From NCBI RefSeq assembly GCF_002078015.1, contig NZ_LWBP01000078.1, positions 1-64,000 on the forward strand: 64,000 nucleotides of DNA, given 5' to 3'. The notes beneath the pieces were generated by a model. That model worked only from the letters and a program-made list of their open reading frames with translations, did not search any database and had not been told where the DNA came from. Positions within the stretch are counted from its first letter, which is position 1, and each line of letters starts with the position of its first letter. This stretch comes from Niastella populi (lineage in GTDB: Bacteria > Bacteroidota > Bacteroidia > Chitinophagales > Chitinophagaceae). Of the stretch, positions 1-64,000 are shown piece by piece. The translations under genes and the position numbers were made by a program.

Positions 1-65
1 AGTTCGTTCGCTATTTTCATAATAGCGCATGTCGACCTTAGTAGAGATAGAAATAATTCAATACG

Positions 66-677
66 TTATGTTTTAACCAAATCCTTTCTGAATATTTTTA
101 GAATTGTTCCGTGTGCTACAATCCTTGCCCCTTCTGTTATATCAAATATAAGCCCTTCATATAATCTACCAATTTGTGCTTCTGGTGCAGCAAAGGCCAT
201 GTATGCGTTTACTATATTACCTGGATAACATTTAACCTGGCCAATAAATTCTTGTGCAGCCGAATTATATTGGCCATCGTAATGAAATGTACCCCGATAG
301 CCACTGTAAATAAATGAAGATCTTCCGCCTTCTTCAGTTGTTAAGAACTGAATTTCAGCTTCAATTTCCTTCTCCTTGAGAGAAAAATTCTTTGCTTGGT
401 TAAACCAGAAATCTGAAATTTTATTTTTGATTATTTCCTGTATATGCGTCAATTCCATTAATCCGGCAGCCTTATCGAGATTAAGCCAGAATTCATAAGT
501 AAACCTGTCTTCCACTTCATCCGATAATTCGATTAAACTATCTAATGCCAGTTCATATTCATGGCGCTCCATGAACTCATGAAAATTTATAAGTTGCCTT
601 TGTGCAAGAAACTTTTTGTCAACTAGTGTAGACGTGGCAATTAAAATATCTCTGGCTTTGCTTATTTGGTTAGGCAT
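66..677 (-). CDS. Hypothetical protein with EF-Tu-like beta-barrel C-terminus
   Basis: The 203-residue protein has a helical, charged N-terminal half (residues 1 to about 105) and a C-terminal half that resembles the third beta-barrel domain of elongation factor Tu. The resemblance lies in the run SGYRGTFHYDG, a segment NIVNAYMAFAAPEAQ, then GRLYEGLIFDITEG followed by RIVAHGTI. Small stand-alone proteins of this build are common in Bacteroidota and have no settled function. It carries no GTPase motifs, so it is not a translation factor. The ATG at 677 is the first in frame and is preceded by an AT-rich spacer. No operon partner is visible inside the window. Confidence 0.7.
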   Translation of the reverse strand: MPNQISKARDILIATSTLVDKKFLAQRQLINFHEFMERHEYELALDSLIELSDEVEDRFTYEFWLNLDKAAGLMELTHIQEIIKNKISDFWFNQAKNFSLKEKEIEAEIQFLTTEEGGRSSFIYSGYRGTFHYDGQYNSAAQEFIGQVKCYPGNIVNAYMAFAAPEAQIGRLYEGLIFDITEGARIVAHGTILKIFRKDLVKT

Positions 678-1136
678 TTTGTCTTCACCCGATTAAATAA
701 AATTAAACATATCCACCACAACTTAAGTAATTTGAGGCGATTGACCAGAGATCAGGATTACCTCCTTATTCGTACCCGATATAAGTGTTCGTCCCTTTTC
801 GATCTTCATTGCCTCTGAGCAAATAAATAAGGTTTTGGTTGCTTTCCAAATGCTTTATTTTTCCCAAAGACAGACCGGATATTATGCCTTCCTGGTGAAG
901 TCTATCAAAAAGAGATGTATTCAAGAATTTAGAGGTTGTTGACAGAAGGTAAATATAATTCTTTAAGTCCGCCCGTAAGCGTGCCTTGCGCCGCTTATAT
1001 CAATGGCGTCTCCGCTGTTGTAACCGCGAAGGACAAACTAAGTGAAAAAGAGTAGTAGAGCTTAAAGATTTTATCCCAATTCGCGTGCCTGCTAAAAAAC
1101 GTAAGTATTGAAGGAATATGGAGTTTCCTACAACGG
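678..1136. other. Intergenic region without recognisable gene
   Basis: The stretch separates the EF-Tu-like gene from the tRNA-Leu terminator. Open frames here lack start context and family resemblance. I see no repeats of the kinds found elsewhere in the window. Confidence 0.5.
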
Positions 1137-1168
1137 CAAAAGCCCTCCGATGTATCGGAGGGCTTTTG
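1137..1168 (-). terminator. Strong hairpin terminator after tRNA-Leu(UAA)
   Basis: This is a perfect 15-bp stem (CAAAAGCCCTCCGAT and its complement) around a 2-nt loop. It lies just downstream of the minus-strand tRNA-Leu and ends in a T run on that strand, as expected of intrinsic termination of the tRNA transcript. The symmetric A/T flanks would allow it to work on both strands. Confidence 0.75.
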
Positions 1169-1174
1169 TAAGAG

Positions 1175-1260
1175 TACCCGGGATGGGAGTTGAACCCACA
1201 CTAGCATTGCTGCCAACAGGATTTTAAGTCCTGCGTGTCTACCAGTTCCACCACCCGGGT
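1175..1260 (-). tRNA. tRNA-Leu (anticodon UAA)
   Basis: The minus strand folds as a class II tRNA. The acceptor 5' ACCCGGG pairs with 3' CCCGGGT, followed by discriminator A. The D arm contains CTGGTAGACAC, the anticodon stem CAGGA/TCCTG encloses loop CTTAAAA (anticodon TAA), there is a long variable arm, and the T arm contains GGTTCAACTCC. CCA is not encoded. It is followed by a terminator hairpin. Confidence 0.95.
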
Positions 1261-1393
1261 GTACCTTCTTCGCGTTTACTGGTTTTTCAACCAGGTAAAC
1301 CGTATCTTAAATCTACACCAAATACCTGATCCCGGTACATAACCTTAGGACCTGTTCGAAACAAAAAATTCCACCTTGTGGATGGAATCTTTG

Positions 1394-1466
1394 AGCGGAA
1401 GACGAGGCTCGAACCCGCGACCTCAACCTTGGCAAGGTTGCGCTCTACCAACTGAGCTACTTCCGC
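1394..1466 (-). tRNA. tRNA-Gly (anticodon GCC)
   Basis: The minus strand gives acceptor GCGGAAG/CTTCCGC, D arm AGCTCAGTTGGTAGAGC, anticodon stem CAACC/GGTTG around TTGCCAA (anticodon GCC), and T arm GCGGGTTCGAGCC. The length is 73 nt and CCA is not encoded. A defective copy of its 5' two thirds lies immediately upstream in the same orientation (1521-1580). Confidence 0.95.
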
Positions 1467-1520
1467 ATATGTGACCGAATAAAATTCGGTCTATTTTTAA
1501 AGAACTTATACTATTTTTTT

Positions 1521-1580
1521 CAGCCGCGACCTCAATCCGCCAACTGGCGGATTGCGCTCTACCAACTGAGCTACTTCCGC
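1521..1580 (-). pseudogene. Truncated tRNA-Gly copy with altered anticodon arm
   Basis: On the minus strand the first about 33 nt, from GCGGAAGTAGCTC through GAGCGCAA, are identical to the neighbouring tRNA-Gly, as is the upstream tetranucleotide ATAT. The anticodon arm is then replaced by a 22-nt near-perfect palindrome (CAATCCGCCA and its complement around GT) with no GCC anticodon. The segment AGGTCGCGG matches again, after which the T arm and the 3' acceptor strand are missing. The copy cannot form a complete cloverleaf and is best read as a pseudogene left by duplication. Confidence 0.8.
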
Positions 1581-1737
1581 ATATAACCGCCTTTTTCAAG
1601 GCGATCAAATTATTTTGAAAAGAACTTTTTTCCTACTTTAACCAGCTGATCTTCTTGTGATTAGCTATTTCGTTATTGGGATTGCAAAGATAGGATTTGT
1701 TTGATATCGGCAAAATTTTTTTTCGAAAAATTTGCCA

Positions 1738-1941
1738 CTATTTATACTGTGGCGTGTACTGCGTATTCGCAGGAACTTCCACCTTCGGCTTTCCTTTATA
1801 ACGATGCGTATACAAACTGTAGCAACCGCCCAGTACGAACGCCAGAACACAAAATACTTGCAGGTAAAACAAAAATACCGACGAATTTACCCAGCTACGT
1901 TTAAAGTCTTTATCGCGGGGATCTTTTTCCAGTTGTGCCAT
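1738..1941 (-). CDS. Small single-pass membrane protein
   Basis: The 67-residue protein starts with a charged cytosolic stretch (MAQLEKDPRDKDFKRSW) and has one hydrophobic helix at about residues 21-44 (LFYLQVFCVLAFVLGG). It ends in a basic, proline-containing tail. The function is not recognised. It begins 45 nt downstream of the glycosyltransferase stop on the same strand and may be cotranscribed with it. Overlapping frames on both strands lack any comparable organisation, which is why this frame was chosen. Confidence 0.55.
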   Translation of the reverse strand: MAQLEKDPRDKDFKRSWVNSSVFLFYLQVFCVLAFVLGGCYSLYTHRYKGKPKVEVPANTQYTPQYK

Positions 1942-1986
1942 AACTCATTTAATTGCAGTGCAAAAATAATAGTTCAATCTAAAAAT

Positions 1987-3015
1987 TCACCTTTTATTAT
2001 CAACAATTTCTGTAAAAGTCTTTTTGCCTTTTACAAAATAACTCCACACCACGCTTTTGTGCAGATATCCGCCCAGCTCCCCTTTCTTTTTTGGCAGGAA
2101 CGAACCCTTCTTTCTCGTCACGAATAACCACTTCAAAAAGGCGCCATGCGCCTTCATAACCGACCTGTAATAGGTTTTCTGCCCCGAAAGCAATGATTTA
2201 AAGGCAGAAATATAATCCAGCCAAAAACGATAACTTATCTTCCATATTGCCTCCCACCGCGGTAGATTCTTTGCCATCATCACCAGGTTGTTCCTGAAAT
2301 TCAGAAAAACCTTCCGCGCATTGCCCTTCGGCAGGGTTCCTCCACCTACATGATATACAACTGATTGCGGACAGGCAAATACCCTGTACCCGGCCAGTTG
2401 CACTCGCCAGCAGAAATCGATCTCCTCCTGGTGGGCAAAAAAATATTCGTCCAGCCCCCCCAGCGCATGATACAGATTGGCCCTTACGAACATGGCGGCG
2501 CCACTGGCCCAAAAGATGGGCTCCGCCGTATCATATTGCCCCTCGTCCTTCTCGCAAACATCAAAAATGCGCCCCCGGGCAAACGGATACCCGAGGTGAT
2601 CGAGCCAGCCGCCTGCCGCCCCTGCATATTCAAACAGGTCTTTTTGCGCATACTGCAGGATCTTGGGCTGACAAGCCGCTATGGTTCTGTCTTTCTCCAG
2701 CAGCGCTACCATGCCATCGATCCAGTTGGGCGTTACTTCCACATCGGAATTCAGCAGCACGTAATAATCCGCCTGAATATGTTTCAGGCCCTCATTATAC
2801 CCCTGCGCAAAACCATAATTGTCTTTATTCTGCACAATACGTACTGTTGGCCAGTGCCGTTGCAGGTAACTCACCGAATCATCGGTTGAGGCATTATCGA
2901 TCACCACCACTTCCTTATTATTATAAGTAGTAGCCAAAACCGAAGGCAGAAACTGTTGAAGGAAATTTTGCCCGTTCCAGTTCAGGATCACTATCGAAAC
3001 ACGTGGTGCCGCCAT
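1987..3015 (-). CDS. Glycosyltransferase family 2 (rhamnosyltransferase-like)
   Basis: This is a cytosolic or membrane-associated GT-A glycosyltransferase expected to transfer a nucleotide-activated sugar to a cell-surface glycan. Motifs in order are VSIVILNWNG at the N-terminus, VVIDNASTDDS, the DxD-like LLNSDVEV, and WASGAAMFVR followed by GGLDEYFFAHQEEIDFCWR, the catalytic-base region typical of WbbL-like GT2 enzymes. The ATG at 3015 (MAAPRVSIV) is preferred. The frame extends upstream only to a TTG that would add seven unusual residues. It is divergently placed from the sensor kinase. Acceptor and donor cannot be told from sequence. Confidence 0.88.
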   Translation of the reverse strand: MAAPRVSIVILNWNGQNFLQQFLPSVLATTYNNKEVVVIDNASTDDSVSYLQRHWPTVRIVQNKDNYGFAQGYNEGLKHIQADYYVLLNSDVEVTPNWIDGMVALLEKDRTIAACQPKILQYAQKDLFEYAGAAGGWLDHLGYPFARGRIFDVCEKDEGQYDTAEPIFWASGAAMFVRANLYHALGGLDEYFFAHQEEIDFCWRVQLAGYRVFACPQSVVYHVGGGTLPKGNARKVFLNFRNNLVMMAKNLPRWEAIWKISYRFWLDYISAFKSLLSGQKTYYRSVMKAHGAFLKWLFVTRKKGSFLPKKKGELGGYLHKSVVWSYFVKGKKTFTEIVDNKR

Positions 3016-3079
3016 GCTGGTGTAAAAATAAATCAACGAAATAAAGGATGCAAAGGAACGGTTTTTATAAATTAGTTGA

Positions 3080-4258
3080 ATGATTCAACCGCTTTTTAAC
3101 TGGAGAACCGGATTAGCACTCATTGCCATAGCTATTGTAAGCGGAAGTATTTTCTATTCGCAGTATCTCGCCCGCAAAATTGCCCGTGAAGAACGGCAAA
3201 AGGTAATAGAATGGGTAGAAGCCACGAAATTGTTATTAAATGATACTACCGGTTTAAGCGATAAACTGGTTACTATTATAATAACGGAGAATAATACCGT
3301 ACCCATCATAGTTACTGACGAGCAGGGGCACATTCTCGATCATGTGAACCTCGATTCGGCCAGTGTTGCCAGTGATAGCGGTTATGTTCGCAGGAAACTG
3401 AATGAATTCCGGGCGCAGAACCCGGCCATTGAATGGATAGATCCCCTGAAACCGGTGGAGAAAAACCTCTATTATTACGGACATACCTCATTATTAAACC
3501 AGGTGCGCTATTACCCGCTTGTGCAGTTGTTTATCGTAAGCATGTTCATTATTATTACCATTCTGGCGCTTACTACCAGTTTCCGCTCTTCGCAAAACCA
3601 GGTTTGGGCAGGAATGGCCAAAGAAACTGCCCACCAGTTGGGAACACCATTAACATCACTGCAGGGTTGGGTAGAAATTTTGAAAGATACCTACGCCGGC
3701 GAGAAGATCGTGCACGAAATGGAAAAGGACGTAGACCGTTTAAAGCTTGTGAGCGACCGGTTCGGTAAGATAGGCAGCACGCCGCACCTCGAAAAGCATA
3801 ATATAGTAGCCCAGGTATCGAGCATGGTAGAATACATTCGCAAACGGGCCACAGGCAAAGTGCAGTTTGTGCTGAACACCAGAAATATCAATGAGATCTA
3901 TGCCATGATCTCACCGCCCCTGTTCGACTGGGTAATTGAAAACCTGTTGAAAAACGCCCTCGACGCTATGGAAGGCAAGGGATCGATCACCCTCAATATC
4001 TGGCAGCAGGAAGGACAAACATTTATCGATGTCACCGATACGGGCAAGGGAATAGCCAAACAGAATATCAGCAAGGTTTTCAAACCGGGGTTTACCACTA
4101 AAAAACGCGGCTGGGGCCTGGGTTTGAGCCTGTCAAAACGTATTATTGAGCAATATCATAAAGGACAGCTGTTCGTAAAGGCTTCTGAACCGGGAAAGGG
4201 TACTACGTTCAGGATCGTGCTGAAGGAGATTGCCCAGCCTCAAAAGGCAAAAAAATAA
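3080..4258 (+). CDS. Membrane sensor histidine kinase
   Basis: The 392-residue protein has two membrane helices (about residues 10-30 and 147-170) flanking a roughly 115-residue extracytoplasmic sensor region. The cytoplasmic kinase core follows. The phospho-accepting His is residue 185 in ETAHQLGTPLTSL. The ATPase domain shows the N box (ENLLKNALDAM), G1 (DTGKGI) and G2 (GWGLGLSLSKR). The H box with Q-L-G-T-P instead of E-L-R-T-P is common in Bacteroidota kinases. No response regulator is adjacent, so it is an orphan kinase. The signal is unknown. Confidence 0.92.
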   Translation: MIQPLFNWRTGLALIAIAIVSGSIFYSQYLARKIAREERQKVIEWVEATKLLLNDTTGLSDKLVTIIITENNTVPIIVTDEQGHILDHVNLDSASVASDSGYVRRKLNEFRAQNPAIEWIDPLKPVEKNLYYYGHTSLLNQVRYYPLVQLFIVSMFIIITILALTTSFRSSQNQVWAGMAKETAHQLGTPLTSLQGWVEILKDTYAGEKIVHEMEKDVDRLKLVSDRFGKIGSTPHLEKHNIVAQVSSMVEYIRKRATGKVQFVLNTRNINEIYAMISPPLFDWVIENLLKNALDAMEGKGSITLNIWQQEGQTFIDVTDTGKGIAKQNISKVFKPGFTTKKRGWGLGLSLSKRIIEQYHKGQLFVKASEPGKGTTFRIVLKEIAQPQKAKK

Positions 4259-4330
4259 GGTTCTGTATTTTTAGAAAAAAACATTTCTACATATCAGTAA
4301 ATCAATTAAATTTGCAGCCCAATTTGAAGT

Positions 4331-4417
4331 GCCCAGGTGTTGAAACTGGTAGACAAGCCACTTTGAGGTGGTGGTGCTGGAAACGGCGTGCAAGTTCGAA
4401 TCTTGTCCTGGGCACCA
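4331..4417 (+). tRNA. tRNA-Leu (anticodon GAG), CCA encoded
   Basis: The acceptor GCCCAGG pairs with CCTGGGC, followed by A and an encoded CCA. The anticodon stem CCACT/GGTGG (one wobble pair) encloses TTGAGGT, giving anticodon GAG. The D arm has ACTGGTAGAC, there is a long variable arm, and the T arm contains AGTTCGAATCT. Unlike the two tRNAs at the left end, its CCA is genomically encoded. Confidence 0.95.
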
Positions 4418-4463
4418 AAACTAAAAAGGCTTTAAGTCGTTGGACTTGAAGCCTTTTTAGTTT
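4418..4463 (+). terminator. Intrinsic terminator after tRNA-Leu(GAG)
   Basis: A long inverted repeat begins one nucleotide after the tRNA. The arm AAACTAAAAAGGCTT returns as AAGCCTTTTTAGTTT around an internal AAGTC/GACTT stem. The T-rich 3' arm supports termination of the tRNA transcript, and the symmetry would also allow minus-strand function. Confidence 0.75.
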
Positions 4464-4585
4464 AGAGTAATTTCTCTTTTATCGACTAGAAATATTAAGT
4501 GATGGTAAAAGAGTAGTTTGGGTGGTTCGATTCCTGACGCCGGGCATAGCAGAAAACCAAATGTTGGTGGTAGTTTCTCTCCTAA

Positions 4586-6979
4586 TTATTCCGTTCTCAA
4601 ACTCTTTACAGGATTTGCAAGTGCTGCTTTTACTGTTTGAGTACTTAATGTAACAATTGCAATCAACAACATGGCAAATCCACATGCAGCAAAAATCCAC
4701 CAGCTAATGCTGGTTCGATAGGCAAAATCCTGCAGCCATTTATTCATTGCCCAGTAAGCCAGCGGCGTTGCGATTACAGTTGCCACAATTACCAATTTCA
4801 AAAAATCTTTACTGATCAATTGAACAACGCTGCCGACACTTGCACCCAGCACTTTTCTGATGCCGATTTCCTTGGTCTTTACCTGTGCTGTATAAGTGGC
4901 TAATCCAAATAAACCCAGGCAGGAAATAAAAATGGCGATGGCTGCAAAAGTTGTAAACAAAGTGCCTGCACGCTGTTGGGATTGGTAATGCGATTCAAAT
5001 GTCTTATCAAGAAAATTATAAAAGAAAGGTGCGTTGTTTGCATATTTTTTATACTGCTGTTCTACGGCTTTGATGGATGCCTGAGCACCTGCTCCGGTTG
5101 TTCGCACATATAAAGTGTTCTTTAATCCAGACGTTCTTATTAATAAAGGTGCAATAGGATCTTTCAACGATTTAAAATTAAAATCTTTTATTACACCTAC
5201 TATTTCTCCATCGGCTTTCCCGTAGCCAATTTTTGTGCCGACATAGGGAGGTTTTAAACCCATAGCTTTTACTGCCGTTTCATTCAAAATATATTTATTA
5301 TCATCAGAAGACGTTCCCGTAAAATTTGTTCCTGCAATAAGCTGGTACTTCATCGTAGGTATAAAATTTTTATCAGCCTGTACACGCCAAACTATAAATG
5401 GAACATCATCTGTTTTTCCATCCCAAATAATATCTCCTGAAATCTCTGTTACATTTGTAATGTCTGCCGCGCTGCTAAACGAAACATTTAATATGCTCTT
5501 TTGCAATTGCAATTCATTTTCTATAGCGTCAGCACTTTTCGCCGCTTCTTTGGGAAATGAAACCATAAAAACATAGTTCTTATCGTAACCCAAATCTTTA
5601 TTTATTATATATGCCATTTGTTTTCCCATTACAATTGTGCTAACTAACAATATGAACGAGATTACAAATTGAAGAACGACTAATGATTTTCTAAATGAAG
5701 ACGCTTTAATACCCAAAATACTTTTATCGCGTATGGCGCCTAAAGGATTGAAAGATGATAATAACAGTGCGGGATAAATGCCCGAAATTAGTATTGTTCC
5801 TAAAAAAGCGAAAAACAATACTTTTAACATAGAAAAATTGGAGAGGGAAAGAACTAATTGTTCGCCTGTAATTCTATCATACAGCGGCTTCAATAAAGTG
5901 ATTAAAACAATTGCAATAAAAACAGCAAACCCGAATGTCAATACTGTCTCAGTAATGAATTGCAAAAACAATTGCCTTCTTTTTGCTCCAATGATTTTTT
6001 TTATACTTACTTCTTTACTTCTTACAAGTGCACGAGCCGTAGAAAGGTTTACATAGTTAATACTTGCTATGATCAATATTAATATTGCAACAAGCAACAT
6101 TATTCTTACCATTTTTAATGCAGAATTGTCGCCATCAATTCCTGTAAGATGAAGGTCTCCTAAGTTCTGCAATTGAAAAGTTGTCGCAGCCTGACCATTG
6201 TCTGTTGCATTAAATAAATGTGTAAGTTTTGTTTCAATACCCGGAATACTAGCATTTGGATTTATCAGAAGAAATGTTCTGAAACTATAATCGTTTACAT
6301 CTTCATCAATTGTTTTCCAACCATGATTGCCGCCATGAGCTGTGAATTGCTGAGCATAATAATCTACTGGAAAAATAGCGTCGTATTGCAGAGAAGAATT
6401 ATGAGGAAAGTCTTGCAAAACGGCTGATACCGTGAAACTGTTTTTATCAAACCGCACAATTTTGCCAACGGCGTCATCCGTACCAAATAATTTTTTTGCT
6501 GTTGATTGTGTAAGTGCAACAGAATGCGCATTCGGCAAAAAGGCATTAAGGTTGCCATGCAACAATTTGTAGTTGAAGAAGCTTATAAAATTACTGTCGG
6601 CATAAAGAATATTGTTATTGTCGAATACTTTTGTAAGATCGATATTGGACAATACTTTATCAGACAGTGTTGGATTTTCATCATCACTTACTAATCTTAA
6701 AACAGAAATTACACCCGGAATTTGTTTTGCCATTATAGATAATGGTGCGGGTGACCCTTGCCAGACAAGTGATTTTTCTTCTAAAGTAATGTGCGAATTT
6801 ACCTGGTAAATATTTTTATACAGATGGTTATATTTATCGTAGCTGAGTTCATTCTGCACCCAAAGCAGCAACATAAATCCTGTAGCCAATCCTACAGCCA
6901 AGCCGCCTATGTTCAGGATACTGTAAAATTTGTTGGCTTTCAAATTGCGCCATGACGTTTTGAAATAATTTTTCAACAT
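4586..6979 (-). CDS. ABC transporter permease of the MacB/FtsX type
   Basis: This 797-residue inner-membrane protein has the duplicated architecture of Bacteroidota MacB-like permeases. The N-terminus is MLKNYFKTSWRNLKANK followed by a first helix (about 20-42). A large periplasmic MacB core domain comes next, then a helix cluster around residues 285-400, a second periplasmic core, and a final FtsX domain with the signature KEIGIRKVLGAS near residue 700. Such proteins act in mechanotransmission or macrolide/lipoprotein export together with a separate ATPase, and neither an ATPase nor an adaptor lies adjacent. In Bacteroidota these permeases are often found as lone genes. The substrate is unknown. 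Confidence 0.9.
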   Translation of the reverse strand: MLKNYFKTSWRNLKANKFYSILNIGGLAVGLATGFMLLLWVQNELSYDKYNHLYKNIYQVNSHITLEEKSLVWQGSPAPLSIMAKQIPGVISVLRLVSDDENPTLSDKVLSNIDLTKVFDNNNILYADSNFISFFNYKLLHGNLNAFLPNAHSVALTQSTAKKLFGTDDAVGKIVRFDKNSFTVSAVLQDFPHNSSLQYDAIFPVDYYAQQFTAHGGNHGWKTIDEDVNDYSFRTFLLINPNASIPGIETKLTHLFNATDNGQAATTFQLQNLGDLHLTGIDGDNSALKMVRIMLLVAILILIIASINYVNLSTARALVRSKEVSIKKIIGAKRRQLFLQFITETVLTFGFAVFIAIVLITLLKPLYDRITGEQLVLSLSNFSMLKVLFFAFLGTILISGIYPALLLSSFNPLGAIRDKSILGIKASSFRKSLVVLQFVISFILLVSTIVMGKQMAYIINKDLGYDKNYVFMVSFPKEAAKSADAIENELQLQKSILNVSFSSAADITNVTEISGDIIWDGKTDDVPFIVWRVQADKNFIPTMKYQLIAGTNFTGTSSDDNKYILNETAVKAMGLKPPYVGTKIGYGKADGEIVGVIKDFNFKSLKDPIAPLLIRTSGLKNTLYVRTTGAGAQASIKAVEQQYKKYANNAPFFYNFLDKTFESHYQSQQRAGTLFTTFAAIAIFISCLGLFGLATYTAQVKTKEIGIRKVLGASVGSVVQLISKDFLKLVIVATVIATPLAYWAMNKWLQDFAYRTSISWWIFAACGFAMLLIAIVTLSTQTVKAALANPVKSLRTE

Positions 6980-7177
6980 TTAAAACGATTTTATAATTAC
7001 CGGACACTAATCTAATGCAATTGATTCATAATCTTGGCAACCTAACTAAATTATCAAGTAAGTGATTTACAGTTGGTGTATGCTTTTGATATGGAACTTC
7101 CTGATTTTAATACAACTAGATTGAAATAAATTTGAAGTTGTCAGGTTGTGTCCAAATAAAATTGCCACCAACACTTT

Positions 7178-7191
7178 AATATATGCCGTTA
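7178..7191. repeat. 14-bp direct repeat, left copy
   Basis: The sequence AATATATGCCGTTA recurs identically at 7706-7719, so the two copies bracket the frameshifted gene at 7221-7680. This copy is followed by a GC-rich imperfect hairpin with the perfect palindrome CGCCCATGGGCG (7201-7212). The arrangement is reminiscent of an integron cassette end, but the match to consensus attC core sites is poor. Confidence 0.6.
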
Positions 7192-7220
7192 ACCGGCTTT
7201 CGCCCATGGGCGCTGTTATT

Positions 7221-7680
7221 TTACTCAGTTCCAAATATTTTTCCATTAAATGTATGTGTGCAACAACTGCAAAATGGTTTCATATCAATCGCTCTTAAAT
7301 TTGGATTATTTTTTTGCAAAATGCGATTTTCGTCAACGAATAAACCAGAAAAATAGGTCGATTCACCAACTCTAATATAATCTTTCTTTTTTTCTTCATT
7401 TAAAGCAACCATCCAAAATATTGGTTCAGATTTATCTAACCTTGATTCTGCCTCACCAAAAACTTCATCCCAATCAGAACCAACTTTTGATAATAAAAAT
7501 GGAAAGAAGTGGAGTATAATCTAAACCTCTTTCTTTTTTGCCTAACATTGTCCCTCTTATTTGTTGCAATGTTTCTTTCTTCTTATTTCTTGTATATTTA
7601 TATTCTCCACCAAAATCATGGTGAACACCCCTTGTCTTAGTGTTCACTTTTCTATATAGTTTAGATTTTCCCCTATCCAT
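7221..7680 (-). pseudogene. Frameshifted conserved hypothetical gene
   Basis: Two minus-strand frames join into one protein. The 5' part (7680 to about 7500) starts MDRGKSKLYRKVNTKTRG and reaches LDYTPL before running out of frame. The +1 frame continues as FPFLLSKVGSDWDEVFGEAESRLDK and PIFWMVALNEEKKKDYIRVG, ending with FKPFCSCC-like KPFCSCCTHTF near the C-terminus. A single extra base in the CTTCTTTCC stretch near 7510 explains the break. The joined product (about 150 residues) belongs to a small family I recall from Bacteroidota, with a Cys-Cys-His cluster that could bind metal and no known function. It is either a true pseudogene or a sequencing error. Confidence 0.7.
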
Positions 7681-7705
7681 TTTCGAATTTATTGCCTTTC
7701 GCTTA

Positions 7706-7719
7706 AATATATGCCGTTA
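7706..7719. repeat. 14-bp direct repeat, right copy
   Basis: This is an exact copy of AATATATGCCGTTA at 7178-7191. Beyond the 14 bp the minus-strand continuations also resemble each other (TAACGGCATATATT, then AAG, then a GGCAAT about ten bases on), so the true repeat is longer and degenerate. It lies 26 bp upstream of the start of the frameshifted gene. Confidence 0.6.
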
Positions 7720-7836
7720 GTTAGTCTTAACCCAAAAACAGGTATTTATAATCATAGCACAACGGCGGTTTTTACCACTCGCCTTGTATTCTTCAAAATT
7801 CTATTCTATTTTAGGCTGCCAAAACCTTCCATATAT

Positions 7837-8454
7837 ATGCCTCCTTCTAAACTGCTGGTCACTCTCTCCTTATTAATTCTTTCCTGCAATTATGGGCAGG
7901 TAAAAAAGCAGCATGCCGGCGCCGTTCAAATCGATACAAACCTGAAGAAAGCAATTGAAATTTCAAAAGAGGCGGCAAACCAGACAATGGCTATCCCCGC
8001 TGATACCACCTCATCAGATTATTTAATTTATTTATTAAAAAATGAAATGCCTGTAACGAGCTATTGGACACAGCAATTAAATAAGCTCGATGCATTTGAA
8101 ATTCCATTCGACTCCACAACCCGTTTATCAATAACCCGTACCTGGCCAATCAACGATTCTGTTTCGGTTATTATTCTGCAATATTCCACTAATGTAGGTA
8201 GCGATGAATTTTTATTAACCGTAAAAAACAAAAAGCATTTTGTTGCGAAGGCTCATATCAGTAACCAGTACGACAGTGATGTAAGCCAAGAAAATCCAGA
8301 TTACTATTATACGGAATATCAACTGATCGATGATAGAAAAATAAAGTTACTGCAGCATAAAATGAAAGATTACGACACAGGTAAGGAAAATGACATCGTT
8401 ACCGTTGAGTATTTGTCAATACTGGGCAATGGGGATATACTTAAAAAAATATGA
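7837..8454 (+). CDS. Putative lipoprotein of unknown function
   Basis: The ATG at 7837 gives a 205-residue protein with a clean lipoprotein signal: a hydrophobic stretch LLVTLSLLILSC with the lipid-attachment cysteine at residue 17. Starting further upstream would bury this signal behind 42 residues with no resemblance to a signal peptide. The mature part is polar, rich in Asp, Lys and Tyr, and shows alternating beta-strand character. I do not recognise a family. It is monocistronic and is probably anchored at the periplasmic or outer-membrane face. Confidence 0.65.
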   Translation: MPPSKLLVTLSLLILSCNYGQVKKQHAGAVQIDTNLKKAIEISKEAANQTMAIPADTTSSDYLIYLLKNEMPVTSYWTQQLNKLDAFEIPFDSTTRLSITRTWPINDSVSVIILQYSTNVGSDEFLLTVKNKKHFVAKAHISNQYDSDVSQENPDYYYTEYQLIDDRKIKLLQHKMKDYDTGKENDIVTVEYLSILGNGDILKKI

Positions 8455-8634
8455 TAAGATATCGTATTATTTCACTAAGACCCTCTACCGATAGTCTTTG
8501 CAAACCGCCCCGGCATATCCTCATTCACAAAACATGATGCGGTGTACAAGTTCAAAAGATATGAGGATGCCAGAAAGTGACAGGCCTGAACGTAAAAGAC
8601 TTTTAGCTGCTTGTTAGCCTTGGTGTTTTTTGCA

Positions 8635-8970
8635 TTAATAGAGATCAAAAAGCGGAATAAAGAACGAGGATAACCGTACGCTTGATTTTACCATGCGCCC
8701 GGAACAGGGATTCTTTATTTTTTTCTTTCTTAACAACCTGTGCACTTCCCTGTCTATAAATGCAGTGCCATCATTCTTCATAGCAGATTCCTCGTGAAGG
8801 ATCCTGTATTTAACAGCTGCTGTTTTAGTTTGCTCATCGATCCGTATTTCGGATGAACGAAATGTATAGCCTACCTTCAACAATCCTGTATGTGATGGCA
8901 CATCAATCAATTCATATACATAAAGTATAGGGCTGGCAACTGGCCGTTTGGGGAAGAATTTATTGCTCAT
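8635..8970 (-). pseudogene. Truncated GIY-YIG/helicase-type restriction subunit remnant
   Basis: The first about 95 residues look like the N-terminal MUG113/T5orf172-type (GIY-YIG-like) domain of DEAD-box restriction subunits that accompany Eco57I-like methylases in Bacteroidota. The matching parts are ILYVYELIDVP, GLLKVGYTFRS, EQTKTAAVKYRILHEESA and RKKKIKNP. After MVKSSVR the resemblance stops and the frame ends within 15 residues, so the helicase and nuclease part (normally several hundred residues) is gone. The ATG overlaps the methylase stop by 11 bp, as in an intact operon. This is inferred to be a 3'-deleted gene. Confidence 0.65.
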
Positions 8971-10537
8971 TGTCTAATTTCATTCGACGAACTAATGTAT
9001 TTATAAACTCCTGCTCACTTTTTGTGATACCATATTTTTTATAGAGCTTTTCATCGGTCCACGGTTCATTGAAGTCCTGCATGGGAACAAAAGCATACAC
9101 CCCTTTGGGCACGTCCTGTGTATTTTTAATCAAGATCACTAAAAATCTTAAAAAACGCGTACATAAATACGTCATTACATTTTGTGCGGTTTCCTTTTTT
9201 TCAAACGGTCCAATTACAATGTAGGTTTCCGTACAACAGGAATCCGGTTCTGATAATAATGGAGTACCTAAAACCTGATGTGGGTATACATCGCTGCCCG
9301 GACTGGCCTTTGGAACAAGCACTTTATACTCCTTCACCCAACTTCTATTTTTCTCAACCTGGTTCAAACCAACATACCCGTTATCGCCAAAACGGTAGAG
9401 AAAAATATTTTTTTGAGCGGTTTCTGATTTTTCAAAGGCGCTGAAATTCGTTGCGAGGCCAAATGGTTTTCTTGAGCTAACGATCTGTTGAAATGACGCC
9501 TCTTTAAACTTTTGAACTTTTCTTAAAATACCAATGGCTTCATTATACCTGATAAATATTTCACTTCCCTCTTCAAGTAAAGGTCTTACCACAGTACTAT
9601 TTGCAATTCCGGCCTTATGCGTTGTAACTGCACAATTTCCTTTATGCTCTTTGTCCCAAAGGAAATAACACACCCCGCCGCGTATATTCAACCCGGGGAA
9701 ACAGTCGGAGGTTTCAGGAAAATCATGAATGACGGCAAGCCGGTTATCCGCCAGCATTTCACTTCTGAACTCATCCAGGCCTTTACCGCCTGAATACCAC
9801 CGGGCCGGAATGATCATCGTAAGATAGCGTGGGTTGAGCTTTTTGGCTTGTTGAACAAATTTATGATAGATCGGACTGGCACTCTTATCATATCCACCAT
9901 CACTCATCTGGTAAGGCGGATTTCCCACAATTACATCGAATTTCATACTCCTGATTACTTTTTTTGTCATGCTCGTATGAAATGGATATGCAGAAGATTC
10001 CAATACATCGCTTCGTTTGATCATCCCGTTTACAGAGGTCCATTCTGAAAACACAATAGGAACCGGGTTTTCGCCGGGTGTTCTTAAATTCAACGCATCA
10101 CCCCAAATAATATTCATACCCAGGATACATGCTGCCGACCTTAAAAGATCAGCCTTTATTTCTTTGTAATTCTTTTGATAATAGCGGGTAAATACGCCTA
10201 ATAGCCTGCCCTGGCAGGTTTGAACATTGTCTTCCAGGATATCGATACCATAAATACTTGTTATGGCAAGAATAGCGTATCGTTCATATTCTAACTGGCT
10301 TTTAGCGTACCGTTGTTCTATAACAGTCAATTTTCTTTTTAAAATTTCAACCAGAAAATTTCCGGTACCGCATGCAGGCTCTAAAAAACGGGAATCAATT
10401 CTTTCTGTCTCCTGTTGTACAAGGTCCAGCATCGCATTTACCTCACGTTGAGCTGTAAATACTTCACCATGGTCTGTAACCCGTTTTCTGGATCTTACCT
10501 GGTCTTCCGCTGGCATTTCTCCTGTAAATTCGTTCAT
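8960..10537 (-). CDS. Eco57I-like adenine-N6 DNA methyltransferase
   Basis: The 525-residue enzyme is predicted to methylate adenine in a specific DNA site using S-adenosylmethionine. Motif I is seen as LEPACGTGNFLVEIL near residue 50, and the catalytic motif IV, NPPY, is at residues 206-209 followed by QMSDGG. The C-terminal part, ending near EPWTDEKLYKKYGITKSEQEFI, is typical of Bacteroidota Eco57I-family methylases, which combine methylation with target recognition. The restriction partner immediately downstream is truncated, so this enzyme now probably acts as an orphan methylase. It could protect against related restriction systems. Confidence 0.88.
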   Translation of the reverse strand: MNEFTGEMPAEDQVRSRKRVTDHGEVFTAQREVNAMLDLVQQETERIDSRFLEPACGTGNFLVEILKRKLTVIEQRYAKSQLEYERYAILAITSIYGIDILEDNVQTCQGRLLGVFTRYYQKNYKEIKADLLRSAACILGMNIIWGDALNLRTPGENPVPIVFSEWTSVNGMIKRSDVLESSAYPFHTSMTKKVIRSMKFDVIVGNPPYQMSDGGYDKSASPIYHKFVQQAKKLNPRYLTMIIPARWYSGGKGLDEFRSEMLADNRLAVIHDFPETSDCFPGLNIRGGVCYFLWDKEHKGNCAVTTHKAGIANSTVVRPLLEEGSEIFIRYNEAIGILRKVQKFKEASFQQIVSSRKPFGLATNFSAFEKSETAQKNIFLYRFGDNGYVGLNQVEKNRSWVKEYKVLVPKASPGSDVYPHQVLGTPLLSEPDSCCTETYIVIGPFEKKETAQNVMTYLCTRFLRFLVILIKNTQDVPKGVYAFVPMQDFNEPWTDEKLYKKYGITKSEQEFINTLVRRMKLDNEQ

Positions 10538-10656
10538 ACTTTTATTGATACACCTGGTACGCTAATGTACATTTTTAAGACATGTGTTGGCAAAAAAGCA
10601 GGGCCATTGCATTGCCTTTGTATAAAGATGGCAATTATTTTACACTTTCCCTACCC

Positions 10657-10983
10657 CTAATGCGAAACCGCCTTTAACCCCACAATTGACCCAATTAACG
10701 TAATTATAAAGAATATGCGCAGAAAATTGGCCGGCTCTTTAAATACCAGGATCCCTACCAACGCAGTTCCTACCGCTCCTATTCCCGTCCACACGGCATA
10801 GGCCGTTCCTATCGGAAGCGTTTTACTGGCTTTCATCAATAGCAGCATGCTTACCGTTAACGCCACCACAAACCCCGCGTACCAGCCTATGGCCGTATTT
10901 CCGCTCGATGCCTGCGCCTTTCCCAAACATGAAGCAAATGCTACTTCAAACAATCCCGCTACTATCAATATGAACCAATCCAT
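10657..10983 (-). CDS. SMR-family exporter, SugE/Gdx-like
   Basis: The 108-residue protein has four transmembrane helices filling almost its entire length, as in small multidrug resistance proteins that work as dual-topology dimers. The membrane-embedded glutamate of helix 1 is present in ILIVAGLFEVAFA. The loop PIGTAYAVWTGIGAVGTALVG is typical of the SugE/Gdx branch. That branch exports guanidinium or quaternary ammonium cations by proton exchange. No guanidine riboswitch is apparent upstream. It is divergent from the GlxA-like regulator with about 140 bp between the two starts. Confidence 0.9.
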   Translation of the reverse strand: MDWFILIVAGLFEVAFASCLGKAQASSGNTAIGWYAGFVVALTVSMLLLMKASKTLPIGTAYAVWTGIGAVGTALVGILVFKEPANFLRIFFIITLIGSIVGLKAVSH

Positions 10984-11122
10984 AACATTCGTTTTGCGGG
11001 CAAAGGTCGATATACTTCGCTTATTTTCTCATTAAAATGTTGTAAACACAGGTTTGCTCCATGGCCGGAATTGTATAAAATATGTCATTTACGCCATGGC
11101 TCATTATTGCTATTTTTACATC

Positions 11123-12115
11123 ATGGCAAAGGCAAAAAAGAAATTAATAGTGGTAGTCCCAATGCCAGGCATCTTTCTGCTCGATATTGCCGGCCCCTGC
11201 GATGTATTTGCCGCAGCCGACAAACTCCTCAATGGCAATGGCGGCTACGATATCCTGCTCGCTTCGCCCCTGAACTCGAAAAAGATACCCACCAAAGCAG
11301 GCATCGAAGTCATTTGCCAGGCTACCATTGGCACCATAACACAACATATCGATACCCTCCTCATTGGCGGTTTCTCTATGCCGCTGCTTGAAAACGGCGA
11401 CCGCTTTTTTCACTGGCTGAAAGACGTATACCCCACCGTCAACCGCATCGGTTCTATTTGCGTGGGTGCTTTTGCGTTGGCTGAGGCCGGCATCCTGAAT
11501 GGCAAAAAAGCCACTACCCACTGGGAATACAGCCAGCGATTCCAGCAGCGCTACCCGCATGTTCAGGTTGATACCGATCCGTTCTATACCCGCGATACCA
11601 ATGTATATACATCCGGCGGCGTATCATCGGGCATCGATCTGGCGCTGGCCCTGGTAGAAGAAGATCATGGCCGCGATGTGGCCCTGCAGGTTGCCCGCAA
11701 ACTGATCTTACATCTTAAACGCCCCGGCTATCAATCGCAGTTCAGCAAAGTGCTGGAGATCCACCGGCTTGAAAATTCCCTCGGCGGCAAACTATACGCC
11801 TGGATGATCAGGCACCTCGCTGATGACCTCAGCATTGAACAACTGGCCGAACACAGCCATATGAGTGTTCGCAATTTTGCCCGGGTTTTTCAGAAAGAAA
11901 CAGGCATTACGCCGGCTAAATTCGTTGAAAAGGTTCGGGTTGAAGTGGCCCGCCGTTATCTGGAAGACAGCGACCTGAGCATTGACCAGATCGGCGTAAA
12001 ATGCGGTTTAGGCGGTATGATCTCCATGCGCCGCACCTTTATCCGCCATATGAATATTTCACCCAGCGATTACCGCCGCACGTTCAGAACATCGCTGCAG
12101 GCAATGGAAGAATAA
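11123..12115 (+). CDS. GlxA-type AraC transcriptional regulator with DJ-1/PfpI domain
   Basis: The 330-residue protein has an N-terminal DJ-1/PfpI-like sensing domain (about 8-170; nucleophile-elbow-like GSICVGAFALAEAG) and a C-terminal AraC DNA-binding domain with two helix-turn-helix units (DDLSIEQLAEHSHMSVRNFAR and SIDQIGVKCGLG). The ATG at 11123 (MAKAKKK) is preferred over an upstream start that adds 23 atypical residues. It lies 15 bp before the GAPDH gene on the same strand, suggesting cotranscription. It is also divergent from the SMR exporter, and either neighbour could be a target. The effector is unknown. Confidence 0.88.
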   Translation: MAKAKKKLIVVVPMPGIFLLDIAGPCDVFAAADKLLNGNGGYDILLASPLNSKKIPTKAGIEVICQATIGTITQHIDTLLIGGFSMPLLENGDRFFHWLKDVYPTVNRIGSICVGAFALAEAGILNGKKATTHWEYSQRFQQRYPHVQVDTDPFYTRDTNVYTSGGVSSGIDLALALVEEDHGRDVALQVARKLILHLKRPGYQSQFSKVLEIHRLENSLGGKLYAWMIRHLADDLSIEQLAEHSHMSVRNFARVFQKETGITPAKFVEKVRVEVARRYLEDSDLSIDQIGVKCGLGGMISMRRTFIRHMNISPSDYRRTFRTSLQAMEE

Positions 12116-12130
12116 CTTAAAATATACTAT

Positions 12131-13141
12131 ATGAAAGTAGCTATCAATGGTTTCGGCCGCATCGGCCGAATGACCTTACGCGCCCTGCTGAATAAAAAAG
12201 AAGTTGAAGTAGTGGCCATCAATGATCTTACAGATATCAAACTGCTCACCCATCTTTTCAAATACGATACCTCGCACGGTAAATTTCCCGGCGCCGTTGA
12301 ACACCAGGATCAATACATGATCATAAACGATCAAAAAATATTGCTGCTCAACGAACGTGCACCGGAAAATCTTCCCTGGGCCAAATTACAGATCGACGTG
12401 GTAATTGAATCAACCGGCCGCTTTACCCAAAAAGAACAGGCGCAACAGCATGTAACCGCCGGCGCAAAAAGAGTATTGATCACCGCACCGGCCACCGGCT
12501 ATGTAAAAACCATTGTGGTGGGCGTAAACAATGATCAAATAACGGATGCCGATGAAATACTGTCCGTTGCTTCCTGTACCACCAACTGTATTGCCCCGGT
12601 ACTTTACCTTATCGATGAAGAATATGGTATTGAATCGGGTTTCATGAGCACCGTTCATGCATTCACGATGGACCAGATGCTGCAGGACGGGCCGCATAAA
12701 GATCTCAGAAGGGCAAGAGCGGCCACGCAATCCATTATTCCAACCACTACCGGCGCAGCCAAAGCCATTGGTGATGTGTTGCCCAACCTGAAAGGAAAAA
12801 TGGACGGCTTTTCTTATCGCGTACCGGTGATCGATGGTAGTATTGCCGATATGTCGTTGAACCTGGTAAAAAAAGCTTCCGCCAGGGACATCAATGAAAT
12901 GCTCAAACACCATGCAGCCACTTCTCTCAACGGCGTGCTGGAATATACCGAAGAACCGTTCGTATCGGCAGATATCCTCGGAAATTCCCATTCTTCCATC
13001 GTAGATGGCACATTGACCCGTTCAATTGACAAACTGACCAAGATCGTTTCGTGGTACGATAACGAGGTGGGTATTTCCAACAGGCTGGCCGAACTCACGG
13101 TTGAACTTGCCGGAAAAGTGAAAATGCCGGCTGAAGTATAA
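12131..13141 (+). CDS. gap: Glyceraldehyde-3-phosphate dehydrogenase, type I
   Basis: This 336-residue cytosolic glycolytic enzyme oxidises glyceraldehyde 3-phosphate to 1,3-bisphosphoglycerate with NAD. The Rossmann motif AINGFGRIGRM is at the N-terminus. The catalytic Cys149 sits in SVASCTTNC, the catalytic His lies in STVHAFTMDQ, and a conserved WYDNEVGISNR is at the C-terminal end. The length and residue numbering agree with canonical GAPDH. It follows the GlxA-type regulator by 15 bp and is followed by a terminator. Pairing with an AraC/DJ-1 regulator is unusual for a core glycolytic gene, so this may be a second, conditionally expressed copy. Confidence 0.95.
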   Translation: MKVAINGFGRIGRMTLRALLNKKEVEVVAINDLTDIKLLTHLFKYDTSHGKFPGAVEHQDQYMIINDQKILLLNERAPENLPWAKLQIDVVIESTGRFTQKEQAQQHVTAGAKRVLITAPATGYVKTIVVGVNNDQITDADEILSVASCTTNCIAPVLYLIDEEYGIESGFMSTVHAFTMDQMLQDGPHKDLRRARAATQSIIPTTTGAAKAIGDVLPNLKGKMDGFSYRVPVIDGSIADMSLNLVKKASARDINEMLKHHAATSLNGVLEYTEEPFVSADILGNSHSSIVDGTLTRSIDKLTKIVSWYDNEVGISNRLAELTVELAGKVKMPAEV

Positions 13142-13189
13142 GATATGCGGGGATGTTTCCCTTTCAACCCGGCTCACCCAGAACTTGTC

Positions 13190-13226
13190 AGGTTGGGTTG
13201 CCTTACCAGGGCGGCCCAACCTTTTT
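13190..13226 (+). terminator. Intrinsic terminator after gap
   Basis: The stem AGGTTGGG/CCCAACCT, with an inner GCC/GGC element, is followed by TTTTT on the plus strand about 50 bp after the gap stop codon. Confidence 0.6.
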
Positions 13227-13299
13227 CATGTACGCTTCATTTCCCGGTACCAGAAAAAAAATATATTTTAGCAGCTGGTAACTACCACAATCCGACATT

Positions 13300-13833
13300 A
13301 TGAAAAAACCTGCAATCCGCGGCAAAACAATTGTGCAAAGCATCGACGACACCGCTGAGCCGGAGTCAAACAAACCATCCCTTCGCTGGATCATTCTCAT
13401 TCCTTTTATAATTGTATTAGGGGTTATGGCTGCCATTGTGCGCGGCGGCGAATCTTCCACTGTTGAAAAAACAGAGAACGGAAAAGGTAAAAAGTCGGCT
13501 GTTACCGGCAGCGATGCAAACGTTAAAAAAACGATCAGGAAAAATATCAAACTATACGTACAGGCCGAAAGCAATGACTACGACACCAAAAGCCTCGGCG
13601 GTATTGCTAATCTGACGATCAGCGTAAACAATAATTCCGATTATACCATGGACAAAGTGCGTGTTAAGATCACGTACATAAAAGCCAACGGTGAGGTGTA
13701 CGAAACAAAATATGAAGACTTCTTTTACATCCGTCCCAATTCGAAAGCCACACACAGAATACCCGATTCTAAACGGGGTACCAGCATTAAATATGAAATA
13801 GCCTCCATAAGATCAAAGGCGCTGGGTCTTTGA
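13300..13833 (+). CDS. Membrane-anchored protein with extracytoplasmic beta domain
   Basis: The 177-residue protein has a basic cytosolic N-terminus, one transmembrane helix at about residues 29-48 (WIILIPFIIVLGVMAAIV), a charged linker, and an extracytoplasmic domain from about residue 85. That domain resembles FxLYD-type or other immunoglobulin-like modules: LTISVNNNSDYTMDKVRVKI, then YIKANGEVYETK and the stretch FYIRPNSKATHRIPDS. The function is not known. It is flanked by terminators on both sides and so is likely monocistronic. Confidence 0.7.
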   Translation: MKKPAIRGKTIVQSIDDTAEPESNKPSLRWIILIPFIIVLGVMAAIVRGGESSTVEKTENGKGKKSAVTGSDANVKKTIRKNIKLYVQAESNDYDTKSLGGIANLTISVNNNSDYTMDKVRVKITYIKANGEVYETKYEDFFYIRPNSKATHRIPDSKRGTSIKYEIASIRSKALGL

Positions 13834-13862
13834 TAAATACCAATTGATCACACACCATATTG

Positions 13863-13920
13863 ACCGTGCCACGGCGGCTCCCGGTTTTTACCGGAAAGCA
13901 GTGGCACGGTTGCTTTTTTT
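13863..13920 (+). terminator. Intrinsic terminator
   Basis: The outer arms ACCGTGCCAC and GTGGCACGGT form a perfect 10-bp stem enclosing a smaller CCGG/CCGG hairpin. A run of seven T follows on the plus strand, 30 bp after the stop codon at 13833. Confidence 0.8.
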
Positions 13921-14318
13921 ATCCCTGAAAATACCGTGTTTTCACCCGTGTTATTTGTTGTTGTGTGAAATAATATCGTTAAATGAATGGGTTCGAAACG
14001 ACTTTATGGATTAATAAAAATCACCCGTTGATCAATGTTATGGCCTTAAGTATGATCGATGTTTGCAGAACTGGGGTAAAAAGCAGGGTTGTACTGGTGG
14101 TCTTCGCCATCAGGAATGGTATTGCCCATGCTGAATGATCCGGAAAGAGAGAAACGACGTGGATGGGAAACGCAGACCAGATTCAAACCTGCACAATCTT
14201 TTGGCAAAAGAAACAACAGTGTGGGGCAAACCCGGGCGCTGGCCAGCCTTCATCTGCGAACATCAGTATAAAAGATGTAGATCGTGATTACTATGCCGGT
14301 GCCATAACAATGCTGTCA
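13921..14318. other. Intergenic region, no supported gene
   Basis: The short open frames between 14089 and 14402 have no family resemblance and show unbiased composition. I see no repeats or RNA genes. Confidence 0.4.
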
Positions 14319-14352
14319 GAAAAAAAGGGTGTCCCGCATTGGCGGTACACCC
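14319..14352 (-). terminator. Terminator of the Crp-like regulator
   Basis: On the minus strand GGGTGT pairs with ACACCC around a small CCGC/GCGG element and is followed by a run of T, about 70 bp downstream of the regulator's stop. A second hairpin (CGAAGCGG/CCGCTTCG) lies between it and the stop codon. Confidence 0.7.
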
Positions 14353-14419
14353 CTGTTACACGAAGCGGCTGCACCCGCTTCGGTCCTATTGTCCCGTTCT
14401 AACAAAACCTTACTGAACC

Positions 14420-15163
14420 TTAGTTCAACATGGTCTTAAGTTTTGCTTCATTCACTATCGTTATATAGCCTTCGCTTATATCTATCAGTTTTTCCTGCCT
14501 GAACTCGCCCAGCGTTCTGATCAACGACTCGGTAGCCGTACCGGCAATGGCTGCCAGGTTATCGCGGCTGATCTTGATAGCGTCTTTATACTTTTTGCTT
14601 AACAGGATCAATGCTTCGGCTACTTTTTTGCGTAGGGAGTTATAGGCCAGGCCCAGCAGCAGTTTCTCTTTTTCTGATATATCCCTGGCCAGCATATTGA
14701 TGAACTGGCGGGCTATCTGCCAGTCGGTTTCCATCAATAACTCAAACTCATCTTTGGGAATAACCGCCAACTCGGCATATTCAACGGCCACAGCAATATC
14801 TCTATAAACGGTTTCTTCAAGCAGTGCCACATAACCGAGGAATTCACCTTCGCCATAAATGCCGGTTATCAGCTCCTTGCCTTCCGAATTACATTTGAAT
14901 GTTTTTACAATTCCTTTCTTTATGTAGAATAACTGCGAAGGGTGATTGCCTTCTGTATATATGATCTGTTTCTTCTTAAACTTTTGCAGGCTGGTGTTTT
15001 GGTTGAACGAAGCCATCAGCCTGTCGGGTTGTTTGCGCATATACGTATTGGCGCCATTATCGTACAGGTGTATGCTTTCCATTATATTATGGTTTTCCTT
15101 GTTATTATTTTCTACAGCAAGCAGTCTTTTCATTTTGGTAAGTTTTAAAATGGTCATGATCAT
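14420..15163 (-). CDS. Crp/Fnr-family transcriptional regulator
   Basis: The protein (247 residues from the longest start) has a cyclic-nucleotide-binding-like beta barrel from about residue 55 to 170, with KKQIIYTEGNHPSQLFYIKKG and the turn GEFLGYVALLEE. A C-terminal winged helix-turn-helix follows, with the recognition part ISRDNLAAIAGTATESLIRTLGEF. No four-cysteine iron-sulphur motif is present, so it is not a classic Fnr. ATG codons at 15163, 15157 and 15133 (MKRLLAVENN) all lie in frame, so the start is uncertain. The neighbours do not point to a regulon. Confidence 0.88.
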   Translation of the reverse strand: MIMTILKLTKMKRLLAVENNNKENHNIMESIHLYDNGANTYMRKQPDRLMASFNQNTSLQKFKKKQIIYTEGNHPSQLFYIKKGIVKTFKCNSEGKELITGIYGEGEFLGYVALLEETVYRDIAVAVEYAELAVIPKDEFELLMETDWQIARQFINMLARDISEKEKLLLGLAYNSLRKKVAEALILLSKKYKDAIKISRDNLAAIAGTATESLIRTLGEFRQEKLIDISEGYITIVNEAKLKTMLN

Positions 15164-15710
15164 AAATACCGGCGACGGAATTTATGATGATAATATTATT
15201 ACGTGAGCCAGGCTGTTTTCAGAGAATTTCAGGACTGCAGCATGTTCTGCATGTTCTCAAGACACATTGATTAATGATTGTTTTCAGGAAAATCAGGGTT
15301 TAGGCGGCGCAACCAAAGAAGATTAAAACCCATCCGTTAGTGTTAGTCAGGCCACATTCTATCCACTGCCAAACAAATATAACAATTATTTTAAATATTC
15401 ATAAGGATGGGAATTTTTAAATAGTGCAGTTGAGAGAATTATTGCTTTTTCCGTAAAGGGAAGCAATTAGTAAATGTGCCAATTAGCTAATGTGCAGATG
15501 TGCTAATTGAATACAGCTTTTTAGAATGCATTCGCATACGCGTTACTTTATTAAATACCTCAGGTATGTAAATAGTTATACTAACTATGCGTTGCCGCCC
15601 AATCGTCGAAATATCACACTAACTATTCGTTCCTACTTTATTCGTATTCCACACTATCACATCGACTCTCTTGTATTTGTATTGCATTATCGAATTATCA
15701 CATTATCAAA
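15164..15710. other. Long AT-rich spacer with degenerate repeats
   Basis: The spacer lies upstream of the Crp-like gene. It holds two patches of a degenerate TTAGCTAAT/ATTATCAC-type repeat, at about 15470-15511 and 15667-15731. The second patch continues into the 3' end of the gene at 15711-16013. Open frames within it appear to be chance. Confidence 0.5.
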
Positions 15711-15731
15711 TTAGCTAATTGGCAAATTAGC
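15667..15731. repeat. Degenerate 8-nt repeat tract (ATTATC / TTAGCTAA family)
   Basis: Words such as ATTATCAC, ATTATCAA, ATTAGCTAA and ATTGGCAAATTAG follow one another with about 8-9 nt periodicity. The same word family returns at 15470-15511, 25441-25481, 33361-33402 and 38881-38920. Here it overlaps the stop codon region of the neighbouring gene. Confidence 0.7.
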
Positions 15732-16013
15732 CATCGTATCCGCCAGCATCTTGAACGCCGCCTTTTCTTCTATGGTTGCATTTCCCAACATTGCCGGACA
15801 AACGGAAATACCTGTCGATGGGTCATACCTCAACACGGCGATACCGGCGCCGAAATAAAATTGCCAGCAGATCGTATTGTCCTGCTGTTCCTTATTACAA
15901 AACGAAATGCCTATCTCATGCCTAAGCCAGTCTGCCGTGCTATAGAAAGTAGATGACTCGCATTGCGGAGCCAATACAACCTCTGGATATCCATTTTTGG
16001 TTTGTAATATCAT
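15711..16013 (-). CDS. Hypothetical protein
   Basis: The 100-residue protein starts at a clear ATG (MILQTKNGYPEVVLAP). It contains four cysteines and an aromatic-rich core (WLRHEIGISF, ICWQFYFGAG). No family is recognised. Its last codons (Ala-Asn-Leu-Pro-Ile-Ser) are encoded by the degenerate repeat TTAGCTAATTGGCAAATTAG, so the natural C-terminus may have been altered by repeat insertion. It has no signal peptide and is monocistronic. Confidence 0.55.
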   Translation of the reverse strand: MILQTKNGYPEVVLAPQCESSTFYSTADWLRHEIGISFCNKEQQDNTICWQFYFGAGIAVLRYDPSTGISVCPAMLGNATIEEKAAFKMLADTMANLPIS

Positions 16014-16745
16014 AAAGAAATTTTTAACAGCTACTGAAGGGTGAATTTCGCAGGATATCTGAGTGGAAGGATGAACGTTGCATTAAGATATGTTAATTCC
16101 ACATCACAAACCATGACGATGGTCATAGTTTTTACTTATCACCAATTAGTTGATCTGGGTTTAGTTTTATATACATGGTTTATCGGGAACATGAAATCAA
16201 CAGCTGATCCGATGCATAAATAAATGCTGCATTTTCGCTCAGCAGGAAAACACGGTTTAGCTTCAATCACCGGCAAAAATCCCCTGCAATGTGCGCCACC
16301 AAACGGTTTCAGCAATTGACATTGATCAAAATAATTTCACAAACTGTCACACTGCTGGTACATATTTATTTGTAGTTCGTATATTAGTATCAGTTCGGTC
16401 GGGTGATGAGTTATATGTTTCACCCGATGTAAATTGGTATTTCAAGTATATGTTTGGCTTCCGGTTTAAGTATAGCCGGAAATTTATTTTGGCATCAAAG
16501 GCACAAAGAACATTCTTATCCTCTGTAGTTTTTTGTGCGGCGATAGATCCGGCAGTTTCTGTCCGGATCTATTTTTTTATAAAAAAACTACTTCAGTTGT
16601 CCGCCACTGTTTTATTCACCTGCACATCGATGTCAGGCTATCAATATCTGTCTGCATCACCTGCCTGTAAATTATAACGATCTGGTATTTGTTTGAACGG
16701 CCCTGAAATCATCAGCGCAGCAGCTGCACAGAGGAATAATGGTAG
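16014..16745. other. Intergenic region with an orphan terminator
   Basis: No open frame here has family resemblance. The region contains a strong plus-strand terminator at 16543-16578 with no protein gene upstream of it on that strand, which suggests a short untranslated transcript. It ends at the 41-bp hairpin array. Confidence 0.4.
16543..16578 (+). terminator. Orphan intrinsic terminator
   Basis: A perfect 10-bp stem ATAGATCCGG/CCGGATCTAT with a 10-nt loop is followed by a run of T on the plus strand. The nearest upstream gene (15711-16013) is on the other strand, so any transcript ending here must start in the spacer. Confidence 0.65.
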
Positions 16746-17018
16746 AAATCTGTCAGCGCGGTGTTCGCGCTGACAACTAAAGGTCGAAATCTGTTAGCGC
16801 GATACCAAAATCTGTCAGCGCAATGTTCGCGCTGACAACTAAAGGTCGAAATCTGTCAGCGCAATGTTCGCGCTGACAACTAAAGGTCGAAATCTGTTAG
16901 CGCGATGCCAAAATCTGTCAGCGCGGTGTTCGCGCTGACAACTAAAGGTCGAAATCTGTCAGCGCGATGTTCGCGCTGACAACTAAAGGTTGAAATCTGT
17001 CAGCGCGGCAGCTGCGCA
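16746..17018. repeat. Tandem array of 41-bp hairpin units
   Basis: Five near-identical 41-bp units begin AAATCTGTCAGCGC, contain the inverted arms TGTCAGCGCG and CGCGCTGACA around a 5-nt loop, and end ACAACTAAAGGTCG. Two are separated by 20-22-nt short forms (AAATCTGTTAGCGCGATxCC) and a partial unit closes the array. Differences are concentrated in the loop-proximal bases. There are no unique spacers, so this is not a CRISPR array. Confidence 0.9.
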
Positions 17019-17114
17019 AACAGCTAACGCACCGCTGCAAACAGAAAATGTATCGGTGCAAATAGATATTATACCGCGTCAACAGAAAACCCTGCCAAAA
17101 GAAACACTCTCAAA

Positions 17115-17316
17115 CAATGATGAACCGCGAACTGAACAACTGAACAACTGAACAACTGAATAACTGTATTTCCCCAAACTGCCCCCTATTCTCCGGTAGC
17201 CGAAAACCATGAACTGAGAACTGAGAACAATGAACTATGAACTGTGAACTATGAACTATGAACTGTGAACTGTGAACTGTGAACTGTGAACTATGAACTA
17301 TGAACTGTGAACTAAA
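17115..17316. repeat. Degenerate 7-9-nt repeat tracts (AACTGAAC / GAACTATGAACTGT families)
   Basis: The left part repeats ACTGAACA (9-nt spacing). The right part (from about 17208) repeats TGAACTA, TGAACTG and TGAGAAC with strict 7-nt periodicity for over 100 bp. Each unit differs by one base from its neighbours. The reverse complement of the same words appears at 28274-28340 and 29866-29925. Confidence 0.85.
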
Positions 17317-17490
17317 AAGGGAATATTTTCTCAAAAAGGGAATAAACACTATGTAGAAACAACATCTATTTACTTGTACATCAACCAGTTAAAAAACTGG
17401 CAAGGGTATTGCCTTAGGAAACCCGCAAAAAACCCTTATTTCCCGACTGTATCCTATTATGAAAACCGTAATCCCAGTACCTAACCCGTT

Positions 17491-19812
17491 ATGAAAACAG
17501 CTCTTTGCACAAAACCCCGCAGGGCATTGTATGCCCTGTTTGCAACATTATTACTTACCCAGGCCGCATCGGCCCAATGGTCGAACCTTAACAGCGGCAC
17601 AGGCGAAAACCTTGGCGGCGTTCACTTTGAAGACGCCAATACCGGCTGGATCGCAGGCGGCGATGGCAGAATTAGAAAAACTACCAATGGCGGCGCCAAC
17701 TGGACCACCCAGGGTGCCGGCTTAACCAACCAGCAATTAAACAGCGTATTCTTTGTAAATACAAATGACGGCTACATAGTTGGCGACAATGGTGTTATTC
17801 TCAGAACCACCAATGGGACCAACTGGAGCGTTCAAACCGTTGGCGGCAACGACTACCAGAGTTGCTTCTTTGTTGATGCCACTACCGGCTGGGCCGTTGG
17901 CCAGAACGGTACCATTCGCAAAACCACCAATGGCACTACCTGGAACGCTCAAACCAGTGGCACCACTGAACGCCTGTACGATGTGAAATTTGTTTCCAAC
18001 CTTACCGGCTGGGCAGTAGGCGCCAATGGCGTTATTCGAAAAACCACCGATGGCGGCAGCAACTGGAACGGTCAAACCAGCGGCACCGGTCAGGACCTCA
18101 ATGGTTGTTTTTTCCTGAACGCCAGTACCGGCTGGGCCGTGGGCGACAATGGCGTTGTTCTGAAAACTACCAATGGCGGCAGCAACTGGACGGCCCAAAC
18201 CACCAACACCGCTACCGACTTCAACTGCGTTTTTTTCACCAACCCCAATACCGGTTACGCAGCCGGCCAGGGCGGTGAAATATATACCACCATCAATGGC
18301 GGCGCTACCTGGGGTTTACAAACATCCCCCACCAACCAAATCCTATATGGCATCTTCTTCGCAAACTTCAATACCGGTTATGCGGTAGGTAACAATGGTA
18401 CATTGATAAAAACTTCCAATTCCGGCAGCTACCTCTGGTCTGAACAGAACAGCGGCACTGCCCAGGACATGAATGATATCTTCTTTACCAGTAACACTAT
18501 TGGCTGGATCGCAGGTGATAATGGTATCATTCGAAAAACCACCAATGGCGGCAATAGCTGGACCGGCTTAACCAGCGGCACCACCCAGGACCTGCGCAGT
18601 ATTCACTTTGCCGATGCCAATACCGGCTGGGTGGCTGGCGACAATGGCGTAATTCGAAAATCAACCGATGGCGGCGCCACCTGGACGGCCCAAACCAGCG
18701 GCGTTACGCAAACGCTGCGCAGCATACATTTCAATGACGTTAATACCGGCTGGGCAGTAGGATCAAATGGGAATATCGTAAGCACCACCAATGGCGGCAG
18801 TAACTGGACCGAACAAACAAGCGGCACAGGAAATGACCTCGAAGATGTTCAGTTTATCAACGCAACCACCGGCTGGGTAGTTGGTGAGAACGGCGCCATT
18901 CGAAAAAGTACTGATGGCGGTATAACCTGGACCGCCCAAACCAGCGGCACCACCCAGGACCTGTATGGGGTTTATTTCTTAGACGCCAATACCGGTTGGG
19001 CAGTTGGTAATAATGGCGTTATTCGCAAAACCACCAACGGCGGCGCTACCTGGACGGCACAAACAAGCGGTACCGGCCAGCGCCTGAACGAAGTGGTATT
19101 CACCACGGCCATCAACGGCTGGGCCGTAGGCGATAATGGCACCATCTTATATACCGAAGATGGCGGCGCCAACTGGACAGACCAAACCAGCAACAACAAC
19201 GACGATATCAACAGCGTATACTTCGTGAATAACATGTATGGCTGGTCTATTGGAAATGACGGTACGTTACAAACATATATTTCGGTTACGCTTCCGGCCA
19301 GTTTTGCTTCCTTTGATGCAAACAGCACCGATTGCAGCATTGCCCGTTTGCAATGGCAAACCGCCGGTGATGCCAGCCACCACAGATTCGAAATCCTGTG
19401 GTCAACCGATGGCAGCCACTGGAAAACAGTTGGCACGGTGAACGCAACAGCTGCTGCTGCTTATTCGTATACATATAATGGTTTAGTGAAAGGCGCCAAT
19501 TATTTCAGGCTGAAAGAAGTGGCGCCGGATGGTCAGGCCGCTTATTCAAAACTTGTTTCCATTTCAAACACGTGCGGGGTAACCAAAGCGATCTCCTTAT
19601 ATCCCAACCCTACCCGCTCAACCGTAACGGTTCAGTTGTTCAATACAACATTGCTGGGAACACAGGCCCGCCTCGTTAATTTGCAGGGTCATGTGCTGCG
19701 CCAGTTCACCATCAACAATGTAAAAGAAACTATCAATATGACCGGTATGCCTGCAGGTACGTATTTTATTATTACCGCCGGCAAACAGTCGTTCAGGATC
19801 ATAAAACAATAA
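17491..19812 (+). CDS. Secreted 14-repeat beta-propeller protein with T9SS sorting domain
   Basis: The 773-residue protein starts with a signal peptide (to about residue 29, ending TQAASAQW). I count fourteen consecutive repeats of about 41-43 residues with the consensus TGWAVG-NG-I-KTTNGG-NW, the YCF48/HCF136-like (BNR-related) motif. Fourteen repeats would build two seven-bladed propellers. A fibronectin-like module follows (RLQWQTAG and HHRFEILWSTDG). The last about 75 residues, with ISLYPNPTRSTVTVQL, are a type IX secretion C-terminal domain. It is predicted to be exported and attached to the cell surface or released. The ligand is unknown. Confidence 0.9.
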   Translation: MKTALCTKPRRALYALFATLLLTQAASAQWSNLNSGTGENLGGVHFEDANTGWIAGGDGRIRKTTNGGANWTTQGAGLTNQQLNSVFFVNTNDGYIVGDNGVILRTTNGTNWSVQTVGGNDYQSCFFVDATTGWAVGQNGTIRKTTNGTTWNAQTSGTTERLYDVKFVSNLTGWAVGANGVIRKTTDGGSNWNGQTSGTGQDLNGCFFLNASTGWAVGDNGVVLKTTNGGSNWTAQTTNTATDFNCVFFTNPNTGYAAGQGGEIYTTINGGATWGLQTSPTNQILYGIFFANFNTGYAVGNNGTLIKTSNSGSYLWSEQNSGTAQDMNDIFFTSNTIGWIAGDNGIIRKTTNGGNSWTGLTSGTTQDLRSIHFADANTGWVAGDNGVIRKSTDGGATWTAQTSGVTQTLRSIHFNDVNTGWAVGSNGNIVSTTNGGSNWTEQTSGTGNDLEDVQFINATTGWVVGENGAIRKSTDGGITWTAQTSGTTQDLYGVYFLDANTGWAVGNNGVIRKTTNGGATWTAQTSGTGQRLNEVVFTTAINGWAVGDNGTILYTEDGGANWTDQTSNNNDDINSVYFVNNMYGWSIGNDGTLQTYISVTLPASFASFDANSTDCSIARLQWQTAGDASHHRFEILWSTDGSHWKTVGTVNATAAAAYSYTYNGLVKGANYFRLKEVAPDGQAAYSKLVSISNTCGVTKAISLYPNPTRSTVTVQLFNTTLLGTQARLVNLQGHVLRQFTINNVKETINMTGMPAGTYFIITAGKQSFRIIKQ

Positions 19813-19824
19813 GGTTACTATAGC

Positions 19825-19861
19825 AAAAGTGCCACTCGTAAAATGAGTGGCACTTTTTTAT
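19825..19861 (+). terminator. Intrinsic terminator of the propeller gene
   Basis: AAAAGTGCCACTC pairs with GAGTGGCACTTTT around a 7-nt loop, and the T run continues on the plus strand. It lies 13 bp after the stop codon. Confidence 0.85.
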
Positions 19862-19890
19862 TTGTGTGTCTTTTGCGAAAAACGACCTGC

Positions 19891-19927
19891 TTACTTGTTA
19901 ACCCGTCAACCCGTCAACTGATCAAAT
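19891..19927. repeat. Degenerate repeat tract (GTCAACCCGTCAAC family)
   Basis: The words GTTAACCC, GTCAACCC, GTCAACTG and ATCAAATC follow at 8-nt spacing. The same family recurs at 30415-30476. Confidence 0.6.
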
Positions 19928-19932
19928 CCACG

Positions 19933-20418
19933 CTAGTGGCCAAACTCCTGCACCCAGTACGAATTCACATTGGCGGCGCCTATAGCTGTTTGCGCACTAT
20001 CCATCATGGCCTTACAATGTTCTTCACTTTGCAGCCAGGCCTGCATCAACGGTTTAATTGAGGTATACCCCTTTGCAATATTTTCCGTTACATATTTTCC
20101 GGAATATCCCAACATAATAGCCCGCTGAATGGGTGAAGTGCCGCCCGGTGAAATATGGCTGAAATAATTATTGGCATTCATATCGCGGGCATGCGCCAGC
20201 GCAGCCAGGGCCAGCGTATCGTTCCAGCGCAACGGCTTTACCGCCGGCATTTGGGTGGAACCGCAGGCGCACCCCGACTGGCGAAGCGCATTCACGGCCG
20301 CGAGCATTTCGCTTTTGACGGTTCGCTCAATATGGTTTTCCTTGCGGCAGGCCGGCAACATTACAATTACCATCAACAGCCTGCAGCAGCACTTTACAGC
20401 GGTATGCATTAGTACCAT
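19933..20418 (-). CDS. CAP/SCP-domain lipoprotein
   Basis: From the ATG at 20418 the protein has 161 residues. A hydrophobic signal ends in the lipobox VMLPAC. The mature part is a CAP (cysteine-rich secretory, antigen 5, PR-1) domain: LAALAHARDMNANNYFSHISPGGTS, then the ENIAKGY element and W-L-Q-S-E-E-H-C. The bacterial members are extracellular proteins of uncertain activity, some with peptidase-like or lipid-binding roles. A TTG at 20430 is an alternative start. It is 14 bp downstream of the GH12 gene and likely cotranscribed. Confidence 0.85.
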   Translation of the reverse strand: MVLMHTAVKCCCRLLMVIVMLPACRKENHIERTVKSEMLAAVNALRQSGCACGSTQMPAVKPLRWNDTLALAALAHARDMNANNYFSHISPGGTSPIQRAIMLGYSGKYVTENIAKGYTSIKPLMQAWLQSEEHCKAMMDSAQTAIGAANVNSYWVQEFGH

Positions 20419-20432
20419 TATAAATTGCAAAA

Positions 20433-21197
20433 TCAGTTAAAGCTTACAGAGTAACTGTTGGTTGTCCATTGCAAACCATTTCCATTGGTGCCGTAGCTCG
20501 AGGTGATCTCGTACCCGAACTGCACATCGCCAATGGTGATATTGCCGAACCAGCCCTGGTTCCTGATCCAGTTGGCGATGGCACGGATATCGACCGTAGT
20601 GTTATTGGTCTTCGATGTGCGCAGGAAGGAGTATACGTTGTTGGAGCCATTGCTGCCGCGAAATACATTCCAGGTAGCGCCGCCAACCGATAGGTTGGTG
20701 AATACCGGCACCGGGTTGCCCGAAGCGTTCCAATTGTAGGAAATGGGTTTAATGTTGCCCGAACCATTGCTGTTGCTGGTGTAATTCATCCAAAGCATAA
20801 TTTCGTGCTGGTGGTTATTGTCCCACACATCGAAGCAGGAGGTCCAGGCGCCGCCCGATGGCGAAGTAACACTGATGCTGCTGGTGAGCGAGTTGAGTGA
20901 ACCCAGCGCCCGGTTCACATTACGGGTACTGTTCGGGTACGATTTTATGCCGCCCGTGTTGGGATGGTTGGCCCAGATGCCCCAGTTGCTGTAACTGTTG
21001 GCCCAAATGGTTTGCGAGCCTGCTCCGCTGCCCCAGATATTATTGTACAGGGTATAACCGCCATTGTTCCAGGTGCCCCACTGGGCGCTGCTCGACCAGG
21101 CGGCCTGTACTTCAGGTTCGGGAACTGTCTTTTCTTTTTTACAATGAGTCAGCAAAATGGCAGTGCATGCAAGCGCAATCGTTAGTTGTCGATTCAT
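20433..21197 (-). CDS. Glycoside hydrolase family 12 lipoprotein
   Basis: The 254-residue protein is predicted to be an endo-beta-1,4-glucanase or xyloglucanase anchored by lipid. The lipobox LLTHC places the modified cysteine at residue 19. The GH12 fold is recognised from WGTWNNGGYTLYNNIWG, WANHPNTGGIKSYPN and SYNWN. The two catalytic glutamates are expected at residue 132 in HEIMLWMN (nucleophile) and residue 230 in FGYEI (acid/base). The length fits the single-domain GH12 family. The gene starts a probable two-gene operon with the CAP-domain lipoprotein. Substrate preference cannot be read from sequence. Confidence 0.88.
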   Translation of the reverse strand: MNRQLTIALACTAILLTHCKKEKTVPEPEVQAAWSSSAQWGTWNNGGYTLYNNIWGSGAGSQTIWANSYSNWGIWANHPNTGGIKSYPNSTRNVNRALGSLNSLTSSISVTSPSGGAWTSCFDVWDNNHQHEIMLWMNYTSNSNGSGNIKPISYNWNASGNPVPVFTNLSVGGATWNVFRGSNGSNNVYSFLRTSKTNNTTVDIRAIANWIRNQGWFGNITIGDVQFGYEITSSYGTNGNGLQWTTNSYSVSFN

Positions 21198-21223
21198 GGT
21201 GATTTGTTTTATGGTTAATAATT

Positions 21224-21400
21224 GAAAAGACGCTCAATGCTGAACGCAAAACGCAGAACGCTAAACTCCGCTCCGGCTGGCTATACCAGTTATCTGAAAC
21301 TTCGCAAAAATGCAGCGGGCTAAACACCAATACGGAATGCAGCACATTTGTTGCTTCGCGTTAAGCGTTACGCCTTCAGCGTTAAGCATCAGGCGGTCAC
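21224..21400. repeat. Degenerate repeat tracts (AACGCAAAACGC / GCGTTAAGCGTT family) and spacer
   Basis: Two patches, GAACGCAAAACGCAGAACGC at about 21242-21262 and GCGTTAAGCGTTACGCCTTC at about 21357-21377, are complementary versions of one word family flanking the spacer between divergent genes. The family returns between xdhA and xdhB (42776-42836). Confidence 0.65.
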
Positions 21401-21502
21401 TATGAATTTAATCAGGCATTCGCACTATGAGGGTAGTGGAATGTTTCAAAAAAGGTACCCGATTGTTATATTTGGCTTTTTTTATAATTATACTGATCGC
21501 AC

Positions 21503-22255
21503 ATGGATTTGTTTGCTGCATACGCTACCTCCAGCCTGATGCTGATAGCGCTTTCCGCCTTTATAATCGTGCTTTCAAAAGCCGGCTTAAAAGGCATCGA
21601 TATGCTGAACGTGACCATTATGACAATCGTGTTCGGGGGAAAGGCCTCCACCGGTATCGTGCTGCCTTTATTATGCGTTGCAGATATCCTGGCGGTAAAA
21701 TATTACCACCGCCATGCGCAATGGCCGCACGTAATAAAGCTGATGCCCTGGATGGTAATCGGCATCTTAATAGGCGTATTTGTGGGAAAAGACCTGAATG
21801 AAGCTATTTTCAGGAAGGTTATGGCCACCATCATTGTGCTTACGGTGGTGATCATGCTGGCGATCGAATTCCGGAAAGCAATGGTGATCCCCGGCAATAA
21901 ATTATTTACCGCCGGTATGGGACTGGTTTCGGGTTTTACCACCATGCTGGGCAACCTCGCGGGCGCCTTTTCGAACATTTATTTTCTGGCCATGCGTTTG
22001 CCGAAAAATGATTTTATCGGAACCGGCGCGTGGATCTTTCTTATCATCAACCTCTTTAAATTGCCCTTCCAGGTATTTTACTGGAAGAATATTACCGCCA
22101 GCTCCCTGCTCACCGATCTGGCACTGGTACCATTTCTGTTGCTTGGGTTCTGGTGCGGCATAAAACTGGTGGCCCGCATAAAAGACGATCTGTACCGCCA
22201 GGTAGTGATCGTGCTCACGCTTATAGGCGCCATCTTTATATTTTTAAAACGGTAA
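21503..22255 (+). CDS. TauE/SafE-family membrane permease
   Basis: The 250-residue protein has about eight membrane helices and the duplicated glycine-rich pattern of TauE/SafE transporters: VFGGKASTGIVLPLLCVADI in the first half and GLVSGFTTMLGNLAGAF in the second. The family exports or imports small sulphur-containing or organic anions (sulphite, sulphoacetate, sometimes thiosulphate), driven by ion gradients. No sulphur-metabolism gene lies nearby, so the substrate is open. It is convergent with the response-regulator gene, with stops only about 6 bp apart. Confidence 0.82.
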   Translation: MDLFAAYATSSLMLIALSAFIIVLSKAGLKGIDMLNVTIMTIVFGGKASTGIVLPLLCVADILAVKYYHRHAQWPHVIKLMPWMVIGILIGVFVGKDLNEAIFRKVMATIIVLTVVIMLAIEFRKAMVIPGNKLFTAGMGLVSGFTTMLGNLAGAFSNIYFLAMRLPKNDFIGTGAWIFLIINLFKLPFQVFYWKNITASSLLTDLALVPFLLLGFWCGIKLVARIKDDLYRQVVIVLTLIGAIFIFLKR

Positions 22256-22261
22256 TATCGC

Positions 22262-22645
22262 TTATTCAGGCATTGTAACCGATAAAGCCTTTTTCAATTC
22301 TTCCATGGAAGCATCTTTCGACAGGAAGCCATCGGCTCCCAGTTGTTTGGCTTTATTCACAAACGCTTTACTGTTATGCATGGTAAAAAAAACGACTTTT
22401 ATCTGCGGCCAGTCTCTTTTTAAAGTTGCCGCCGTTTCAAAACCATCCATTACCGGCATATTGATATCGAGCAGGCAAACATCGGGCGGCTCCGTCAACA
22501 CAGATAATTTATCAAAAAAGTCTCTGCCATTCTCCGCTTCCAACACAATTTTATATCCCAGTAAACTCAATCGTAAATGAATGGCCTGCCGTAACATCGA
22601 ATGATCATCTACAATAGCAATTGTAACCAACTGTGCATTTTCCAT
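22262..22645 (-). CDS. Receiver-only response regulator
   Basis: The 127-residue protein contains a complete CheY-like receiver: acidic pocket in IAIVDDHSML, phospho-acceptor Asp in CLLDINMPVMDG, Thr in VVFFTMHN and Lys in GFLSKDAS. The sequence ends right after the receiver (KALSVTMPE), where NarL-family relatives carry a LuxR-type helix-turn-helix. The linker-like end suggests a NarL-type regulator that has lost its output domain, or a phosphorelay intermediate. No kinase is adjacent. Confidence 0.85.
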   Translation of the reverse strand: MENAQLVTIAIVDDHSMLRQAIHLRLSLLGYKIVLEAENGRDFFDKLSVLTEPPDVCLLDINMPVMDGFETAATLKRDWPQIKVVFFTMHNSKAFVNKAKQLGADGFLSKDASMEELKKALSVTMPE

Positions 22646-23117
22646 AGCTACTATTCAATAAGATATTTTAGACAAACAACCCTGCTTACCGGTTGATAAA
22701 TATCAATGGTAATAACCTGTACTCTGTAATAAAGAAAGGGTTAAACCTTCAGCAGGGATGTAAAATGAACTACACTGGTTTCAGAATCGAACAAATCATT
22801 CCGGTGAAAGACCGGTAAGCCTAAAGCATTCGAAGGGATTGGAAGGCTCAGCAGGCAGAACAATGCTATTCGCGTTTGTATAACATATTGTCTGCTGATT
22901 GCATGCGAAATTAATTTAATAATTGCAACACTAACAAATATGGATGTGTGTAAAGATTGAAAAGCGTTTAATATTTTAACGCGATACATACTTTTATTTA
23001 TTCGCCCCTAAAACGGGCTTGCTTTAAGTCAATAATTGCTAAACTGCTGTAGCGTATGATTAACCGAATTTGCTGCATCCGGCTTCTGGCCCGCAGCTGC
23101 ATTTCCCTTTCAGCTGT
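22646..23117. other. Intergenic region, no supported gene
   Basis: The spacer lies upstream of the receiver gene. An open frame at 22741-22989 has no family resemblance. The GC content is low and nothing else was recognised before the repeat tract begins. Confidence 0.4.
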
Positions 23118-23236
23118 ATTTCGCTTACAGCTTACAGCTTGAAGCTTGCAGCTGTATTTGCCCTTCAGCCTTGTATTTCGCTTACAGCTTACAGCTTACA
23201 GCTTGAAGCTTGAAGCTTACAGCTTACAGCTGCACC
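23118..23236. repeat. Degenerate 7-nt repeat tract (AGCTTAC / AGCTTGA family)
   Basis: The words AGCTTAC, AGCTTGA, AGCTTGC and AGCTGTA alternate at 7-nt spacing, in two blocks separated by GTATTTGCCCTTCAGCC-like sequence. A short relative occurs at 52843-52886. The tract ends 15 bp from the MocR stop codon. Confidence 0.85.
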
Positions 23237-23251
23237 CATAACCCTCCCCAC

Positions 23252-24724
23252 TCACCTCTTCAACACCTTCTTCATGATCTCCACACAGGTTACCAGTTCA
23301 TCGGGCGTAGAGGATGCAAAGCCCAGCCTTGTGGCATTCAGCACCGGTGTTACATCATCATTTCTGTACCCGGGCGAAAAGAATAATTCATGCGCCAATG
23401 CCTTTTGCGCTACGGCGTTTATATCAATGGCCGGATCAAAATGCGTCCATACGGCCATACCACCCACCGGCACCTGAAATTGGAGATAATCGCCGAGGTT
23501 ATTTTTCAACAGCTCGCAAAACACATCGCGCCGCTGTTTGTACGTGCGCATCGCCTTGCGCAGGTATCGCTGAATGATACCATTCTGCAACAATTCGGCA
23601 ATGGCATTCTCCAGCATATTATCGCCCTGCCTGTCGATGATGCGGCGCAGCTTTGCGAGGTGACGGATCACATTTTCCGAAGCCACCAGGTAACCTACGC
23701 GAAAAGCAGGTGAAATAGATTTGGTGAAGGAACCGCAATATAACACCATGCCCGCCTTGTCGGCGCTGGCCAGCGGCAGCAGCGGTTTGCTCAGGTAATG
23801 GAAATCGTAATCATAATCATCTTCAAAAATGATAAAGCCGTATTGCCCGGCCAGCCGCAGCAATTCAATTCTGCGATCTGCACGCAAAGCCGTAGTGGTT
23901 GGGTAGAAATGATGCGAGGTCACATACACGATGCGTACCCGCTGTTTGCGGCAAATAGCTGCCAGGGCCTCTACCACAATGCCATGTTCATCAACCGGGA
24001 TCTTCAACAGTTTGGTGCCTGCCTGTAAAAAATTCATGTTGGCGCCATTGTAATTCAGCTCCCCTACTACCGCAATATCGCCGGGTTGTAAAAATGCGGT
24101 GCAGGAAAGGTACAGTCCCATTACCGTACCACGGGTGATCAGGATGTTGTTGGCGGTCACTTTCAGTCCGCGCGTATCGTTTAAATAATCGGCCAGCACC
24201 TGCCGTAACCACAGCGAGCCCATCGTATCGCCATAGCCTAAACGCACATACGGATTACCGGTAAGGAGTTGGCTGCGGTAAGCGCGTGCCAGTTCTTCCA
24301 ATGGCGCCAGCCGCGAATCGGGGAAACCATCATCGAGGTGATACTTGTGCTTTGACCAAATGACCGGCCGGTCGAGGTGCGGCGCTTCCTCAAATTCAAA
24401 ACCGGCCACATGCGCCGGGTTAATGGGTTTGACAGAACCGTTCAGCAAACTGCGCGGATGTATTTCCGGTAAATGTTTGGCCACGTACGTGCCGCTGCCC
24501 GTACGGCTTTCGATCCAGCCCTGCGCCAGCAGTTCATCATAGGCCTGTATCACCGTTTTGCGGTGCACCTGCAGCCAGTCGGCCATTTGCCGGGTGCTGG
24601 GGAGCCGGTGGCCGGCCTGCAGATTGCCATCTTTTATGAACACCATTAACTGGTTGGCAATTTGCAGATACACAGGTTGAATACTGTCTTTTTCGATCGA
24701 AATAAGGGTTGAAAGTGCCTGCAT
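23252..24724 (-). CDS. MocR-family regulator (GntR helix-turn-helix fused to aminotransferase fold)
   Basis: The 490-residue protein has a GntR winged helix at residues 15-80 (LPSTRQMADWLQVHRKTVIQAYDEL and GSGTYV) and a class I aminotransferase-like domain from about 120 onward. The pyridoxal-phosphate lysine is residue 335 in GSFTKSISP, and FEDDYDYDFHY supplies the cofactor-binding aspartate. MocR proteins use the fold to sense PLP or amino acids rather than to catalyse. It is divergent from the PNPOx-like gene with 84 bp between starts, so regulation of that gene is likely. Confidence 0.92.
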   Translation of the reverse strand: MQALSTLISIEKDSIQPVYLQIANQLMVFIKDGNLQAGHRLPSTRQMADWLQVHRKTVIQAYDELLAQGWIESRTGSGTYVAKHLPEIHPRSLLNGSVKPINPAHVAGFEFEEAPHLDRPVIWSKHKYHLDDGFPDSRLAPLEELARAYRSQLLTGNPYVRLGYGDTMGSLWLRQVLADYLNDTRGLKVTANNILITRGTVMGLYLSCTAFLQPGDIAVVGELNYNGANMNFLQAGTKLLKIPVDEHGIVVEALAAICRKQRVRIVYVTSHHFYPTTTALRADRRIELLRLAGQYGFIIFEDDYDYDFHYLSKPLLPLASADKAGMVLYCGSFTKSISPAFRVGYLVASENVIRHLAKLRRIIDRQGDNMLENAIAELLQNGIIQRYLRKAMRTYKQRRDVFCELLKNNLGDYLQFQVPVGGMAVWTHFDPAIDINAVAQKALAHELFFSPGYRNDDVTPVLNATRLGFASSTPDELVTCVEIMKKVLKR

Positions 24725-24727
24725 GGT

Positions 24728-24775
24728 AAAGTGGACTACTTACTTTATAAAAACCGGATGATTATACTCGTCCAA
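24728..24775. promoter_or_regulatory. Candidate MocR/PdxR operator in the divergent spacer
   Basis: AAAGTGGACTA at 24728-24738 resembles the PdxR motif AAAGTGGW-CTA that I recall from Corynebacterium. An inverted partial copy, GACGAGT preceded by TTGG on the minus strand, lies near 24768-24776. The location between the MocR gene and its divergent neighbour supports an operator role. No binding evidence is available. Confidence 0.4.
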
Positions 24776-24808
24776 TAAAGATACACTTTTGTAAAAAAAC
24801 CAAGCAAC

Positions 24809-25453
24809 ATGGCACCACAACCACACCTGATTCCCAGCCGGTCGGCCAAAAGAGCGCATTACGATAAAGAAACCATCTATCCTATTTTAGACGAGGCGCT
24901 TTTCTGCACCATTAGCTATGTGTTCGACAACAAGCCATTTTCCATTCCTACTGCATTCGTCCGGTATGAGAATAAATTATATATCCATGGTTCCGTAGGC
25001 AGTCATTTTATCTGGGAACTGGAAAAAGGCGTACCGGTTTGTATAAGCGTTACGCTGCTCGATGCCCTGGTGGTTGCCAAATCGGCTTTCTCGCATTCGG
25101 TGAATTACCGGTCGGTAGTGCTTTTTTCAAATGGAGTAAAAATAGATGAAGCGAAATTAAAAGCCGATGTGCTGGAATGGCTTACCAATAAGATCGTACC
25201 TGACAGTTGGGATTACCTGCGCCCCATGAAAGACAATGAGGTTAAAAAAACAACGGTGATCGCTTTTGATATCGATGAAGCCTCGGCCAAGGTGCGCACT
25301 GGAATGCCGAACGATGAAGAGGAGGACAAACCGCTGCCGATATGGTCGGGTATTATTCCCATAGAAACCATTCGCCGCGATCCGCAGCCCGATCTATTGA
25401 GCCAGGAGATCCCGCTGCCGAAACACCTGATGCCGGGAAAGCTAATTAGCTAA
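24809..25453 (+). CDS. PNPOx-like FMN-binding flavoprotein
   Basis: The 214-residue protein has the split-barrel flavin-binding fold of the pyridoxamine-phosphate-oxidase-related (Pyridox_ox_2) family: LDEALFCTISYVFDNKPFSIPTA, IHGSVGSHFIW, VCISVTLLDALVVAKSAFSHS and NYRSVVLFSNG. Members bind FMN or F420 and reduce small substrates. The true activity is unknown. Divergence from the MocR regulator suggests a link to vitamin B6 or amine metabolism. The final residues (Gly-Lys-Leu-Ile-Ser) are encoded by an intergenic repeat tract (25441-25481), so the stop codon may have been supplied by the repeat. Confidence 0.85.
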   Translation: MAPQPHLIPSRSAKRAHYDKETIYPILDEALFCTISYVFDNKPFSIPTAFVRYENKLYIHGSVGSHFIWELEKGVPVCISVTLLDALVVAKSAFSHSVNYRSVVLFSNGVKIDEAKLKADVLEWLTNKIVPDSWDYLRPMKDNEVKKTTVIAFDIDEASAKVRTGMPNDEEEDKPLPIWSGIIPIETIRRDPQPDLLSQEIPLPKHLMPGKLIS

Positions 25454-25481
25454 TGTGATAATTTGATAATGTGATAATGAG
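25441..25481. repeat. Degenerate repeat tract (GCTAATTAGC / GATAATGTGATAAT family)
   Basis: The tract GCTAATTAGCTAATGTGATA continues with AATTTGATAATGTGATAATG at 8-9-nt periodicity. It starts inside the last codons of the PNPOx-like gene. Confidence 0.8.
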
Positions 25482-25608
25482 GGTTCGCGCTATTGCGCCG
25501 GCTTTATAAAACTGTAATTCCTTTCACAGTGGTAATGGCGAAATAAATTATTTACTTTTCAAACTAATTACCGGGTTCAGGATACAACCGCTGTTCAGTA
25601 TTGAAGAA

Positions 25609-26676
25609 TTATATTTTATCGGGCACCGGTTTGGCGGGCACTTCCGCCACTGGTACTGTTACGGGCACCTTATTCCGGTGGCGATAGAGCATGAAGCCAT
25701 AGGCAAACATGGAAAGGGCCACGATGGCAATAAGCACACTCCATTTTTTATTGCTGTTATCGAGCGAATGTTTGCTTTCATTATAGCTGTCAACGGTCAG
25801 CAACGGCTCGCCGTTCATGGTAAGACTATACGTATAGATCGTAGCCCACTCGTAGTGTTTATCGAAATAACCCGGCACTTCGGTATTCCTGATCTTCACC
25901 GCATATTCGTGTTTAAGAATGCTGAGCTCAACCGGCGTACCGCGGGTAGCGCCGCTCAATTTCTTTTGACTGATAGAATTAAAACCCACCCCATCTATAT
26001 GAAAGTTGATGCCGGGATATTCTATCAGGTATAATTGCATGTAGCTAAATGCGTTTCTGGCGGTTGGCCCTTTTATATCGGGCGGCATGCTGAGGCGGCC
26101 ATTAAGTGTAATGAGTTTCGTGCCATCAACCGATAATTCGGGCATGATGATCGACTTTATCGTAAACCCAAACAGGAATGCCCCCGCAACCAACAGGATT
26201 ACCCCTACTCCCCTGTTCTCGTATCGTGAATGGCGGGTAATGGGCAGTTCGAACTTTCGTTTTATTTTCCATTTCTGCAGTTGCTGTATCACATCTGCAT
26301 AGTTGCTGATAAGCGGTTCGGGCAGCACTATATCTTCGGCCGTTGTTTTTATTACGATGTAATTGATCTGCTTGCGGGTAGTTTCAGAAAAGGCTTTAAG
26401 ATCTACTTTATTGAATACGCGGGCAGAAAAACGCCATTTTACGGTGAGCCCGTCTTCATAAATATCAACCGACTTGAAACCCTGCATGGTTACCAACAGG
26501 ATAAAACCGAAGAAAAGCGTTAAACTGGTAGCGGCCACCAATACTTCTACCTGAACACGCCGGTATGCGAATGCATGTTGAAAGATATAAAACGAAATAA
26601 CCGACATCATGGCAAAAAGGATCAGGATCAAAAGCCACTGCCGGTTGTTGAATTTACCCTTTGATATTGGCGCCAT
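25609..26676 (-). CDS. Multi-pass membrane protein of unknown function
   Basis: The 355-residue protein has hydrophobic helices at about 12-34, 44-64, 157-177 and 313-333. A PH-like soluble segment (VDIYEDGLTVKWRFSARVFN and INYIVIKTT) lies between helices 2 and 3, and a beta-rich extracytoplasmic region between helices 3 and 4. The C-terminus is basic and proline-rich (PVTVPVAEVPAKPVP). I do not recognise the family. It is preceded by an inverted repeat (26755-26847) separating it from the upstream secreted enzyme on the same strand. Confidence 0.7.
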   Translation of the reverse strand: MAPISKGKFNNRQWLLILILFAMMSVISFYIFQHAFAYRRVQVEVLVAATSLTLFFGFILLVTMQGFKSVDIYEDGLTVKWRFSARVFNKVDLKAFSETTRKQINYIVIKTTAEDIVLPEPLISNYADVIQQLQKWKIKRKFELPITRHSRYENRGVGVILLVAGAFLFGFTIKSIIMPELSVDGTKLITLNGRLSMPPDIKGPTARNAFSYMQLYLIEYPGINFHIDGVGFNSISQKKLSGATRGTPVELSILKHEYAVKIRNTEVPGYFDKHYEWATIYTYSLTMNGEPLLTVDSYNESKHSLDNSNKKWSVLIAIVALSMFAYGFMLYRHRNKVPVTVPVAEVPAKPVPDKI

Positions 26677-26754
26677 GGTTGTAAAGTAAGATATCCACGG
26701 CTTTTTTAAAACAAAAGAGAGAAAAAAATTGCAATGGGGGATAAAAACAGGTAA

Positions 26755-26847
26755 GCAATTGCTGATTTAGAGATTTTGGATTTTATGATGTTCGGCATTA
26801 AACCAAATCTCAAAATCCCGAAATCCCTAAATCAGCAATTTTACCTT
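26755..26847. repeat. Inverted pair of GATTTNGG-type degenerate repeats
   Basis: AATTGCTGATTTAGAGATTT at the left is mirrored by AAATCCCTAAATCAGCAATT at the right. The interior also consists of ATTTTGG/CCCGAAAT words. Together they could form a large hairpin and terminate the minus-strand gene ending at 26883. Confidence 0.7.
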
Positions 26848-26882
26848 CTATTCGTTACTCGCCACAACCCACTGGCCTATTC

Positions 26883-28265
26883 CTACTTTACAAACTTCTT
26901 CGAAACCTGCCGTCCGTCCTTCACATACACCATCACATACACGCCCGGTAACAATGAATTAATATTGATGCGGTTGGCAACCGGTCTCGCTGTCATCACC
27001 TGTCTGCCCATAATATCGTATATCCGTACGGGAATGCCGGCCGGCCCCGCTGATCCAGGGAATATTATTTCCTGTTGCCCCGGTATATTTGAGATCCTGT
27101 CGTTTGTAGTTACCGTTTGCTCCCGCGCCGCACTGGCGCTGCTGATCACCAGCGACGATACCTTGTCGTTCCAGCCGTCATCGACCAGGCAGGCATCGCT
27201 GGTATTTTTGCCGAGAACGGAACCGGCGTAATTGTCGTCCCAGTACAGGGTCACCGAATAACCGCCTTCAACCGTCAGCGAAGAAATATCATCATTTAAA
27301 ATACCATATGACCTCAGCCTGGTAAGCGTGTAGCTGCCCGTGGCCAGACTAACCGCATACCCCGTATAATTACAATCTTTAAAGAAGCGCGCTGCGGGCG
27401 TATTTACGGCGCCGCCGCCGAATACATTGTTGATGGCAGCGGCATAGGCTTCCGTACCGGTTGTATTATCGAAATCATCGTACAGCCACATAAAACCGCC
27501 ATCGACACCACAGTTATTTCTCCAGGTTGTTAACTGGCTTTGTACCTGGCTGGTTGATTTTTCAGCATCCCACAAACCGGCATATACCGGTATGCTGCCG
27601 AAATTCCAGTTACAGGGATTGTTGCCTGCACCGCCGGCATAACATTGCAGATCGACACGGTCAACCGTACCCGGCCGCTGGTTATTGGTGTTGGTGGCAA
27701 CACTTGTCCAGTACGACTGTGCGGTATACGGCACCAGCGATACCTTAAAACCCAAATTACCCAGCATCACCGCCAGCGCGGTAGAGGAGTTTACATCATA
27801 CGTGCTTTCATCATCAAAGCCAATGGCATCCACCGCGGGAAACGTATTTCGCAATACTTCGAAATTCCTATACAGGATACTGGTTGAACCGGTGCCCTGC
27901 GCATTGATCAGGTTCCTGATATTGGCAAAGGTGGAGGAACCCCAGGCGCTTAAACAGAACTCCAGCCGGTTGATGGAAGTAGGCGCCGATTTCAGCGAGG
28001 CAATATCACCCGCGAAGTTCGGATAGGAAGATGCGCCAACATAAGCCCCATTCTGTACCAGCGGGAACTCGGCATTGAAGTTAAAATTACCACTGGCATC
28101 GATGTGAATGGTCCACACCACCACGCAGGTATAACCCGAGCCTTTTAATTCGCTGATGGAATAGTTGCGGTTCTTGTAAACAGGGCCGCCGGCGTAGATG
28201 CCTGAGTTGGCGTTTACTGTTTGCATAATGCATATAAGCAGGCAAATAGTTAGAAAATGTTTCAT
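26883..28265 (-). CDS. Secreted hydrolase-like protein with beta-gamma-crystallin and T9SS domains
   Basis: The 460-residue protein has a signal peptide (residues 1-19) and a TIM-barrel-like domain (about 20-285) with GFDDES at 149-154. That element resembles the acidic signature of GH18-type glycosidases, though the match is weak. A beta-gamma-crystallin-like domain follows (about 292-375; FKDCNYTGYAVSLATG, ILNDDISSLTV and LYWDDNYAG), and a type IX secretion sorting domain closes the protein (RIYDIMGRQVM to the end). The crystallin and sorting modules are closely similar to those of the gene at 28434-29831, so the pair shares a duplicated tail. The enzymatic role is tentative. Confidence 0.75.
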   Translation of the reverse strand: MKHFLTICLLICIMQTVNANSGIYAGGPVYKNRNYSISELKGSGYTCVVVWTIHIDASGNFNFNAEFPLVQNGAYVGASSYPNFAGDIASLKSAPTSINRLEFCLSAWGSSTFANIRNLINAQGTGSTSILYRNFEVLRNTFPAVDAIGFDDESTYDVNSSTALAVMLGNLGFKVSLVPYTAQSYWTSVATNTNNQRPGTVDRVDLQCYAGGAGNNPCNWNFGSIPVYAGLWDAEKSTSQVQSQLTTWRNNCGVDGGFMWLYDDFDNTTGTEAYAAAINNVFGGGAVNTPAARFFKDCNYTGYAVSLATGSYTLTRLRSYGILNDDISSLTVEGGYSVTLYWDDNYAGSVLGKNTSDACLVDDGWNDKVSSLVISSASAAREQTVTTNDRISNIPGQQEIIFPGSAGPAGIPVRIYDIMGRQVMTARPVANRININSLLPGVYVMVYVKDGRQVSKKFVK

Positions 28266-28273
28266 AGTTATAG

Positions 28274-28432
28274 TTTTAGTTATTCAGTTATTCAGTTATT
28301 CAGTTATTCAGTTGTTCAGTTGTTCAGTTGTTCAGTTCGAAACTCGCTATTGATTGCTATAGAACTCGGGCGCATCGGCGCCCTTAAAAAGTTAACTCAA
28401 TAACTGAACAACTGAACAACTTACAAACTTTG
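28274..28432. repeat. Degenerate 8-9-nt repeat tract (TTCAGTTAT / TTCAGTTGT family)
   Basis: TTATTCAG and TTGTTCAG alternate from about 28280 to 28338. The complementary words ACTGAACA and AATAACTG return at 28396-28426 just before the next gene's stop. It belongs to the same family as 17115-17172. Confidence 0.85.
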
Positions 28433-28433
28433 A

Positions 28434-29831
28434 TTATTGCTTAACAAACCTTCTTATGAAGCTTTTATCTTTATTGATCACCATTAAGGTATAAACCCCC
28501 GCTCCCAGCTTCGACACGTTTATGGTATTCGTAGTATATCGGCTTTGAAGCACTTCGCGGCCTGTTACATCGAGCACCCTGATCGTTGCACCCGACAATG
28601 GCAGGGTGGTATTGAAACGTAATTCTTCCAATACCGGGTTGGGATAAATAAGCAACTGTTTATCCGTTGCGGTTTCAGCAATGGTAGCAGCTCTTGCAGC
28701 TGCACCGGCGGTAGTTATTCTTACAGAAGTAGCCTTATCGTTCCAACCATTGGCAACCAGGCAGGAATTGTCGGCGGTAAGTGTAAGCGTGGTGCCGGTG
28801 AAATTATCGTCCCAGTATAATTGGATCTGGTAACCGCTGTTCACTTTTACCGATGAAATATCATCGTTCAACACCCCGAGGTTTTGTAACTGTCCCAGGG
28901 TATAATTGCCAACACCCAATGCCGTTACATAACCGCCATAGTTACAATGTTTGTAAACATTAACCACACCGGTGCCATAGGTGAAAGGAAAATCATTCCG
29001 CGCCTGGTTGAACTGGGTTTCAAAAGTGCTCGTCCAGCCGAAAGCCGCCGTAGCCAGCGGTTTAAGGCTTACACCCGCAGCGCCGCTCCAGAAATGAATG
29101 AATTCGCCCCAGTTCATATCGCGGCTATAGTTGTTGCCGCTTTTTGGAAAATACTGCGCGAGGTAAGTAAAGAAGCGGTTCAGCACCTGTGTACCGCCGT
29201 AGTTATTATAAATGGGATAGAACCAGTCGCGGAACCAGTGTGTGCCGGCCACCGGGAAATTATCGGTGCTGTTTTGCATCTGGTTATACCAGCGGGTAGC
29301 TTCACCTGTTTTGCCCAACTTCAGATACACATCATAGATAAAGATCTCGGCCCATTTGCTATCGCCCCAGATGGGAAAGGCCGGCGAACCATGAATACCT
29401 TTGCTGGCGCCTTCTACAATATGCGCCACTTCATGCGTAGTGATGTCGAGGTCGCCGCCGGTACCGCTTGTCCAGGGACCCGGGCCCACATCGATCACGT
29501 TGCGGTTATCGTGACTGGCATCGAAATAAGTGGAAGGATGCCCGCCGCTGTATTTATTGGTATGAAAAATGGCAAACAGGTGGGGATCGTTGCCAAAGTT
29601 GCCATACACGCTTTTTGTATAACGCCATACATCGCCAAGGAATGTATTGGGCCAGGTAACGGAATTACTGACGGCATTGTCGTAATATACCGCCACGTCG
29701 TTATCATAAAATTTCCGGCTAAGCAACTGGTTATGCTCAAACCAATGCTCCTGCCAGGTGGCGGGCGGTGTTTGTGCCAATGCCGTTTGTACAATAAAAC
29801 CCAGGAATAAAGTGTAAATGACAGATTTCAT
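28434..29831 (-). CDS. Secreted zinc metallopeptidase-like protein with beta-gamma-crystallin and T9SS domains
   Basis: The 465-residue protein has a signal peptide (1-19, ending ALAQ). The catalytic-type domain contains the zinc motif HEVAH at residues 133-137 followed by IVEGAS. A downstream EIFIYDVYLKLG helix could supply a third ligand, as in gluzincin-like peptidases. A beta-gamma-crystallin domain (about 295-380; VYKHCNYGGYVTALGVG, VLNDDISSVKV and LYWDDNFTG) precedes a C-terminal sorting domain (LLIYPNPVLEELRF to FIRRFVKQ). It is followed on the same strand by a gene with an equivalent tail. Confidence 0.82.
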   Translation of the reverse strand: MKSVIYTLFLGFIVQTALAQTPPATWQEHWFEHNQLLSRKFYDNDVAVYYDNAVSNSVTWPNTFLGDVWRYTKSVYGNFGNDPHLFAIFHTNKYSGGHPSTYFDASHDNRNVIDVGPGPWTSGTGGDLDITTHEVAHIVEGASKGIHGSPAFPIWGDSKWAEIFIYDVYLKLGKTGEATRWYNQMQNSTDNFPVAGTHWFRDWFYPIYNNYGGTQVLNRFFTYLAQYFPKSGNNYSRDMNWGEFIHFWSGAAGVSLKPLATAAFGWTSTFETQFNQARNDFPFTYGTGVVNVYKHCNYGGYVTALGVGNYTLGQLQNLGVLNDDISSVKVNSGYQIQLYWDDNFTGTTLTLTADNSCLVANGWNDKATSVRITTAGAAARAATIAETATDKQLLIYPNPVLEELRFNTTLPLSGATIRVLDVTGREVLQSRYTTNTINVSKLGAGVYTLMVINKDKSFIRRFVKQ

Positions 29832-29865
29832 AGTTTCAGTAGTTTAATAGTTATGGAGAATCGTT

Positions 29866-29925
29866 AGTTCACAGTTCATAGTTCACAGTTCATAGTTCAT
29901 AGTTCATAGTTCAGTTTACAGTTCT
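29866..29925. repeat. Degenerate 7-nt repeat tract (CAGTTCATAGTTCA family)
   Basis: CAGTTCA and TAGTTCA alternate with 7-nt periodicity over about 60 bp. It is the reverse complement of the TGAACTA/TGAACTG tract at 17208-17316. Confidence 0.85.
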
Positions 29926-30414
29926 TTGTTCAGGCGCCGGCGCCCGGGTTTCCTACGCATACAGGCATAACAATTTCAGGCTACAGGTTGCTGTAGCGAA
30001 TACATCGCGAATACGCTAAATAACCGGTCGTTCAGGCAAATACAGCTTAACCCGATGAGCTCATCAATGGGCCAAAACAAAAGAGTGCATATGTTTCCGC
30101 TATAGAAACATCATGTTTGCCAATTCAATAAATTGATCTGAGTTGTACGAATTGTCTTTTAAAGAAGCGAGCCTTTCTGTCTATCCCTGTGCGTTAGGTA
30201 GTACTAATTTACCTTGTTTAGCAAGTACCAGCCAATAAAAAGGTTGCCTGGGTGGGAAATATTTTTATTCACATGAGTGTCTTCTGTTATATGGGGAGAA
30301 CAGCCGTAAGCGAAAATACAAATTACGGTCGCAAGCTGCAAGCGAATGCAGGTCAAAGGTTAGGTCTAAAGCCATACATTTAATATCAAAAGGGTTTGGG
30401 TATGCCTTTATCAA

Positions 30415-30476
30415 CCCGCCAACCAGTTAACTGGTTAACAAGTCAACAAGTCAACTCGTCAACAAGTCAACTCCTC
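30415..30476. repeat. Degenerate 8-nt repeat tract (AAGTCAAC family)
   Basis: The words CCAGTTAA, CTGGTTAA, CAAGTCAA and CTCGTCAA recur with 8-nt spacing. A different family (ACATTC words) follows at 30519-30553 directly against the preA stop. Confidence 0.85.
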
Positions 30477-30553
30477 CTGTATTCCCTTTTTCTTTTCTCA
30501 TTTCCCTGTATTCACTTCAACATTGAAAATTCTACATTCAACATTCGATATTC

Positions 30554-31822
30554 CTAGTGATCATTCAAGGGCAGCCCTCTTGCCTGGTACTCCTTCCAGT
30601 TCACATAATCGGGTCCCTTGCGTTGTTCAACCATGGTGATGCAGTTATCGACCGGACAAATCAACATACACAGGTTACACCCCACGCATTCTTCCTCCTT
30701 GATGGTATACGTGTTGTACGGGTTTCCGTATTGCAGGCCGATCGACTGATGCGACCCGTCTTCACAGGCAATATAACAAAGCCCGCAATGAATACATTTT
30801 TCCTGGTCAATATTTGCAACGATATGATAATTGATATCCAGTTCTTCCCACTGGGTAAGATGCGGCACCGATCTGCCAATGAAATCATTGATGGTCCTGA
30901 ACCCTTTTTCATCCATCCAGTTGTTAAGCCCCTCACACATATCCTCCACAATGCGGAAACCATGTTTCATGGCGGCCGTACATACCTGCACGGTTGTAGC
31001 GCCCAGCAACATAAACTCCGCCGCATCTTTCCAGGTGCTTACACCACCAATGCCCGATACCGGCACTTTACTGGTTACCGGGTCCTGGCTGATGGTGGCC
31101 AGCATTTTCAGCGCAATGGGTTTTACCGCCGGGCCGCAATAACCGCCAAATACTGATTTACCCGCCACATACGGGTTGGGCACAAAAGTATCGAGGTCGA
31201 TACCGGTTACCGATTGTATGGTGTTTATCAATGACAATGCATTGGTGCCGGCTTCCACCGCCGCCTTTCCGGTTGGCACAACCGAATGCACATTGGGGGT
31301 GAGTTTTGTAATGACAGGGATAGTGGCTTTCTCCATAACCCATTCAACAACCAGGCGGGCTATCTCCGGGTCCTGTCCAACCACTGCGCCCATGCCGCGT
31401 TCGGTCATACCATGCGGACAACCAAAGTTGAGCTCCAGTCCGTGTGCGCCGGTATCTTCTACCTGGGCAATGAGCTCATGCCATTTCTCGCGGGTATTAT
31501 CGGCCATCAGCGAAACGATCATGGCGCGATCGGGAAACAATTTGATGCACTCTTTTATTTCGCGCAGGTTGAGTTCGAGTGGGCGGTCGCTGATCAACTC
31601 AATATTGTTGAAGCCCATCACCTTCGAGCCATTGTAATGTAAGGCCGAGTAGCGGCTCGAGACATTTTTTACCTGGCTGCCCAGGGTTTTCCAAACCACG
31701 CCACCCCAGCCGGCTTCAAAGGCCCGCAGCACGTTGATCTTTTTATCGGTAGGCGGCGCACTCGCCAGCCAGAAAGGGTTGGGAGATTTTATCCCGAGAA
31801 AGTTTGCAGAGATATCAGCCAT
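30554..31822 (-). CDS. preA: Dihydropyrimidine dehydrogenase subunit PreA
   Basis: The 422-residue subunit reduces uracil and thymine to their 5,6-dihydro forms with NADH-derived electrons delivered by PreT. An FMN TIM barrel spans about residues 1-320 (GIKSPNPFWLASAPPTD, LNFGCPHGMTERGMGA, and the FMN phosphate region VSGIGGVSTWKDAAEF). A C-terminal pair of 4Fe-4S clusters is seen in CIHCGLCYIACEDG and CVGCNLCMLICPVDNC. The length fits the bacterial PreA family. It is the last gene of the minus-strand pyrimidine block and is separated from preT by a 170-bp spacer with repeat tracts at both edges. Confidence 0.95.
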   Translation of the reverse strand: MADISANFLGIKSPNPFWLASAPPTDKKINVLRAFEAGWGGVVWKTLGSQVKNVSSRYSALHYNGSKVMGFNNIELISDRPLELNLREIKECIKLFPDRAMIVSLMADNTREKWHELIAQVEDTGAHGLELNFGCPHGMTERGMGAVVGQDPEIARLVVEWVMEKATIPVITKLTPNVHSVVPTGKAAVEAGTNALSLINTIQSVTGIDLDTFVPNPYVAGKSVFGGYCGPAVKPIALKMLATISQDPVTSKVPVSGIGGVSTWKDAAEFMLLGATTVQVCTAAMKHGFRIVEDMCEGLNNWMDEKGFRTINDFIGRSVPHLTQWEELDINYHIVANIDQEKCIHCGLCYIACEDGSHQSIGLQYGNPYNTYTIKEEECVGCNLCMLICPVDNCITMVEQRKGPDYVNWKEYQARGLPLNDH

Positions 31823-31826
31823 GTTA

Positions 31827-31975
31827 TTTGTTTGTGGTTTGTGGTTTGTGGTTTGTGGTTTGTGGTTTGTGGTTGTTTATTTCAAGGTTCGCGACTGTTT
31901 AAATCCTGCTATTTGTAGTTACGATGCACAGAAAAAACAATAAACAACAAACCATAAACCATAAACTGCCTTTTA
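31827..31975. repeat. Degenerate 7-nt repeat tracts (TTTGTGG / ATAAACC family) between preA and preT
   Basis: The word TTTGTGG is repeated about six times in perfect tandem at 31833-31875. The complementary words ATAAACA, CAAACCATAAACC recur at 31938-31970, so inverted copies bracket the middle of the spacer inside an operon. The family recurs at 34275-34405 and 47330-47364. Confidence 0.9.
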
Positions 31976-31994
31976 TAAATAGTAATGTTCATTT

Positions 31995-33332
31995 CTAAAA
32001 CAAATATTCTAATATAGCGCCTGCCCCAATTTTCCCCGCCTGCACCGCATCTACCACTTCCTTCCCTCCATTCACGCAATCGCCACCGGCAAATACACCG
32101 GCTATATTGGTTGCGCCATTGGTTTGCACCACCACCTTTCCATAAGTATTTTCCAACTGGCTAGCCGTTACCAGTTCTGAAAAAGGAATTTGTCCGGCCG
32201 CTTTAATAACCATGTCAACTTCCAGTATGAACTGCTCACCGGTTGCTACCGGGTAACGGCGGCCGCTGGTATCGGGTTCGCCCAACTGCATCAGGCTGCA
32301 AACCAGTTGTGTTACTTTTCCATGTTCGCCTTTCAACATAGCCGGCGCCGCCAGCCAGATTACGCGGCAGCCATCGAGCTTCGCTAGATCGAGCTCCGCT
32401 TCTGTACAGGGCATTTCCTCCTGCGTTCTGCGATAGACGAGCGTAACGTCTTTGGCGCCGAGTCGTTTTGCCTGCGTAGCCGCGTCGATGGCCGTCATAC
32501 CCATTCCTATCACTGCAACTCTGTCGCCTACGGGCACCTGTTGGTATGCACCGGCGCGGATGTCATAAATAAACTTAATGGCATCCACCACACCGCCCAG
32601 TTCTTCACCGGGAATATCCAGTTGCCGCGCAAGGCCAACCCCAAAACCCAGGAACACCGCATCATAATTATTCTTTAGTTCGGCCAGCGTTAGATCTTTA
32701 CCCAATTCCTGGTTGTATTTTATATGTATACCACCCAATGAGGTTATATAGTTTACCTCATCTTCACAAAAACGGGGCGTTACCTTGTAAGCGGCAATAC
32801 CATAGGTCATCAAACCACCGCCCCTGCTTTCTTTTTCATATACAGTTACATCAATACCCTCACGGCTCAACACATGCGCACAGCTTAACCCGGCCGGACC
32901 GGCGCCTACGATCGCTACCTTTTTCCCGGTAGCCGGTTTGCGTTCGAACAACTGCCACTTTTTCTCCATGGCCATTTCGGTTGAATAGCGTTGCAACCGG
33001 GCAATGGGGATCGGCGGTTCTTCCAACAGGTTGAACACACAGGCGCCTTCGCATAATTTCTCTACCGGGCAAACCCGCGAGCAACCCGCCCCCATAATGT
33101 TGGATACAAAAATGGTATGCGCCGATCCTTTTACATTATCGGTAGTTATTTGTTTAATGAACTTTGGAATATTGATACTGGTAGGACAACTCTTGGTACA
33201 GGGCGCATCGTAACAGAACAAACAACGATTGGCTTCCACCAGCGCCGATTCCCTGCTGTCGAACGGCGGGTGAATATCACTGAAGTTCTGTTCGTATTGT
33301 TCAGCCGTTAAACGGTTATTCTTTATTGGCAT
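31995..33332 (-). CDS. preT: Dihydropyrimidine dehydrogenase subunit PreT
   Basis: The 445-residue NAD(P)H-oxidising flavoprotein passes electrons through Fe-S clusters to PreA. The N-terminal Cys-rich region (CLFCYDAPCTKSCPTSINIP and GAGCSRVCPVEKLCEGACV) is the GltD-like Fe-S part. FAD binding is shown by KVAIVGAGPAGLSCAHVL and NAD(P) binding by RVAVIGMGMTAIDAATQAKR. The C-terminal FAD contact is AGVFAGGDCVNGGKEVVDAV. It lies upstream of preA on the same strand. Confidence 0.93.
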   Translation of the reverse strand: MPIKNNRLTAEQYEQNFSDIHPPFDSRESALVEANRCLFCYDAPCTKSCPTSINIPKFIKQITTDNVKGSAHTIFVSNIMGAGCSRVCPVEKLCEGACVFNLLEEPPIPIARLQRYSTEMAMEKKWQLFERKPATGKKVAIVGAGPAGLSCAHVLSREGIDVTVYEKESRGGGLMTYGIAAYKVTPRFCEDEVNYITSLGGIHIKYNQELGKDLTLAELKNNYDAVFLGFGVGLARQLDIPGEELGGVVDAIKFIYDIRAGAYQQVPVGDRVAVIGMGMTAIDAATQAKRLGAKDVTLVYRRTQEEMPCTEAELDLAKLDGCRVIWLAAPAMLKGEHGKVTQLVCSLMQLGEPDTSGRRYPVATGEQFILEVDMVIKAAGQIPFSELVTASQLENTYGKVVVQTNGATNIAGVFAGGDCVNGGKEVVDAVQAGKIGAGAILEYLF

Positions 33333-33360
33333 TAATTCAATTTGAAATTAGTACATCTGT

Positions 33361-33402
33361 ATTCCATTATCATATTATCACATTATCGAATTATCACATT
33401 AA
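33361..33402. repeat. Degenerate 8-nt repeat tract (ATTATCAC family)
   Basis: The words CATTATCA, TATTATCA, CATTATCG and ATTATCAC recur with 8-9-nt spacing in the short gap between the ureidopropionase stop and the preT start, again inside the same operon. Confidence 0.8.
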
Positions 33403-33406
33403 AAAT

Positions 33407-34273
33407 TTACAACTCCACCAATTTCCCATACGTTTCCGGTCTTCGGTCCCGGTAAAACTGCCACACACTCCTTACTTCTTCTATCATTCCCAAATCGAAT
33501 TCCGCTACCAGCAGCTCATCTTTATCTTCCGAAGCAATGGCAAATATTTGTCCGCGCGGATCAACGAAATAAGAAGACCCATAGAACTTACCGAGGTTCC
33601 AGGGCTTTTCCTGTCCCACCCGGTTTATACAACCCATGAAATAACCATTTGCCGCAGCATGCGCCGGTTGCTCCAGCTTCCACAGGTATTGCGACAAACC
33701 CGCCACAGTTGCAGATGGATTATAAACGATCTCTGCACCATTCAGTCCCAACACCCTTGCACCATCGGGAAAATGCCGGTCATAACAGATATACACACCT
33801 ACTTTTGCATACTTCGTATGAAATACGGGATACCCGAGGTTACCGGGTTTGAAGAAAAACTTCTCCCAGAAACCCGATGTATGCGGAATGTGGTTCTTGC
33901 GATATTTTCCGAGGTAGGTGCCATCGGCATCGATTACTGCCGCAGTATTGTATAACACCCCGGCCTGTTCTTTTTCATACACAGGCACTATCATCACCAT
34001 GTTATATTTCTTTGCATATTCCGCCATGCGCTCTGTGGTTGGCCCCGGTACGGTTTCAGCCGATTCATACCAGGCCCTGTCCTGGCCCGGACAGAAATAC
34101 GGCGTATTGAAGATCTCCTGCAAACAGAGGATCTGCACACCCTGTTCACCGGCGCGTTCAATATATGGAATGTGTTTTTGCACCATCGCTTCTTTGATCT
34201 CTTCTATGGTTCCCTCTCCCTCCGTCTTCGGCAAACTCATTTGTATCAATCCCGATTTAATAATTCGAGCCAT
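33407..34273 (-). CDS. Beta-ureidopropionase (N-carbamoyl-beta-alanine amidohydrolase)
   Basis: The 288-residue nitrilase-superfamily enzyme hydrolyses N-carbamoyl-beta-alanine to beta-alanine, CO2 and ammonia. The catalytic triad is visible: Glu in ILCLQEIFNTPYFCP, Lys in GKYRKNHIPHTSGF, and Cys in YICYDRHFPDG. The EKFFFKPGN element and NPSATVAG are typical of the hydantoin-pathway branch. It sits between preT and dihydropyrimidinase and completes the reductive pathway. Related N-carbamylputrescine amidases look similar, but the context supports the pyrimidine role. Confidence 0.92.
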   Translation of the reverse strand: MARIIKSGLIQMSLPKTEGEGTIEEIKEAMVQKHIPYIERAGEQGVQILCLQEIFNTPYFCPGQDRAWYESAETVPGPTTERMAEYAKKYNMVMIVPVYEKEQAGVLYNTAAVIDADGTYLGKYRKNHIPHTSGFWEKFFFKPGNLGYPVFHTKYAKVGVYICYDRHFPDGARVLGLNGAEIVYNPSATVAGLSQYLWKLEQPAHAAANGYFMGCINRVGQEKPWNLGKFYGSSYFVDPRGQIFAIASEDKDELLVAEFDLGMIEEVRSVWQFYRDRRPETYGKLVEL

Positions 34274-34274
34274 A

Positions 34275-34405
34275 AATGCAGTTTATTGTTTATAGTTTAT
34301 TGTTTATAGTTCTTCAGTTTGAGAAGCGTTTATTGTCTTTGTACCTCCGGTTCTTTCAGCAATCCCGCTACAGGATAACCATACACCAAAAACAATAAAC
34401 CACAA
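34275..34405. repeat. Degenerate 7-nt repeat tracts (GTTTATTGTTTATA family)
   Basis: GTTTATT and GTTTATA alternate at 34279-34310. The complementary words AACAATAAACCACAAACC occur at 34389-34407, directly before the dihydropyrimidinase stop. As in the preA-preT spacer, the two tracts are in inverted orientation. Confidence 0.85.
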
Positions 34406-34410
34406 ACCCT

Positions 34411-35793
34411 TTATATTTTTCCTGCTACTTTATTCCGCTTTATAAACTTCCCGTATCCCTTTTCTATCAAACATTTTCCGTTGTCAATGGCTACCTGCCC
34501 GCGCAGCACCACCGTTTTTACTTTACCCGTTACAGGCCAGCCTTCATAGGCCGAGTAATCGACGTTCATATGGTGCGTGGCGGCAGAAAGCGTATGTTGT
34601 TCGTTGGGGTCGAAGATCACCAAATCGGCGTCGCTGCCCGGCGCTATGGTTCCCTTGCGGGGAAACATGCCAAAGATCTTTGCGGGATTGGTACAGGCCA
34701 CTTCCACATATTTGTTCAGGCTGATCTTTCCTTTATGCACGCCTTCGCTGTATAATAATTCCATGCGGTTCTCGATAGCGGGATGCCCGTTCGGGATCTT
34801 TGAAAAATCATCTTTGCCCATCAGCTTTTGCTCCCATTTGAACGGACAATGGTCCGTTGCCACTACCTGCACCAGTCCCTGGTTGATACCCGCCCATAAG
34901 GTTGCCTGATCTTTTGGCTCACGCAATGGCGGGCTCATCACCCATTTCGCACCTTCAAAATCTTTTTCATACAGCGAGGCGTCGAGCAGGAGGTATTGAA
35001 TACAGGTTTCTACAAATACTTTCTGGTTACGCCGCGTTGCATTGCGAACGGCATTCAATGCGCCTTCGCAGGTAAGGTGTACGATGTAACCCGGACAACC
35101 GGTGTAGTAAGTCATATCGGCAAACCGCTCCGAAGCTTCGGCTTCGGTTATCTCGGGTTGCGACAGGTAATGATACAAAGGCGATAATTTCTTTTCAGCG
35201 CGATGTTTGGCCACCAGGTAATCGATCATATCGCCATTGGTGGCATGTACGTTTATAAGGCCGCCATGCTGTTTTACTTCTTCCATTAACCCGATCATTT
35301 GCCGGTCGTCGATCATCAGCGCACCCTTATACGCCATAAAGGTTTTAAAGGAAGTAATGCCTTCCTGTTCTATCATCTTTTTTATTTCGGTGCGCGTGTT
35401 ATCGTTGAAATCGGTCACCGCCATATGAAAACTGTAATCGCCCACGCAGTTATTATCGGAACGCGAGCGCCATTCATCGAGAGCGCTCTGTAACGAGTTG
35501 CCTTGTTTTTGCAGAATGAAATCAATGACCATGGTGGTACCGCCAAATAAAGCTGCCCTTGTGCCGGTTTCGTAATTGTCGCTGGAGAAGGTGCCCATAA
35601 ATGGCATATCGAGATGCACATGCGGATCGATACCGCCGGGGAAAACCAGTTTACCCGAAGCATCGATCTCCCTGGCGGCTTTTATGTTCAGGTTCCTGCC
35701 AACAGCCTGAATAGTTTCACCATCCACGAATAGATCAGCGGTGAAATCAGCATCGGCAGTAATGATCCGTCCGTTTTTAATCAAGAGCGACAT
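34411..35793 (-). CDS. hydA: Dihydropyrimidinase
   Basis: This 460-residue binuclear zinc amidohydrolase opens dihydrouracil to N-carbamoyl-beta-alanine. Metal ligands are seen in GGIDPHVHLDMPFMG, the carbamylated Lys in TSFKTFMAYKGAL, His in GLINVHATNGD and VHLTCEGAL, and Asp in VATDHCPFKWEQK. The first metal-binding HxH lies near residue 59. The start ATG at 35793 overlaps the end of the upstream permease gene by 17 bp, indicating translational coupling. Phenylhydantoinase relatives are nearly indistinguishable, but the context fixes the role. Confidence 0.95.
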   Translation of the reverse strand: MSLLIKNGRIITADADFTADLFVDGETIQAVGRNLNIKAAREIDASGKLVFPGGIDPHVHLDMPFMGTFSSDNYETGTRAALFGGTTMVIDFILQKQGNSLQSALDEWRSRSDNNCVGDYSFHMAVTDFNDNTRTEIKKMIEQEGITSFKTFMAYKGALMIDDRQMIGLMEEVKQHGGLINVHATNGDMIDYLVAKHRAEKKLSPLYHYLSQPEITEAEASERFADMTYYTGCPGYIVHLTCEGALNAVRNATRRNQKVFVETCIQYLLLDASLYEKDFEGAKWVMSPPLREPKDQATLWAGINQGLVQVVATDHCPFKWEQKLMGKDDFSKIPNGHPAIENRMELLYSEGVHKGKISLNKYVEVACTNPAKIFGMFPRKGTIAPGSDADLVIFDPNEQHTLSAATHHMNVDYSAYEGWPVTGKVKTVVLRGQVAIDNGKCLIEKGYGKFIKRNKVAGKI

Positions 35794-37267
35794 GCAGTGT
35801 TTCTTCTTTAGCGGTGAGTGAATCGGATACCAGCGGTTTGTACCTGCGCATCAGGAGCAGGTAAGACAACCCGGAAATAAAAAAGCCGACAAACCAGGCA
35901 TAGTTGTATAAATGCGCGATCCAGGCCGGTACACTGTCAGCGCCAATGACCTTTATGGTAGTCAAAAAGCCCGGGATATTCGGCACTATGCCTGCCAGTA
36001 AGGCAATGATGGCGCTGTAATTAAACCCGTTCTTAAAAGTATATAGCCCGCTCACCTTGTACAGGTCGGCGGTTGATAACTGTTGTTTGCGAATGAAATA
36101 ATAATCGGCGATCATGATACCGCCTACCGGGCCTAATAAACTTGAATATGCAATTAACCACGTAAAAATGTAACCGGTGGGGTCGGCGATCAGTTTCCAG
36201 GGAAAGATGAGAACGCCCAGTACACCGGTTATATAACCGCCTTTGCGGAAGGAGATCTTTGAAGGCGCGAGGTTGGCAAAGTCATTGGCCGGACTAACAA
36301 TATTCGCGGCAATATTTGTTGCGAGCGTTGAAATGGCCACGGCTATCATGGCTGCGCTCACCAGTAGTTTGTTCTCAAATATCCCGGCAAGCACCACGGG
36401 ATCCCAAATGGTAGTGCCGTAGATGATGGTTGTGGCAGAAGTGACCACCACGCCTATAAACGCAAAAAGCGTCATGGAAGGCGGCAAACCGAGGGCCTGA
36501 CCTCTTATTTGCGCCTGCTGGCTTTTGGCGTACCGCGTAAAATCGGGAATGTTAAGCGAAAGGGTGGCCCAAAACCCAACCATACCCGTTAGGGCCGGAA
36601 AGAAGAAATCGGCAAACTGCCCGGCGGTGGTGAATTTGGAAGGTTGTTGTAATATAGGGCCTAAACCGTTGGATGCGTTGATAGCCCAGAACAACAAGGC
36701 CAGCGCCGCCACGGGAAGAAAAATAGCTTTGAACACCAGCAGTTTGCGAATACTTTCAACACCGAGGTAAACGATAAACATATTCAATGCCCAGAAAGCT
36801 AAAAAGCAAAGGAACGGAACAGCCTGTGGGAATAAGGCGGACGCATCAATTTCAGGCAACGAAGGACTCCATACCCTTATCATCTGGTAGATCGCTGCAC
36901 CGCCTATCCAGGTTTGAATACCAAACCATCCACAGGCTACAATTGCCCGCAGCATAGCGGGAATATTGGCCCCACGCACCCCAAAACTGGCACGCGCAAA
37001 AACCGGGAAAGGAATACCATACTTCGCACCGGCATGTCCGTTAAGGATCATGGGTACCAGTACAATGGTATTGCCAAGAAATATGGTAAGGATCGCCTGC
37101 CACCAGTTCATACCACCGCCTATAAGCGAACTGGCCAGCATGTAAGTAGGGATGCAAAGGCTCATGCTGATCCACAGGGCGGCGTAGTTCCAGGTATTCC
37201 ACTTGCGGTCGGCTACCGGAACGGGCGCAAGGTCTTCACTGTATAGCGATTTATTGTTCATTTCCAT
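35777..37267 (-). CDS. NCS1-family nucleobase/allantoin permease
   Basis: This 496-residue protein with about twelve membrane helices belongs to the nucleobase:cation symporter-1 family, which imports uracil, cytosine, hydantoins or allantoin with H+ or Na+. The motifs are LAPVPVADRKWNTWNYAALWISM at the N-terminus, FARASFGVRGANIPAMLRA, and LGPVGGIMIADYYFIRK toward the C-terminal part. It lies in the pyrimidine operon, overlapping hydA by 17 bp, so uracil or thymine uptake is the simplest reading. Allantoin transport for the nearby purine block is an alternative. A strong hairpin precedes it (37354-37387). Confidence 0.9.
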   Translation of the reverse strand: MEMNNKSLYSEDLAPVPVADRKWNTWNYAALWISMSLCIPTYMLASSLIGGGMNWWQAILTIFLGNTIVLVPMILNGHAGAKYGIPFPVFARASFGVRGANIPAMLRAIVACGWFGIQTWIGGAAIYQMIRVWSPSLPEIDASALFPQAVPFLCFLAFWALNMFIVYLGVESIRKLLVFKAIFLPVAALALLFWAINASNGLGPILQQPSKFTTAGQFADFFFPALTGMVGFWATLSLNIPDFTRYAKSQQAQIRGQALGLPPSMTLFAFIGVVVTSATTIIYGTTIWDPVVLAGIFENKLLVSAAMIAVAISTLATNIAANIVSPANDFANLAPSKISFRKGGYITGVLGVLIFPWKLIADPTGYIFTWLIAYSSLLGPVGGIMIADYYFIRKQQLSTADLYKVSGLYTFKNGFNYSAIIALLAGIVPNIPGFLTTIKVIGADSVPAWIAHLYNYAWFVGFFISGLSYLLLMRRYKPLVSDSLTAKEETLHVALD

Positions 37268-37353
37268 AATATGGTTATTCCATATGGCTATAGCGTGTGG
37301 TAAAGGAATTGTTGGGCGGGAACGGAAAAACCGCAGCTACGGTTAAATAGGCC

Positions 37354-37387
37354 AGGTGTGCCACACTTTAAACGTGTGGCACACCTT
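37354..37387. promoter_or_regulatory. Strong hairpin between aminotransferase and permease genes
   Basis: AGGTGTGCCACAC pairs with GTGTGGCACACCT (13 bp) around a 7-nt loop, 7 bp after the aminotransferase stop. There is no convincing T run on the minus strand. It could be a weak terminator, a processing site or a 3'-end stabiliser that separates expression of the two halves of the pyrimidine block. Confidence 0.6.
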
Positions 37388-37393
37388 CTGATA

Positions 37394-38746
37394 TCAATTT
37401 ACGAATTCATCGGCAATTTTTATCGCCTCACTTATCATGGCCAGTCCTTCGTCTGCTTCTTCCTTTGTAATACATAATGGCGGCGCAATGAAGATATAGT
37501 TCCAGCGTACGAAGGTGTACAGCCCCAGCTCTTTCAGTTTTGCCGCTACTTTGTTCATTATGACCATTTCGTCGGGTTTGGCGTTATATGGCGCCATTGG
37601 CTCTTTCGTAGCCCGGTTTTTCACCAGCTCGATACAACCCAGCAAACCGGTGTTGCGGAAATCGCCGATGCTGGGGTGCTTGCTTTTTAACAGTGCTACC
37701 TGCTGATCGATATAACGTCCCATTTCGGCAGCATGCTGTAAAAGGTTTTCCTCTTCGTAAATTTTTAAGGTTTCCAGTGCGGCCGCACAACTTACCGGGT
37801 GCGCTGAATATGTAAGCCCCAGCCATAACATACGATCATCGAAATAAGAAGCGATGGCGTCACTAACGATCAATGCGCCGAGGGGAAGGTAACCGGAAGT
37901 TATGCCTTTGGCGGTGGCAATGATATCGGGCACCACGCCATGATAATCTACCCCGAACCATTTACCGGTGCGCCCAAAACCGCTCATGACTTCATCGGCT
38001 ATAAGCAGGATATCGTATTTGTCGCACAGGGCCCTTACCTTTTGCAAATAATCCGGCGGATACTTTATACAGCCCGAGGTACCGCTTTCCCCTTCCATTA
38101 TTATCGCCGCAATATTGCCGGGCCCTTCAAATTCGATCACCCGCTCGATATGGCTAACGCATTCGCGGCTGCAGGAAGTAATTTCCTTTCCCCAGGGACA
38201 ACGGTAACAATACGGGTCTTCCACATGAACGATGTTTGGCACCTGCTGGCCGTCGGAAGCCAGTTTGCGCGGATCGCCGCCCGCCGTCATGGCGCCGTAT
38301 GATGCGCCGTGGAAAGCCCGGTACCGGGCGATAATCTTGTGCCTGCCGGTATATAACCGCGCAAGCTTTATTGCATTTTCAATGGCTGAGGCGCCGCAAA
38401 CGGTGAACAGGGTTTTCGTAAGCCCCGGCGGTGTTATAGCTGCCAGCTTTTTACCGAGGTCGCCGCGCACTTTGGTTACGCAACTAGGGGTTACATAACT
38501 TACCTGTTGCATTTGTTCCATAACGGCCTGTGCTATTCGCGGATGGCCGTGCCCGATGTTCACATTCATCAAACCGGAAGAGAAATCGAGATAACGTTTT
38601 CCATCGTAATCATACAGGTAAACGCCTTTGGCATATTTTACCGCAATGGGCGCAATGCCTTTTTGTTTGCTCCATGAAAAGAGCGTGTAATCCATATTAT
38701 CACGAATGATCTCCTGTGATTCCGTAATGGTGGAAGAATATGACAT
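37394..38746 (-). CDS. Class III omega-amino acid aminotransferase (beta-alanine type)
   Basis: From the ATG at 38746 the protein has 450 residues. It transfers the amino group of beta-alanine (or 3-aminoisobutyrate) to an oxoacid, giving malonate (or methylmalonate) semialdehyde. The PLP lysine is in IIATAKGITSGYLPLGAL, the cofactor aspartate in LLIADEVMSGFGRTGK, and the substrate region includes YLDFSSGLMNVNIGHGHP. An extended N-terminus of 42 residues from an upstream start has no resemblance to the family and was trimmed. Position between the permease and the semialdehyde dehydrogenase fits the last steps of the pathway. Confidence 0.9.
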   Translation of the reverse strand: MSYSSTITESQEIIRDNMDYTLFSWSKQKGIAPIAVKYAKGVYLYDYDGKRYLDFSSGLMNVNIGHGHPRIAQAVMEQMQQVSYVTPSCVTKVRGDLGKKLAAITPPGLTKTLFTVCGASAIENAIKLARLYTGRHKIIARYRAFHGASYGAMTAGGDPRKLASDGQQVPNIVHVEDPYCYRCPWGKEITSCSRECVSHIERVIEFEGPGNIAAIIMEGESGTSGCIKYPPDYLQKVRALCDKYDILLIADEVMSGFGRTGKWFGVDYHGVVPDIIATAKGITSGYLPLGALIVSDAIASYFDDRMLWLGLTYSAHPVSCAAALETLKIYEEENLLQHAAEMGRYIDQQVALLKSKHPSIGDFRNTGLLGCIELVKNRATKEPMAPYNAKPDEMVIMNKVAAKLKELGLYTFVRWNYIFIAPPLCITKEEADEGLAMISEAIKIADEFVN

Positions 38747-38880
38747 ATGAGAATTGATTGAAAATTTGGAATGGGGGGATTGGGGGCGATCGTGAAAACG
38801 TGAAACGGCAAACGTGAAAAGCGCTATCATCCTGTTATGCGAGATGCATGAAACGGTAGCGAACCTGCACACTCAGCAAC

Positions 38881-38920
38881 CCATTATCACATTAGCATAT
38901 TAGCAAATTATCACATTGAC
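38881..38920. repeat. Degenerate repeat tract (ATTATCACATTAGC family)
   Basis: CCATTATCACATTAGCATAT is followed by TAGCAAATTATCACATTGAC with 8-9-nt periodicity, ending at the stop codon of the semialdehyde dehydrogenase gene. Confidence 0.8.
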
Positions 38921-40378
38921 CTAACTCATCCAGTTAATCCCCGCTTCGGGGTTCCATTTCACGGTGCTCTTTTTCAGTTTCGTCCAGAATTCGATGGAGC
39001 TTTTCCCTGTAATATCGCCCACGCCGAATTTACTTTCATTCCAGCCGCCAAAAGAGAAGGGTTCGCGGGGAACCGGCACACCTACGTTAACACCGATCAT
39101 GCCGGCGCTGGCGCGGTCGATCACATACCTTGCCATACCGCCGTTTTGCGTAAATACCGATGCTGCATTACCGTAAGGATTGGCATTTTCAATGGCAATC
39201 GCTTCATCGACCGTATTGGTGCGCATGATGCTGATGACCGGACCAAAGATCTCTTCTTTCGCCACCGCCATGTCGGGTTTCACGTAATCGATAACGGTAG
39301 GCCCAACATAGGTTCCCTGTTCTTTACCGGCCACGGTAGTATGCCTGCCATCAACCAGGATCTTTGCACCCTGCGCTTCCGCTTCGGTAATATAATGTTC
39401 AATACGTTCTTTGCTTTCTTTATTGATAACGGCGCCGAGGTTTTGTCCGGGTACTATCTTTTTCGCTTCGTCACAGATCTTTTGAATGATGTGATCGACA
39501 TTCCCAACGGCCACCATAGCCGAAGCGGCCATACAGCGTTGTCCGGCGCAGCCGCTCATGGAGGCTGCGACGTTTTGTGCGGTCATGTCGGCTTTCGCGT
39601 CGGGCAAAACCAGCAGGTGGTTCTTGGCGCCGCCGAGGGCCAGACACCTTTTGTAATGATGGGTAGCCCGCTGATAAACGATCCGCGCCACTTTGGTGCT
39701 GCCCACAAACGATACGGCTGCAATACCCGGGTGATCGCAAATGGCGTTCACGATGGTGCTGTCGCCATTCACCACATTGAAAACCCCATCGGGCAAACCG
39801 GCCTCTTTCAATAACAACGCCAGGCGGCCCACACTCAGCGGCACTTTTTCAGAAGGTTTTATGATCATGCAATTGCCGAGGGCAATGGCATTGGGAATGG
39901 TCCAGTTAGGCACCATACTGGGGAAGTTGAATGGAACGATGGATGCCACCACACCCAGCGGAACATGTTCGGTGCGGCATTCAACACCTTTGCTTACTTC
40001 CAGCACTTCACCGGTAACCAGTTGCGGAAGCGAGGTAGCAAACTCGGTGAGCTCGATGCATTTTTCAAGTTCGGCAACCGCCTCACCCATTGTCTTTCCG
40101 TTCTCTTCACTTACCAGCGCTGCCAGCTCCTGCAGATCTTTCTCAAGCAAATGCCGGTAGCGGAACAACACCTGTACCCTTTCTTTAATAGGTGTATGCG
40201 CCCATTTTTGAAAAGCGATCTTTGCCGATCGCACCGCAGCATCCAGGTCTTTGGCAGAAGACATGGGAACCGCAGACAATACCGTACCATCGAGTGGTGA
40301 AATAACGGGCAGTGTCTGGTCTGTTGACGCATCCACAAATTGTCCATTGATGAAATTTTGAACAGGCGCGTACTTCAT
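38921..40378 (-). CDS. mmsA: CoA-acylating (methyl)malonate-semialdehyde dehydrogenase
   Basis: The 485-residue aldehyde dehydrogenase converts malonate semialdehyde to acetyl-CoA, or methylmalonate semialdehyde to propionyl-CoA, releasing CO2. The catalytic Cys lies in MSGCAGQRCMAAS, the hallmark of the MmsA/IolA branch. NAD-binding elements FVGSTKVARIVY and PFNFPSMVPNWTIPNAI are present, and PREPFSFGGWNESKFG is near the C-terminus. It heads the minus-strand pyrimidine block, divergent from the Lrp gene with 117 bp between the ATG codons. It also could serve valine or inositol breakdown, but no such genes are near. Confidence 0.93.
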   Translation of the reverse strand: MKYAPVQNFINGQFVDASTDQTLPVISPLDGTVLSAVPMSSAKDLDAAVRSAKIAFQKWAHTPIKERVQVLFRYRHLLEKDLQELAALVSEENGKTMGEAVAELEKCIELTEFATSLPQLVTGEVLEVSKGVECRTEHVPLGVVASIVPFNFPSMVPNWTIPNAIALGNCMIIKPSEKVPLSVGRLALLLKEAGLPDGVFNVVNGDSTIVNAICDHPGIAAVSFVGSTKVARIVYQRATHHYKRCLALGGAKNHLLVLPDAKADMTAQNVAASMSGCAGQRCMAASAMVAVGNVDHIIQKICDEAKKIVPGQNLGAVINKESKERIEHYITEAEAQGAKILVDGRHTTVAGKEQGTYVGPTVIDYVKPDMAVAKEEIFGPVISIMRTNTVDEAIAIENANPYGNAASVFTQNGGMARYVIDRASAGMIGVNVGVPVPREPFSFGGWNESKFGVGDITGKSSIEFWTKLKKSTVKWNPEAGINWMS

Positions 40379-40423
40379 GAGCGGGTGTTTTTAGAACTAC
40401 AGAATTTGCAGAAACAAGGATAG

Positions 40424-40441
40424 TAAATTAAAAATAATTTA
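40424..40441. promoter_or_regulatory. AT-rich palindrome, candidate Lrp operator
   Basis: TAAATTA and TAATTTA form a perfect 7-bp inverted repeat with a 4-bp A spacer in the gap between mmsA and the Lrp/AsnC gene. Lrp-family proteins bind AT-rich palindromes of this size, so autoregulation and control of the pyrimidine block are plausible. Confidence 0.4.
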
Positions 40442-40470
40442 GTACTATACCAAAAATTAAACAGTATTTT

Positions 40471-40478
40471 TATTTTTG
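40471..40478 (+). promoter_or_regulatory. Candidate Bacteroidota -7 promoter element for the Lrp gene
   Basis: TATTTTTG matches the TAnnTTTG -7 consensus of Bacteroidota and lies 17 bp before the ATG at 40496. No clear -33 TTG is seen at the expected distance. Confidence 0.35.
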
Positions 40479-40495
40479 TAGCATCATTGTATTGT

Positions 40496-40966
40496 ATGGA
40501 GAAAAACGGTTTCCCACTTGACGATCTGGATTTTGCCATTTTATCGTGCCTGCAGCAGGACGGACGGATGTCGTTTACCGTTATTGCGGAAAAACTGAAT
40601 GTATCCATAGGCACCATTCGTACCCGGGTGAACAAGCTGATCGAAGAAGGCACCATCAATATCATTGGACGCGTGAACCCCGATAAGGTTGGTTTTCGCG
40701 CCTATGCCCATATCGCTGTTTATGTAAGGCCCGCCACGTTCAAGGAAAAAGTGGCGCAAAAGATAAGCAAACGCCCCGAGGTGAGTTTTCTGGCAATGAC
40801 ATCGGGCGATTATGACCTCGAAGTGGATGTAATGTGCCGCGACAACGATCACCTGGTGCAGTTTGTAAACGATATTTCGAAAATAGAAGGTGTTTATCAA
40901 ACGAAGACCACCCTGTATTTCAAAGTATACAAGTATGCACAGCCCGATCTGAAATTGCTGAAATAG
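40496..40966 (+). CDS. Lrp/AsnC-family transcriptional regulator
   Basis: From the ATG at 40496 the protein has 156 residues. The N-terminal helix-turn-helix is FAILSCLQQDGRMSFTVIAEKLNVSIGTIRTRVNKL, followed by the linker and a RAM ligand-binding domain with KRPEVSFLAMTSGDYDLEVDVMC, the typical GDYD core. A TTG three codons upstream would also be in frame but is less likely. The gene is divergent from mmsA and is the only regulator next to the pyrimidine block. It probably responds to a pathway intermediate such as beta-alanine. Confidence 0.9.
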   Translation: MEKNGFPLDDLDFAILSCLQQDGRMSFTVIAEKLNVSIGTIRTRVNKLIEEGTINIIGRVNPDKVGFRAYAHIAVYVRPATFKEKVAQKISKRPEVSFLAMTSGDYDLEVDVMCRDNDHLVQFVNDISKIEGVYQTKTTLYFKVYKYAQPDLKLLK

Positions 40967-41380
40967 CCAGCGCCGTCGCTGTGCATATTAGTAAATCAAC
41001 TATGTCAAAGACCAGTTAACAAGGGCGCCCATGTTCAGTAAATATACAATACCCCCAGGGCTGCTTTTTCAAATATGTGATGGTGTCCTTCTCCTGATGT
41101 GACGGGCTCCGCAAACCGGTATGACGAACAGCGATTTCTCCCCGGAAAGGTATTTTCCGGCGTGACGAAGGGAGCAAAATGGTGTGATGAATGCAGGATA
41201 TTGGTGTGATGAACTACTCCCGGACCCCGGGTTCTCCTCTTTGGGTCCTCTTTGCCTCCTCGAAACTACCTCGATGGGTCCTCCGGAGCCGAGGCACCAA
41301 TGAGGTACCATTAAAGTCGCATCGGGCGCCCCCTTACGCTTTGCCCGGTTTTCGTTAACTTTAAAGAAACCGTTTAGCCT
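40967..41380. other. Intergenic region between the Lrp and xdhA genes
   Basis: The 414-bp gap is GC-rich for this genome. It contains GGTGTGATGAA twice (about 41191 and 41212) and short palindromic patches (CTCCGGAG near 41280). No open frame has family resemblance. The xanthine dehydrogenase promoter must lie here but no consensus element stood out. Confidence 0.4.
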
Positions 41381-42775
41381 TTGATCAAATTCATTCTCAA
41401 TAATAAAAACATTGCTACCGGCCTGCCGCCCGGGATGGTGCTGCTCGATTTTGTGCGGTATCACCAACATTTAATGGGCAGTAAGGTGGGCTGCAATGAA
41501 GGCGACTGCGGCGCCTGCACCATGCTTACAGGTGAGCTGAAAAATAATGAACTGCAATACCGTTCGCTAACCAGTTGTCTTACCCCGTTGGGCAATGTAC
41601 ATGGTAAACATGTGGTCACCGTTGAAGGATTGAATATGGAAGGGCTGAATCCCATTCAGCAGGCCATGTATGATGAGTCGGCCACGCAATGCGGATTCTG
41701 CACGCCCGGTTTTGTGGTTTCGCTCGCCGGATTTTGTTTAAGCGCCAAAACCGCCACGGCACAAAACGCCACTGCACATATCGATGGAAACATTTGCCGC
41801 TGCACCGGGTATAAATCAATTGAAAGAGCAGCAGCGAAAGTAGCGGAACTGATGCAGGGCAGACAACAGGAGGAACCAACGGCATTTGCTGCGGAGAAAA
41901 AGATCCTGCCCGAATGGTTTGCCGGCATCAAACAGCGGTTATATGCATTGGTTACGGAATTGAACGGACAGCTTCATTCATCATCCGCTACAGAATGGGT
42001 GGGCGGCGGCACCGATGTATATGTGCAAAAACACGAGGTGCTGCAGGATGCAGCTATCAGGTTCCTGCTCGATGACGAAGGCCTGAAAGGCATCTCGCAA
42101 AAAGGGAACCGCTGTATCATCGGCGCTTCGGCCACAGTAACCGAACTGGGTGAATCACCGGTAATGCAGCAATACTTTCCGCGGTTGCCGGAATATATCA
42201 GGCTGGTTTCTTCTACCCCTATCCGTAATATTGCTACAGTGGGCGGCAACCTCATCAACGCCTCCCCCATCGGCGACCTCACTATTTTCCTGCTGGCGCT
42301 CGATGCTACACTGCTTTTCAGTAATGGCGAACAAAAACGTGAACTTCCGTTAAAGCAATTGTACAAAGGATATAAAACGCTCGATAAACAACCCGGCGAA
42401 CAACTGGAATCGCTTTCATTTGAGTTGCCGGGCAAGAACACTTTTTTTCATTTTGAAAAGGTAAGCAAACGCACCCACCTCGATATTGCCAGTGTGAACT
42501 CGGCTATTTGTATGACCATGCAGGGCGATACCATACAGGATGTTCGCATTTCGGCCGGGGGCGTTGCGCCCATTCCCAAATTGCTTGATAAAACAAATGC
42601 CTTTCTGAGAGGAAAAACAGTAAATGACCCAACGATAACAGCAGCCATCGCCATTGCGCAAACGGATATTTCACCCATCAGCGATGCGCGGGGAACGGCA
42701 GACTATAAACGATTGCTGTTAGGCCAGTTGATCAAAGCTCATTTTTTTACTGCAGTTGAAACAGTCTTTCGTTAA
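41381..42775 (+). CDS. xdhA: Xanthine dehydrogenase small subunit (2Fe-2S and FAD domains)
   Basis: The 464-residue XdhA relays electrons from the molybdenum subunit to NAD. The first 2Fe-2S cluster is CNEGDCGACTML (about residues 40-50). The second is CGFCTPGFVVSL with CRCTGYKSI (about 105-150). The FAD domain shows IRNIATVGGNLINASPIGDL. A TTG start at 41381 is chosen because an in-frame stop (TAG at 41375) precedes it and the protein then begins with the typical MIKFILNNKNI. The xdhB and xdhC genes follow on the same strand. Confidence 0.93.
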   Translation: MIKFILNNKNIATGLPPGMVLLDFVRYHQHLMGSKVGCNEGDCGACTMLTGELKNNELQYRSLTSCLTPLGNVHGKHVVTVEGLNMEGLNPIQQAMYDESATQCGFCTPGFVVSLAGFCLSAKTATAQNATAHIDGNICRCTGYKSIERAAAKVAELMQGRQQEEPTAFAAEKKILPEWFAGIKQRLYALVTELNGQLHSSSATEWVGGGTDVYVQKHEVLQDAAIRFLLDDEGLKGISQKGNRCIIGASATVTELGESPVMQQYFPRLPEYIRLVSSTPIRNIATVGGNLINASPIGDLTIFLLALDATLLFSNGEQKRELPLKQLYKGYKTLDKQPGEQLESLSFELPGKNTFFHFEKVSKRTHLDIASVNSAICMTMQGDTIQDVRISAGGVAPIPKLLDKTNAFLRGKTVNDPTITAAIAIAQTDISPISDARGTADYKRLLLGQLIKAHFFTAVETVFR

Positions 42776-42836
42776 GCGTTCGGCGTAACGCGATTTGCAT
42801 TAAGCGTTTTGCGTTCGGCGTTCAGCATTAAATGTT
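42776..42836. repeat. Degenerate repeat tract (GCGTTCGGCGTAACGC family) between xdhA and xdhB
   Basis: AAGCGTTCGGCGTAACGC is followed by GCATTAAGCGTTTTGCGTTC and GGCGTTCAGCATTAAATG. GCGTT-type words are repeated with about 7-9-nt spacing, and the tract fills the whole gap between the two subunit genes. It belongs to the same family as 21224-21400. Confidence 0.85.
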
Positions 42837-42842
42837 CTACGT

Positions 42843-45152
42843 ATGAAAAATATCGATGCATATACACACGTGCGGGGCGAATCGGTTTATCTCGATGATA
42901 TTCCCCTGATCCGCGGCACCCTGTTCGGCGCCTCGTTTGGCTCACCGGTGGCGCATGGAGTTATCAGCGCGCTCGATACCAGTGACGCAGAAGCCCTTCC
43001 CGGTGTAGTACGCATTTTCACGTATAAAGATATTACCGGCGAGAACCAGATCGGCGGCATTGTTCCCGATGAACCGTTGCTGGCCGGTGATGAGGTACAT
43101 TTCTGTGGCATGCCTGTCGCTTTTGTCGTTGCCGATTCTGTAGATGCCGCCCGGGCTGCCGTGAAAAAAATTAAAGTAACAATTGAGCCCTTACCCGTCA
43201 TCACCGACCCGCGCGAGGCGCAGGTACAGGGAGAACTCATTATTCCGCCGCGCACCTTTCAATTGGGCAATACATCGGATAGCTGGCCGCAATGCACGCA
43301 TGTATTCGAAGGCCGGGCCGATACCAACGGACAGGAACATCTGTATATTGAAACGCAGGGCGCCTATGCGGTTCCACAGGAGCATAACAGCATAAAAATA
43401 TATTCATCCACCCAGGGACCTACAGCGGTACAACGGGCCGTAAGCCGGGTGCTGGGTTTGCCCATGCATTTGGTTGAGGTGGAAGTGAACAGGCTCGGCG
43501 GCGGTTTTGGCGGCAAGGAAGACCAGGCAAATACCTGGGCCGCACTATGCGCACTGGCTGCCCATCATTTAAAACGGCCGGTGAAATATTCTTTACACCG
43601 CATGGAAGATATGGCCATGACGGGTAAACGCCATCCTTATTCAGCCGATTTCAAAATCGGGTTGAACGATGAGCTGAAGATAATGGCATACGAAGTAACG
43701 TTCTACCAAAATGCCGGCGCTGCTGCCGATCTGTCGCCGGCCGTTTTGGAACGTACATTATTTCATTGCACCAATTCTTATTTCATTCCCAATGTAAAAG
43801 CCACTGCTTACAGTTGCAGAACGCATTTACCGCCCAATACGGCTTTCCGCGGATTCGGCGGTCCACAGGGAATGTTCATGATAGAAGCGGCTATTGCCAA
43901 AGCCGCTGAAGCGCTGGGAATACCCGCTTCCGTTATACAGGAAAAAAACCTGCTGCAAACGGGCGATGAATTTCCTTACGGACAAAAAGCGCAAAGTGAA
44001 GCGCCCGAATGCTGGCATAAGGCCAGCGCATTATACAACCTCGCACAAATGCATAAGGAGGTGGAATCCTTCAACGCTTCCGGTAAATGGCGCAAAAAAG
44101 GCCTGGCCTGTATGCCCATTTGTTTTGGTATTTCATTTACAAAAACCCTGATGAACCAGGCGCGGTCGCTGGTGCATGTGTATACAGACGGAAGTGTAGG
44201 CATCACTACCGGCGCAGTTGAAATGGGCCAGGGGGTGAATACAAAGATCCTGCAGGTAGCCGCACAGGTGTTCTCCATTCAACCCGGTAAAATAAAGATC
44301 CATACTACCAATACTTTTAAGATCGCCAACACCTCTCCTTCTGCGGCCAGCGCCACCGCCGATCTCAATGGCAAGGCCACCCTGATGGCCTGCAACGCCA
44401 TTGCCGGCAGGCTGAAGAAAATGATAGCGGAAGAACTGAATACCGATGTAGCTGCTATTACGTTAAAAGATGAATACGTTTGGGTAAACGGGGAAAGAAC
44501 CGATCGTGACTGGAAATCGCTGGTAATGGCCGGACATATAAAACGCATTGGCTTATCGGAGCATGCCCATTACGCTACACCCGAAATACATTTCGATGCC
44601 ACAAAAGAAAAAGGTCATCCCTTTGCCTATCATGTTTATGGCACCGCCATTGTTGGCGTAACGGTTGATTGTATCCGTGGCACTTATACCGTTGACACGG
44701 TAAAAGTAGTGCATGATTTTGGCGCCAGTATGAATATGGCGGTAGACCTGGGACAAATTGAAGGCGGCATTGTACAGGGCATTGGGTGGATGACCATGGA
44801 AGAAGTGGTGTATGACGACAAAGGAAAACTGCGCTCCAATGCGCTTTCAACATATAAGGTGCCTGATATTTATTCAGTGCCGGAAGAGATAGCTGTCGAT
44901 TGTCTGCAAACACCGAACGACAACCTCGCCATCTTCCGGTCGAAAGCCGTTGGCGAACCGCCATTGATGTATGGCATTGGCGCTTATTTTGCATTACGTA
45001 ATGCGGTACGCGCATTCAATGCTACAGGAGAATTTCCGTTCTCCGCCCCTATGACACCCGAAAAAGTATTGATGGCGTTATACGAAAAACAAAAGGAAGG
45101 AGCTATTGAAACCCATGAAGAAACAATTAACCATCTGGCAGTTGATAAATAA
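42843..45152 (+). CDS. xdhB: Xanthine dehydrogenase large, molybdopterin-binding subunit
   Basis: The 769-residue subunit hydroxylates hypoxanthine and xanthine to uric acid at its molybdopterin centre. Family signatures are RLGGGFGGKEDQANTWAAL (cofactor loop), FRGFGGPQGMFMIEAAI, TGAVEMGQGVNTKILQVAA, NTSPSAASATADLNG, and the catalytic-glutamate region KAVGEPPLMYGIGAYFALR. The N-terminal part (HVRGESVYLDDIP and ASFGSPVAHG) is the a/b hammerhead. Its 3' end overlaps xdhC by 38 bp. The length fits the XdhB family. Confidence 0.94.
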   Translation: MKNIDAYTHVRGESVYLDDIPLIRGTLFGASFGSPVAHGVISALDTSDAEALPGVVRIFTYKDITGENQIGGIVPDEPLLAGDEVHFCGMPVAFVVADSVDAARAAVKKIKVTIEPLPVITDPREAQVQGELIIPPRTFQLGNTSDSWPQCTHVFEGRADTNGQEHLYIETQGAYAVPQEHNSIKIYSSTQGPTAVQRAVSRVLGLPMHLVEVEVNRLGGGFGGKEDQANTWAALCALAAHHLKRPVKYSLHRMEDMAMTGKRHPYSADFKIGLNDELKIMAYEVTFYQNAGAAADLSPAVLERTLFHCTNSYFIPNVKATAYSCRTHLPPNTAFRGFGGPQGMFMIEAAIAKAAEALGIPASVIQEKNLLQTGDEFPYGQKAQSEAPECWHKASALYNLAQMHKEVESFNASGKWRKKGLACMPICFGISFTKTLMNQARSLVHVYTDGSVGITTGAVEMGQGVNTKILQVAAQVFSIQPGKIKIHTTNTFKIANTSPSAASATADLNGKATLMACNAIAGRLKKMIAEELNTDVAAITLKDEYVWVNGERTDRDWKSLVMAGHIKRIGLSEHAHYATPEIHFDATKEKGHPFAYHVYGTAIVGVTVDCIRGTYTVDTVKVVHDFGASMNMAVDLGQIEGGIVQGIGWMTMEEVVYDDKGKLRSNALSTYKVPDIYSVPEEIAVDCLQTPNDNLAIFRSKAVGEPPLMYGIGAYFALRNAVRAFNATGEFPFSAPMTPEKVLMALYEKQKEGAIETHEETINHLAVDK

Positions 45153-46122
45153 AAGCCTGCAGCAACAGGTACCGGTGATGTTGTTGTATGTGCTGCAGAG
45201 CGAAGGAAGCAGTCCGGGCCGGCAGGGATTTTTTATGGCGGTGAATGCAGCCGGCGACACCGAAGGATCGATCGGCGGCGGTATAATGGAGCACAAATTT
45301 GTAGAAATGGCAAAAGAGCAGTTAAAGGAAAACGTGCACCTGGGCTTTTCCGATCTGCGAAATGCGTATACGGTGGAACCGCAGATCACGATCAAAAAAC
45401 AATTTCATAATAAATCTGCTGCCGGCAATCAAAGCGGTATGATCTGCTCGGGTGAACAAACAATGCTGCTTTACCGCGTTATGCCCCAGGATACTCCTGT
45501 AATACAAAAGATCATTAAAAGCCTTGAACAACATCAAAACGGCACATTGCAGTTATCTTCTTCCGGAATACAATTCAATGCGAGCGTTCCTGCCGGCAAT
45601 TTCTATTTTTCCATGACCTCGGAAACAGACTGGGTGTATCGCGAAAAGACTGGTTTTATCAATCACCTGCATGTTATCGGGGCCGGGCATTGTGCACTGG
45701 CGCTTTGCCGTATGATGCAGGACATGGATTTCTATGTTCATTTGTATGACGATCGTTCAAGCCTGAAAACTTTTATCGAGAACCGGTATGCCCATCAGAA
45801 AAAAGTGATCGATGACTATGAAGCGCTGGCCTCCCTGGTGCCGGAAGGCGATAACCAGTATGTGGTGGTGATGACGGTAGGTTACCGAACCGATGACATG
45901 GCGCTGCGGGCGCTTTGGAAAAAGAAATTCAGGTACCTGGGCTTGTTGGGAAGTAAAAGTAAGATCGAGAAAATGTTCACTGATTACCGGAAGGAGGAGA
46001 TACCGGAGACGCTATTACAAAATATTCATGCGCCGGTAGGAATTGCCATCCATAGTGAAACGCCGGAAGAAATTGCCATTAGCATTGCGGCGGAGATCAT
46101 TCGGGTGAAGAATAGCGTTTGA
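45115..46122 (+). CDS. xdhC: XdhC-family molybdenum cofactor insertion protein
   Basis: From the ATG at 45115 the protein has 335 residues. XdhC proteins bind sulphurated molybdenum cofactor and load it into XdhB. The N-terminal XdhC/CoxI motif EGSSPGRQGFFMAVNAAGD and EGSIGGGIMEHK are clear, and the C-terminal Rossmann domain shows LHVIGAGHCALALCRMM and YLGLLGSKSKIEKMF. A good Shine-Dalgarno-like GGAAGGAG lies inside the end of xdhB, and the ATG overlaps that gene by 38 bp. It is convergent with the small gene at 46097-46282 and overlaps it by 26 bp. Confidence 0.92.
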   Translation: MKKQLTIWQLINKSLQQQVPVMLLYVLQSEGSSPGRQGFFMAVNAAGDTEGSIGGGIMEHKFVEMAKEQLKENVHLGFSDLRNAYTVEPQITIKKQFHNKSAAGNQSGMICSGEQTMLLYRVMPQDTPVIQKIIKSLEQHQNGTLQLSSSGIQFNASVPAGNFYFSMTSETDWVYREKTGFINHLHVIGAGHCALALCRMMQDMDFYVHLYDDRSSLKTFIENRYAHQKKVIDDYEALASLVPEGDNQYVVVMTVGYRTDDMALRALWKKKFRYLGLLGSKSKIEKMFTDYRKEEIPETLLQNIHAPVGIAIHSETPEEIAISIAAEIIRVKNSV

Positions 46123-46282
46123 GTATCTCATCCAGATTTTTAATTTTAGACAAATGCTCGTTTGCCTCTTCTATTTTACGAGCAACCGCGCCTGTAGGTT
46201 TCGCAGGCTTCAAATTATCATCAACAGTAAATGTAAACTCTCTTTTAAACAGCTTACTGTAAAATTTCAACTTCTTTTTCAT
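46097..46282 (-). CDS. Small basic protein downstream of DUF6934-like gene
   Basis: The 61-residue, lysine-rich protein starts MKKKLKFYSKLFKREFTF. Its ATG overlaps the TGA of the DUF6934-like gene, the usual sign of translational coupling. No family is recognised. The second half (KIEEANEHLSKIKNLDEIL) is probably helical. Because the pair forms a tight two-gene unit set between catabolic operons, a toxin-antitoxin-like or regulatory module is possible but unproven. Confidence 0.6.
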   Translation of the reverse strand: MKKKLKFYSKLFKREFTFTVDDNLKPAKPTGAVARKIEEANEHLSKIKNLDEILKRYSSPE

Positions 46283-46742
46283 ATTTCAAATTTAATCAAT
46301 TTTCTCTTAACTAAAAACGCCTTGACATTCAACTCCTTATGAAATGGAACAAACTCCCAGTTTCCATTTAGGTCAGCTAATATATCAAATGTCTCAGACA
46401 GCTCCTCCAAATGCAAACTAATCGCCATCCTATACAACCGGGTCCTATGCTCTGTACTACCTGCAAAGAATATATACCGTTCAGGAAATCTATTTGTATA
46501 TCTATCAACGACATTTACGATAGTAGCTAAAATCTTATTCCTATCACCATTATTACTAATGGATAGATCATCAAGATTTCCATATTCATTAATATCTCCA
46601 AATGCCAGGTTAAAAATATAAGGTATTAATGTAGGTGTAAACAACACCTGCTTAGTAATATTGCCATTATGCCTTTACTGATAAACTCAAATGAGCTAAA
46701 GTCTGCACCAGTATTCACATTCTCGTATACCTCATACTTCAT
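46279..46742 (-). pseudogene. DUF6934-family gene with a frameshift near its 5' end
   Basis: The 3' frame (46647 to 46279) reads IFNLAFGDINEYGNLDDLSISNNGDRNKILATI and FFAGSTEHRTRLYRMAI, then a LVKRKLI end, all typical of DUF6934. The expected N-terminus (MKYEVYENVNTGADFSSFEF, then ISKG) is present in another frame from an ATG at 46742. The frames join at about 46672, where one missing base after GGC restores NGNITKQVLFTPTL. The 3' frame alone lacks the first about 30 residues. It is either a natural lesion or a sequence error. The function of the family is unknown. Confidence 0.75.
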
Positions 46743-46970
46743 CCCTCAAAAATATAGGATACCCCTAACTGTTCCCCAATACCCTCAGCCTATTTCAATA
46801 TTTCTTGATCATAAACAAATCAACACATCACATCAACCAGTCCCATTTTAAACTCACCCCACTAAAATTATTTACCCGCTGCACAAAACCGTATCGCTTT
46901 TTTGCTTAACTTAAATAATTGCCTGCCATTCGTATTTCCATTAATACATACCTGAATTTCATATTTATCT

Positions 46971-47273
46971 ATGCATCTGACACCAAGAGAATCGGAAAAA
47001 CTATTACTGTTTTTAGCCGGCGAACTGGCAGAAAAACGAAGGGCGCGTGGATTGAAATTGAATTACCCCGAAGCGATTGCGCTTATCAGCAGCCACCTGC
47101 AGGAAGCAGCCCGTGACGGCAGATCGGTTGCCGAACTCATGCAATACGGCGCAACTATCTTAACCCGCAACGATGTGATGGAAGGCGTGCCTGAAATGAT
47201 CCCCGAGATCCAGATCGAAGCCACTTTTCCCGATGGCACCAAACTCGTAACGGTGCATGATCCTATCAGGTGA
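46971..47273 (+). CDS. ureA: Urease gamma subunit
   Basis: The 100-residue small subunit of urease begins [23 protein letters not shown] and contains [21 protein letters not shown] and [22 protein letters not shown], the canonical gamma pattern and length. It heads the ureABCEFGD run. A 93-bp gap carrying a repeat tract separates it from ureB, in contrast to the overlapping junctions of most of the downstream genes. Confidence 0.97.
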
Positions 47274-47329
47274 TCTGGCCATTATAAATTTCATTATGGG
47301 TGCCATTAATAGCGAGCCTTGAAACGGAA

Positions 47330-47364
47330 CAACCAGAAACAAAAAACAATAAACCATAAACTGC
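47330..47364. repeat. Degenerate repeat tract (AACAATAAACCATAAAC family) between ureA and ureB
   Basis: AACAACCAGAAACAAAAAAC and AATAAACCATAAACTGCC share the 7-nt words of the tracts at 31938-31970 and 34389-34407. The tract ends 2 bp from the ureB start codon and so occupies the place of its ribosome-binding region. Confidence 0.75.
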
Positions 47365-47366
47365 CT

Positions 47367-47738
47367 ATGATCCCCGGAGAATACATTTTACAACCTGACG
47401 ATATCATTGCCAATGCCGGCAGGGTAACCGCGGTTGTCACTGTTGTCAATACCGGCGACCGGCCGGTTCAGATCGGTTCTCATTTTCATTTCTTTGAAGT
47501 GAACCGGCAATTACAGTTCAACCGGCAGGCTGCATATGGTATGCGGCTTAACATACCGGCAGGCACAGCCGTAAGGTTTGAACCCGGGGAAGAAAAAGAA
47601 GTGCCGCTGGTGGCTTTTGGCGGCGCACAAAAAATATATGGATTCAACAACCTGGTAAACGGTGACCTCGCCGAAGAAAACAAAGCCCAATCGGTTCAAA
47701 ATGCGTTGAGCAATAATTTCAAAAACCAGTCTGCATGA
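47367..47738 (+). CDS. ureB: Urease beta subunit
   Basis: The 123-residue beta subunit begins [13 protein letters not shown] at the ATG of 47367. An upstream TTG in the same frame would add 16 residues encoded by the repeat tract and is unlikely. Family motifs include [23 protein letters not shown] and [19 protein letters not shown]. Its stop overlaps the ureC start (ATGA). Confidence 0.96.
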
Positions 47739-49456
47739 GCCTGCCCATCAACCGCATCAAATACGCCAATATGTATGGCCCAACAACGGGCGATAAAGTA
47801 CGCCTTGGCGATACAGAACTAATTATAGAGATCGAAAAAGATCATACGGTATATGGCGATGAAGCCAAATTCGGCGGCGGCAAAACCATACGCGACGGCA
47901 TGGCGCAATCTGCCCGCGCCACACGCAATGAAGGCGTACCTGATCTGGTGATCACCAGTGTAATGATCATCGATCATTGGGGTATAGTAAAAGCTGATAT
48001 CGGTATCAAAGACGGGAAGATCGTGGGCATTGGCAAAGCAGGCAACCCCGATACCATGGATGGCGTGGATGCCAGCCTGGTCATCGGCGCGGCTACCGAA
48101 GTGCATGGCGGCGCAGGCCTCATTGCAACTGCCGGTGGTATCGATTCGCATATTCATTTCATTTGTCCGCAACAGATAGATCATGCATTGTTCAGCGGCA
48201 TCACCACCATGATCGGCGGCGGTACAGGGCCGGCCGATGGCACCAACGCCACCACTGTTACCCCCGGCGCATGGAACATACAAAAGATGCTGGAAGCGGC
48301 AGATGCTTTTCCTGTGAACCTGGGCTTTTTAGGTAAAGGCAATTGTGCGGGATTACCGCCGTTGGAAGAACAGATCGCGGCAGGTGCATTGGGATTGAAG
48401 ATCCATGAAGACTGGGGCAGTGCGCCGGCCGTTATCGACGCTTCGCTGCGGATCGCCGATCAGTTCGACGTTCAGGTGGCTATTCACACCGATACATTAA
48501 ACGAAGCCGGATTCCTGGAAGATACCATCAACGCTATCAATGGCCGCACCATTCACACTTATCATACGGAAGGTGCCGGTGGCGGACATGCGCCAGATAT
48601 CATAAAGGCTGCTATGTACCAGCACATTCTCCCCTCTTCTACCAACCCTACCCGCCCCTTCACCGTAAATACGATCGACGAGCACCTCGATATGCTGATG
48701 GTTTGTCATCACCTTGATAAATCGGTACCCGAAGATGTATCCTTTGCCGATTCGCGGATTCGCCCCGAAACAATTGCAGCGGAAGATATTTTACACGACA
48801 TGGGCGTTTTCAGTATGATGAGTTCCGATTCGCAGGCCATGGGGCGGGTGAGTGAAGTAATTACCCGTACCTGGCAAACCGCCCATAAAATGAAGATCCA
48901 ACGGGGCGCTTTACCCGAAGACAGCGGTAAAGGCAACGATAATTTCCGGGTAAAAAGATATGTAAGCAAGTATACCATCAACCCGGCCATCACGCACGGA
49001 ATTGCTGCGTATGTGGGTTCGCTTGAAGTTGGCAAACTGGCGGATCTCGTTTTATGGAAACCTGCTTTGTTTGGCGCGAAACCTGAAATGATCATCAAAG
49101 GGGGTATGATCATCGGCAGCAGAATGGGTGATCCCAATGCTTCCATCCCTACCCCGCAACCTGTGCTCTACCGGCATATGTTCGGGGCTTATGGCAAAGC
49201 ATTGCATACGACCTGCGCAACATTTGTGTCGAAATTATCGCTGGAGAAAAATATAGTACAGCACTATGCATTGCAAAAAATGGTGTTGCCGGTAATGAAC
49301 TGCCGCAATATTGCAAAAAAGGATATGGTCCATAACGACGCCACACCCGTTATTGAAGTGAACCCCGAAAATTATGAAGTAACTGTAGATGGCCGGCCGG
49401 TAACCTGCGAGCCGATAGCCGTGGCGCCGCTGGCGCAACGATATTTCCTGTTCTAA
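47735..49456 (+). CDS. ureC: Urease alpha (catalytic) subunit
   Basis: This 573-residue nickel enzyme hydrolyses urea to ammonia and carbamate. The carbamylated lysine bridging the two Ni ions is Lys222 in [13 protein letters not shown]. Nickel ligands lie in [10 protein letters not shown] and [15 protein letters not shown], and the mobile flap in [21 protein letters not shown]. The Asp ligand region is [11 protein letters not shown]. All hallmark residues are present, so the enzyme should be active once matured by UreDEFG. In this locus urea would come from ureidoglycolate breakdown. Confidence 0.97.
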
Positions 49457-49480
49457 GTTTAAAACCACCAATTTCCACGA

Positions 49481-49984
49481 ATGATAATACAACAAAAATC
49501 AGGTAACCTAAACACGATCGACATCAACAACCGCAGTATCGACTGGCTGCAACTGGAATGGTTTGAGGCCAGTAAACGGATCCTGCGTAAACAAACCCGC
49601 TCAGGCAACGATATTGCATTAAAATTTCCTGACAGGAACCCGGCGTTCACCCAGGGCGATGTGCTGTATGAAGATGACACGATTATCATCGCTGTAGATA
49701 TTTTGCCATGCGAAGTGCTGGCTATTCAACCGGCCAGCCTTTTTGAGATGGCATCGGTATGTTATGAGATCGGTAATAAACACCTGCCTTTGTTCTATGA
49801 AAAGGACGAACTGATGGTGCCTTTTGAAATGCCGTTGTTCCGGTTATTATCTGCCCAGGGTTATGTTGTAAAACAGGATAAAAGGAAATTGTTACAACCG
49901 CTAAAAACGACAGTTGCGCCACATGGGCATGGCAACAACAGCCTTTTCTCAAAGATCATGCAACTCACAAACGCCGGTGTATGA
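49481..49984 (+). CDS. ureE: Urease accessory protein UreE
   Basis: The 167-residue nickel metallochaperone has an N-terminal peptide-binding domain (LQLEWFEASKRILRKQTRSGNDIALKF) and a C-terminal metal-binding domain (EMASVCYEIGNKHLPLFYE). The His-rich tail found in some UreE proteins is reduced to APHGHGNN. It delivers Ni to the UreDFG-apo-urease complex. The ATG lies 24 bp after ureC and the stop overlaps ureF. Confidence 0.93.
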   Translation: MIIQQKSGNLNTIDINNRSIDWLQLEWFEASKRILRKQTRSGNDIALKFPDRNPAFTQGDVLYEDDTIIIAVDILPCEVLAIQPASLFEMASVCYEIGNKHLPLFYEKDELMVPFEMPLFRLLSAQGYVVKQDKRKLLQPLKTTVAPHGHGNNSLFSKIMQLTNAGV

Positions 49985-50667
49985 ACCCTTCCCTGCTGCG
50001 TCTTTTACAATTAAGTGATCCCGCTTTGCCTGTTGGCGGCTTTTCGCATTCCGCCGGCCTGGAAACCTATGTACAATCGGGAATGGTAAACGACGCGGCC
50101 ACAGCCAGCGCATTTATCACCGGCATGTTATCGCAGAACATTCATTATACCGATGCGGCCCTTCTTTCAATGGCATACGATAAGATTACCGATAATCAGT
50201 ATACCGGCATTCAACAACTCGATGATCTGTGCACTGCCGTCAAACTCCCAAAGGAAATGCGGCAGGCCAGCCAGAAGCTGGGCATACGGCTCATAAAGAT
50301 CTTTCAACCCTTATGCAATGATGAATGGCTGAACCGGTATGCAACGGCTATCCGGTCAAAACAATTGCACGGGCATTATTGCCTTGCATTTGGGATCATA
50401 GCCCACGCCCTGCAAATAGAAAAAACAGATGCGCTTACCGGTTTCTATTACAATGCAGCGGCAGGTTTTGTAACCAATTGCGTTAAACTGATCCCGTTAA
50501 GTCAGCAGGTGGGACAGCAGCTGTTGTTCTCCTTACAACCGCTCATCGCAGCGCTTGTTCAAAAGAATCAGCACCCTGATATTGAAATGACCGGCCTTTG
50601 CTGTACGGGTTTTGATCTCCGCAGCATGCAGCACGAGCAATTGTATTCGAGATTGTATATGTCGTGA
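49981..50667 (+). CDS. ureF: Urease accessory protein UreF
   Basis: The 228-residue all-helical GTPase-regulating chaperone is identified by [27 protein letters not shown] at the N-terminus and [14 protein letters not shown] plus [20 protein letters not shown] in the middle. It couples UreD to UreG during nickel insertion. Start and stop overlap ureE and ureG respectively. Confidence 0.94.
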
Positions 50668-50687
50668 AACCGAACAAAAACAAACAC

Positions 50688-51323
50688 ATGAACAGAACAT
50701 ATATAAAAATAGGCATCGCAGGCCCGGTTGGCTCGGGCAAAACGGCATTGATAGAACGATTGACCCGGCGATTGTATCCCGCTTATAGTATCGGCGTTAT
50801 CACCAATGATATTTATACGAAAGAAGATGCCGAATTCCTTACACAAAACAGCGCCCTGCCTGCCGATAGAATTATTGGCGTGGAAACGGGTGGTTGTCCG
50901 CACACGGCCATCCGCGAAGATGCCAGTATGAACCTGGAGGCCGTTGAAGAAATGGCTGCGCGATTTCCCGGCGTGCAGATCATATTCATTGAAAGCGGCG
51001 GCGATAACCTGTCGGCTACGTTTAGTCCAGACCTGGCCGATTGTACCATATTTGTGATAGATGTGGCAGAGGGCGATAAAATTCCCCGCAAGGGCGGTCC
51101 CGGCATAACCCGCAGCGACCTGCTGGTGATCAATAAAATTGATCTTGCGCCCTATGTTGGCGCCAGCCTCGAAGTGATGGAGCGCGATGCGCGCAAAATG
51201 CGCAATGGCCAGCCATTCGTATTTACTGACCTGGTGAAGGGCGACGGGCTGCCCGATGTGATCAGCTGGATAAAAAAGTATGCATTACTGGAAGAAACAG
51301 CAGAACCGGTTTTATTCAGATGA
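50688..51323 (+). CDS. ureG: Urease accessory GTPase UreG
   Basis: The 211-residue SIMIBI-class GTPase powers nickel insertion into urease. The P-loop is [17 protein letters not shown] near the N-terminus. The metal-binding Cys-Pro-His is in [17 protein letters not shown], and the guanine motif is [11 protein letters not shown]. The ATG at 50688 is preferred. A GTG at 50664, overlapping the ureF stop, would add eight polar residues. The stop overlaps the ureD start. Confidence 0.95.
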
Positions 51324-52135
51324 TCGCCCATTTGCACATACAAACCGCTTTGCGCAATGGTATCACTTACCTTAAGCAAAGTTATTGCACGCCGCCCTTT
51401 AAGGTTGCCAATATTACCGAAGATAAACAGGCCGGCCCGTTACACCTGATGCTGATGTGCTCATCGCCCGGCATCCTGGAGGGCGACGATTACCGGATAA
51501 AGATAAGCCTGGGAGAAAACAGCCACCTGCACCTGCATACGCAGTCGTACCAGCGATTGTTCAATATGAAACACGGCGCCCGGCAAAACATGGAAGTATA
51601 CCTGCAAAAAGGCGCCGCACTTATTTACATTCCACACCCGGCAGTACCTCATAAGCAGGCCCTTTTCACCACCAACAATAAAATATACCTGCAGGGTAAT
51701 AACCGGCTGGTGTGGGGAGAAATGCTCACCTGTGGCCGCAAGCTCAATGGCGAACAATTTGATTTCATCAAATATCACAGTATAACCGATGTATATCTTA
51801 ACGGGCGGCTGGCCATCAGGGAAAACTGGCTCGTTCAGCCGGGCATTACCGATGTGTATGCCATTGGTCAATGGGAAGGGTATACACACCAGGCCAGTTT
51901 GATAATACTTGATGAACAGGAAAACATTACATCATACCACGACAATATCAATAGCTATTTATCGCAACAAAAGGAGATCACTTACGGCATCAGCGCCCTC
52001 CCCGTTACCGGCATTATTGTACGTATTTTAGGTTATAAAGCGGAACAATTGTTCAATTGCCTGAATCGCATCGCTGCGCTGGCCACAGCCAGCAATAGTG
52101 TTCCTGCAAAAAACCCGGGCAGGCATGTTATCTGA
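51320..52135 (+). CDS. ureD: Urease accessory protein UreD
   Basis: The 271-residue scaffold protein binds apo-urease and forms the nickel path with UreF and UreG. Recognisable features are [49 protein letters not shown] and [17 protein letters not shown]. The ATG overlaps the ureG stop and the 3' end overlaps the UreH-like membrane gene by 11 bp, so the whole accessory set is translationally linked. Confidence 0.9.
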
Positions 52136-52826
52136 ATTACAAATACTGGTATTTACGGCCGCAGGCATTGCCTGTTTGCATACCCTTACCGGGCCCGACC
52201 ATTATTTACCATTTATTGCGTTGTCAAAGGCAAGGGGCTGGCGTTTTGGCAAAACCCTTATGTGGACCATCATCTGCGGCTGCGGTCATGTGTGGAGCTC
52301 TGTGATATTGGGTTTGGGCGGTGCTGCCCTTGGCTGGTCATTATCAAAGATCGCGTGGCTGGAGCATATTCGCGGGGGAGCAGCAGGCTGGTTTTTATTG
52401 CTGTTCGGATTTGGCTACGGCATGTGGGGTTGGGTCAGGGCTTACCAAAACAAAACCCATAAACATTTTGATACTGTTGAAGACGGAACTATTTATGTGT
52501 ACGAGCATAAACATGGCGAAGCGGTGATGCCCAAAGAAAGGTATAAGGTAACACCCTGGGTAATGTTCATTATTTTTTTATTGGGCCCCTGCGAACCGAT
52601 GATCCCGCTGTTGTATTTTCCGGCAGCCAAAAATAATTGGTGGGGCATGTGTTTGCTGATCATTGTATACACTTTCTTCACCATTGCCACCATGGTAGCA
52701 ATGGTTATTATGGGTTATTATGGGGTGTCATTTTTGAAAACGGAAAAGCTGGAACGGTATGTTCACGCCCTTGGCGGACTAACCATCTTTATTTGCGGTT
52801 TTGGAATGCTGCTTTTAGGCTGGTGA
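52125..52826 (+). CDS. UreH-like membrane protein, probable nickel transporter
   Basis: From the ATG at 52125 the protein has 233 residues and about six helices. HTLTGPDHYLPFIALSKARGW is the histidine/aspartate-rich motif seen in the NiCoT- and TauE-related UreH family, and GCGHVWSSVILGLGG and FLLGPCEPMIPLLYFPA are further family features. The location at the end of the urease operon supports nickel uptake or distribution for UreE/UreG. A central cytosolic loop (HKHFDTVEDG and YEHKHGEAV) carries extra histidines. Direct transport evidence is lacking. Confidence 0.8.
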   Translation: MLSELQILVFTAAGIACLHTLTGPDHYLPFIALSKARGWRFGKTLMWTIICGCGHVWSSVILGLGGAALGWSLSKIAWLEHIRGGAAGWFLLLFGFGYGMWGWVRAYQNKTHKHFDTVEDGTIYVYEHKHGEAVMPKERYKVTPWVMFIIFLLGPCEPMIPLLYFPAAKNNWWGMCLLIIVYTFFTIATMVAMVIMGYYGVSFLKTEKLERYVHALGGLTIFICGFGMLLLGW

Positions 52827-52842
52827 GTGATCTCCATTCGCA

Positions 52843-52886
52843 GCGTGAAGCTTGCGGCCTGTATTTGTATTCGCTTGCAGCTTGTA
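52843..52886. repeat. Degenerate repeat tract (AGCTTGCGGCC / AGCTTGTA family)
   Basis: GTGAAGCTTGCGGCCTGTAT and CGCTTGCAGCTTGTACTC share words with the tract at 23118-23236. It sits between the convergent UreH-like and uricase genes and abuts the uricase stop. Confidence 0.55.
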
Positions 52887-52887
52887 C

Positions 52888-53733
52888 TCACTCCCTCACA
52901 ACAGTGCCGGTAATATACCCATACGGTTCATCGGTAGCTATGAAGATCTCGTTCTTATTATCCACCCCAAACTGCTCGAGGTTGAAAAGGATATGGTGTT
53001 TGTTCGGCATGTTCAATGTGATGTCGTTCACCGCTGCATATTTCTCCAGCACCGCCTCTCCCATGGCGAATAACGTATGTTGCACCGAAAGGCTTTGATG
53101 ATTGGCAAATGTTTGCAACAGGGTAGTTCGTATGCCATTGAATAACTCAACAAAAAGCACATTGGAGGAATTGTAGGTCCAGCTTACTTCGCATTGGGTA
53201 GAAAAAATGCGGTCGCTGGTTTCTTTCAATGTGGTATACTGATCTTTTATATAATGCTCAAAACCTGAGTCGGTAGTTTTTAAGATCAACAGATCGGTAA
53301 TACCGGAAGTAACTGTAATGCCTTTATCATTCTGTACAATTACGGCGGTATGTTTTTCATTGCCCCCGCTGCAATAGGCATGTGGATGGTAAGCGCCGTC
53401 AAAACGCAAGCGCTTCCAGCTATGTTCGGTCAATTCAATTCGCGCCTGGGAAATAGACGGGTTATTACTGATAAAGTAATTGGCGAGGTACAAACCAAAC
53501 GACTCTATGGAAGAAACAAAATGTTCCTTCGCCAATGCATACACCGTGTTCTTTTGCGTATCGGTAGGAAGTATTTTGGTATTGTCGCCAATGGTATGGG
53601 CCGTTTCGAAATCACCTTCCAGCACCACATTCACGGAGATCTGCCTGAACTCATGGTATTCGGGGTGCCGGATGATCTTTGACAGGTTTACAGCGTTCTT
53701 ACCATACGTGTTCTTTCCCAGTTTAATAGACAT
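52888..53733 (-). CDS. Urate oxidase (uricase)
   Basis: The 281-residue cofactor-free uricase oxidises urate with O2 to 5-hydroxyisourate. The N-terminal KNTYGKNAVNL supplies the catalytic Lys. The Thr lies in LPTDTQKNTVYALAKE, and the His/Asn region in LNMPNKHHILFNLEQFG. The tunnel-fold repeats and the length agree with the family. It is the only gene of the purine block on the minus strand, divergent from allantoinase with an 79-bp spacer, which implies a shared bidirectional control region. Confidence 0.95.
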   Translation of the reverse strand: MSIKLGKNTYGKNAVNLSKIIRHPEYHEFRQISVNVVLEGDFETAHTIGDNTKILPTDTQKNTVYALAKEHFVSSIESFGLYLANYFISNNPSISQARIELTEHSWKRLRFDGAYHPHAYCSGGNEKHTAVIVQNDKGITVTSGITDLLILKTTDSGFEHYIKDQYTTLKETSDRIFSTQCEVSWTYNSSNVLFVELFNGIRTTLLQTFANHQSLSVQHTLFAMGEAVLEKYAAVNDITLNMPNKHHILFNLEQFGVDNKNEIFIATDEPYGYITGTVVRE

Positions 53734-53812
53734 AGCAGCGTATTTTGGTTAATGTATACTCAATTTAAAGAATTAATTGTCTATTTTTAATAGCAACTAC
53801 AATTATTCAAAT

Positions 53813-55162
53813 ATGAACTTCCGGGTCATCAGCGGTAAGAATATCTGCACACCTGAAGGGATCAGGGAAGGTTATGTATCTATACGTAATGGGCTCATCG
53901 AAGGTTTCCATACCGGCGAATCACCAGCCTGCAATCACGAAGCCATTGATATTGGCAACTTGTTGCTGATGCCCGGGCTTGTTGACCCACATGTTCACCT
54001 GAACGAACCTGGCCGTACCGGTTGGGAAGGGTTTGCTACCGGCACGAGGTCAGCAGCAGCCGGCGGTATTACCACCCTGGTAGATATGCCGCTGAACTCC
54101 TCACCCGTTACCACAACCGCCACCGCGTTTGATAAAAAAGCCGAAGCCGCAACAGGACAGTTACAGGTAGATTGTGGTTTCTGGGGTGGCATTATTCCCG
54201 GAAATGAAAAAGAGATACCCCAACTGGCAGAAAAAGGCGTATTGGGTTTTAAAGCGTTCCTTACGCATTCGGGCATCGATGAATTTCCCAATGTTACGGA
54301 ACACGACCTGCATAAAGCCATGCCCGTTATCGCCCGGTATAATTTGCCATTGCTGGTACACTGTGAACTTAGCAATAACCAGCAACCCCAGCCGGGGAAT
54401 GATGAGCGTTCTTACCGGCACTATCTCTCTTCGCGGCCAATGGCCTGGGAAGATGAAGCCATTGCATTGATGATACGGCTGTGCGAACAGTACCAGTGCC
54501 ATGCGCATATTGTACACCTGTCATCAGCGGGTTCAATTGCACAAATAAAACAGGCCAAAGCAAAAGGACTGCCCCTCACTGTTGAAACGGCCCAACATTA
54601 TTTGTATTTCAATGCAGAAGAAATACCCGATGGGCAAACCGCTTTTAAATGTGCGCCGCCCATTCGCGAAAGAGCAAACAATGAACAACTATGGCAGGCA
54701 TTGCAGGAAGGAATCATTGATTTTGTTGCTACCGATCACTCCCCTGCCCCTCCGGATATAAAAGAAATAGCATCGGGCAATTTAATGAAAGCCTGGGGCG
54801 GCATAGCTTCGCTGCAACTGGCATTGCCCGTTCTCTGGACGGCGGCACGCAGCCGAAATATACCAGTTACCGATATGGCCAGATGGCTTGGCACGAACCC
54901 CGCCCAGCTGCCTGCAGGATTAAGTAAACTGAAAGGTAAGATCGCCCGGGGCTATGCAGCCGATCTTGTTGCATGGGACCCCCATAAAAAATTCATCGTT
55001 ACCCCCGAACAATTGCATCATAAACATAAAACGACCCCGTACCTGAACCAGGAATTGTATGGTGTGGTAGAACAAACCTGGCTGGCCGGAGAATTGATTT
55101 ATGACAATGGAAAATTCCCTGCACTAAATAAAGGAAAAATAGTTACACTTGATACCCCATAA
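53813..55162 (+). CDS. allB: Allantoinase
   Basis: The 449-residue binuclear amidohydrolase converts allantoin to allantoate. Metal ligands are in GLVDPHVHLNEPGRTGWEGF, the carbamylated Lys in VLGFKAFLTHSGIDEFPN, His in LLVHCELSNN and HIVHLSSAG, and Asp in VATDHSPAPPDIK. The ATG at 53813 is preferred over an in-frame TTG at 53777 that adds twelve atypical residues. The 3' end overlaps the allantoate amidohydrolase gene by 14 bp. Confidence 0.95.
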   Translation: MNFRVISGKNICTPEGIREGYVSIRNGLIEGFHTGESPACNHEAIDIGNLLLMPGLVDPHVHLNEPGRTGWEGFATGTRSAAAGGITTLVDMPLNSSPVTTTATAFDKKAEAATGQLQVDCGFWGGIIPGNEKEIPQLAEKGVLGFKAFLTHSGIDEFPNVTEHDLHKAMPVIARYNLPLLVHCELSNNQQPQPGNDERSYRHYLSSRPMAWEDEAIALMIRLCEQYQCHAHIVHLSSAGSIAQIKQAKAKGLPLTVETAQHYLYFNAEEIPDGQTAFKCAPPIRERANNEQLWQALQEGIIDFVATDHSPAPPDIKEIASGNLMKAWGGIASLQLALPVLWTAARSRNIPVTDMARWLGTNPAQLPAGLSKLKGKIARGYAADLVAWDPHKKFIVTPEQLHHKHKTTPYLNQELYGVVEQTWLAGELIYDNGKFPALNKGKIVTLDTP

Positions 55163-56402
55163 TCAACAACTGGCAACCGTCATCCTGCAACGGATCAATG
55201 AACTGGCTTCCATTAGTGAAGCCCCCGGCGTTATAACCCGTACGTTTGGCACCGATGCATTTGTAAAAGGACAAACGCTTGTTGCCCAATGGATGCAACA
55301 GGCCGGGTTACAAACCCGCATCGACAATATCGGCAATGTAAGAGGCAGACTGCCATCTTCCGTACCCGGCGCCAAAACCCTGGTGATCGCATCACACATA
55401 GATACCGTGTTCAATGCCGGTAAATTCGACGGGCCGCTCGGTGTGCTGCTCGGGCTTGCCCTTATTGAACAACTTATTGAGCAAAAGAGAACGCTGCCCT
55501 TTCATCTTGAGCTTATCGCCTTCAGTGATGAAGAAGGGTGCCGGTTTCATACAACCTACCTGGGCAGTAAGGTTGTGGCCGGACAATTTGACGCCCAACT
55601 GTTGAATAAACAGGACGCCAACGGAACTTCACTGGAAAATGTATTACAGGCCATGGGCAGCCATACTACATTACTGCCACAGGATGCCATTCGCGCCGGC
55701 GAATGGTTGGGATATTTTGAGGTGCACATTGAACAGGGGCCAGTATTGTATGAAAAAAATATTCCTGTTGGCATAGTTACCGCCATTGCAGGGCAAAAAA
55801 GAATAGCGCTCACCTTTAAAGGCGAAGCAGGTCATGCAGGCACCGTACCCATGCATATGCGAAACGATGCGCTATGCGCTGCTTCTGAATTTATACTTGA
55901 AGTGGAAAGGTTTGCCGGCAGCCATATGCAATCCGTGCTGGCAACCGTTGGCACAATGAACATTCACAATGCCGCCAGCAATGTTATCCCGGGCGAAGTA
56001 AGTTGTACCCTCGACCTTCGCAGTCCCAACCACCAGGTATTGTCATCCTGTTATGCCTACCTTGAACAATTGGGCACGGCCATTTGCCAGCGGCGAAATA
56101 TTATTTTTGAGTGGAACCTTGTGCAGGAAACAAAACCGGTAAATTGTGATGCCAACATGAGCAGGTTGCTGGCTGCTTCGGTTCGCCAGTGTGGTTATGA
56201 GGTCGTTAACATGGTAAGCGGTGCAGGACACGATGCGGTGGCCGTTGCACCGGTATCGCCGGTAACCATGTTGTTCGTTCGTTGCTTTAAAGGCATAAGC
56301 CATAATCCGTTGGAAAATGTAGAATTGAAAGACCTGGCCGCTGCGGTAGATGTATCGGCAGCATTTTTACAATCACTTATTCAAAAATATAACAAGGGGT
56401 AA
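55149..56402 (+). CDS. allC: Allantoate amidohydrolase (M20-family)
   Basis: The 417-residue manganese enzyme of the M20 hydantoinase/carbamoylase family turns allantoate into ureidoglycine, CO2 and ammonia. Metal ligands are in IASHIDTVFNAGKFDGPLGV, FSDEEGCRFHTTYLGS, VHIEQGPVL, and the C-terminal SGAGHDAVAVAP. The dimer-lid contact region is GHAGTVPMHMRNDAL. A TTG start at 55149, overlapping allB, is assumed because the next ATG would remove almost fifty residues. N-carbamoyl-amino-acid hydrolysis is the alternative family activity. Confidence 0.92.
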   Translation: MIPHNQQLATVILQRINELASISEAPGVITRTFGTDAFVKGQTLVAQWMQQAGLQTRIDNIGNVRGRLPSSVPGAKTLVIASHIDTVFNAGKFDGPLGVLLGLALIEQLIEQKRTLPFHLELIAFSDEEGCRFHTTYLGSKVVAGQFDAQLLNKQDANGTSLENVLQAMGSHTTLLPQDAIRAGEWLGYFEVHIEQGPVLYEKNIPVGIVTAIAGQKRIALTFKGEAGHAGTVPMHMRNDALCAASEFILEVERFAGSHMQSVLATVGTMNIHNAASNVIPGEVSCTLDLRSPNHQVLSSCYAYLEQLGTAICQRRNIIFEWNLVQETKPVNCDANMSRLLAASVRQCGYEVVNMVSGAGHDAVAVAPVSPVTMLFVRCFKGISHNPLENVELKDLAAAVDVSAAFLQSLIQKYNKG

Positions 56403-56403
56403 T

Positions 56404-57150
56404 ATGGAAATATCAGCGCTGACAAGAACGGTAGTAAAAAGCAATCATGCGGTTATTTGTCCCGATGGATATGTTAACAGTAATGTGCCCGGCTGGACGA
56501 ACTGTACGGTCAATGTGATCATCAATGAACAAATGGGCGCACGGCTTTGTCAAACCCTGGTCACTTTGCAAAAAGACGGCAGCCTTACCGGCAGTACCCA
56601 ACAATCGCAAATATTCTTTTATGTAATAGAAGGCGAATGCAAGGCCTCGGTAAATGGGGAAACAAAAATACTGACCGGCGGACAATTCGTATATGTGCCC
56701 ATTCAAAAAGAATATGTGTTTGACGATCCTGCGCCCGGCACAAGGATCCTGACCTTTCATAAAGTGTATGAGCCTTTACAGGAAGCGCCGGTGCCGTTAA
56801 CCCTTTTCGGCGATGCGGCTGCTGTGCCCGGTCCGGTTTACCTTAATGATCCTGCATTGCGGCTACAGGTATTATTGCCCGATAATTTATCGTTCGATAT
56901 GGCGGTGAATATTTTCACCTATGATCCCGGCGGTCATTTACCGTTTGTAGAAACGCATATCATGGAACATGGTTTGCTGTATTTGCAGGGGCAGGGGGTT
57001 TATATGCTCGACAATCAGTGGTATCCAATAAAAAAAGGCGATTCTATCTGGATGGCCCCTTATTGTCAGCAGTGGTTCACCGCCATGGGCAAAGAACCGG
57101 CTGTTTATATCTATTACAAGAACGTGAACAGGTTTCCCACAGTTGTATAA
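56404..57150 (+). CDS. allE: (S)-Ureidoglycine aminohydrolase
   Basis: The 248-residue bicupin protein removes ammonia from ureidoglycine to give ureidoglycolate. The second cupin carries the metal and substrate residues in FVETHIMEHGLLYLQGQG and WYPIKKGDSIWMAPYCQQWF. The N-terminal part NHAVICPDGYVNSNVPGWTNC is typical of the AllE/UGHY family. The ATG at 56404 is one base after the allC stop. An upstream frame extension of 18 residues overlapping allC lacks family support. Confidence 0.93.
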   Translation: MEISALTRTVVKSNHAVICPDGYVNSNVPGWTNCTVNVIINEQMGARLCQTLVTLQKDGSLTGSTQQSQIFFYVIEGECKASVNGETKILTGGQFVYVPIQKEYVFDDPAPGTRILTFHKVYEPLQEAPVPLTLFGDAAAVPGPVYLNDPALRLQVLLPDNLSFDMAVNIFTYDPGGHLPFVETHIMEHGLLYLQGQGVYMLDNQWYPIKKGDSIWMAPYCQQWFTAMGKEPAVYIYYKNVNRFPTVV

Positions 57151-57245
57151 AGTGAGAGAATTTGATATTTACAGGACTTTCACAGCCTGCGCCGATGAAG
57201 CCGGGGATTTGCCGTTTCACGTTCACGTCTTAAAAATCAATAACT

Positions 57246-57758
57246 ATGACCATTGCCGAATTCGATCATCTTGATGTGGAAGAGAAAAAGAAATTGCTGC
57301 ATAGCTGTTGTGGAAGCAGTACCTGGGTAAATAAAATGATATCGGCATTACCGGCCGAAGACCTGGTAGATCTGCTGGAAATAGCCGAAGAACAATGGTA
57401 TGCCTGTCAGGAAGCCGACTGGCGGGAAGCATTTTCACAACATCCTAAAATTGGCGATCTCGATTCGCTGAAAGAAAAGTTTGCCGCTACGGCAAATTGG
57501 GCGGAAGGAGAACAATCATCGGTAAAACAGGCATCGGAACAAACCCTTGAACAACTGGGCGAAGGCAACCAGGTATATGAACAACGGTTTGGTTACATCT
57601 TCATCGTTTGCGCCACCGGTAAATCGGCCGATGAAATGTTGCAGTTATTAAACCAGCGGTTGTACAACAATCCGGAAGTGGAGATCCAGATTGCCATGGA
57701 AGAACAACTGAAAATTACCAGGCTAAGACTGGAAAAACTGTTCGGCATAACGACCTAA
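57246..57758 (+). CDS. uraD: OHCU decarboxylase
   Basis: The 170-residue all-helical enzyme decarboxylates 2-oxo-4-hydroxy-4-carboxy-5-ureidoimidazoline to S-allantoin. The active-site His is in FSQHPKIGDLDSL, with WAEGEQSSVKQA and QVYEQRFGYIFIVCATGKSADEML as the other conserved parts. The length matches the family. It lies just ahead of the hydroxyisourate hydrolase gene, as is common for these consecutive enzymes. Confidence 0.95.
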   Translation: MTIAEFDHLDVEEKKKLLHSCCGSSTWVNKMISALPAEDLVDLLEIAEEQWYACQEADWREAFSQHPKIGDLDSLKEKFAATANWAEGEQSSVKQASEQTLEQLGEGNQVYEQRFGYIFIVCATGKSADEMLQLLNQRLYNNPEVEIQIAMEEQLKITRLRLEKLFGITT

Positions 57759-57771
57759 ATCATAACCATAC

Positions 57772-58110
57772 ATGAGCCAGTTAACCACCCATATTCTCGA
57801 TACCACCCACGGTAAACCTGCGGCTGGTGTGCAGATCGTGTTATACAGGCAGCACCATCCCGATTGGAGAGAAATAGTGCGCGGCTTCACCAATAACGAT
57901 GGCCGCATTACCGACTGGCTGCCGAAAAACGAATTGCTATCCCCCGGGCAATACAAGTTGAGGTTTGAAACGGGTGAATATTATAAACATTTGATGATCG
58001 ATCCATTTTATCCGTTCGTGGAAGTGGTATTCTCCATTTCCGATTCATCGCACTATCATGTGCCTTTGTTGTTAAATCCGTTTGGTTATTCCACCTATCG
58101 CGGCTCCTGA
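57772..58110 (+). CDS. uraH: 5-Hydroxyisourate hydrolase
   Basis: The 112-residue transthyretin-like enzyme hydrolyses 5-hydroxyisourate to OHCU. Diagnostic features are LTTHILDTTHGKPAAGVQI at the N-terminus, TNNDGRI with the catalytic Arg, HYHVPLLLNPFGYSTYRGS at the C-terminus (family signature Tyr-Arg-Gly-Ser). It has no signal peptide, so it acts in the cytosol. It follows uraD by 13 bp. Confidence 0.96.
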   Translation: MSQLTTHILDTTHGKPAAGVQIVLYRQHHPDWREIVRGFTNNDGRITDWLPKNELLSPGQYKLRFETGEYYKHLMIDPFYPFVEVVFSISDSSHYHVPLLLNPFGYSTYRGS

Positions 58111-58176
58111 TGGGCAGGCCGGAAAATGGCCACCCAACCTGTTGCAAAAAATCATATTTTACAATAAAGACGAACT

Positions 58177-59607
58177 ATGAAATTTTCCATACCGGAAAAT
58201 GAGCAATCTGCGCTGATGCAGCAATTGCAAACAGCCAATCTCAGATTCCAGCAAACATATCCCGGCGACAAACCTGATCGCCAACCCGTGCATACGGTAT
58301 ATGGCGGCGCCAATTTATTCAAAGCCGACACCTGTGTTAAAATGGGTGAGATCGCATTGAAGAACCTGCAAACGTATGCGCCCAATTTTGTAGTGCTGGC
58401 GAATGTATTGCAGTTGAACGGATATGAACATTTACCAAAGCATGAAAGCGAAATAGAAGCGCTGGCAAACAAACTGGCTGCAATGACCGAAACACAGCGC
58501 AAACAGGAACCAGCCTGGCTTGCGTTTACGGTGTACAACAAGATAATTGCCAAACTGCAAACAGAGGCGGTGGAAGATTTCAGAATTGATTTTGAGGACG
58601 GGTTTGGCAACCGGCCAAATGAGGAAGAAGATGCTACAGCGGTACAAGCTGCGCGGGAGTTGGCGGCGGGAATGAAAAACAACACGATCTCCCCTTTCAT
58701 CGGTATTCGCATAAAACCTTTTACCGAAGACCTGAAACTTCGCGGTGTACGCACGTTGGATATTTTTCTGTCTGCCCTGCTTGAACAAACCGATGGTATA
58801 TTACCGCGTAATTTCGTGGTGATGTTGCCGAAAGTTACTATTCCTGAACAAGTTGTGACGCTTGTTCGTTTGTTTGAAATACTGGAAAAAGCGAATGGGT
58901 TAGCCCCGGGGTCGTTAAAAATGGAAACCATGGTAGAGGCAACCCAGATCATAATGGATGAAGAAGGCCGAAACCCTTTGTTACGGATAATCAAAGCCAG
59001 CGAGGGGCGATGTATTGCCGCGCATTTTGGAACGTATGATTATACTGCTTCCTGTGGAATTACGGCCAAATATCAAACTATGGCGCATCCTGTTTGCGAT
59101 TTTGCCCACCACATGACCAAGGTGGCGCTTGCAGGAACCGGTATTTTTTTATCGGATGGCGCAACTAATGTGATGCCCATTGGTGCACACCGGGGGCACC
59201 AGCTCAGCTTTGAGCAGATGGCTGAGAACCGGGAATCGGTACACCAGGCCTGGCGTACAGGTTTTCACCACACCATGCATTCGCTTATCAATGGCTTTTA
59301 CCAGGGGTGGGACCTGAACCCGGCCCAGTTACCCATGCGTTATGCGGCTACCTATAATTTCTTTTTGAATAGTTATGAAGATGCGGTTTTCCGGTTAAAG
59401 ACCTTTGTTGAACGCGCGGCTATTTCTACATTGACAAAAGACATCTTCGACGATGCCGCTACGGGGCAGGGACTGCTGAATTTCTTTTTAAAAGCGATGA
59501 ATTGCGGCGCCATTACCGCGGAAGAAGCCACGGCTACCGGACTTACGATCGATGAAATACGCAGCCGGTCGTTTTATCGTATACTGGAAGGAAGAAGAAA
59601 AAAATAG
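58177..59607 (+). CDS. CitE/malate-synthase-like protein (DUF6986-type) of unassigned function
   Basis: The 476-residue protein shows the residues of the HpcH/HpaI/CitE/malate-synthase TIM-barrel superfamily: Arg178 in IGIRIKPF, Glu250 in LKMETMVEATQI and Asp288 in AHFGTYDYTASCGIT as likely substrate and Mg ligands. The flanking FRIDFEDGFGNRPNEEED is acidic. I associate it with DUF6986, a family I recall near purine-degradation genes in actinobacteria. It is the last gene of the allantoin run, 66 bp after uraH, and is followed by a strong terminator. A role with glyoxylate or ureidoglycolate is inferred from position and fold class only. Confidence 0.7.
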   Translation: MKFSIPENEQSALMQQLQTANLRFQQTYPGDKPDRQPVHTVYGGANLFKADTCVKMGEIALKNLQTYAPNFVVLANVLQLNGYEHLPKHESEIEALANKLAAMTETQRKQEPAWLAFTVYNKIIAKLQTEAVEDFRIDFEDGFGNRPNEEEDATAVQAARELAAGMKNNTISPFIGIRIKPFTEDLKLRGVRTLDIFLSALLEQTDGILPRNFVVMLPKVTIPEQVVTLVRLFEILEKANGLAPGSLKMETMVEATQIIMDEEGRNPLLRIIKASEGRCIAAHFGTYDYTASCGITAKYQTMAHPVCDFAHHMTKVALAGTGIFLSDGATNVMPIGAHRGHQLSFEQMAENRESVHQAWRTGFHHTMHSLINGFYQGWDLNPAQLPMRYAATYNFFLNSYEDAVFRLKTFVERAAISTLTKDIFDDAATGQGLLNFFLKAMNCGAITAEEATATGLTIDEIRSRSFYRILEGRRKK

Positions 59608-59616
59608 TTACTGTTA

Positions 59617-59669
59617 TAAATGCAACAACCCATCAGGGCCCTTCGGCTATGATGGGTTATTGCATTTAT
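59617..59669. terminator. Bidirectional terminator
   Basis: TAAATGCAACAACCCATCA pairs with TGATGGGTTATTGCATTTA with one mismatch around a GC-rich loop. It lies between convergent genes (the CitE-like and ECF sigma genes), and A/T-rich ends suit both strands. Confidence 0.8.
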
Positions 59670-59687
59670 ATAAATCGGTAAGCCAGA

Positions 59688-60263
59688 TTACAGGATGGGG
59701 ACAAACTCTTCTCTAAAACGGAAGCGGTTCCTGACCAAGTGCACACCCCTGTTTTTCTGATTCCTGACGGTATGCACCGAAAGCCGCATTTGCCGGGCTA
59801 TTTCGTGGCAATCGAGGCCTTTGGTATAACTCAGCAACATGACTTCTTTACATTTTTCGGGAAGCTCGTTTACAATATTATGAACCTGTTGTAAAACCTC
59901 GGCATGAATAGCTTCATTCATGACCTCAGTTTCAATATCGTTCGATTGCTGACGGATGTTTTCCCTGATGCGGGCTTGGTACTGAGCCTTCTGATTATGG
60001 TTTAAACAGGCATTGCGGGTACTGATGTACAAAAACGCTTTTACCGCATAAACCGTTTTAAAGTCTGACTGCCTTTGCCAGAGCTTTACAAATACATCAG
60101 TGACTATATCCTGGGCAATGGCAGCATCATTGACAAGGCGGCGGGCAAAGAAACAAAGAGCTGGGTTGAACAAATGAAATACTTTTTCAAACTCGGGTAA
60201 CTTCTGCTGCTTAAGACGTTTACTTTTCTCATTCGTTAAAGTGTCTGTATTCCTCATGATCAT
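59688..60263 (-). CDS. ECF RNA polymerase sigma factor
   Basis: From the ATG at 60263 the protein has 191 residues. Region 2 is FEKVFHLFNPALCFFARRLVNDAAIAQDIVTDVFVKLW, and region 4 is VNELPEKCKEVMLLSYTKGLDCHEIARQMRLSVHTVRNQKNRG. This is the Bacteroidota SigL-like ECF type, which usually works with a FecR anti-sigma factor and a SusC/D system. A SusCD pair lies 1.3 kb to the right, but no FecR gene separates them in the window. An alternative ATG at 60257 is possible. Confidence 0.92.
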   Translation of the reverse strand: MIMRNTDTLTNEKSKRLKQQKLPEFEKVFHLFNPALCFFARRLVNDAAIAQDIVTDVFVKLWQRQSDFKTVYAVKAFLYISTRNACLNHNQKAQYQARIRENIRQQSNDIETEVMNEAIHAEVLQQVHNIVNELPEKCKEVMLLSYTKGLDCHEIARQMRLSVHTVRNQKNRGVHLVRNRFRFREEFVPIL

Positions 60264-61147
60264 GTAGTTTTTGAAATGTCGCAACACATTTTTTAGTCTT
60301 TCCTTTTCATGGCTTCGTTGAACAAGTGGATATTTTGGAGGTTGATACAGGTTTCGTTAAAGACCGGCTGCAGCCCCGATGGCCAAACAGCCGGTGCGTT
60401 CTTCCATGTGATAAAAAGTTGTTTATTATGCTGTTAATAAACTGATTGCTGACTTATCATTTCTGTTGTACAAGTTTGCTGTAGCCTTCCCGGGATGAAA
60501 CAAATTCCATTTTTGTTACTACCGGGCCTTTCCATTGTGTAAAAAACTTTCTAATACTTTCCATTATATAAAAACACCGGTGATGCCCGTTTTTACTAAA
60601 GCCGGGAAAAATAATTTCATTTATAATGGTTGCAATGTTAACTATTTATACATATGGGTGATTTTGAATTGATAAGGATCCCTTTGGAAAGCTGCAGGAG
60701 ATAAACAGAGGAATTCTTTACAATAGCGGCAGAGAGAATAAACAAAGAATGAAGATTTTAACCATAAACATTAAACATTTTACTTAGTCGTATTTTGCGT
60801 TTTATCAATAAGTAATCAATAACGAAATATTTTTATAATATCTATTCGCTTTCTCCTAACTTTATTTGAGAAATGAAAATGAGATCATGCTTTCAGCTCA
60901 TTTTCTACCACCATCCTACTTACCTTCCCGTGCCCCACTTTACCACTACAAGCAAGCCATATTCTTCGTAACCTTTTTCTGGCATCCCGATCCCTGACAA
61001 ACTTCTCCAATTGCGTTACTGCCACCGCTTTGACTTTCCGCTCTAAACAGCGGACCGGGAGACTTATGCCCATCAACCAACGGGTACAATAATTCTCAAT
61101 ACACTCAATGTTTTTCCTGCTTTTTGAATAATAAAAGCAGCAACATT
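60264..61147. other. Long intergenic region upstream of sigma and small secreted gene
   Basis: This gap between divergent genes (about 880 bp) is AT-rich between 60400 and 60880. An inverted repeat (GAAAATGAG/CTCATTTTC) lies at about 60876-60906. A 63-residue open frame at 60885-61076 on the minus strand is strongly basic but has no recognised family and is not annotated. Sigma-factor-dependent promoters may lie here. Confidence 0.4.
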
Positions 61148-61468
61148 ATGAAACAGACAAGACTACCCTTGTTCCTGTTGGCGTTTGTTATTATGCTAAC
61201 GGCCCTATCTGCCGTAACCCCTGGTTTCGAATCCAAACCGGTGAAAAAACAGATCAATTATTATTGGTTCGACATTACTAACACCTGGCTTGGCCGACAG
61301 AACACCGTTACCAATGAAATGGCGCTTACCGGTCTCGATGAAAGTATATCGAATCCCAAAACACTTGTAGAAAAAGGCTGGGCTCCGGCCAATTGCATGA
61401 TTGACGGTTTTGGCGTTCCTACACCCATCACATCCAACCCCGACAAAGCGCTGTATTCTCACCCCTGA
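61148..61468 (+). CDS. Small secreted protein of a Bacteroidota-specific type
   Basis: From the ATG at 61148 the 106-residue product has a signal-like N-terminus (MKQTRLPLFLLAFVIMLTAL) and a short mature part with INYYWFDITNTWLGRQNT and EMALTGLDES. The two cues KQTRLPLFLLAFVIM and YYWFD resemble small exported proteins of unknown function I recall from Chitinophagaceae (DUF6520-like). An in-frame start eight codons upstream exists. Downstream is a bidirectional terminator shared with the convergent susD gene. Confidence 0.6.
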   Translation: MKQTRLPLFLLAFVIMLTALSAVTPGFESKPVKKQINYYWFDITNTWLGRQNTVTNEMALTGLDESISNPKTLVEKGWAPANCMIDGFGVPTPITSNPDKALYSHP

Positions 61469-61555
61469 TTCCCGCACCGGCAGGGCGTATCATGTTTAAA
61501 TACGGATATTCATGCATGCACTTTACGTTAGTAAAGCCGGGATGTGTATGTCCAT

Positions 61556-61583
61556 AAAAAAGGCATGATACGCCTTTCTTTTT
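61556..61583. terminator. Bidirectional terminator between small secreted gene and susD
   Basis: AAAAGGC/GCCTTTC forms a compact stem with T runs on both strands. The loop-containing CATGATACGCC is also the inverse of GGCGTATCATG at 61485-61495, so an alternative long-range pairing is possible. Confidence 0.65.
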
Positions 61584-61594
61584 ATTAGAATTCG

Positions 61595-62989
61595 TTACTC
61601 GTAACCAGGATTTTGTTTCAGGTTGGGCGCAGTTTCCAGTTCAGCAAATGGTATGGGATAGAGTTTATCGTTAGCCTGCCAGCTACTTCCTTTTATTGCA
61701 CTTAATACTTCATCGGCGCGATTGGTACGTTTTAAGTCGATCCAGCGATGCCCCCATTCGGTAAATAACTCGGTACGTCGTTCCTGTTCTATGGCCTGTA
61801 AACATTGCTCTTTGCTGATAGTGGTTGCCAATTCCGGTAAGCCGGCCCGTGTACGGATAATATTGATATCCGATATCGCTTCTTCAACCCTGTTCTGTTT
61901 GGCCCGTGCTTCAGCCCGTATCAGGTACTGTTCTGCCAACCGGAATACAACATTATATTCTTCAGGAGGAGTACCGACTGGCGAAAGGTTTAATTTGTAT
62001 TTGAAAGGAAAATTATAAGTTTGTCCGTTTGCCATGACTGATCTTATCCAACTGCCCTTTCTTAGGTCACCAGTTTCAAAAGCCTTCCACAAGTGATCCG
62101 ACACACTATAATTAGGCCTGCCGCTCCCCAAAGGAATAAACATAAATCCTTCTGCTGAATTCTGCCTGTTCTGTACCGGCGCCCATTGAAAAATGACCTC
62201 CCTGCTTTGTGATTTAAATACCTCACTTAAATTGTCTTCCATATGGAATTGTCCAGAGTTAATGATGTCAGAAGTAAGCTCATCTGCCCTACTCCAATTA
62301 CTCAAATGCAAATTAACCCTTGCCAGCAACGCCTTTGCAGCAAAAGACGTGGGGAACCTTTTATCGTTCACTCCGGTCAAGGCATCACCGGCGGCATTTA
62401 GATCAAGCACTACTTGATTATATACCTGATCTTCCGGCGTACGCGACATAAGCATATTTACATCAGCATTGGTGCCCAGCACCAGGGGCACATCGCCAAA
62501 TAAATTCACTAAATAATAATAACACAATGCGCGCACAAACTTCACCTCACCGGATAACCGAGTTTTCAATCCCGAAGTAATACTGTTCGATCTCTCCAAC
62601 CCTTGTATACAAATATTGCATTGGTATATATACGCATATGCCGCCTTCCATAAATTGGAATTAATCAACGTATTATTTGAATTCAAAATATTCCCGGTAA
62701 ACTGATCTTCGAAACTGAAAACCATATTTCGTACCAGTTCGTCTGAAGAAAGAGAGGGAAACAAGCTCATCCCCCCATTCAACAGGAATTTGCTATTGCT
62801 CATAATTTTAATATACAACCCGGATATCGCAGCCTGCGCCAGCGAATCGCTTGAAAAAACTTCTGGTGAAGTCATCGAATCATCGGGTTCGCCCACCTGA
62901 ACCAATTTTCTACATCCCGCAGCAGTTAGCATACTGCATATTACTGCAGTACAAAAGCATACTTTATATTTTAACCACATCTTTCTCAT
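61595..62989 (-). CDS. SusD/RagB-family nutrient-binding outer-membrane lipoprotein
   Basis: The 464-residue surface lipoprotein binds oligomeric substrates and delivers them to its SusC partner. The lipobox LTAAGC places the modified cysteine at residue 26. The N-terminal SusD-like domain has FSSDSLAQAAISGLYIKI, the TPR region FVRALCYYYLVNLFGDVPLV, and the C-terminal signature includes FRLAEQYLIRAEARAKQN and TRAGLPELAT plus RRTELFTEWGHRWIDLKRTN. It lies 9 bp downstream of the susC stop. The substrate is unknown because the rest of the locus is outside the window. Confidence 0.94.
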   Translation of the reverse strand: MRKMWLKYKVCFCTAVICSMLTAAGCRKLVQVGEPDDSMTSPEVFSSDSLAQAAISGLYIKIMSNSKFLLNGGMSLFPSLSSDELVRNMVFSFEDQFTGNILNSNNTLINSNLWKAAYAYIYQCNICIQGLERSNSITSGLKTRLSGEVKFVRALCYYYLVNLFGDVPLVLGTNADVNMLMSRTPEDQVYNQVVLDLNAAGDALTGVNDKRFPTSFAAKALLARVNLHLSNWSRADELTSDIINSGQFHMEDNLSEVFKSQSREVIFQWAPVQNRQNSAEGFMFIPLGSGRPNYSVSDHLWKAFETGDLRKGSWIRSVMANGQTYNFPFKYKLNLSPVGTPPEEYNVVFRLAEQYLIRAEARAKQNRVEEAISDINIIRTRAGLPELATTISKEQCLQAIEQERRTELFTEWGHRWIDLKRTNRADEVLSAIKGSSWQANDKLYPIPFAELETAPNLKQNPGYE

Positions 62990-62998
62990 ACTAATAAT

Positions 62999-64000
62999 TT
63001 AAAAACTGAGTTCAATACCGGCAGCTATTGTTCGCAATGGTGGCAATGTATTCAAATCACGCAATTCCGGATCAAGTCCTTTATATTTCGTAATAGTAAA
63101 CAGGTTTTGGGCCTGTAGATATAACCTGCAATGTTTTATAGCAATATTCTTCATCCATAACGCCGGTAACTGCCATGACAGTTCAATATTTCTTAACCGG
63201 GCAAACGTAGCATCTTTGATAAATCCATCCGATGCTACAAATCGTTTCATAGATTCCTTTGCAATATCATTGGCGCTAGTAGTATATTGTTGTATCCCAC
63301 ACTGTTCCAAACATTCCGGCCAGCGATGCAATACCATTACCGGTTGGTTTACCAGTTGTGTGCCGGGAGGATAGAATGAATACATTGGATATAAATAACT
63401 ACTTGCCCGTTGGTTTCTAATCTCCCAAAATATATCCAGCTGCCAGCCTTTATAATGCACATTTGTTTGCACAGAACCATACCATGCTGGATCTGTATGG
63501 CCAAGTATGCGGTAATCTTCCGGAGAACTTATTTCGCCATTGCCATCCTGATCAATAAAATCAAATAACCCTGTTGACGGATCTACTCCTTTATATTGAA
63601 AACCGGTCAAAGAAGAAAGTGACTCGCCTATCGTCAGCTTGGTTTTATAGGATGATGTGGAAAGGTTTGGAAATGCGATCAATTTATTACGCGGAATAGT
63701 CAGCATTACATTTCCACTTAATTGCCAGTGCTTATTCAGCCGGTTCTTTGTTTGCACCTGCAGTTCCCACCCGGAATTTTGTACAAGGGCCGGGGAATTT
63801 TTAGCCGCATAATTATTGAAACCGGTTATACCCGGTAACACATATGCGATCAGTTGATTACCGCTACGGTTGCGGTAATGGGCCGCCGTGATCAGTACAC
63901 GGTCTTTAAACAGCCCCATTTCAATAGCCGCTTCCAGTTTACGGCTAACTTCCCAACTGTAATTACTGTCGGCCAACTGAACAGGTGTAATACCCGCCCG
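62999..64000 (-). CDS. SusC-like TonB-dependent outer-membrane receptor, C-terminal part
   Basis: The reading frame remains open to the right edge of the window, so only the last about 333 residues of the receptor are seen. The beta-barrel features include AAIEMGLFKDRVLITAAHY, GRxLSSLTGFQYKGVDPSTGL-like (LSSLTGFQYKGVDPSTG), YRILGHTDPAWYGSVQTNV and RNIELSWQLPALWM. The C-terminus ends with IAAGIELSF, a typical terminal beta-strand. It forms a SusCD pair with the next gene. The plug and TonB box lie outside the window. Confidence 0.93.
   Translation of the reverse strand, partial: RAGITPVQLADSNYSWEVSRKLEAAIEMGLFKDRVLITAAHYRNRSGNQLIAYVLPGITGFNNYAAKNSPALVQNSGWELQVQTKNRLNKHWQLSGNVMLTIPRNKLIAFPNLSTSSYKTKLTIGESLSSLTGFQYKGVDPSTGLFDFIDQDGNGEISSPEDYRILGHTDPAWYGSVQTNVHYKGWQLDIFWEIRNQRASSYLYPMYSFYPPGTQLVNQPVMVLHRWPECLEQCGIQQYTTSANDIAKESMKRFVASDGFIKDATFARLRNIELSWQLPALWMKNIAIKHCRLYLQAQNLFTITKYKGLDPELRDLNTLPPLRTIAAGIELSF

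Follow-up and report, generated by a model that had tools for sequence, protein, structure and literature searches.

Degenerate 7-9-nt tandem words between genes of Niastella populi as possible arms of 3'-end hairpin elements

The window, a 64,000-nt stretch of Niastella populi contig NZ_LWBP01000078.1, encodes, among others, a YCF48-repeat protein, PreT-like and PreA-like proteins, a carbon-nitrogen hydrolase and an aldehyde dehydrogenase. The gaps between its genes carry short tandem arrays of degenerate words, which we assigned to numbered genome-wide families (Table 1). Genes were called with a longest-ORF heuristic, and start codons are therefore especially uncertain.

Table 1. Word tracts of the window, with word family and genomic setting
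Position	Strand	Feature	Family	Setting or remark
15686..15729	-	8-mer array ATTATCAC = GATAATGT	0	
17130..17166	+	8-mer array AACTGAAC	6	
17205..17314	+	7-mer array TGAACTA/TGAACTG		upstream of YCF48-repeat protein gene 17491-19812
19900..19918	+	short 8-mer array AACCCGTC	2	
21243..21387	.	two 7-mer arrays, words AACGCAA and GCGTTAA		same divergent gap; inverted match weak (score 9)
23093..23231	.	7-mer arrays GCTTACA/GCTTGAA	5	spacers CTGTATTT-type; pair direct, not inverted
25443..25479	+	8-mer array TAATGTGA	0	3' end of gene 24809-25453
26768..26833	.	inverted pair GATTTAGAGATTTTGG ... AAATCCCTAAATC	9	left arm by eye, right arm by TRF
28278..28421	.	arm-core-arm hairpin element, arms AGTTATTC / AACTGAAC	6	
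29826..29924	-	7-mer array AGTTCAC/AGTTCAT (TGAACT group)		upstream of gene 28434-29831
30420..30473	+	8/16-mer array GTCAACAAGTCAACTC	2	gap after PreA-like gene
30509..30553	+	7-mer array TTCAACA	8	stop codon of PreA-like gene
31830..31966	.	arm-core-arm hairpin, arms GTTTGTG / AAACAAT-AAACCAT	1	between PreT-like and PreA-like genes
33365..33401	-	8-mer array CATTATCA	0	3' end of carbon-nitrogen hydrolase (beta-ureidopropionase-like) gene
34280..34408	.	arm-core-arm hairpin, arms AGTTTAT / AACCATA	1	
38791..38820	+	7/8-mer array CGTGAAAA; by eye CGTGAAA/CGGCAAA group	15	
38883..38910	-	8-mer array ATTAGCAA	0	after aldehyde-dehydrogenase stop codon
47337..47361	+	AAACAAT run named by the first-pass annotation		inside called ORF

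A search with TRF (score >=40, periods 5-12, merged) found 18 arrays in the window, 16 of them intergenic, corresponding to 1.54 arrays per kb of gap versus 0.037 per kb of coding DNA; Markov-shuffled gap sequence of the window yielded none. The period was 7 in eight arrays, 8 in seven and 11 in one. The excess of degenerate tandem words of period 7-9 was also seen in a further 800 kb of the genome, with 100 of 128 arrays intergenic on contig C1 (600 kb) and 12 of 19 on contig C187 (200 kb). Overall, 145 of the 736 gaps in the sampled sequence, roughly one in five, bore an array. The first-pass annotation of this DNA had reported such tracts in the gaps, and our counts confirm it: the tracts are 12-41 times denser between genes than within them, and all eight word groups it named are present in the window. 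Its claim that each family occupies at least two distant gaps holds genome-wide; in the window, AGCTTAC, GCGTTAAGC and GATTT were each confined to one gap in the TRF list. The right-most tract that it named falls within the called ORF 47319-47738. An Rfam search of the window gave four hits, none at a tract. The word TGAACTATGAACTGTGAACT, at up to two mismatches, was found at 414 places in the genome (reversed control, 0), and the TGAACT pattern was detected in seven of nine sister genomes. With periods mostly of 7 and 8, the arrays behave as heptamer-type intergenic simple sequence repeats (LSSR/STRR-like; 5-11-nt units, mostly 7, enriched outside genes). The STRR heptanucleotides of filamentous cyanobacteria, too, are degenerate 7-nt tandem repeats that fall into families and lie between genes.

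Examining the words revealed 18 recurring families with at least four arrays each, 15 of which are common to the sister species G005. Within families, letters were mostly near-constant or split between two or three bases, as in GTTT[A49/G46]T[G50/T30/A19] (figures in per cent). Neighbouring units were less alike than in permuted order (1.435 versus 1.342; 137 of 227 arrays), an effect repeated outside the genus. Avoidance between adjacent units as the only rule is nevertheless weakened, since units at lag 2 were more alike than in permuted order, indicating an ABAB arrangement, and arrays of more than five units had no lag-1 effect. Two-word expansion inside arrays thus probably happens. A single conserved core for all units was also considered and rejected, as masked gaps, screened for enriched 8-mers, yielded modest motifs only (GAATACAG/CTGTATTC and GTGTGCCACAC).

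The element unit is often larger than a single tract. An inverted partner lay in the same gap (score >=12) for 34.4% of 227 arrays, compared with 3.5% in the control, and a direct partner for 11.9%, compared with 1.2%; 137 of the 227 (about 60%) had no inverted partner even at a score of >=10. In a complete unit, two reverse-complementary arrays flank a core that is usually about 40-95 nt long; an array usually has two to six degenerate words of 7-9 nt. This pairing had been missed by the first-pass annotation. In family 1, we asked whether the two arms covary letter by letter, and rejected this: among the 39 of 41 matches that could be parsed, arms agreed at variable letters at 0.570, against 0.599 for randomly dealt arms (1888 of 2000 permutations reached 0.570), that is, no better than arms dealt at random.

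Whole units, rather than tracts, are dispersed in family 1, the best-studied case, where the dispersed unit is the entire arm-core-arm of about 110 bp. A 140-bp query (C1:351965-352104) recovered, in seven of ten genomes, copies that are about 90-125 bp long and 75-88% identical, with 40 candidates scored in the richest genomes; 33 of its 41 distinct matches in the sequence examined shared the core. Similarly, the family 6 unit of the window (28266-28433) has an 89%-identical copy elsewhere (G000 C78:114571-114721) and four longer matches at 76-79% identity. In family 1, arm and core were copied together, in either orientation; families 0, 6 and 14 each contribute a single additional copy of this kind. 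Clearly recurring cores had arms of the same family, also where inverted. For 11 of 23 cores, no other hit was found in the sequence examined, and some others had only an orthologous, partial or self match. The dispersed class of non-coding element suggested earlier for this lineage is therefore borne out, as families recur across genome and genus; the accompanying idea of one generating process behind several unrelated families is not supported.

The arrays are not placed at random with respect to genes. Across the genus, the distance to a 3' end was at most 10 nt in 95 of 274 cases, compared with 17 of 180 for 5' ends, and arrays occupied 30.8% of convergent gaps, 20.4% of ++ gaps, 18.1% of -- gaps and 10.0% of divergent gaps. 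The G+T content of the sense strand was 0.585 near 3' ends (112 arrays) and 0.356 near 5' ends (33 arrays), against backgrounds of 0.485 and 0.475. Of 36 family 1 units with both neighbours called, 19 were convergent, 15 codirectional and two divergent. As with REP/BIME elements, these are dispersed extragenic palindromes at 3' ends and depleted in divergent gaps. At the sequence level, position and polarity in the genus fit the earlier guess that the tracts mark 3' ends.

Comparing orthologous gaps revealed that sister species differ at conserved gene junctions, where tracts have been acquired, lost or exchanged. Strict conservation of their positions and sequences had been put forward as an outcome that would make a special process unnecessary, and the comparison does not refute the first-pass annotation on this count. 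Of 21 junctions, 14 were tabulated (omitting NCS1-HYD, PreA-S2, g1-g2, g2-g3, g10-g11, g11-g12 and g12-g13), and at 13 of these the family was gained, lost or replaced; parsimony on a tree of the ten species requires 53 or more changes. This figure is rough, because families were called at low TRF score and cosine >0.5, mixed states were counted separately and some tracts visible by eye were scored as 'noarray' (for example, S2-S1 in G001 and bUP-PreT in G005 and G006). For the hairpin at 34280..34408, the orthologous gap of sister G003 has the same family and core. At three convergent junctions followed through ten species, word tracts were present in 25 of 30 cells and drew on five, four and four families; foldable structure was kept while families changed. 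All 27 gaps longer than 25 bp at these junctions folded at z <= -2.3 on at least one strand, whereas a divergent control gap (g6-g7) stayed between -1.2 and +1.3 in nine of ten species. Folding was scored against sequences from a segment-swap shuffler (30 for each junction, 15 for each background gap), whose mixing may be incomplete. Convergent gaps without arrays fold too (mean z -2.5; 35 of 40 tested), and arrays are thus not required for a hairpin.

Beyond the genus, we sampled 77 loci from the best 80 of 587 relatives, after dropping three genus members; all surround one gene, and the sample is therefore not random. Here, 42.1% of 95 arrays had an inverted partner, compared with 1.3% in the control, and arrays lay within 10 nt of called starts (30 of 77) and stops (41 of 103) equally often. 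At cosine >=0.6, 29.5% of the 95 arrays matched an array of the window's genome, against 15.3% with unit letters permuted, and at >=0.8, 7.4% against 1.2%; for sister G005, 68% of 50 arrays matched at >=0.6. On these matches, a dictionary common to the whole phylum is weakly favoured at best and was set aside. The array design is widespread; the words mostly are not.

Taken together, our preferred reading, held with moderate confidence, is a large, modular class of hairpin elements at 3' ends, of which the tracts would mainly represent arms or unpaired halves. Judging from sequence, we read them as interchangeable REP/BIME-like 3'-end hairpins made of heptamer-type repeats. Within the genus, units adjoin stop codons, chiefly in gaps whose flanking genes converge or share a direction, and at 3' ends the G/T-rich strand of the word is the sense strand. 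Arm and core are copied jointly to other loci, as seen above all in family 1, presumably by a transposition or recombination route. In RNA, the hairpin could bound or protect transcript 3' ends and separate cistrons, as proposed for REP/BIME. Many word families may be equivalent in this role, such that swaps would be tolerated. The similarity at lag 2 suggests that lengths inside long arrays change by two-word steps.

An alternative, which we regard as unlikely, is a RAYT/REPIN-like system in which a tyrosine (HUH) transposase mobilises the units as palindromes; their location at 3' ends would then stem from insertion preference and purifying selection, not from function. Dispersal of whole units in both orientations would agree with this. 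So would Y1_Tnp: each of the ten species has a single strong match (about 142 aa and up), in an apparently identical gene context, and in nine of them word arrays lie immediately upstream; seven of the ten have weaker further matches. With roughly a fifth of the sampled gaps bearing arrays, however, their presence beside this gene is weak evidence, and Y1_Tnp matches were found in 45 of 59 genomes overall, including G011 and G024, whose 40-kb samples had no intergenic array. Family 1, the family in which tags were sought, also lacks the REP/BIME tag on a 20-40-bp stem-loop: its units are about 110 bp, with GTAG in three of 39 (control, 5.6%) and CGTC in none. A 5-bp direct repeat in the 10-bp flanks, the target-site duplication expected also of a MITE derived from a DDE insertion sequence, was seen in 0 of 39 family 1 units (edges approximate), where 1.9 were expected. 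Y1_Tnp is a candidate mobilising enzyme.

Slightly less probable still, in our judgement, are neutral simple sequence repeats, in which polymerase slippage makes 7-9-nt tandem duplications in gaps, point mutation degrades them and coding sequence purges them. The excess of periods 7-8 and the intergenic bias match long simple sequence repeats, for which Mrazek et al. proposed a 7-nt slippage preference (as cited in PMC4679880). The probable two-word expansion is in keeping with slippage, as is the local clustering on C1, where 12 of 87 neighbouring array-bearing gaps had a family in common (5.5 when shuffled). However, slippage acting independently would not return to the same 18 words throughout the genome and its sister, place reverse complements in one gap, produce strand polarity relative to genes or copy cores. 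Moreover, variation falls at fixed letters, and neighbouring units that are less alike than permuted ones are the opposite of fresh slippage. Local slippage alone does not describe these arrays.

Finally, each family could be a binding array for protein or ribosome, serving a regulator as operator or RNA site, with constant letters as contacts, a role proposed for TAACTGA upstream of start codons and suggested here by the degenerate-motif-like split into constant and variable letters, by tandem family 6 (AACTGAAT/AACTGAAC), which contains TAACTGA and in the window lies 12 nt from a start codon, and by the frequent adjacency to called starts outside the genus; we consider it the least probable, as families replace one another at the same junction and most gene-end arrays in the genus are at 3' ends.

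Intergenic heptamer-type repeats are known from other bacteria (PMC4679880 and PMC4692102), a precedent that the first-pass annotation had overlooked. TAACTGA and other heptamers form short intergenic direct repeats close to start or stop codons (MacGregor 2015, PMC4679880); five Bacteroidetes have them as well, some alongside other heptamers, and family 6 has the same word. In that study, related heptamers are rarely repeated and no particular RNA structure is predicted, whereas we find 18 degenerate families with periods of 7, 8 and 9, often with paired inverted arms and swapped between species. In Xanthomonas and Nostoc, GGGNATC heptamers (Rehm 2015, PMC4692102) are placed as the present arrays are: the sense strand occurs up to 50 bp after stops and the antisense strand up to 50 bp before starts. 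They are likewise fewer in divergent gaps and are single or in inverted pairs. They consist, however, of a single G-rich quadruplex-forming word, 83% at the same place in two species, unlike the many words and rapid family replacement seen here. Palindromes with GTAG or CGTC tags, the REP/BIME elements (Di Nocera 2013, PMC3733652), are likewise extragenic and dispersed, mostly in convergent and unidirectional gaps; in two species that were studied, they lie <20 bp from 3' ends, at times providing the stop codon, and they are believed to work at the RNA level. A REP measures 20-40 bp and carries GTAG or CGTC at its foot, whereas the present units are longer, untagged in family 1, and have stems of tandem words from many families. 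In the literature searched, mainly non-subscription journals, no description of word-built hairpins for this bacterial group was found.

As a tentative generalisation, which we think possible but doubtful, Bacteroidota may use degenerate 7-9-nt words as interchangeable 3'-end hairpin blocks: selection would retain the hairpin and be nearly blind to the word, whole cassettes from a dispersed pool would replace one another more quickly than adjacent genes diverge, and small differences between neighbouring words would prevent slippage collapse of short stems. If so, about one-fifth of the sampled gaps would carry swappable gene-end hairpins rather than random spacer, and heptamer repeats and REP-like palindromes, described separately, would become joined. 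The swaps would be natural replacement experiments, with genes and position the same and the stem unrelated, making structure versus sequence at bacterial 3' ends directly testable.

A further feature was seen next to the arrays: a CTGTATT/AATACA-type motif lay within 18 bp of array ends in 62 of 454 cases, compared with 269 of 21562 control 20-mers, mainly in families 0, 5, 7 and 8.

The first-pass annotation had described intergenic tracts of degenerate 7-9-nt words (arrays) in the window. All eight word groups that it named were found there, and TRF at a fixed threshold placed 16 of 18 merged arrays (period 5-12) in intergenic gaps, where all but one had period 7 or 8. Arrays numbered 1.54 per kb in gaps and 0.037 per kb in coding DNA; Markov-shuffled gap sequence yielded no arrays at the same TRF threshold. 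With coding regions called as longest ORFs, a heuristic that makes start codons uncertain, 100 of 128 arrays were intergenic on contig C1 of the same genome (600 kb), 12 of 19 on its contig C187 (200 kb, at a lower density of 0.47 per kb), and 39 of 49 in the sister genome G005 (220 kb). Given these densities, the shuffle control, and the counts from both genomes, the degenerate-word tracts are real, genome-wide, and far above chance.

The window's genome (864 kb) and G005 (220 kb) together supplied 227 intergenic arrays at TRF ≥34 and period 6-10. Clustering these by 4-mer content, with an arbitrary cut-off, gave 31 clusters, of which 18 had at least four members and covered 207 arrays. Among these larger families, one period accounted for at least 75% of arrays in 17, and 15 included arrays of both species. 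Letters were mostly near-constant or divided among two to three bases, e.g., ATTA[T/G]C[A/G][C/A], in patterns alike in both genomes wherever units sufficed. The TGAACT family occurred in seven of nine sister genomes and, outside the genus, in 2 of 49 genomes with one match apiece. Among the places listed, its seventh letter varied by species: commonly A or G for the window's genome, C for G005, and T for both G006 and G007. This difference is biased by the query pattern.

Reading the gaps first brought reverse-complementary tract pairs to notice. An inverted partner (score ≥12) lay in the array's own gap for 34.4% of arrays, versus 3.5% in other array-bearing gaps; for direct partners, the figures were 11.9% and 1.2%. 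We inspected 25 clear inverted pairs with their flanks. Twelve were in convergent gaps; in eight of these, each arm lay no more than 10 nt from its stop codon, and 11 of the twelve enclosed 40-66 nt. Solitary arrays are the majority, since 137 of the 227 had no inverted partner at a score ≥10.

Arrays lay within 10 nt of a gene's 3' end in 95 of 274 cases and of a 5' end in 17 of 180, and were carried by 30.8% of convergent, 20.4% of ++, 18.1% of -- and 10.0% of divergent gaps. Their sense strand was G/T-rich near 3' ends (0.585) and A/C-rich near 5' ends (G+T 0.356), against G+T backgrounds of 0.485 and 0.475, respectively, in array-free gaps. Two published accounts report an identical placement rule, one for G-rich heptamers of Xanthomonas and Nostoc (PMC4692102), the other for REPs, which differ from the present arrays in having no word structure (PMC3733652).

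Two syntenic blocks were traced across ten species of the genus: the window's pyrimidine-catabolism operon (Pfam) and a 13-gap block on C1 (junctions g0-g1 to g12-g13). Gene order was conserved in both, but gap sequences were not. Within the operon, the PreT-PreA gap of the window's genome is 172 bp long and has GTTT words; in G003 it is 570 bp long with different words, and in G004 it is 2 bp. The convergent junctions g5-g6, g7-g8, and g9-g10 carried word tracts in 25 of 30 gap-by-species cells, drawing on five, four, and four families, respectively; of the remaining cells, two, both at g5-g6 (G005 and G008), showed an ordinary hairpin by eye, and three were gaps of ≤17 bp. At g0-g1, AAGT-type words were seen by eye in seven species (the program scored arrays in two), and G001 and G003 have a GATTTTGG-type unit in common; these two species cluster after midpoint rooting, with a support of only 0.34. 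A rough count over 14 tabulated junctions gave at least 53 changes on a 17-gene tree, with at least one change at 13. The first-pass annotation had raised gain, loss, or swap of tracts between sisters; the gaps do vary, and families are exchanged where gene order is conserved. At g7-g8, same-family cores (the sequence between the arms) were opposite in orientation between species (the window's genome and G004 versus G002, G003, and G006, by eye) and look as if flipped between inverted arms.

At these three convergent junctions, every folded gap >25 bp (27 in all) reached z ≤ -2.3 on one or both strands. In nine of ten species the divergent junction g6-g7 was unstructured; only the window's genome differed, with a GTGTGCCACAC palindrome there. 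Mean fold z was -2.5 in convergent gaps without arrays (35 of 40 tested) and -3.8 in those with arrays (27 of 27), -1.2 and -2.0, respectively, in codirectional gaps, and -0.5 in divergent gaps without arrays. Because array-free convergent gaps fold too, a word tract is one of several ways to build a gene-end hairpin. In 39 units of family 1 (GTTT arms), variable letters matched between arms no better than between randomly dealt arms (0.570 versus 0.599); the constant GTTT/AAAC maintains pairing, and the remaining letters do not covary. This absence of covariation, together with the folding of array-free convergent gaps, speaks against a simple hairpin story.

Slippage would be another source of such arrays. 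For the 137 arrays that contain four or more in-register units, we permuted unit order 400 times. Adjacent units were more different than permuted ones (Hamming 1.435 versus 1.342; no permutation higher) and second neighbours less different (1.215 versus 1.345). The lag-1 effect was restricted to arrays of ≤5 units and recurred in 60 arrays outside the genus (1.519 versus 1.368). Unit order speaks against slippage as the sole cause; expansion of two words together, with perfectly matching neighbours being lost or failing to survive, would account for both lag effects.

Whole units are also dispersed. A 140-bp GTTT-armed query matched copies of ~90-125 bp at 75-88% identity in seven of ten genomes among the matches listed. 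Of 41 distinct matches covering at least 88 query positions in the sequence searched, 33 had a common core motif (..CTCAAAGCGCGGCAGC..) and eight had another core or mixed words. We tested 23 cores in sequence gathered in part with family-1 and family-6 units, a bias towards those two families. Wherever dispersed copies of a core were clear (families 1, 6, 0, and 14), the arm family stayed the same, with some copies inverted. One family-15 core had partial matches only, 11 had no match in the sequence searched, and the rest had an orthologue, partial match, or self-match only.

Individual features in the window and on other contigs of its genome
Location	Feature	Observation
Window 16737-17007	Tandem 41/62/103-bp repeats of a hairpin (AAATCTGTCAGCGCGATGTTCGCGCTGACAACTAAAGGTCG)	Repeat style unlike neighbouring 7-8-mers
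Window 28266-28433	Unit	89% copy on same contig; four longer matches elsewhere at 76-79%
Window ~37354-37386; C1 g6-g7 gap, ~353.5 kb	Palindrome AGGTGTGCCACAC...GTGTGGCACACCT	Not seen in sisters shown at both orthologous gaps; its 8-mers ~6-7-fold enriched in gaps
Window 47887-48185, minus strand	Rfam 5_ureB_sRNA match, 86.7 bits	Antisense within urease alpha-like gene; may simply be coding conservation
C156:114533-114917	Very long TGAACT array (~385 bp)	Exact 14-bp steps, unlike short degenerate arrays
C196:71736-72768	Several family-1 hairpin matches in a row	At contig end; some ~168 bp apart

The arrays are best read as a real, abundant class of REP/BIME-like 3'-end hairpins with heptamer-type word arrays as stems, whose word families are replaced fast at fixed positions. 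This class would work like known elements. What is new is how the features combine, how many families there are, and the evidence for swaps; no earlier description of such word-built hairpins came up in the literature covered, which mostly excluded subscription journals.

Family-1 units showed neither a GTAG/CGTC tag nor a target duplication, and lack of the tag distinguishes this family, the sole one tested, from REPs. Y1_Tnp (IS200-like) gave one strong match in each of the ten genomes. Judged from gene sizes and visible sequence, its upstream neighbour is alike in all ten loci and its downstream neighbour, resembling 3-dehydroquinate synthase by eye, in nine; at the remaining locus the contig runs out. 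Word arrays lie directly upstream in nine of the ten. This Pfam family occurs in 45 of 59 genomes, including ones whose small samples had no arrays, and its link to unit spread is a lead only.

In 40-kb pieces of eight other genera, a stricter threshold gave no arrays in five, seven in G018, two of period 10 in G015, and one in G035. We also examined 77 loci around one hydantoinase gene outside the genus (Bacteroidota by title, with three Ignavibacteria-type and one titled Bifidobacterium). Here, 39 loci carried 7-9-mer arrays, 95 in total at a density of 1.26 per kb of gap; inverted partners accompanied 42.1% of them versus 1.3% of controls. Word sharing past the genus was modest. These arrays lay within 10 nt of called starts (30 of 77) and stops (41 of 103) equally often, and their strand polarity ran in the same direction as within the genus (near 3' and 5' ends, G+T was 0.575 and 0.423, respectively).
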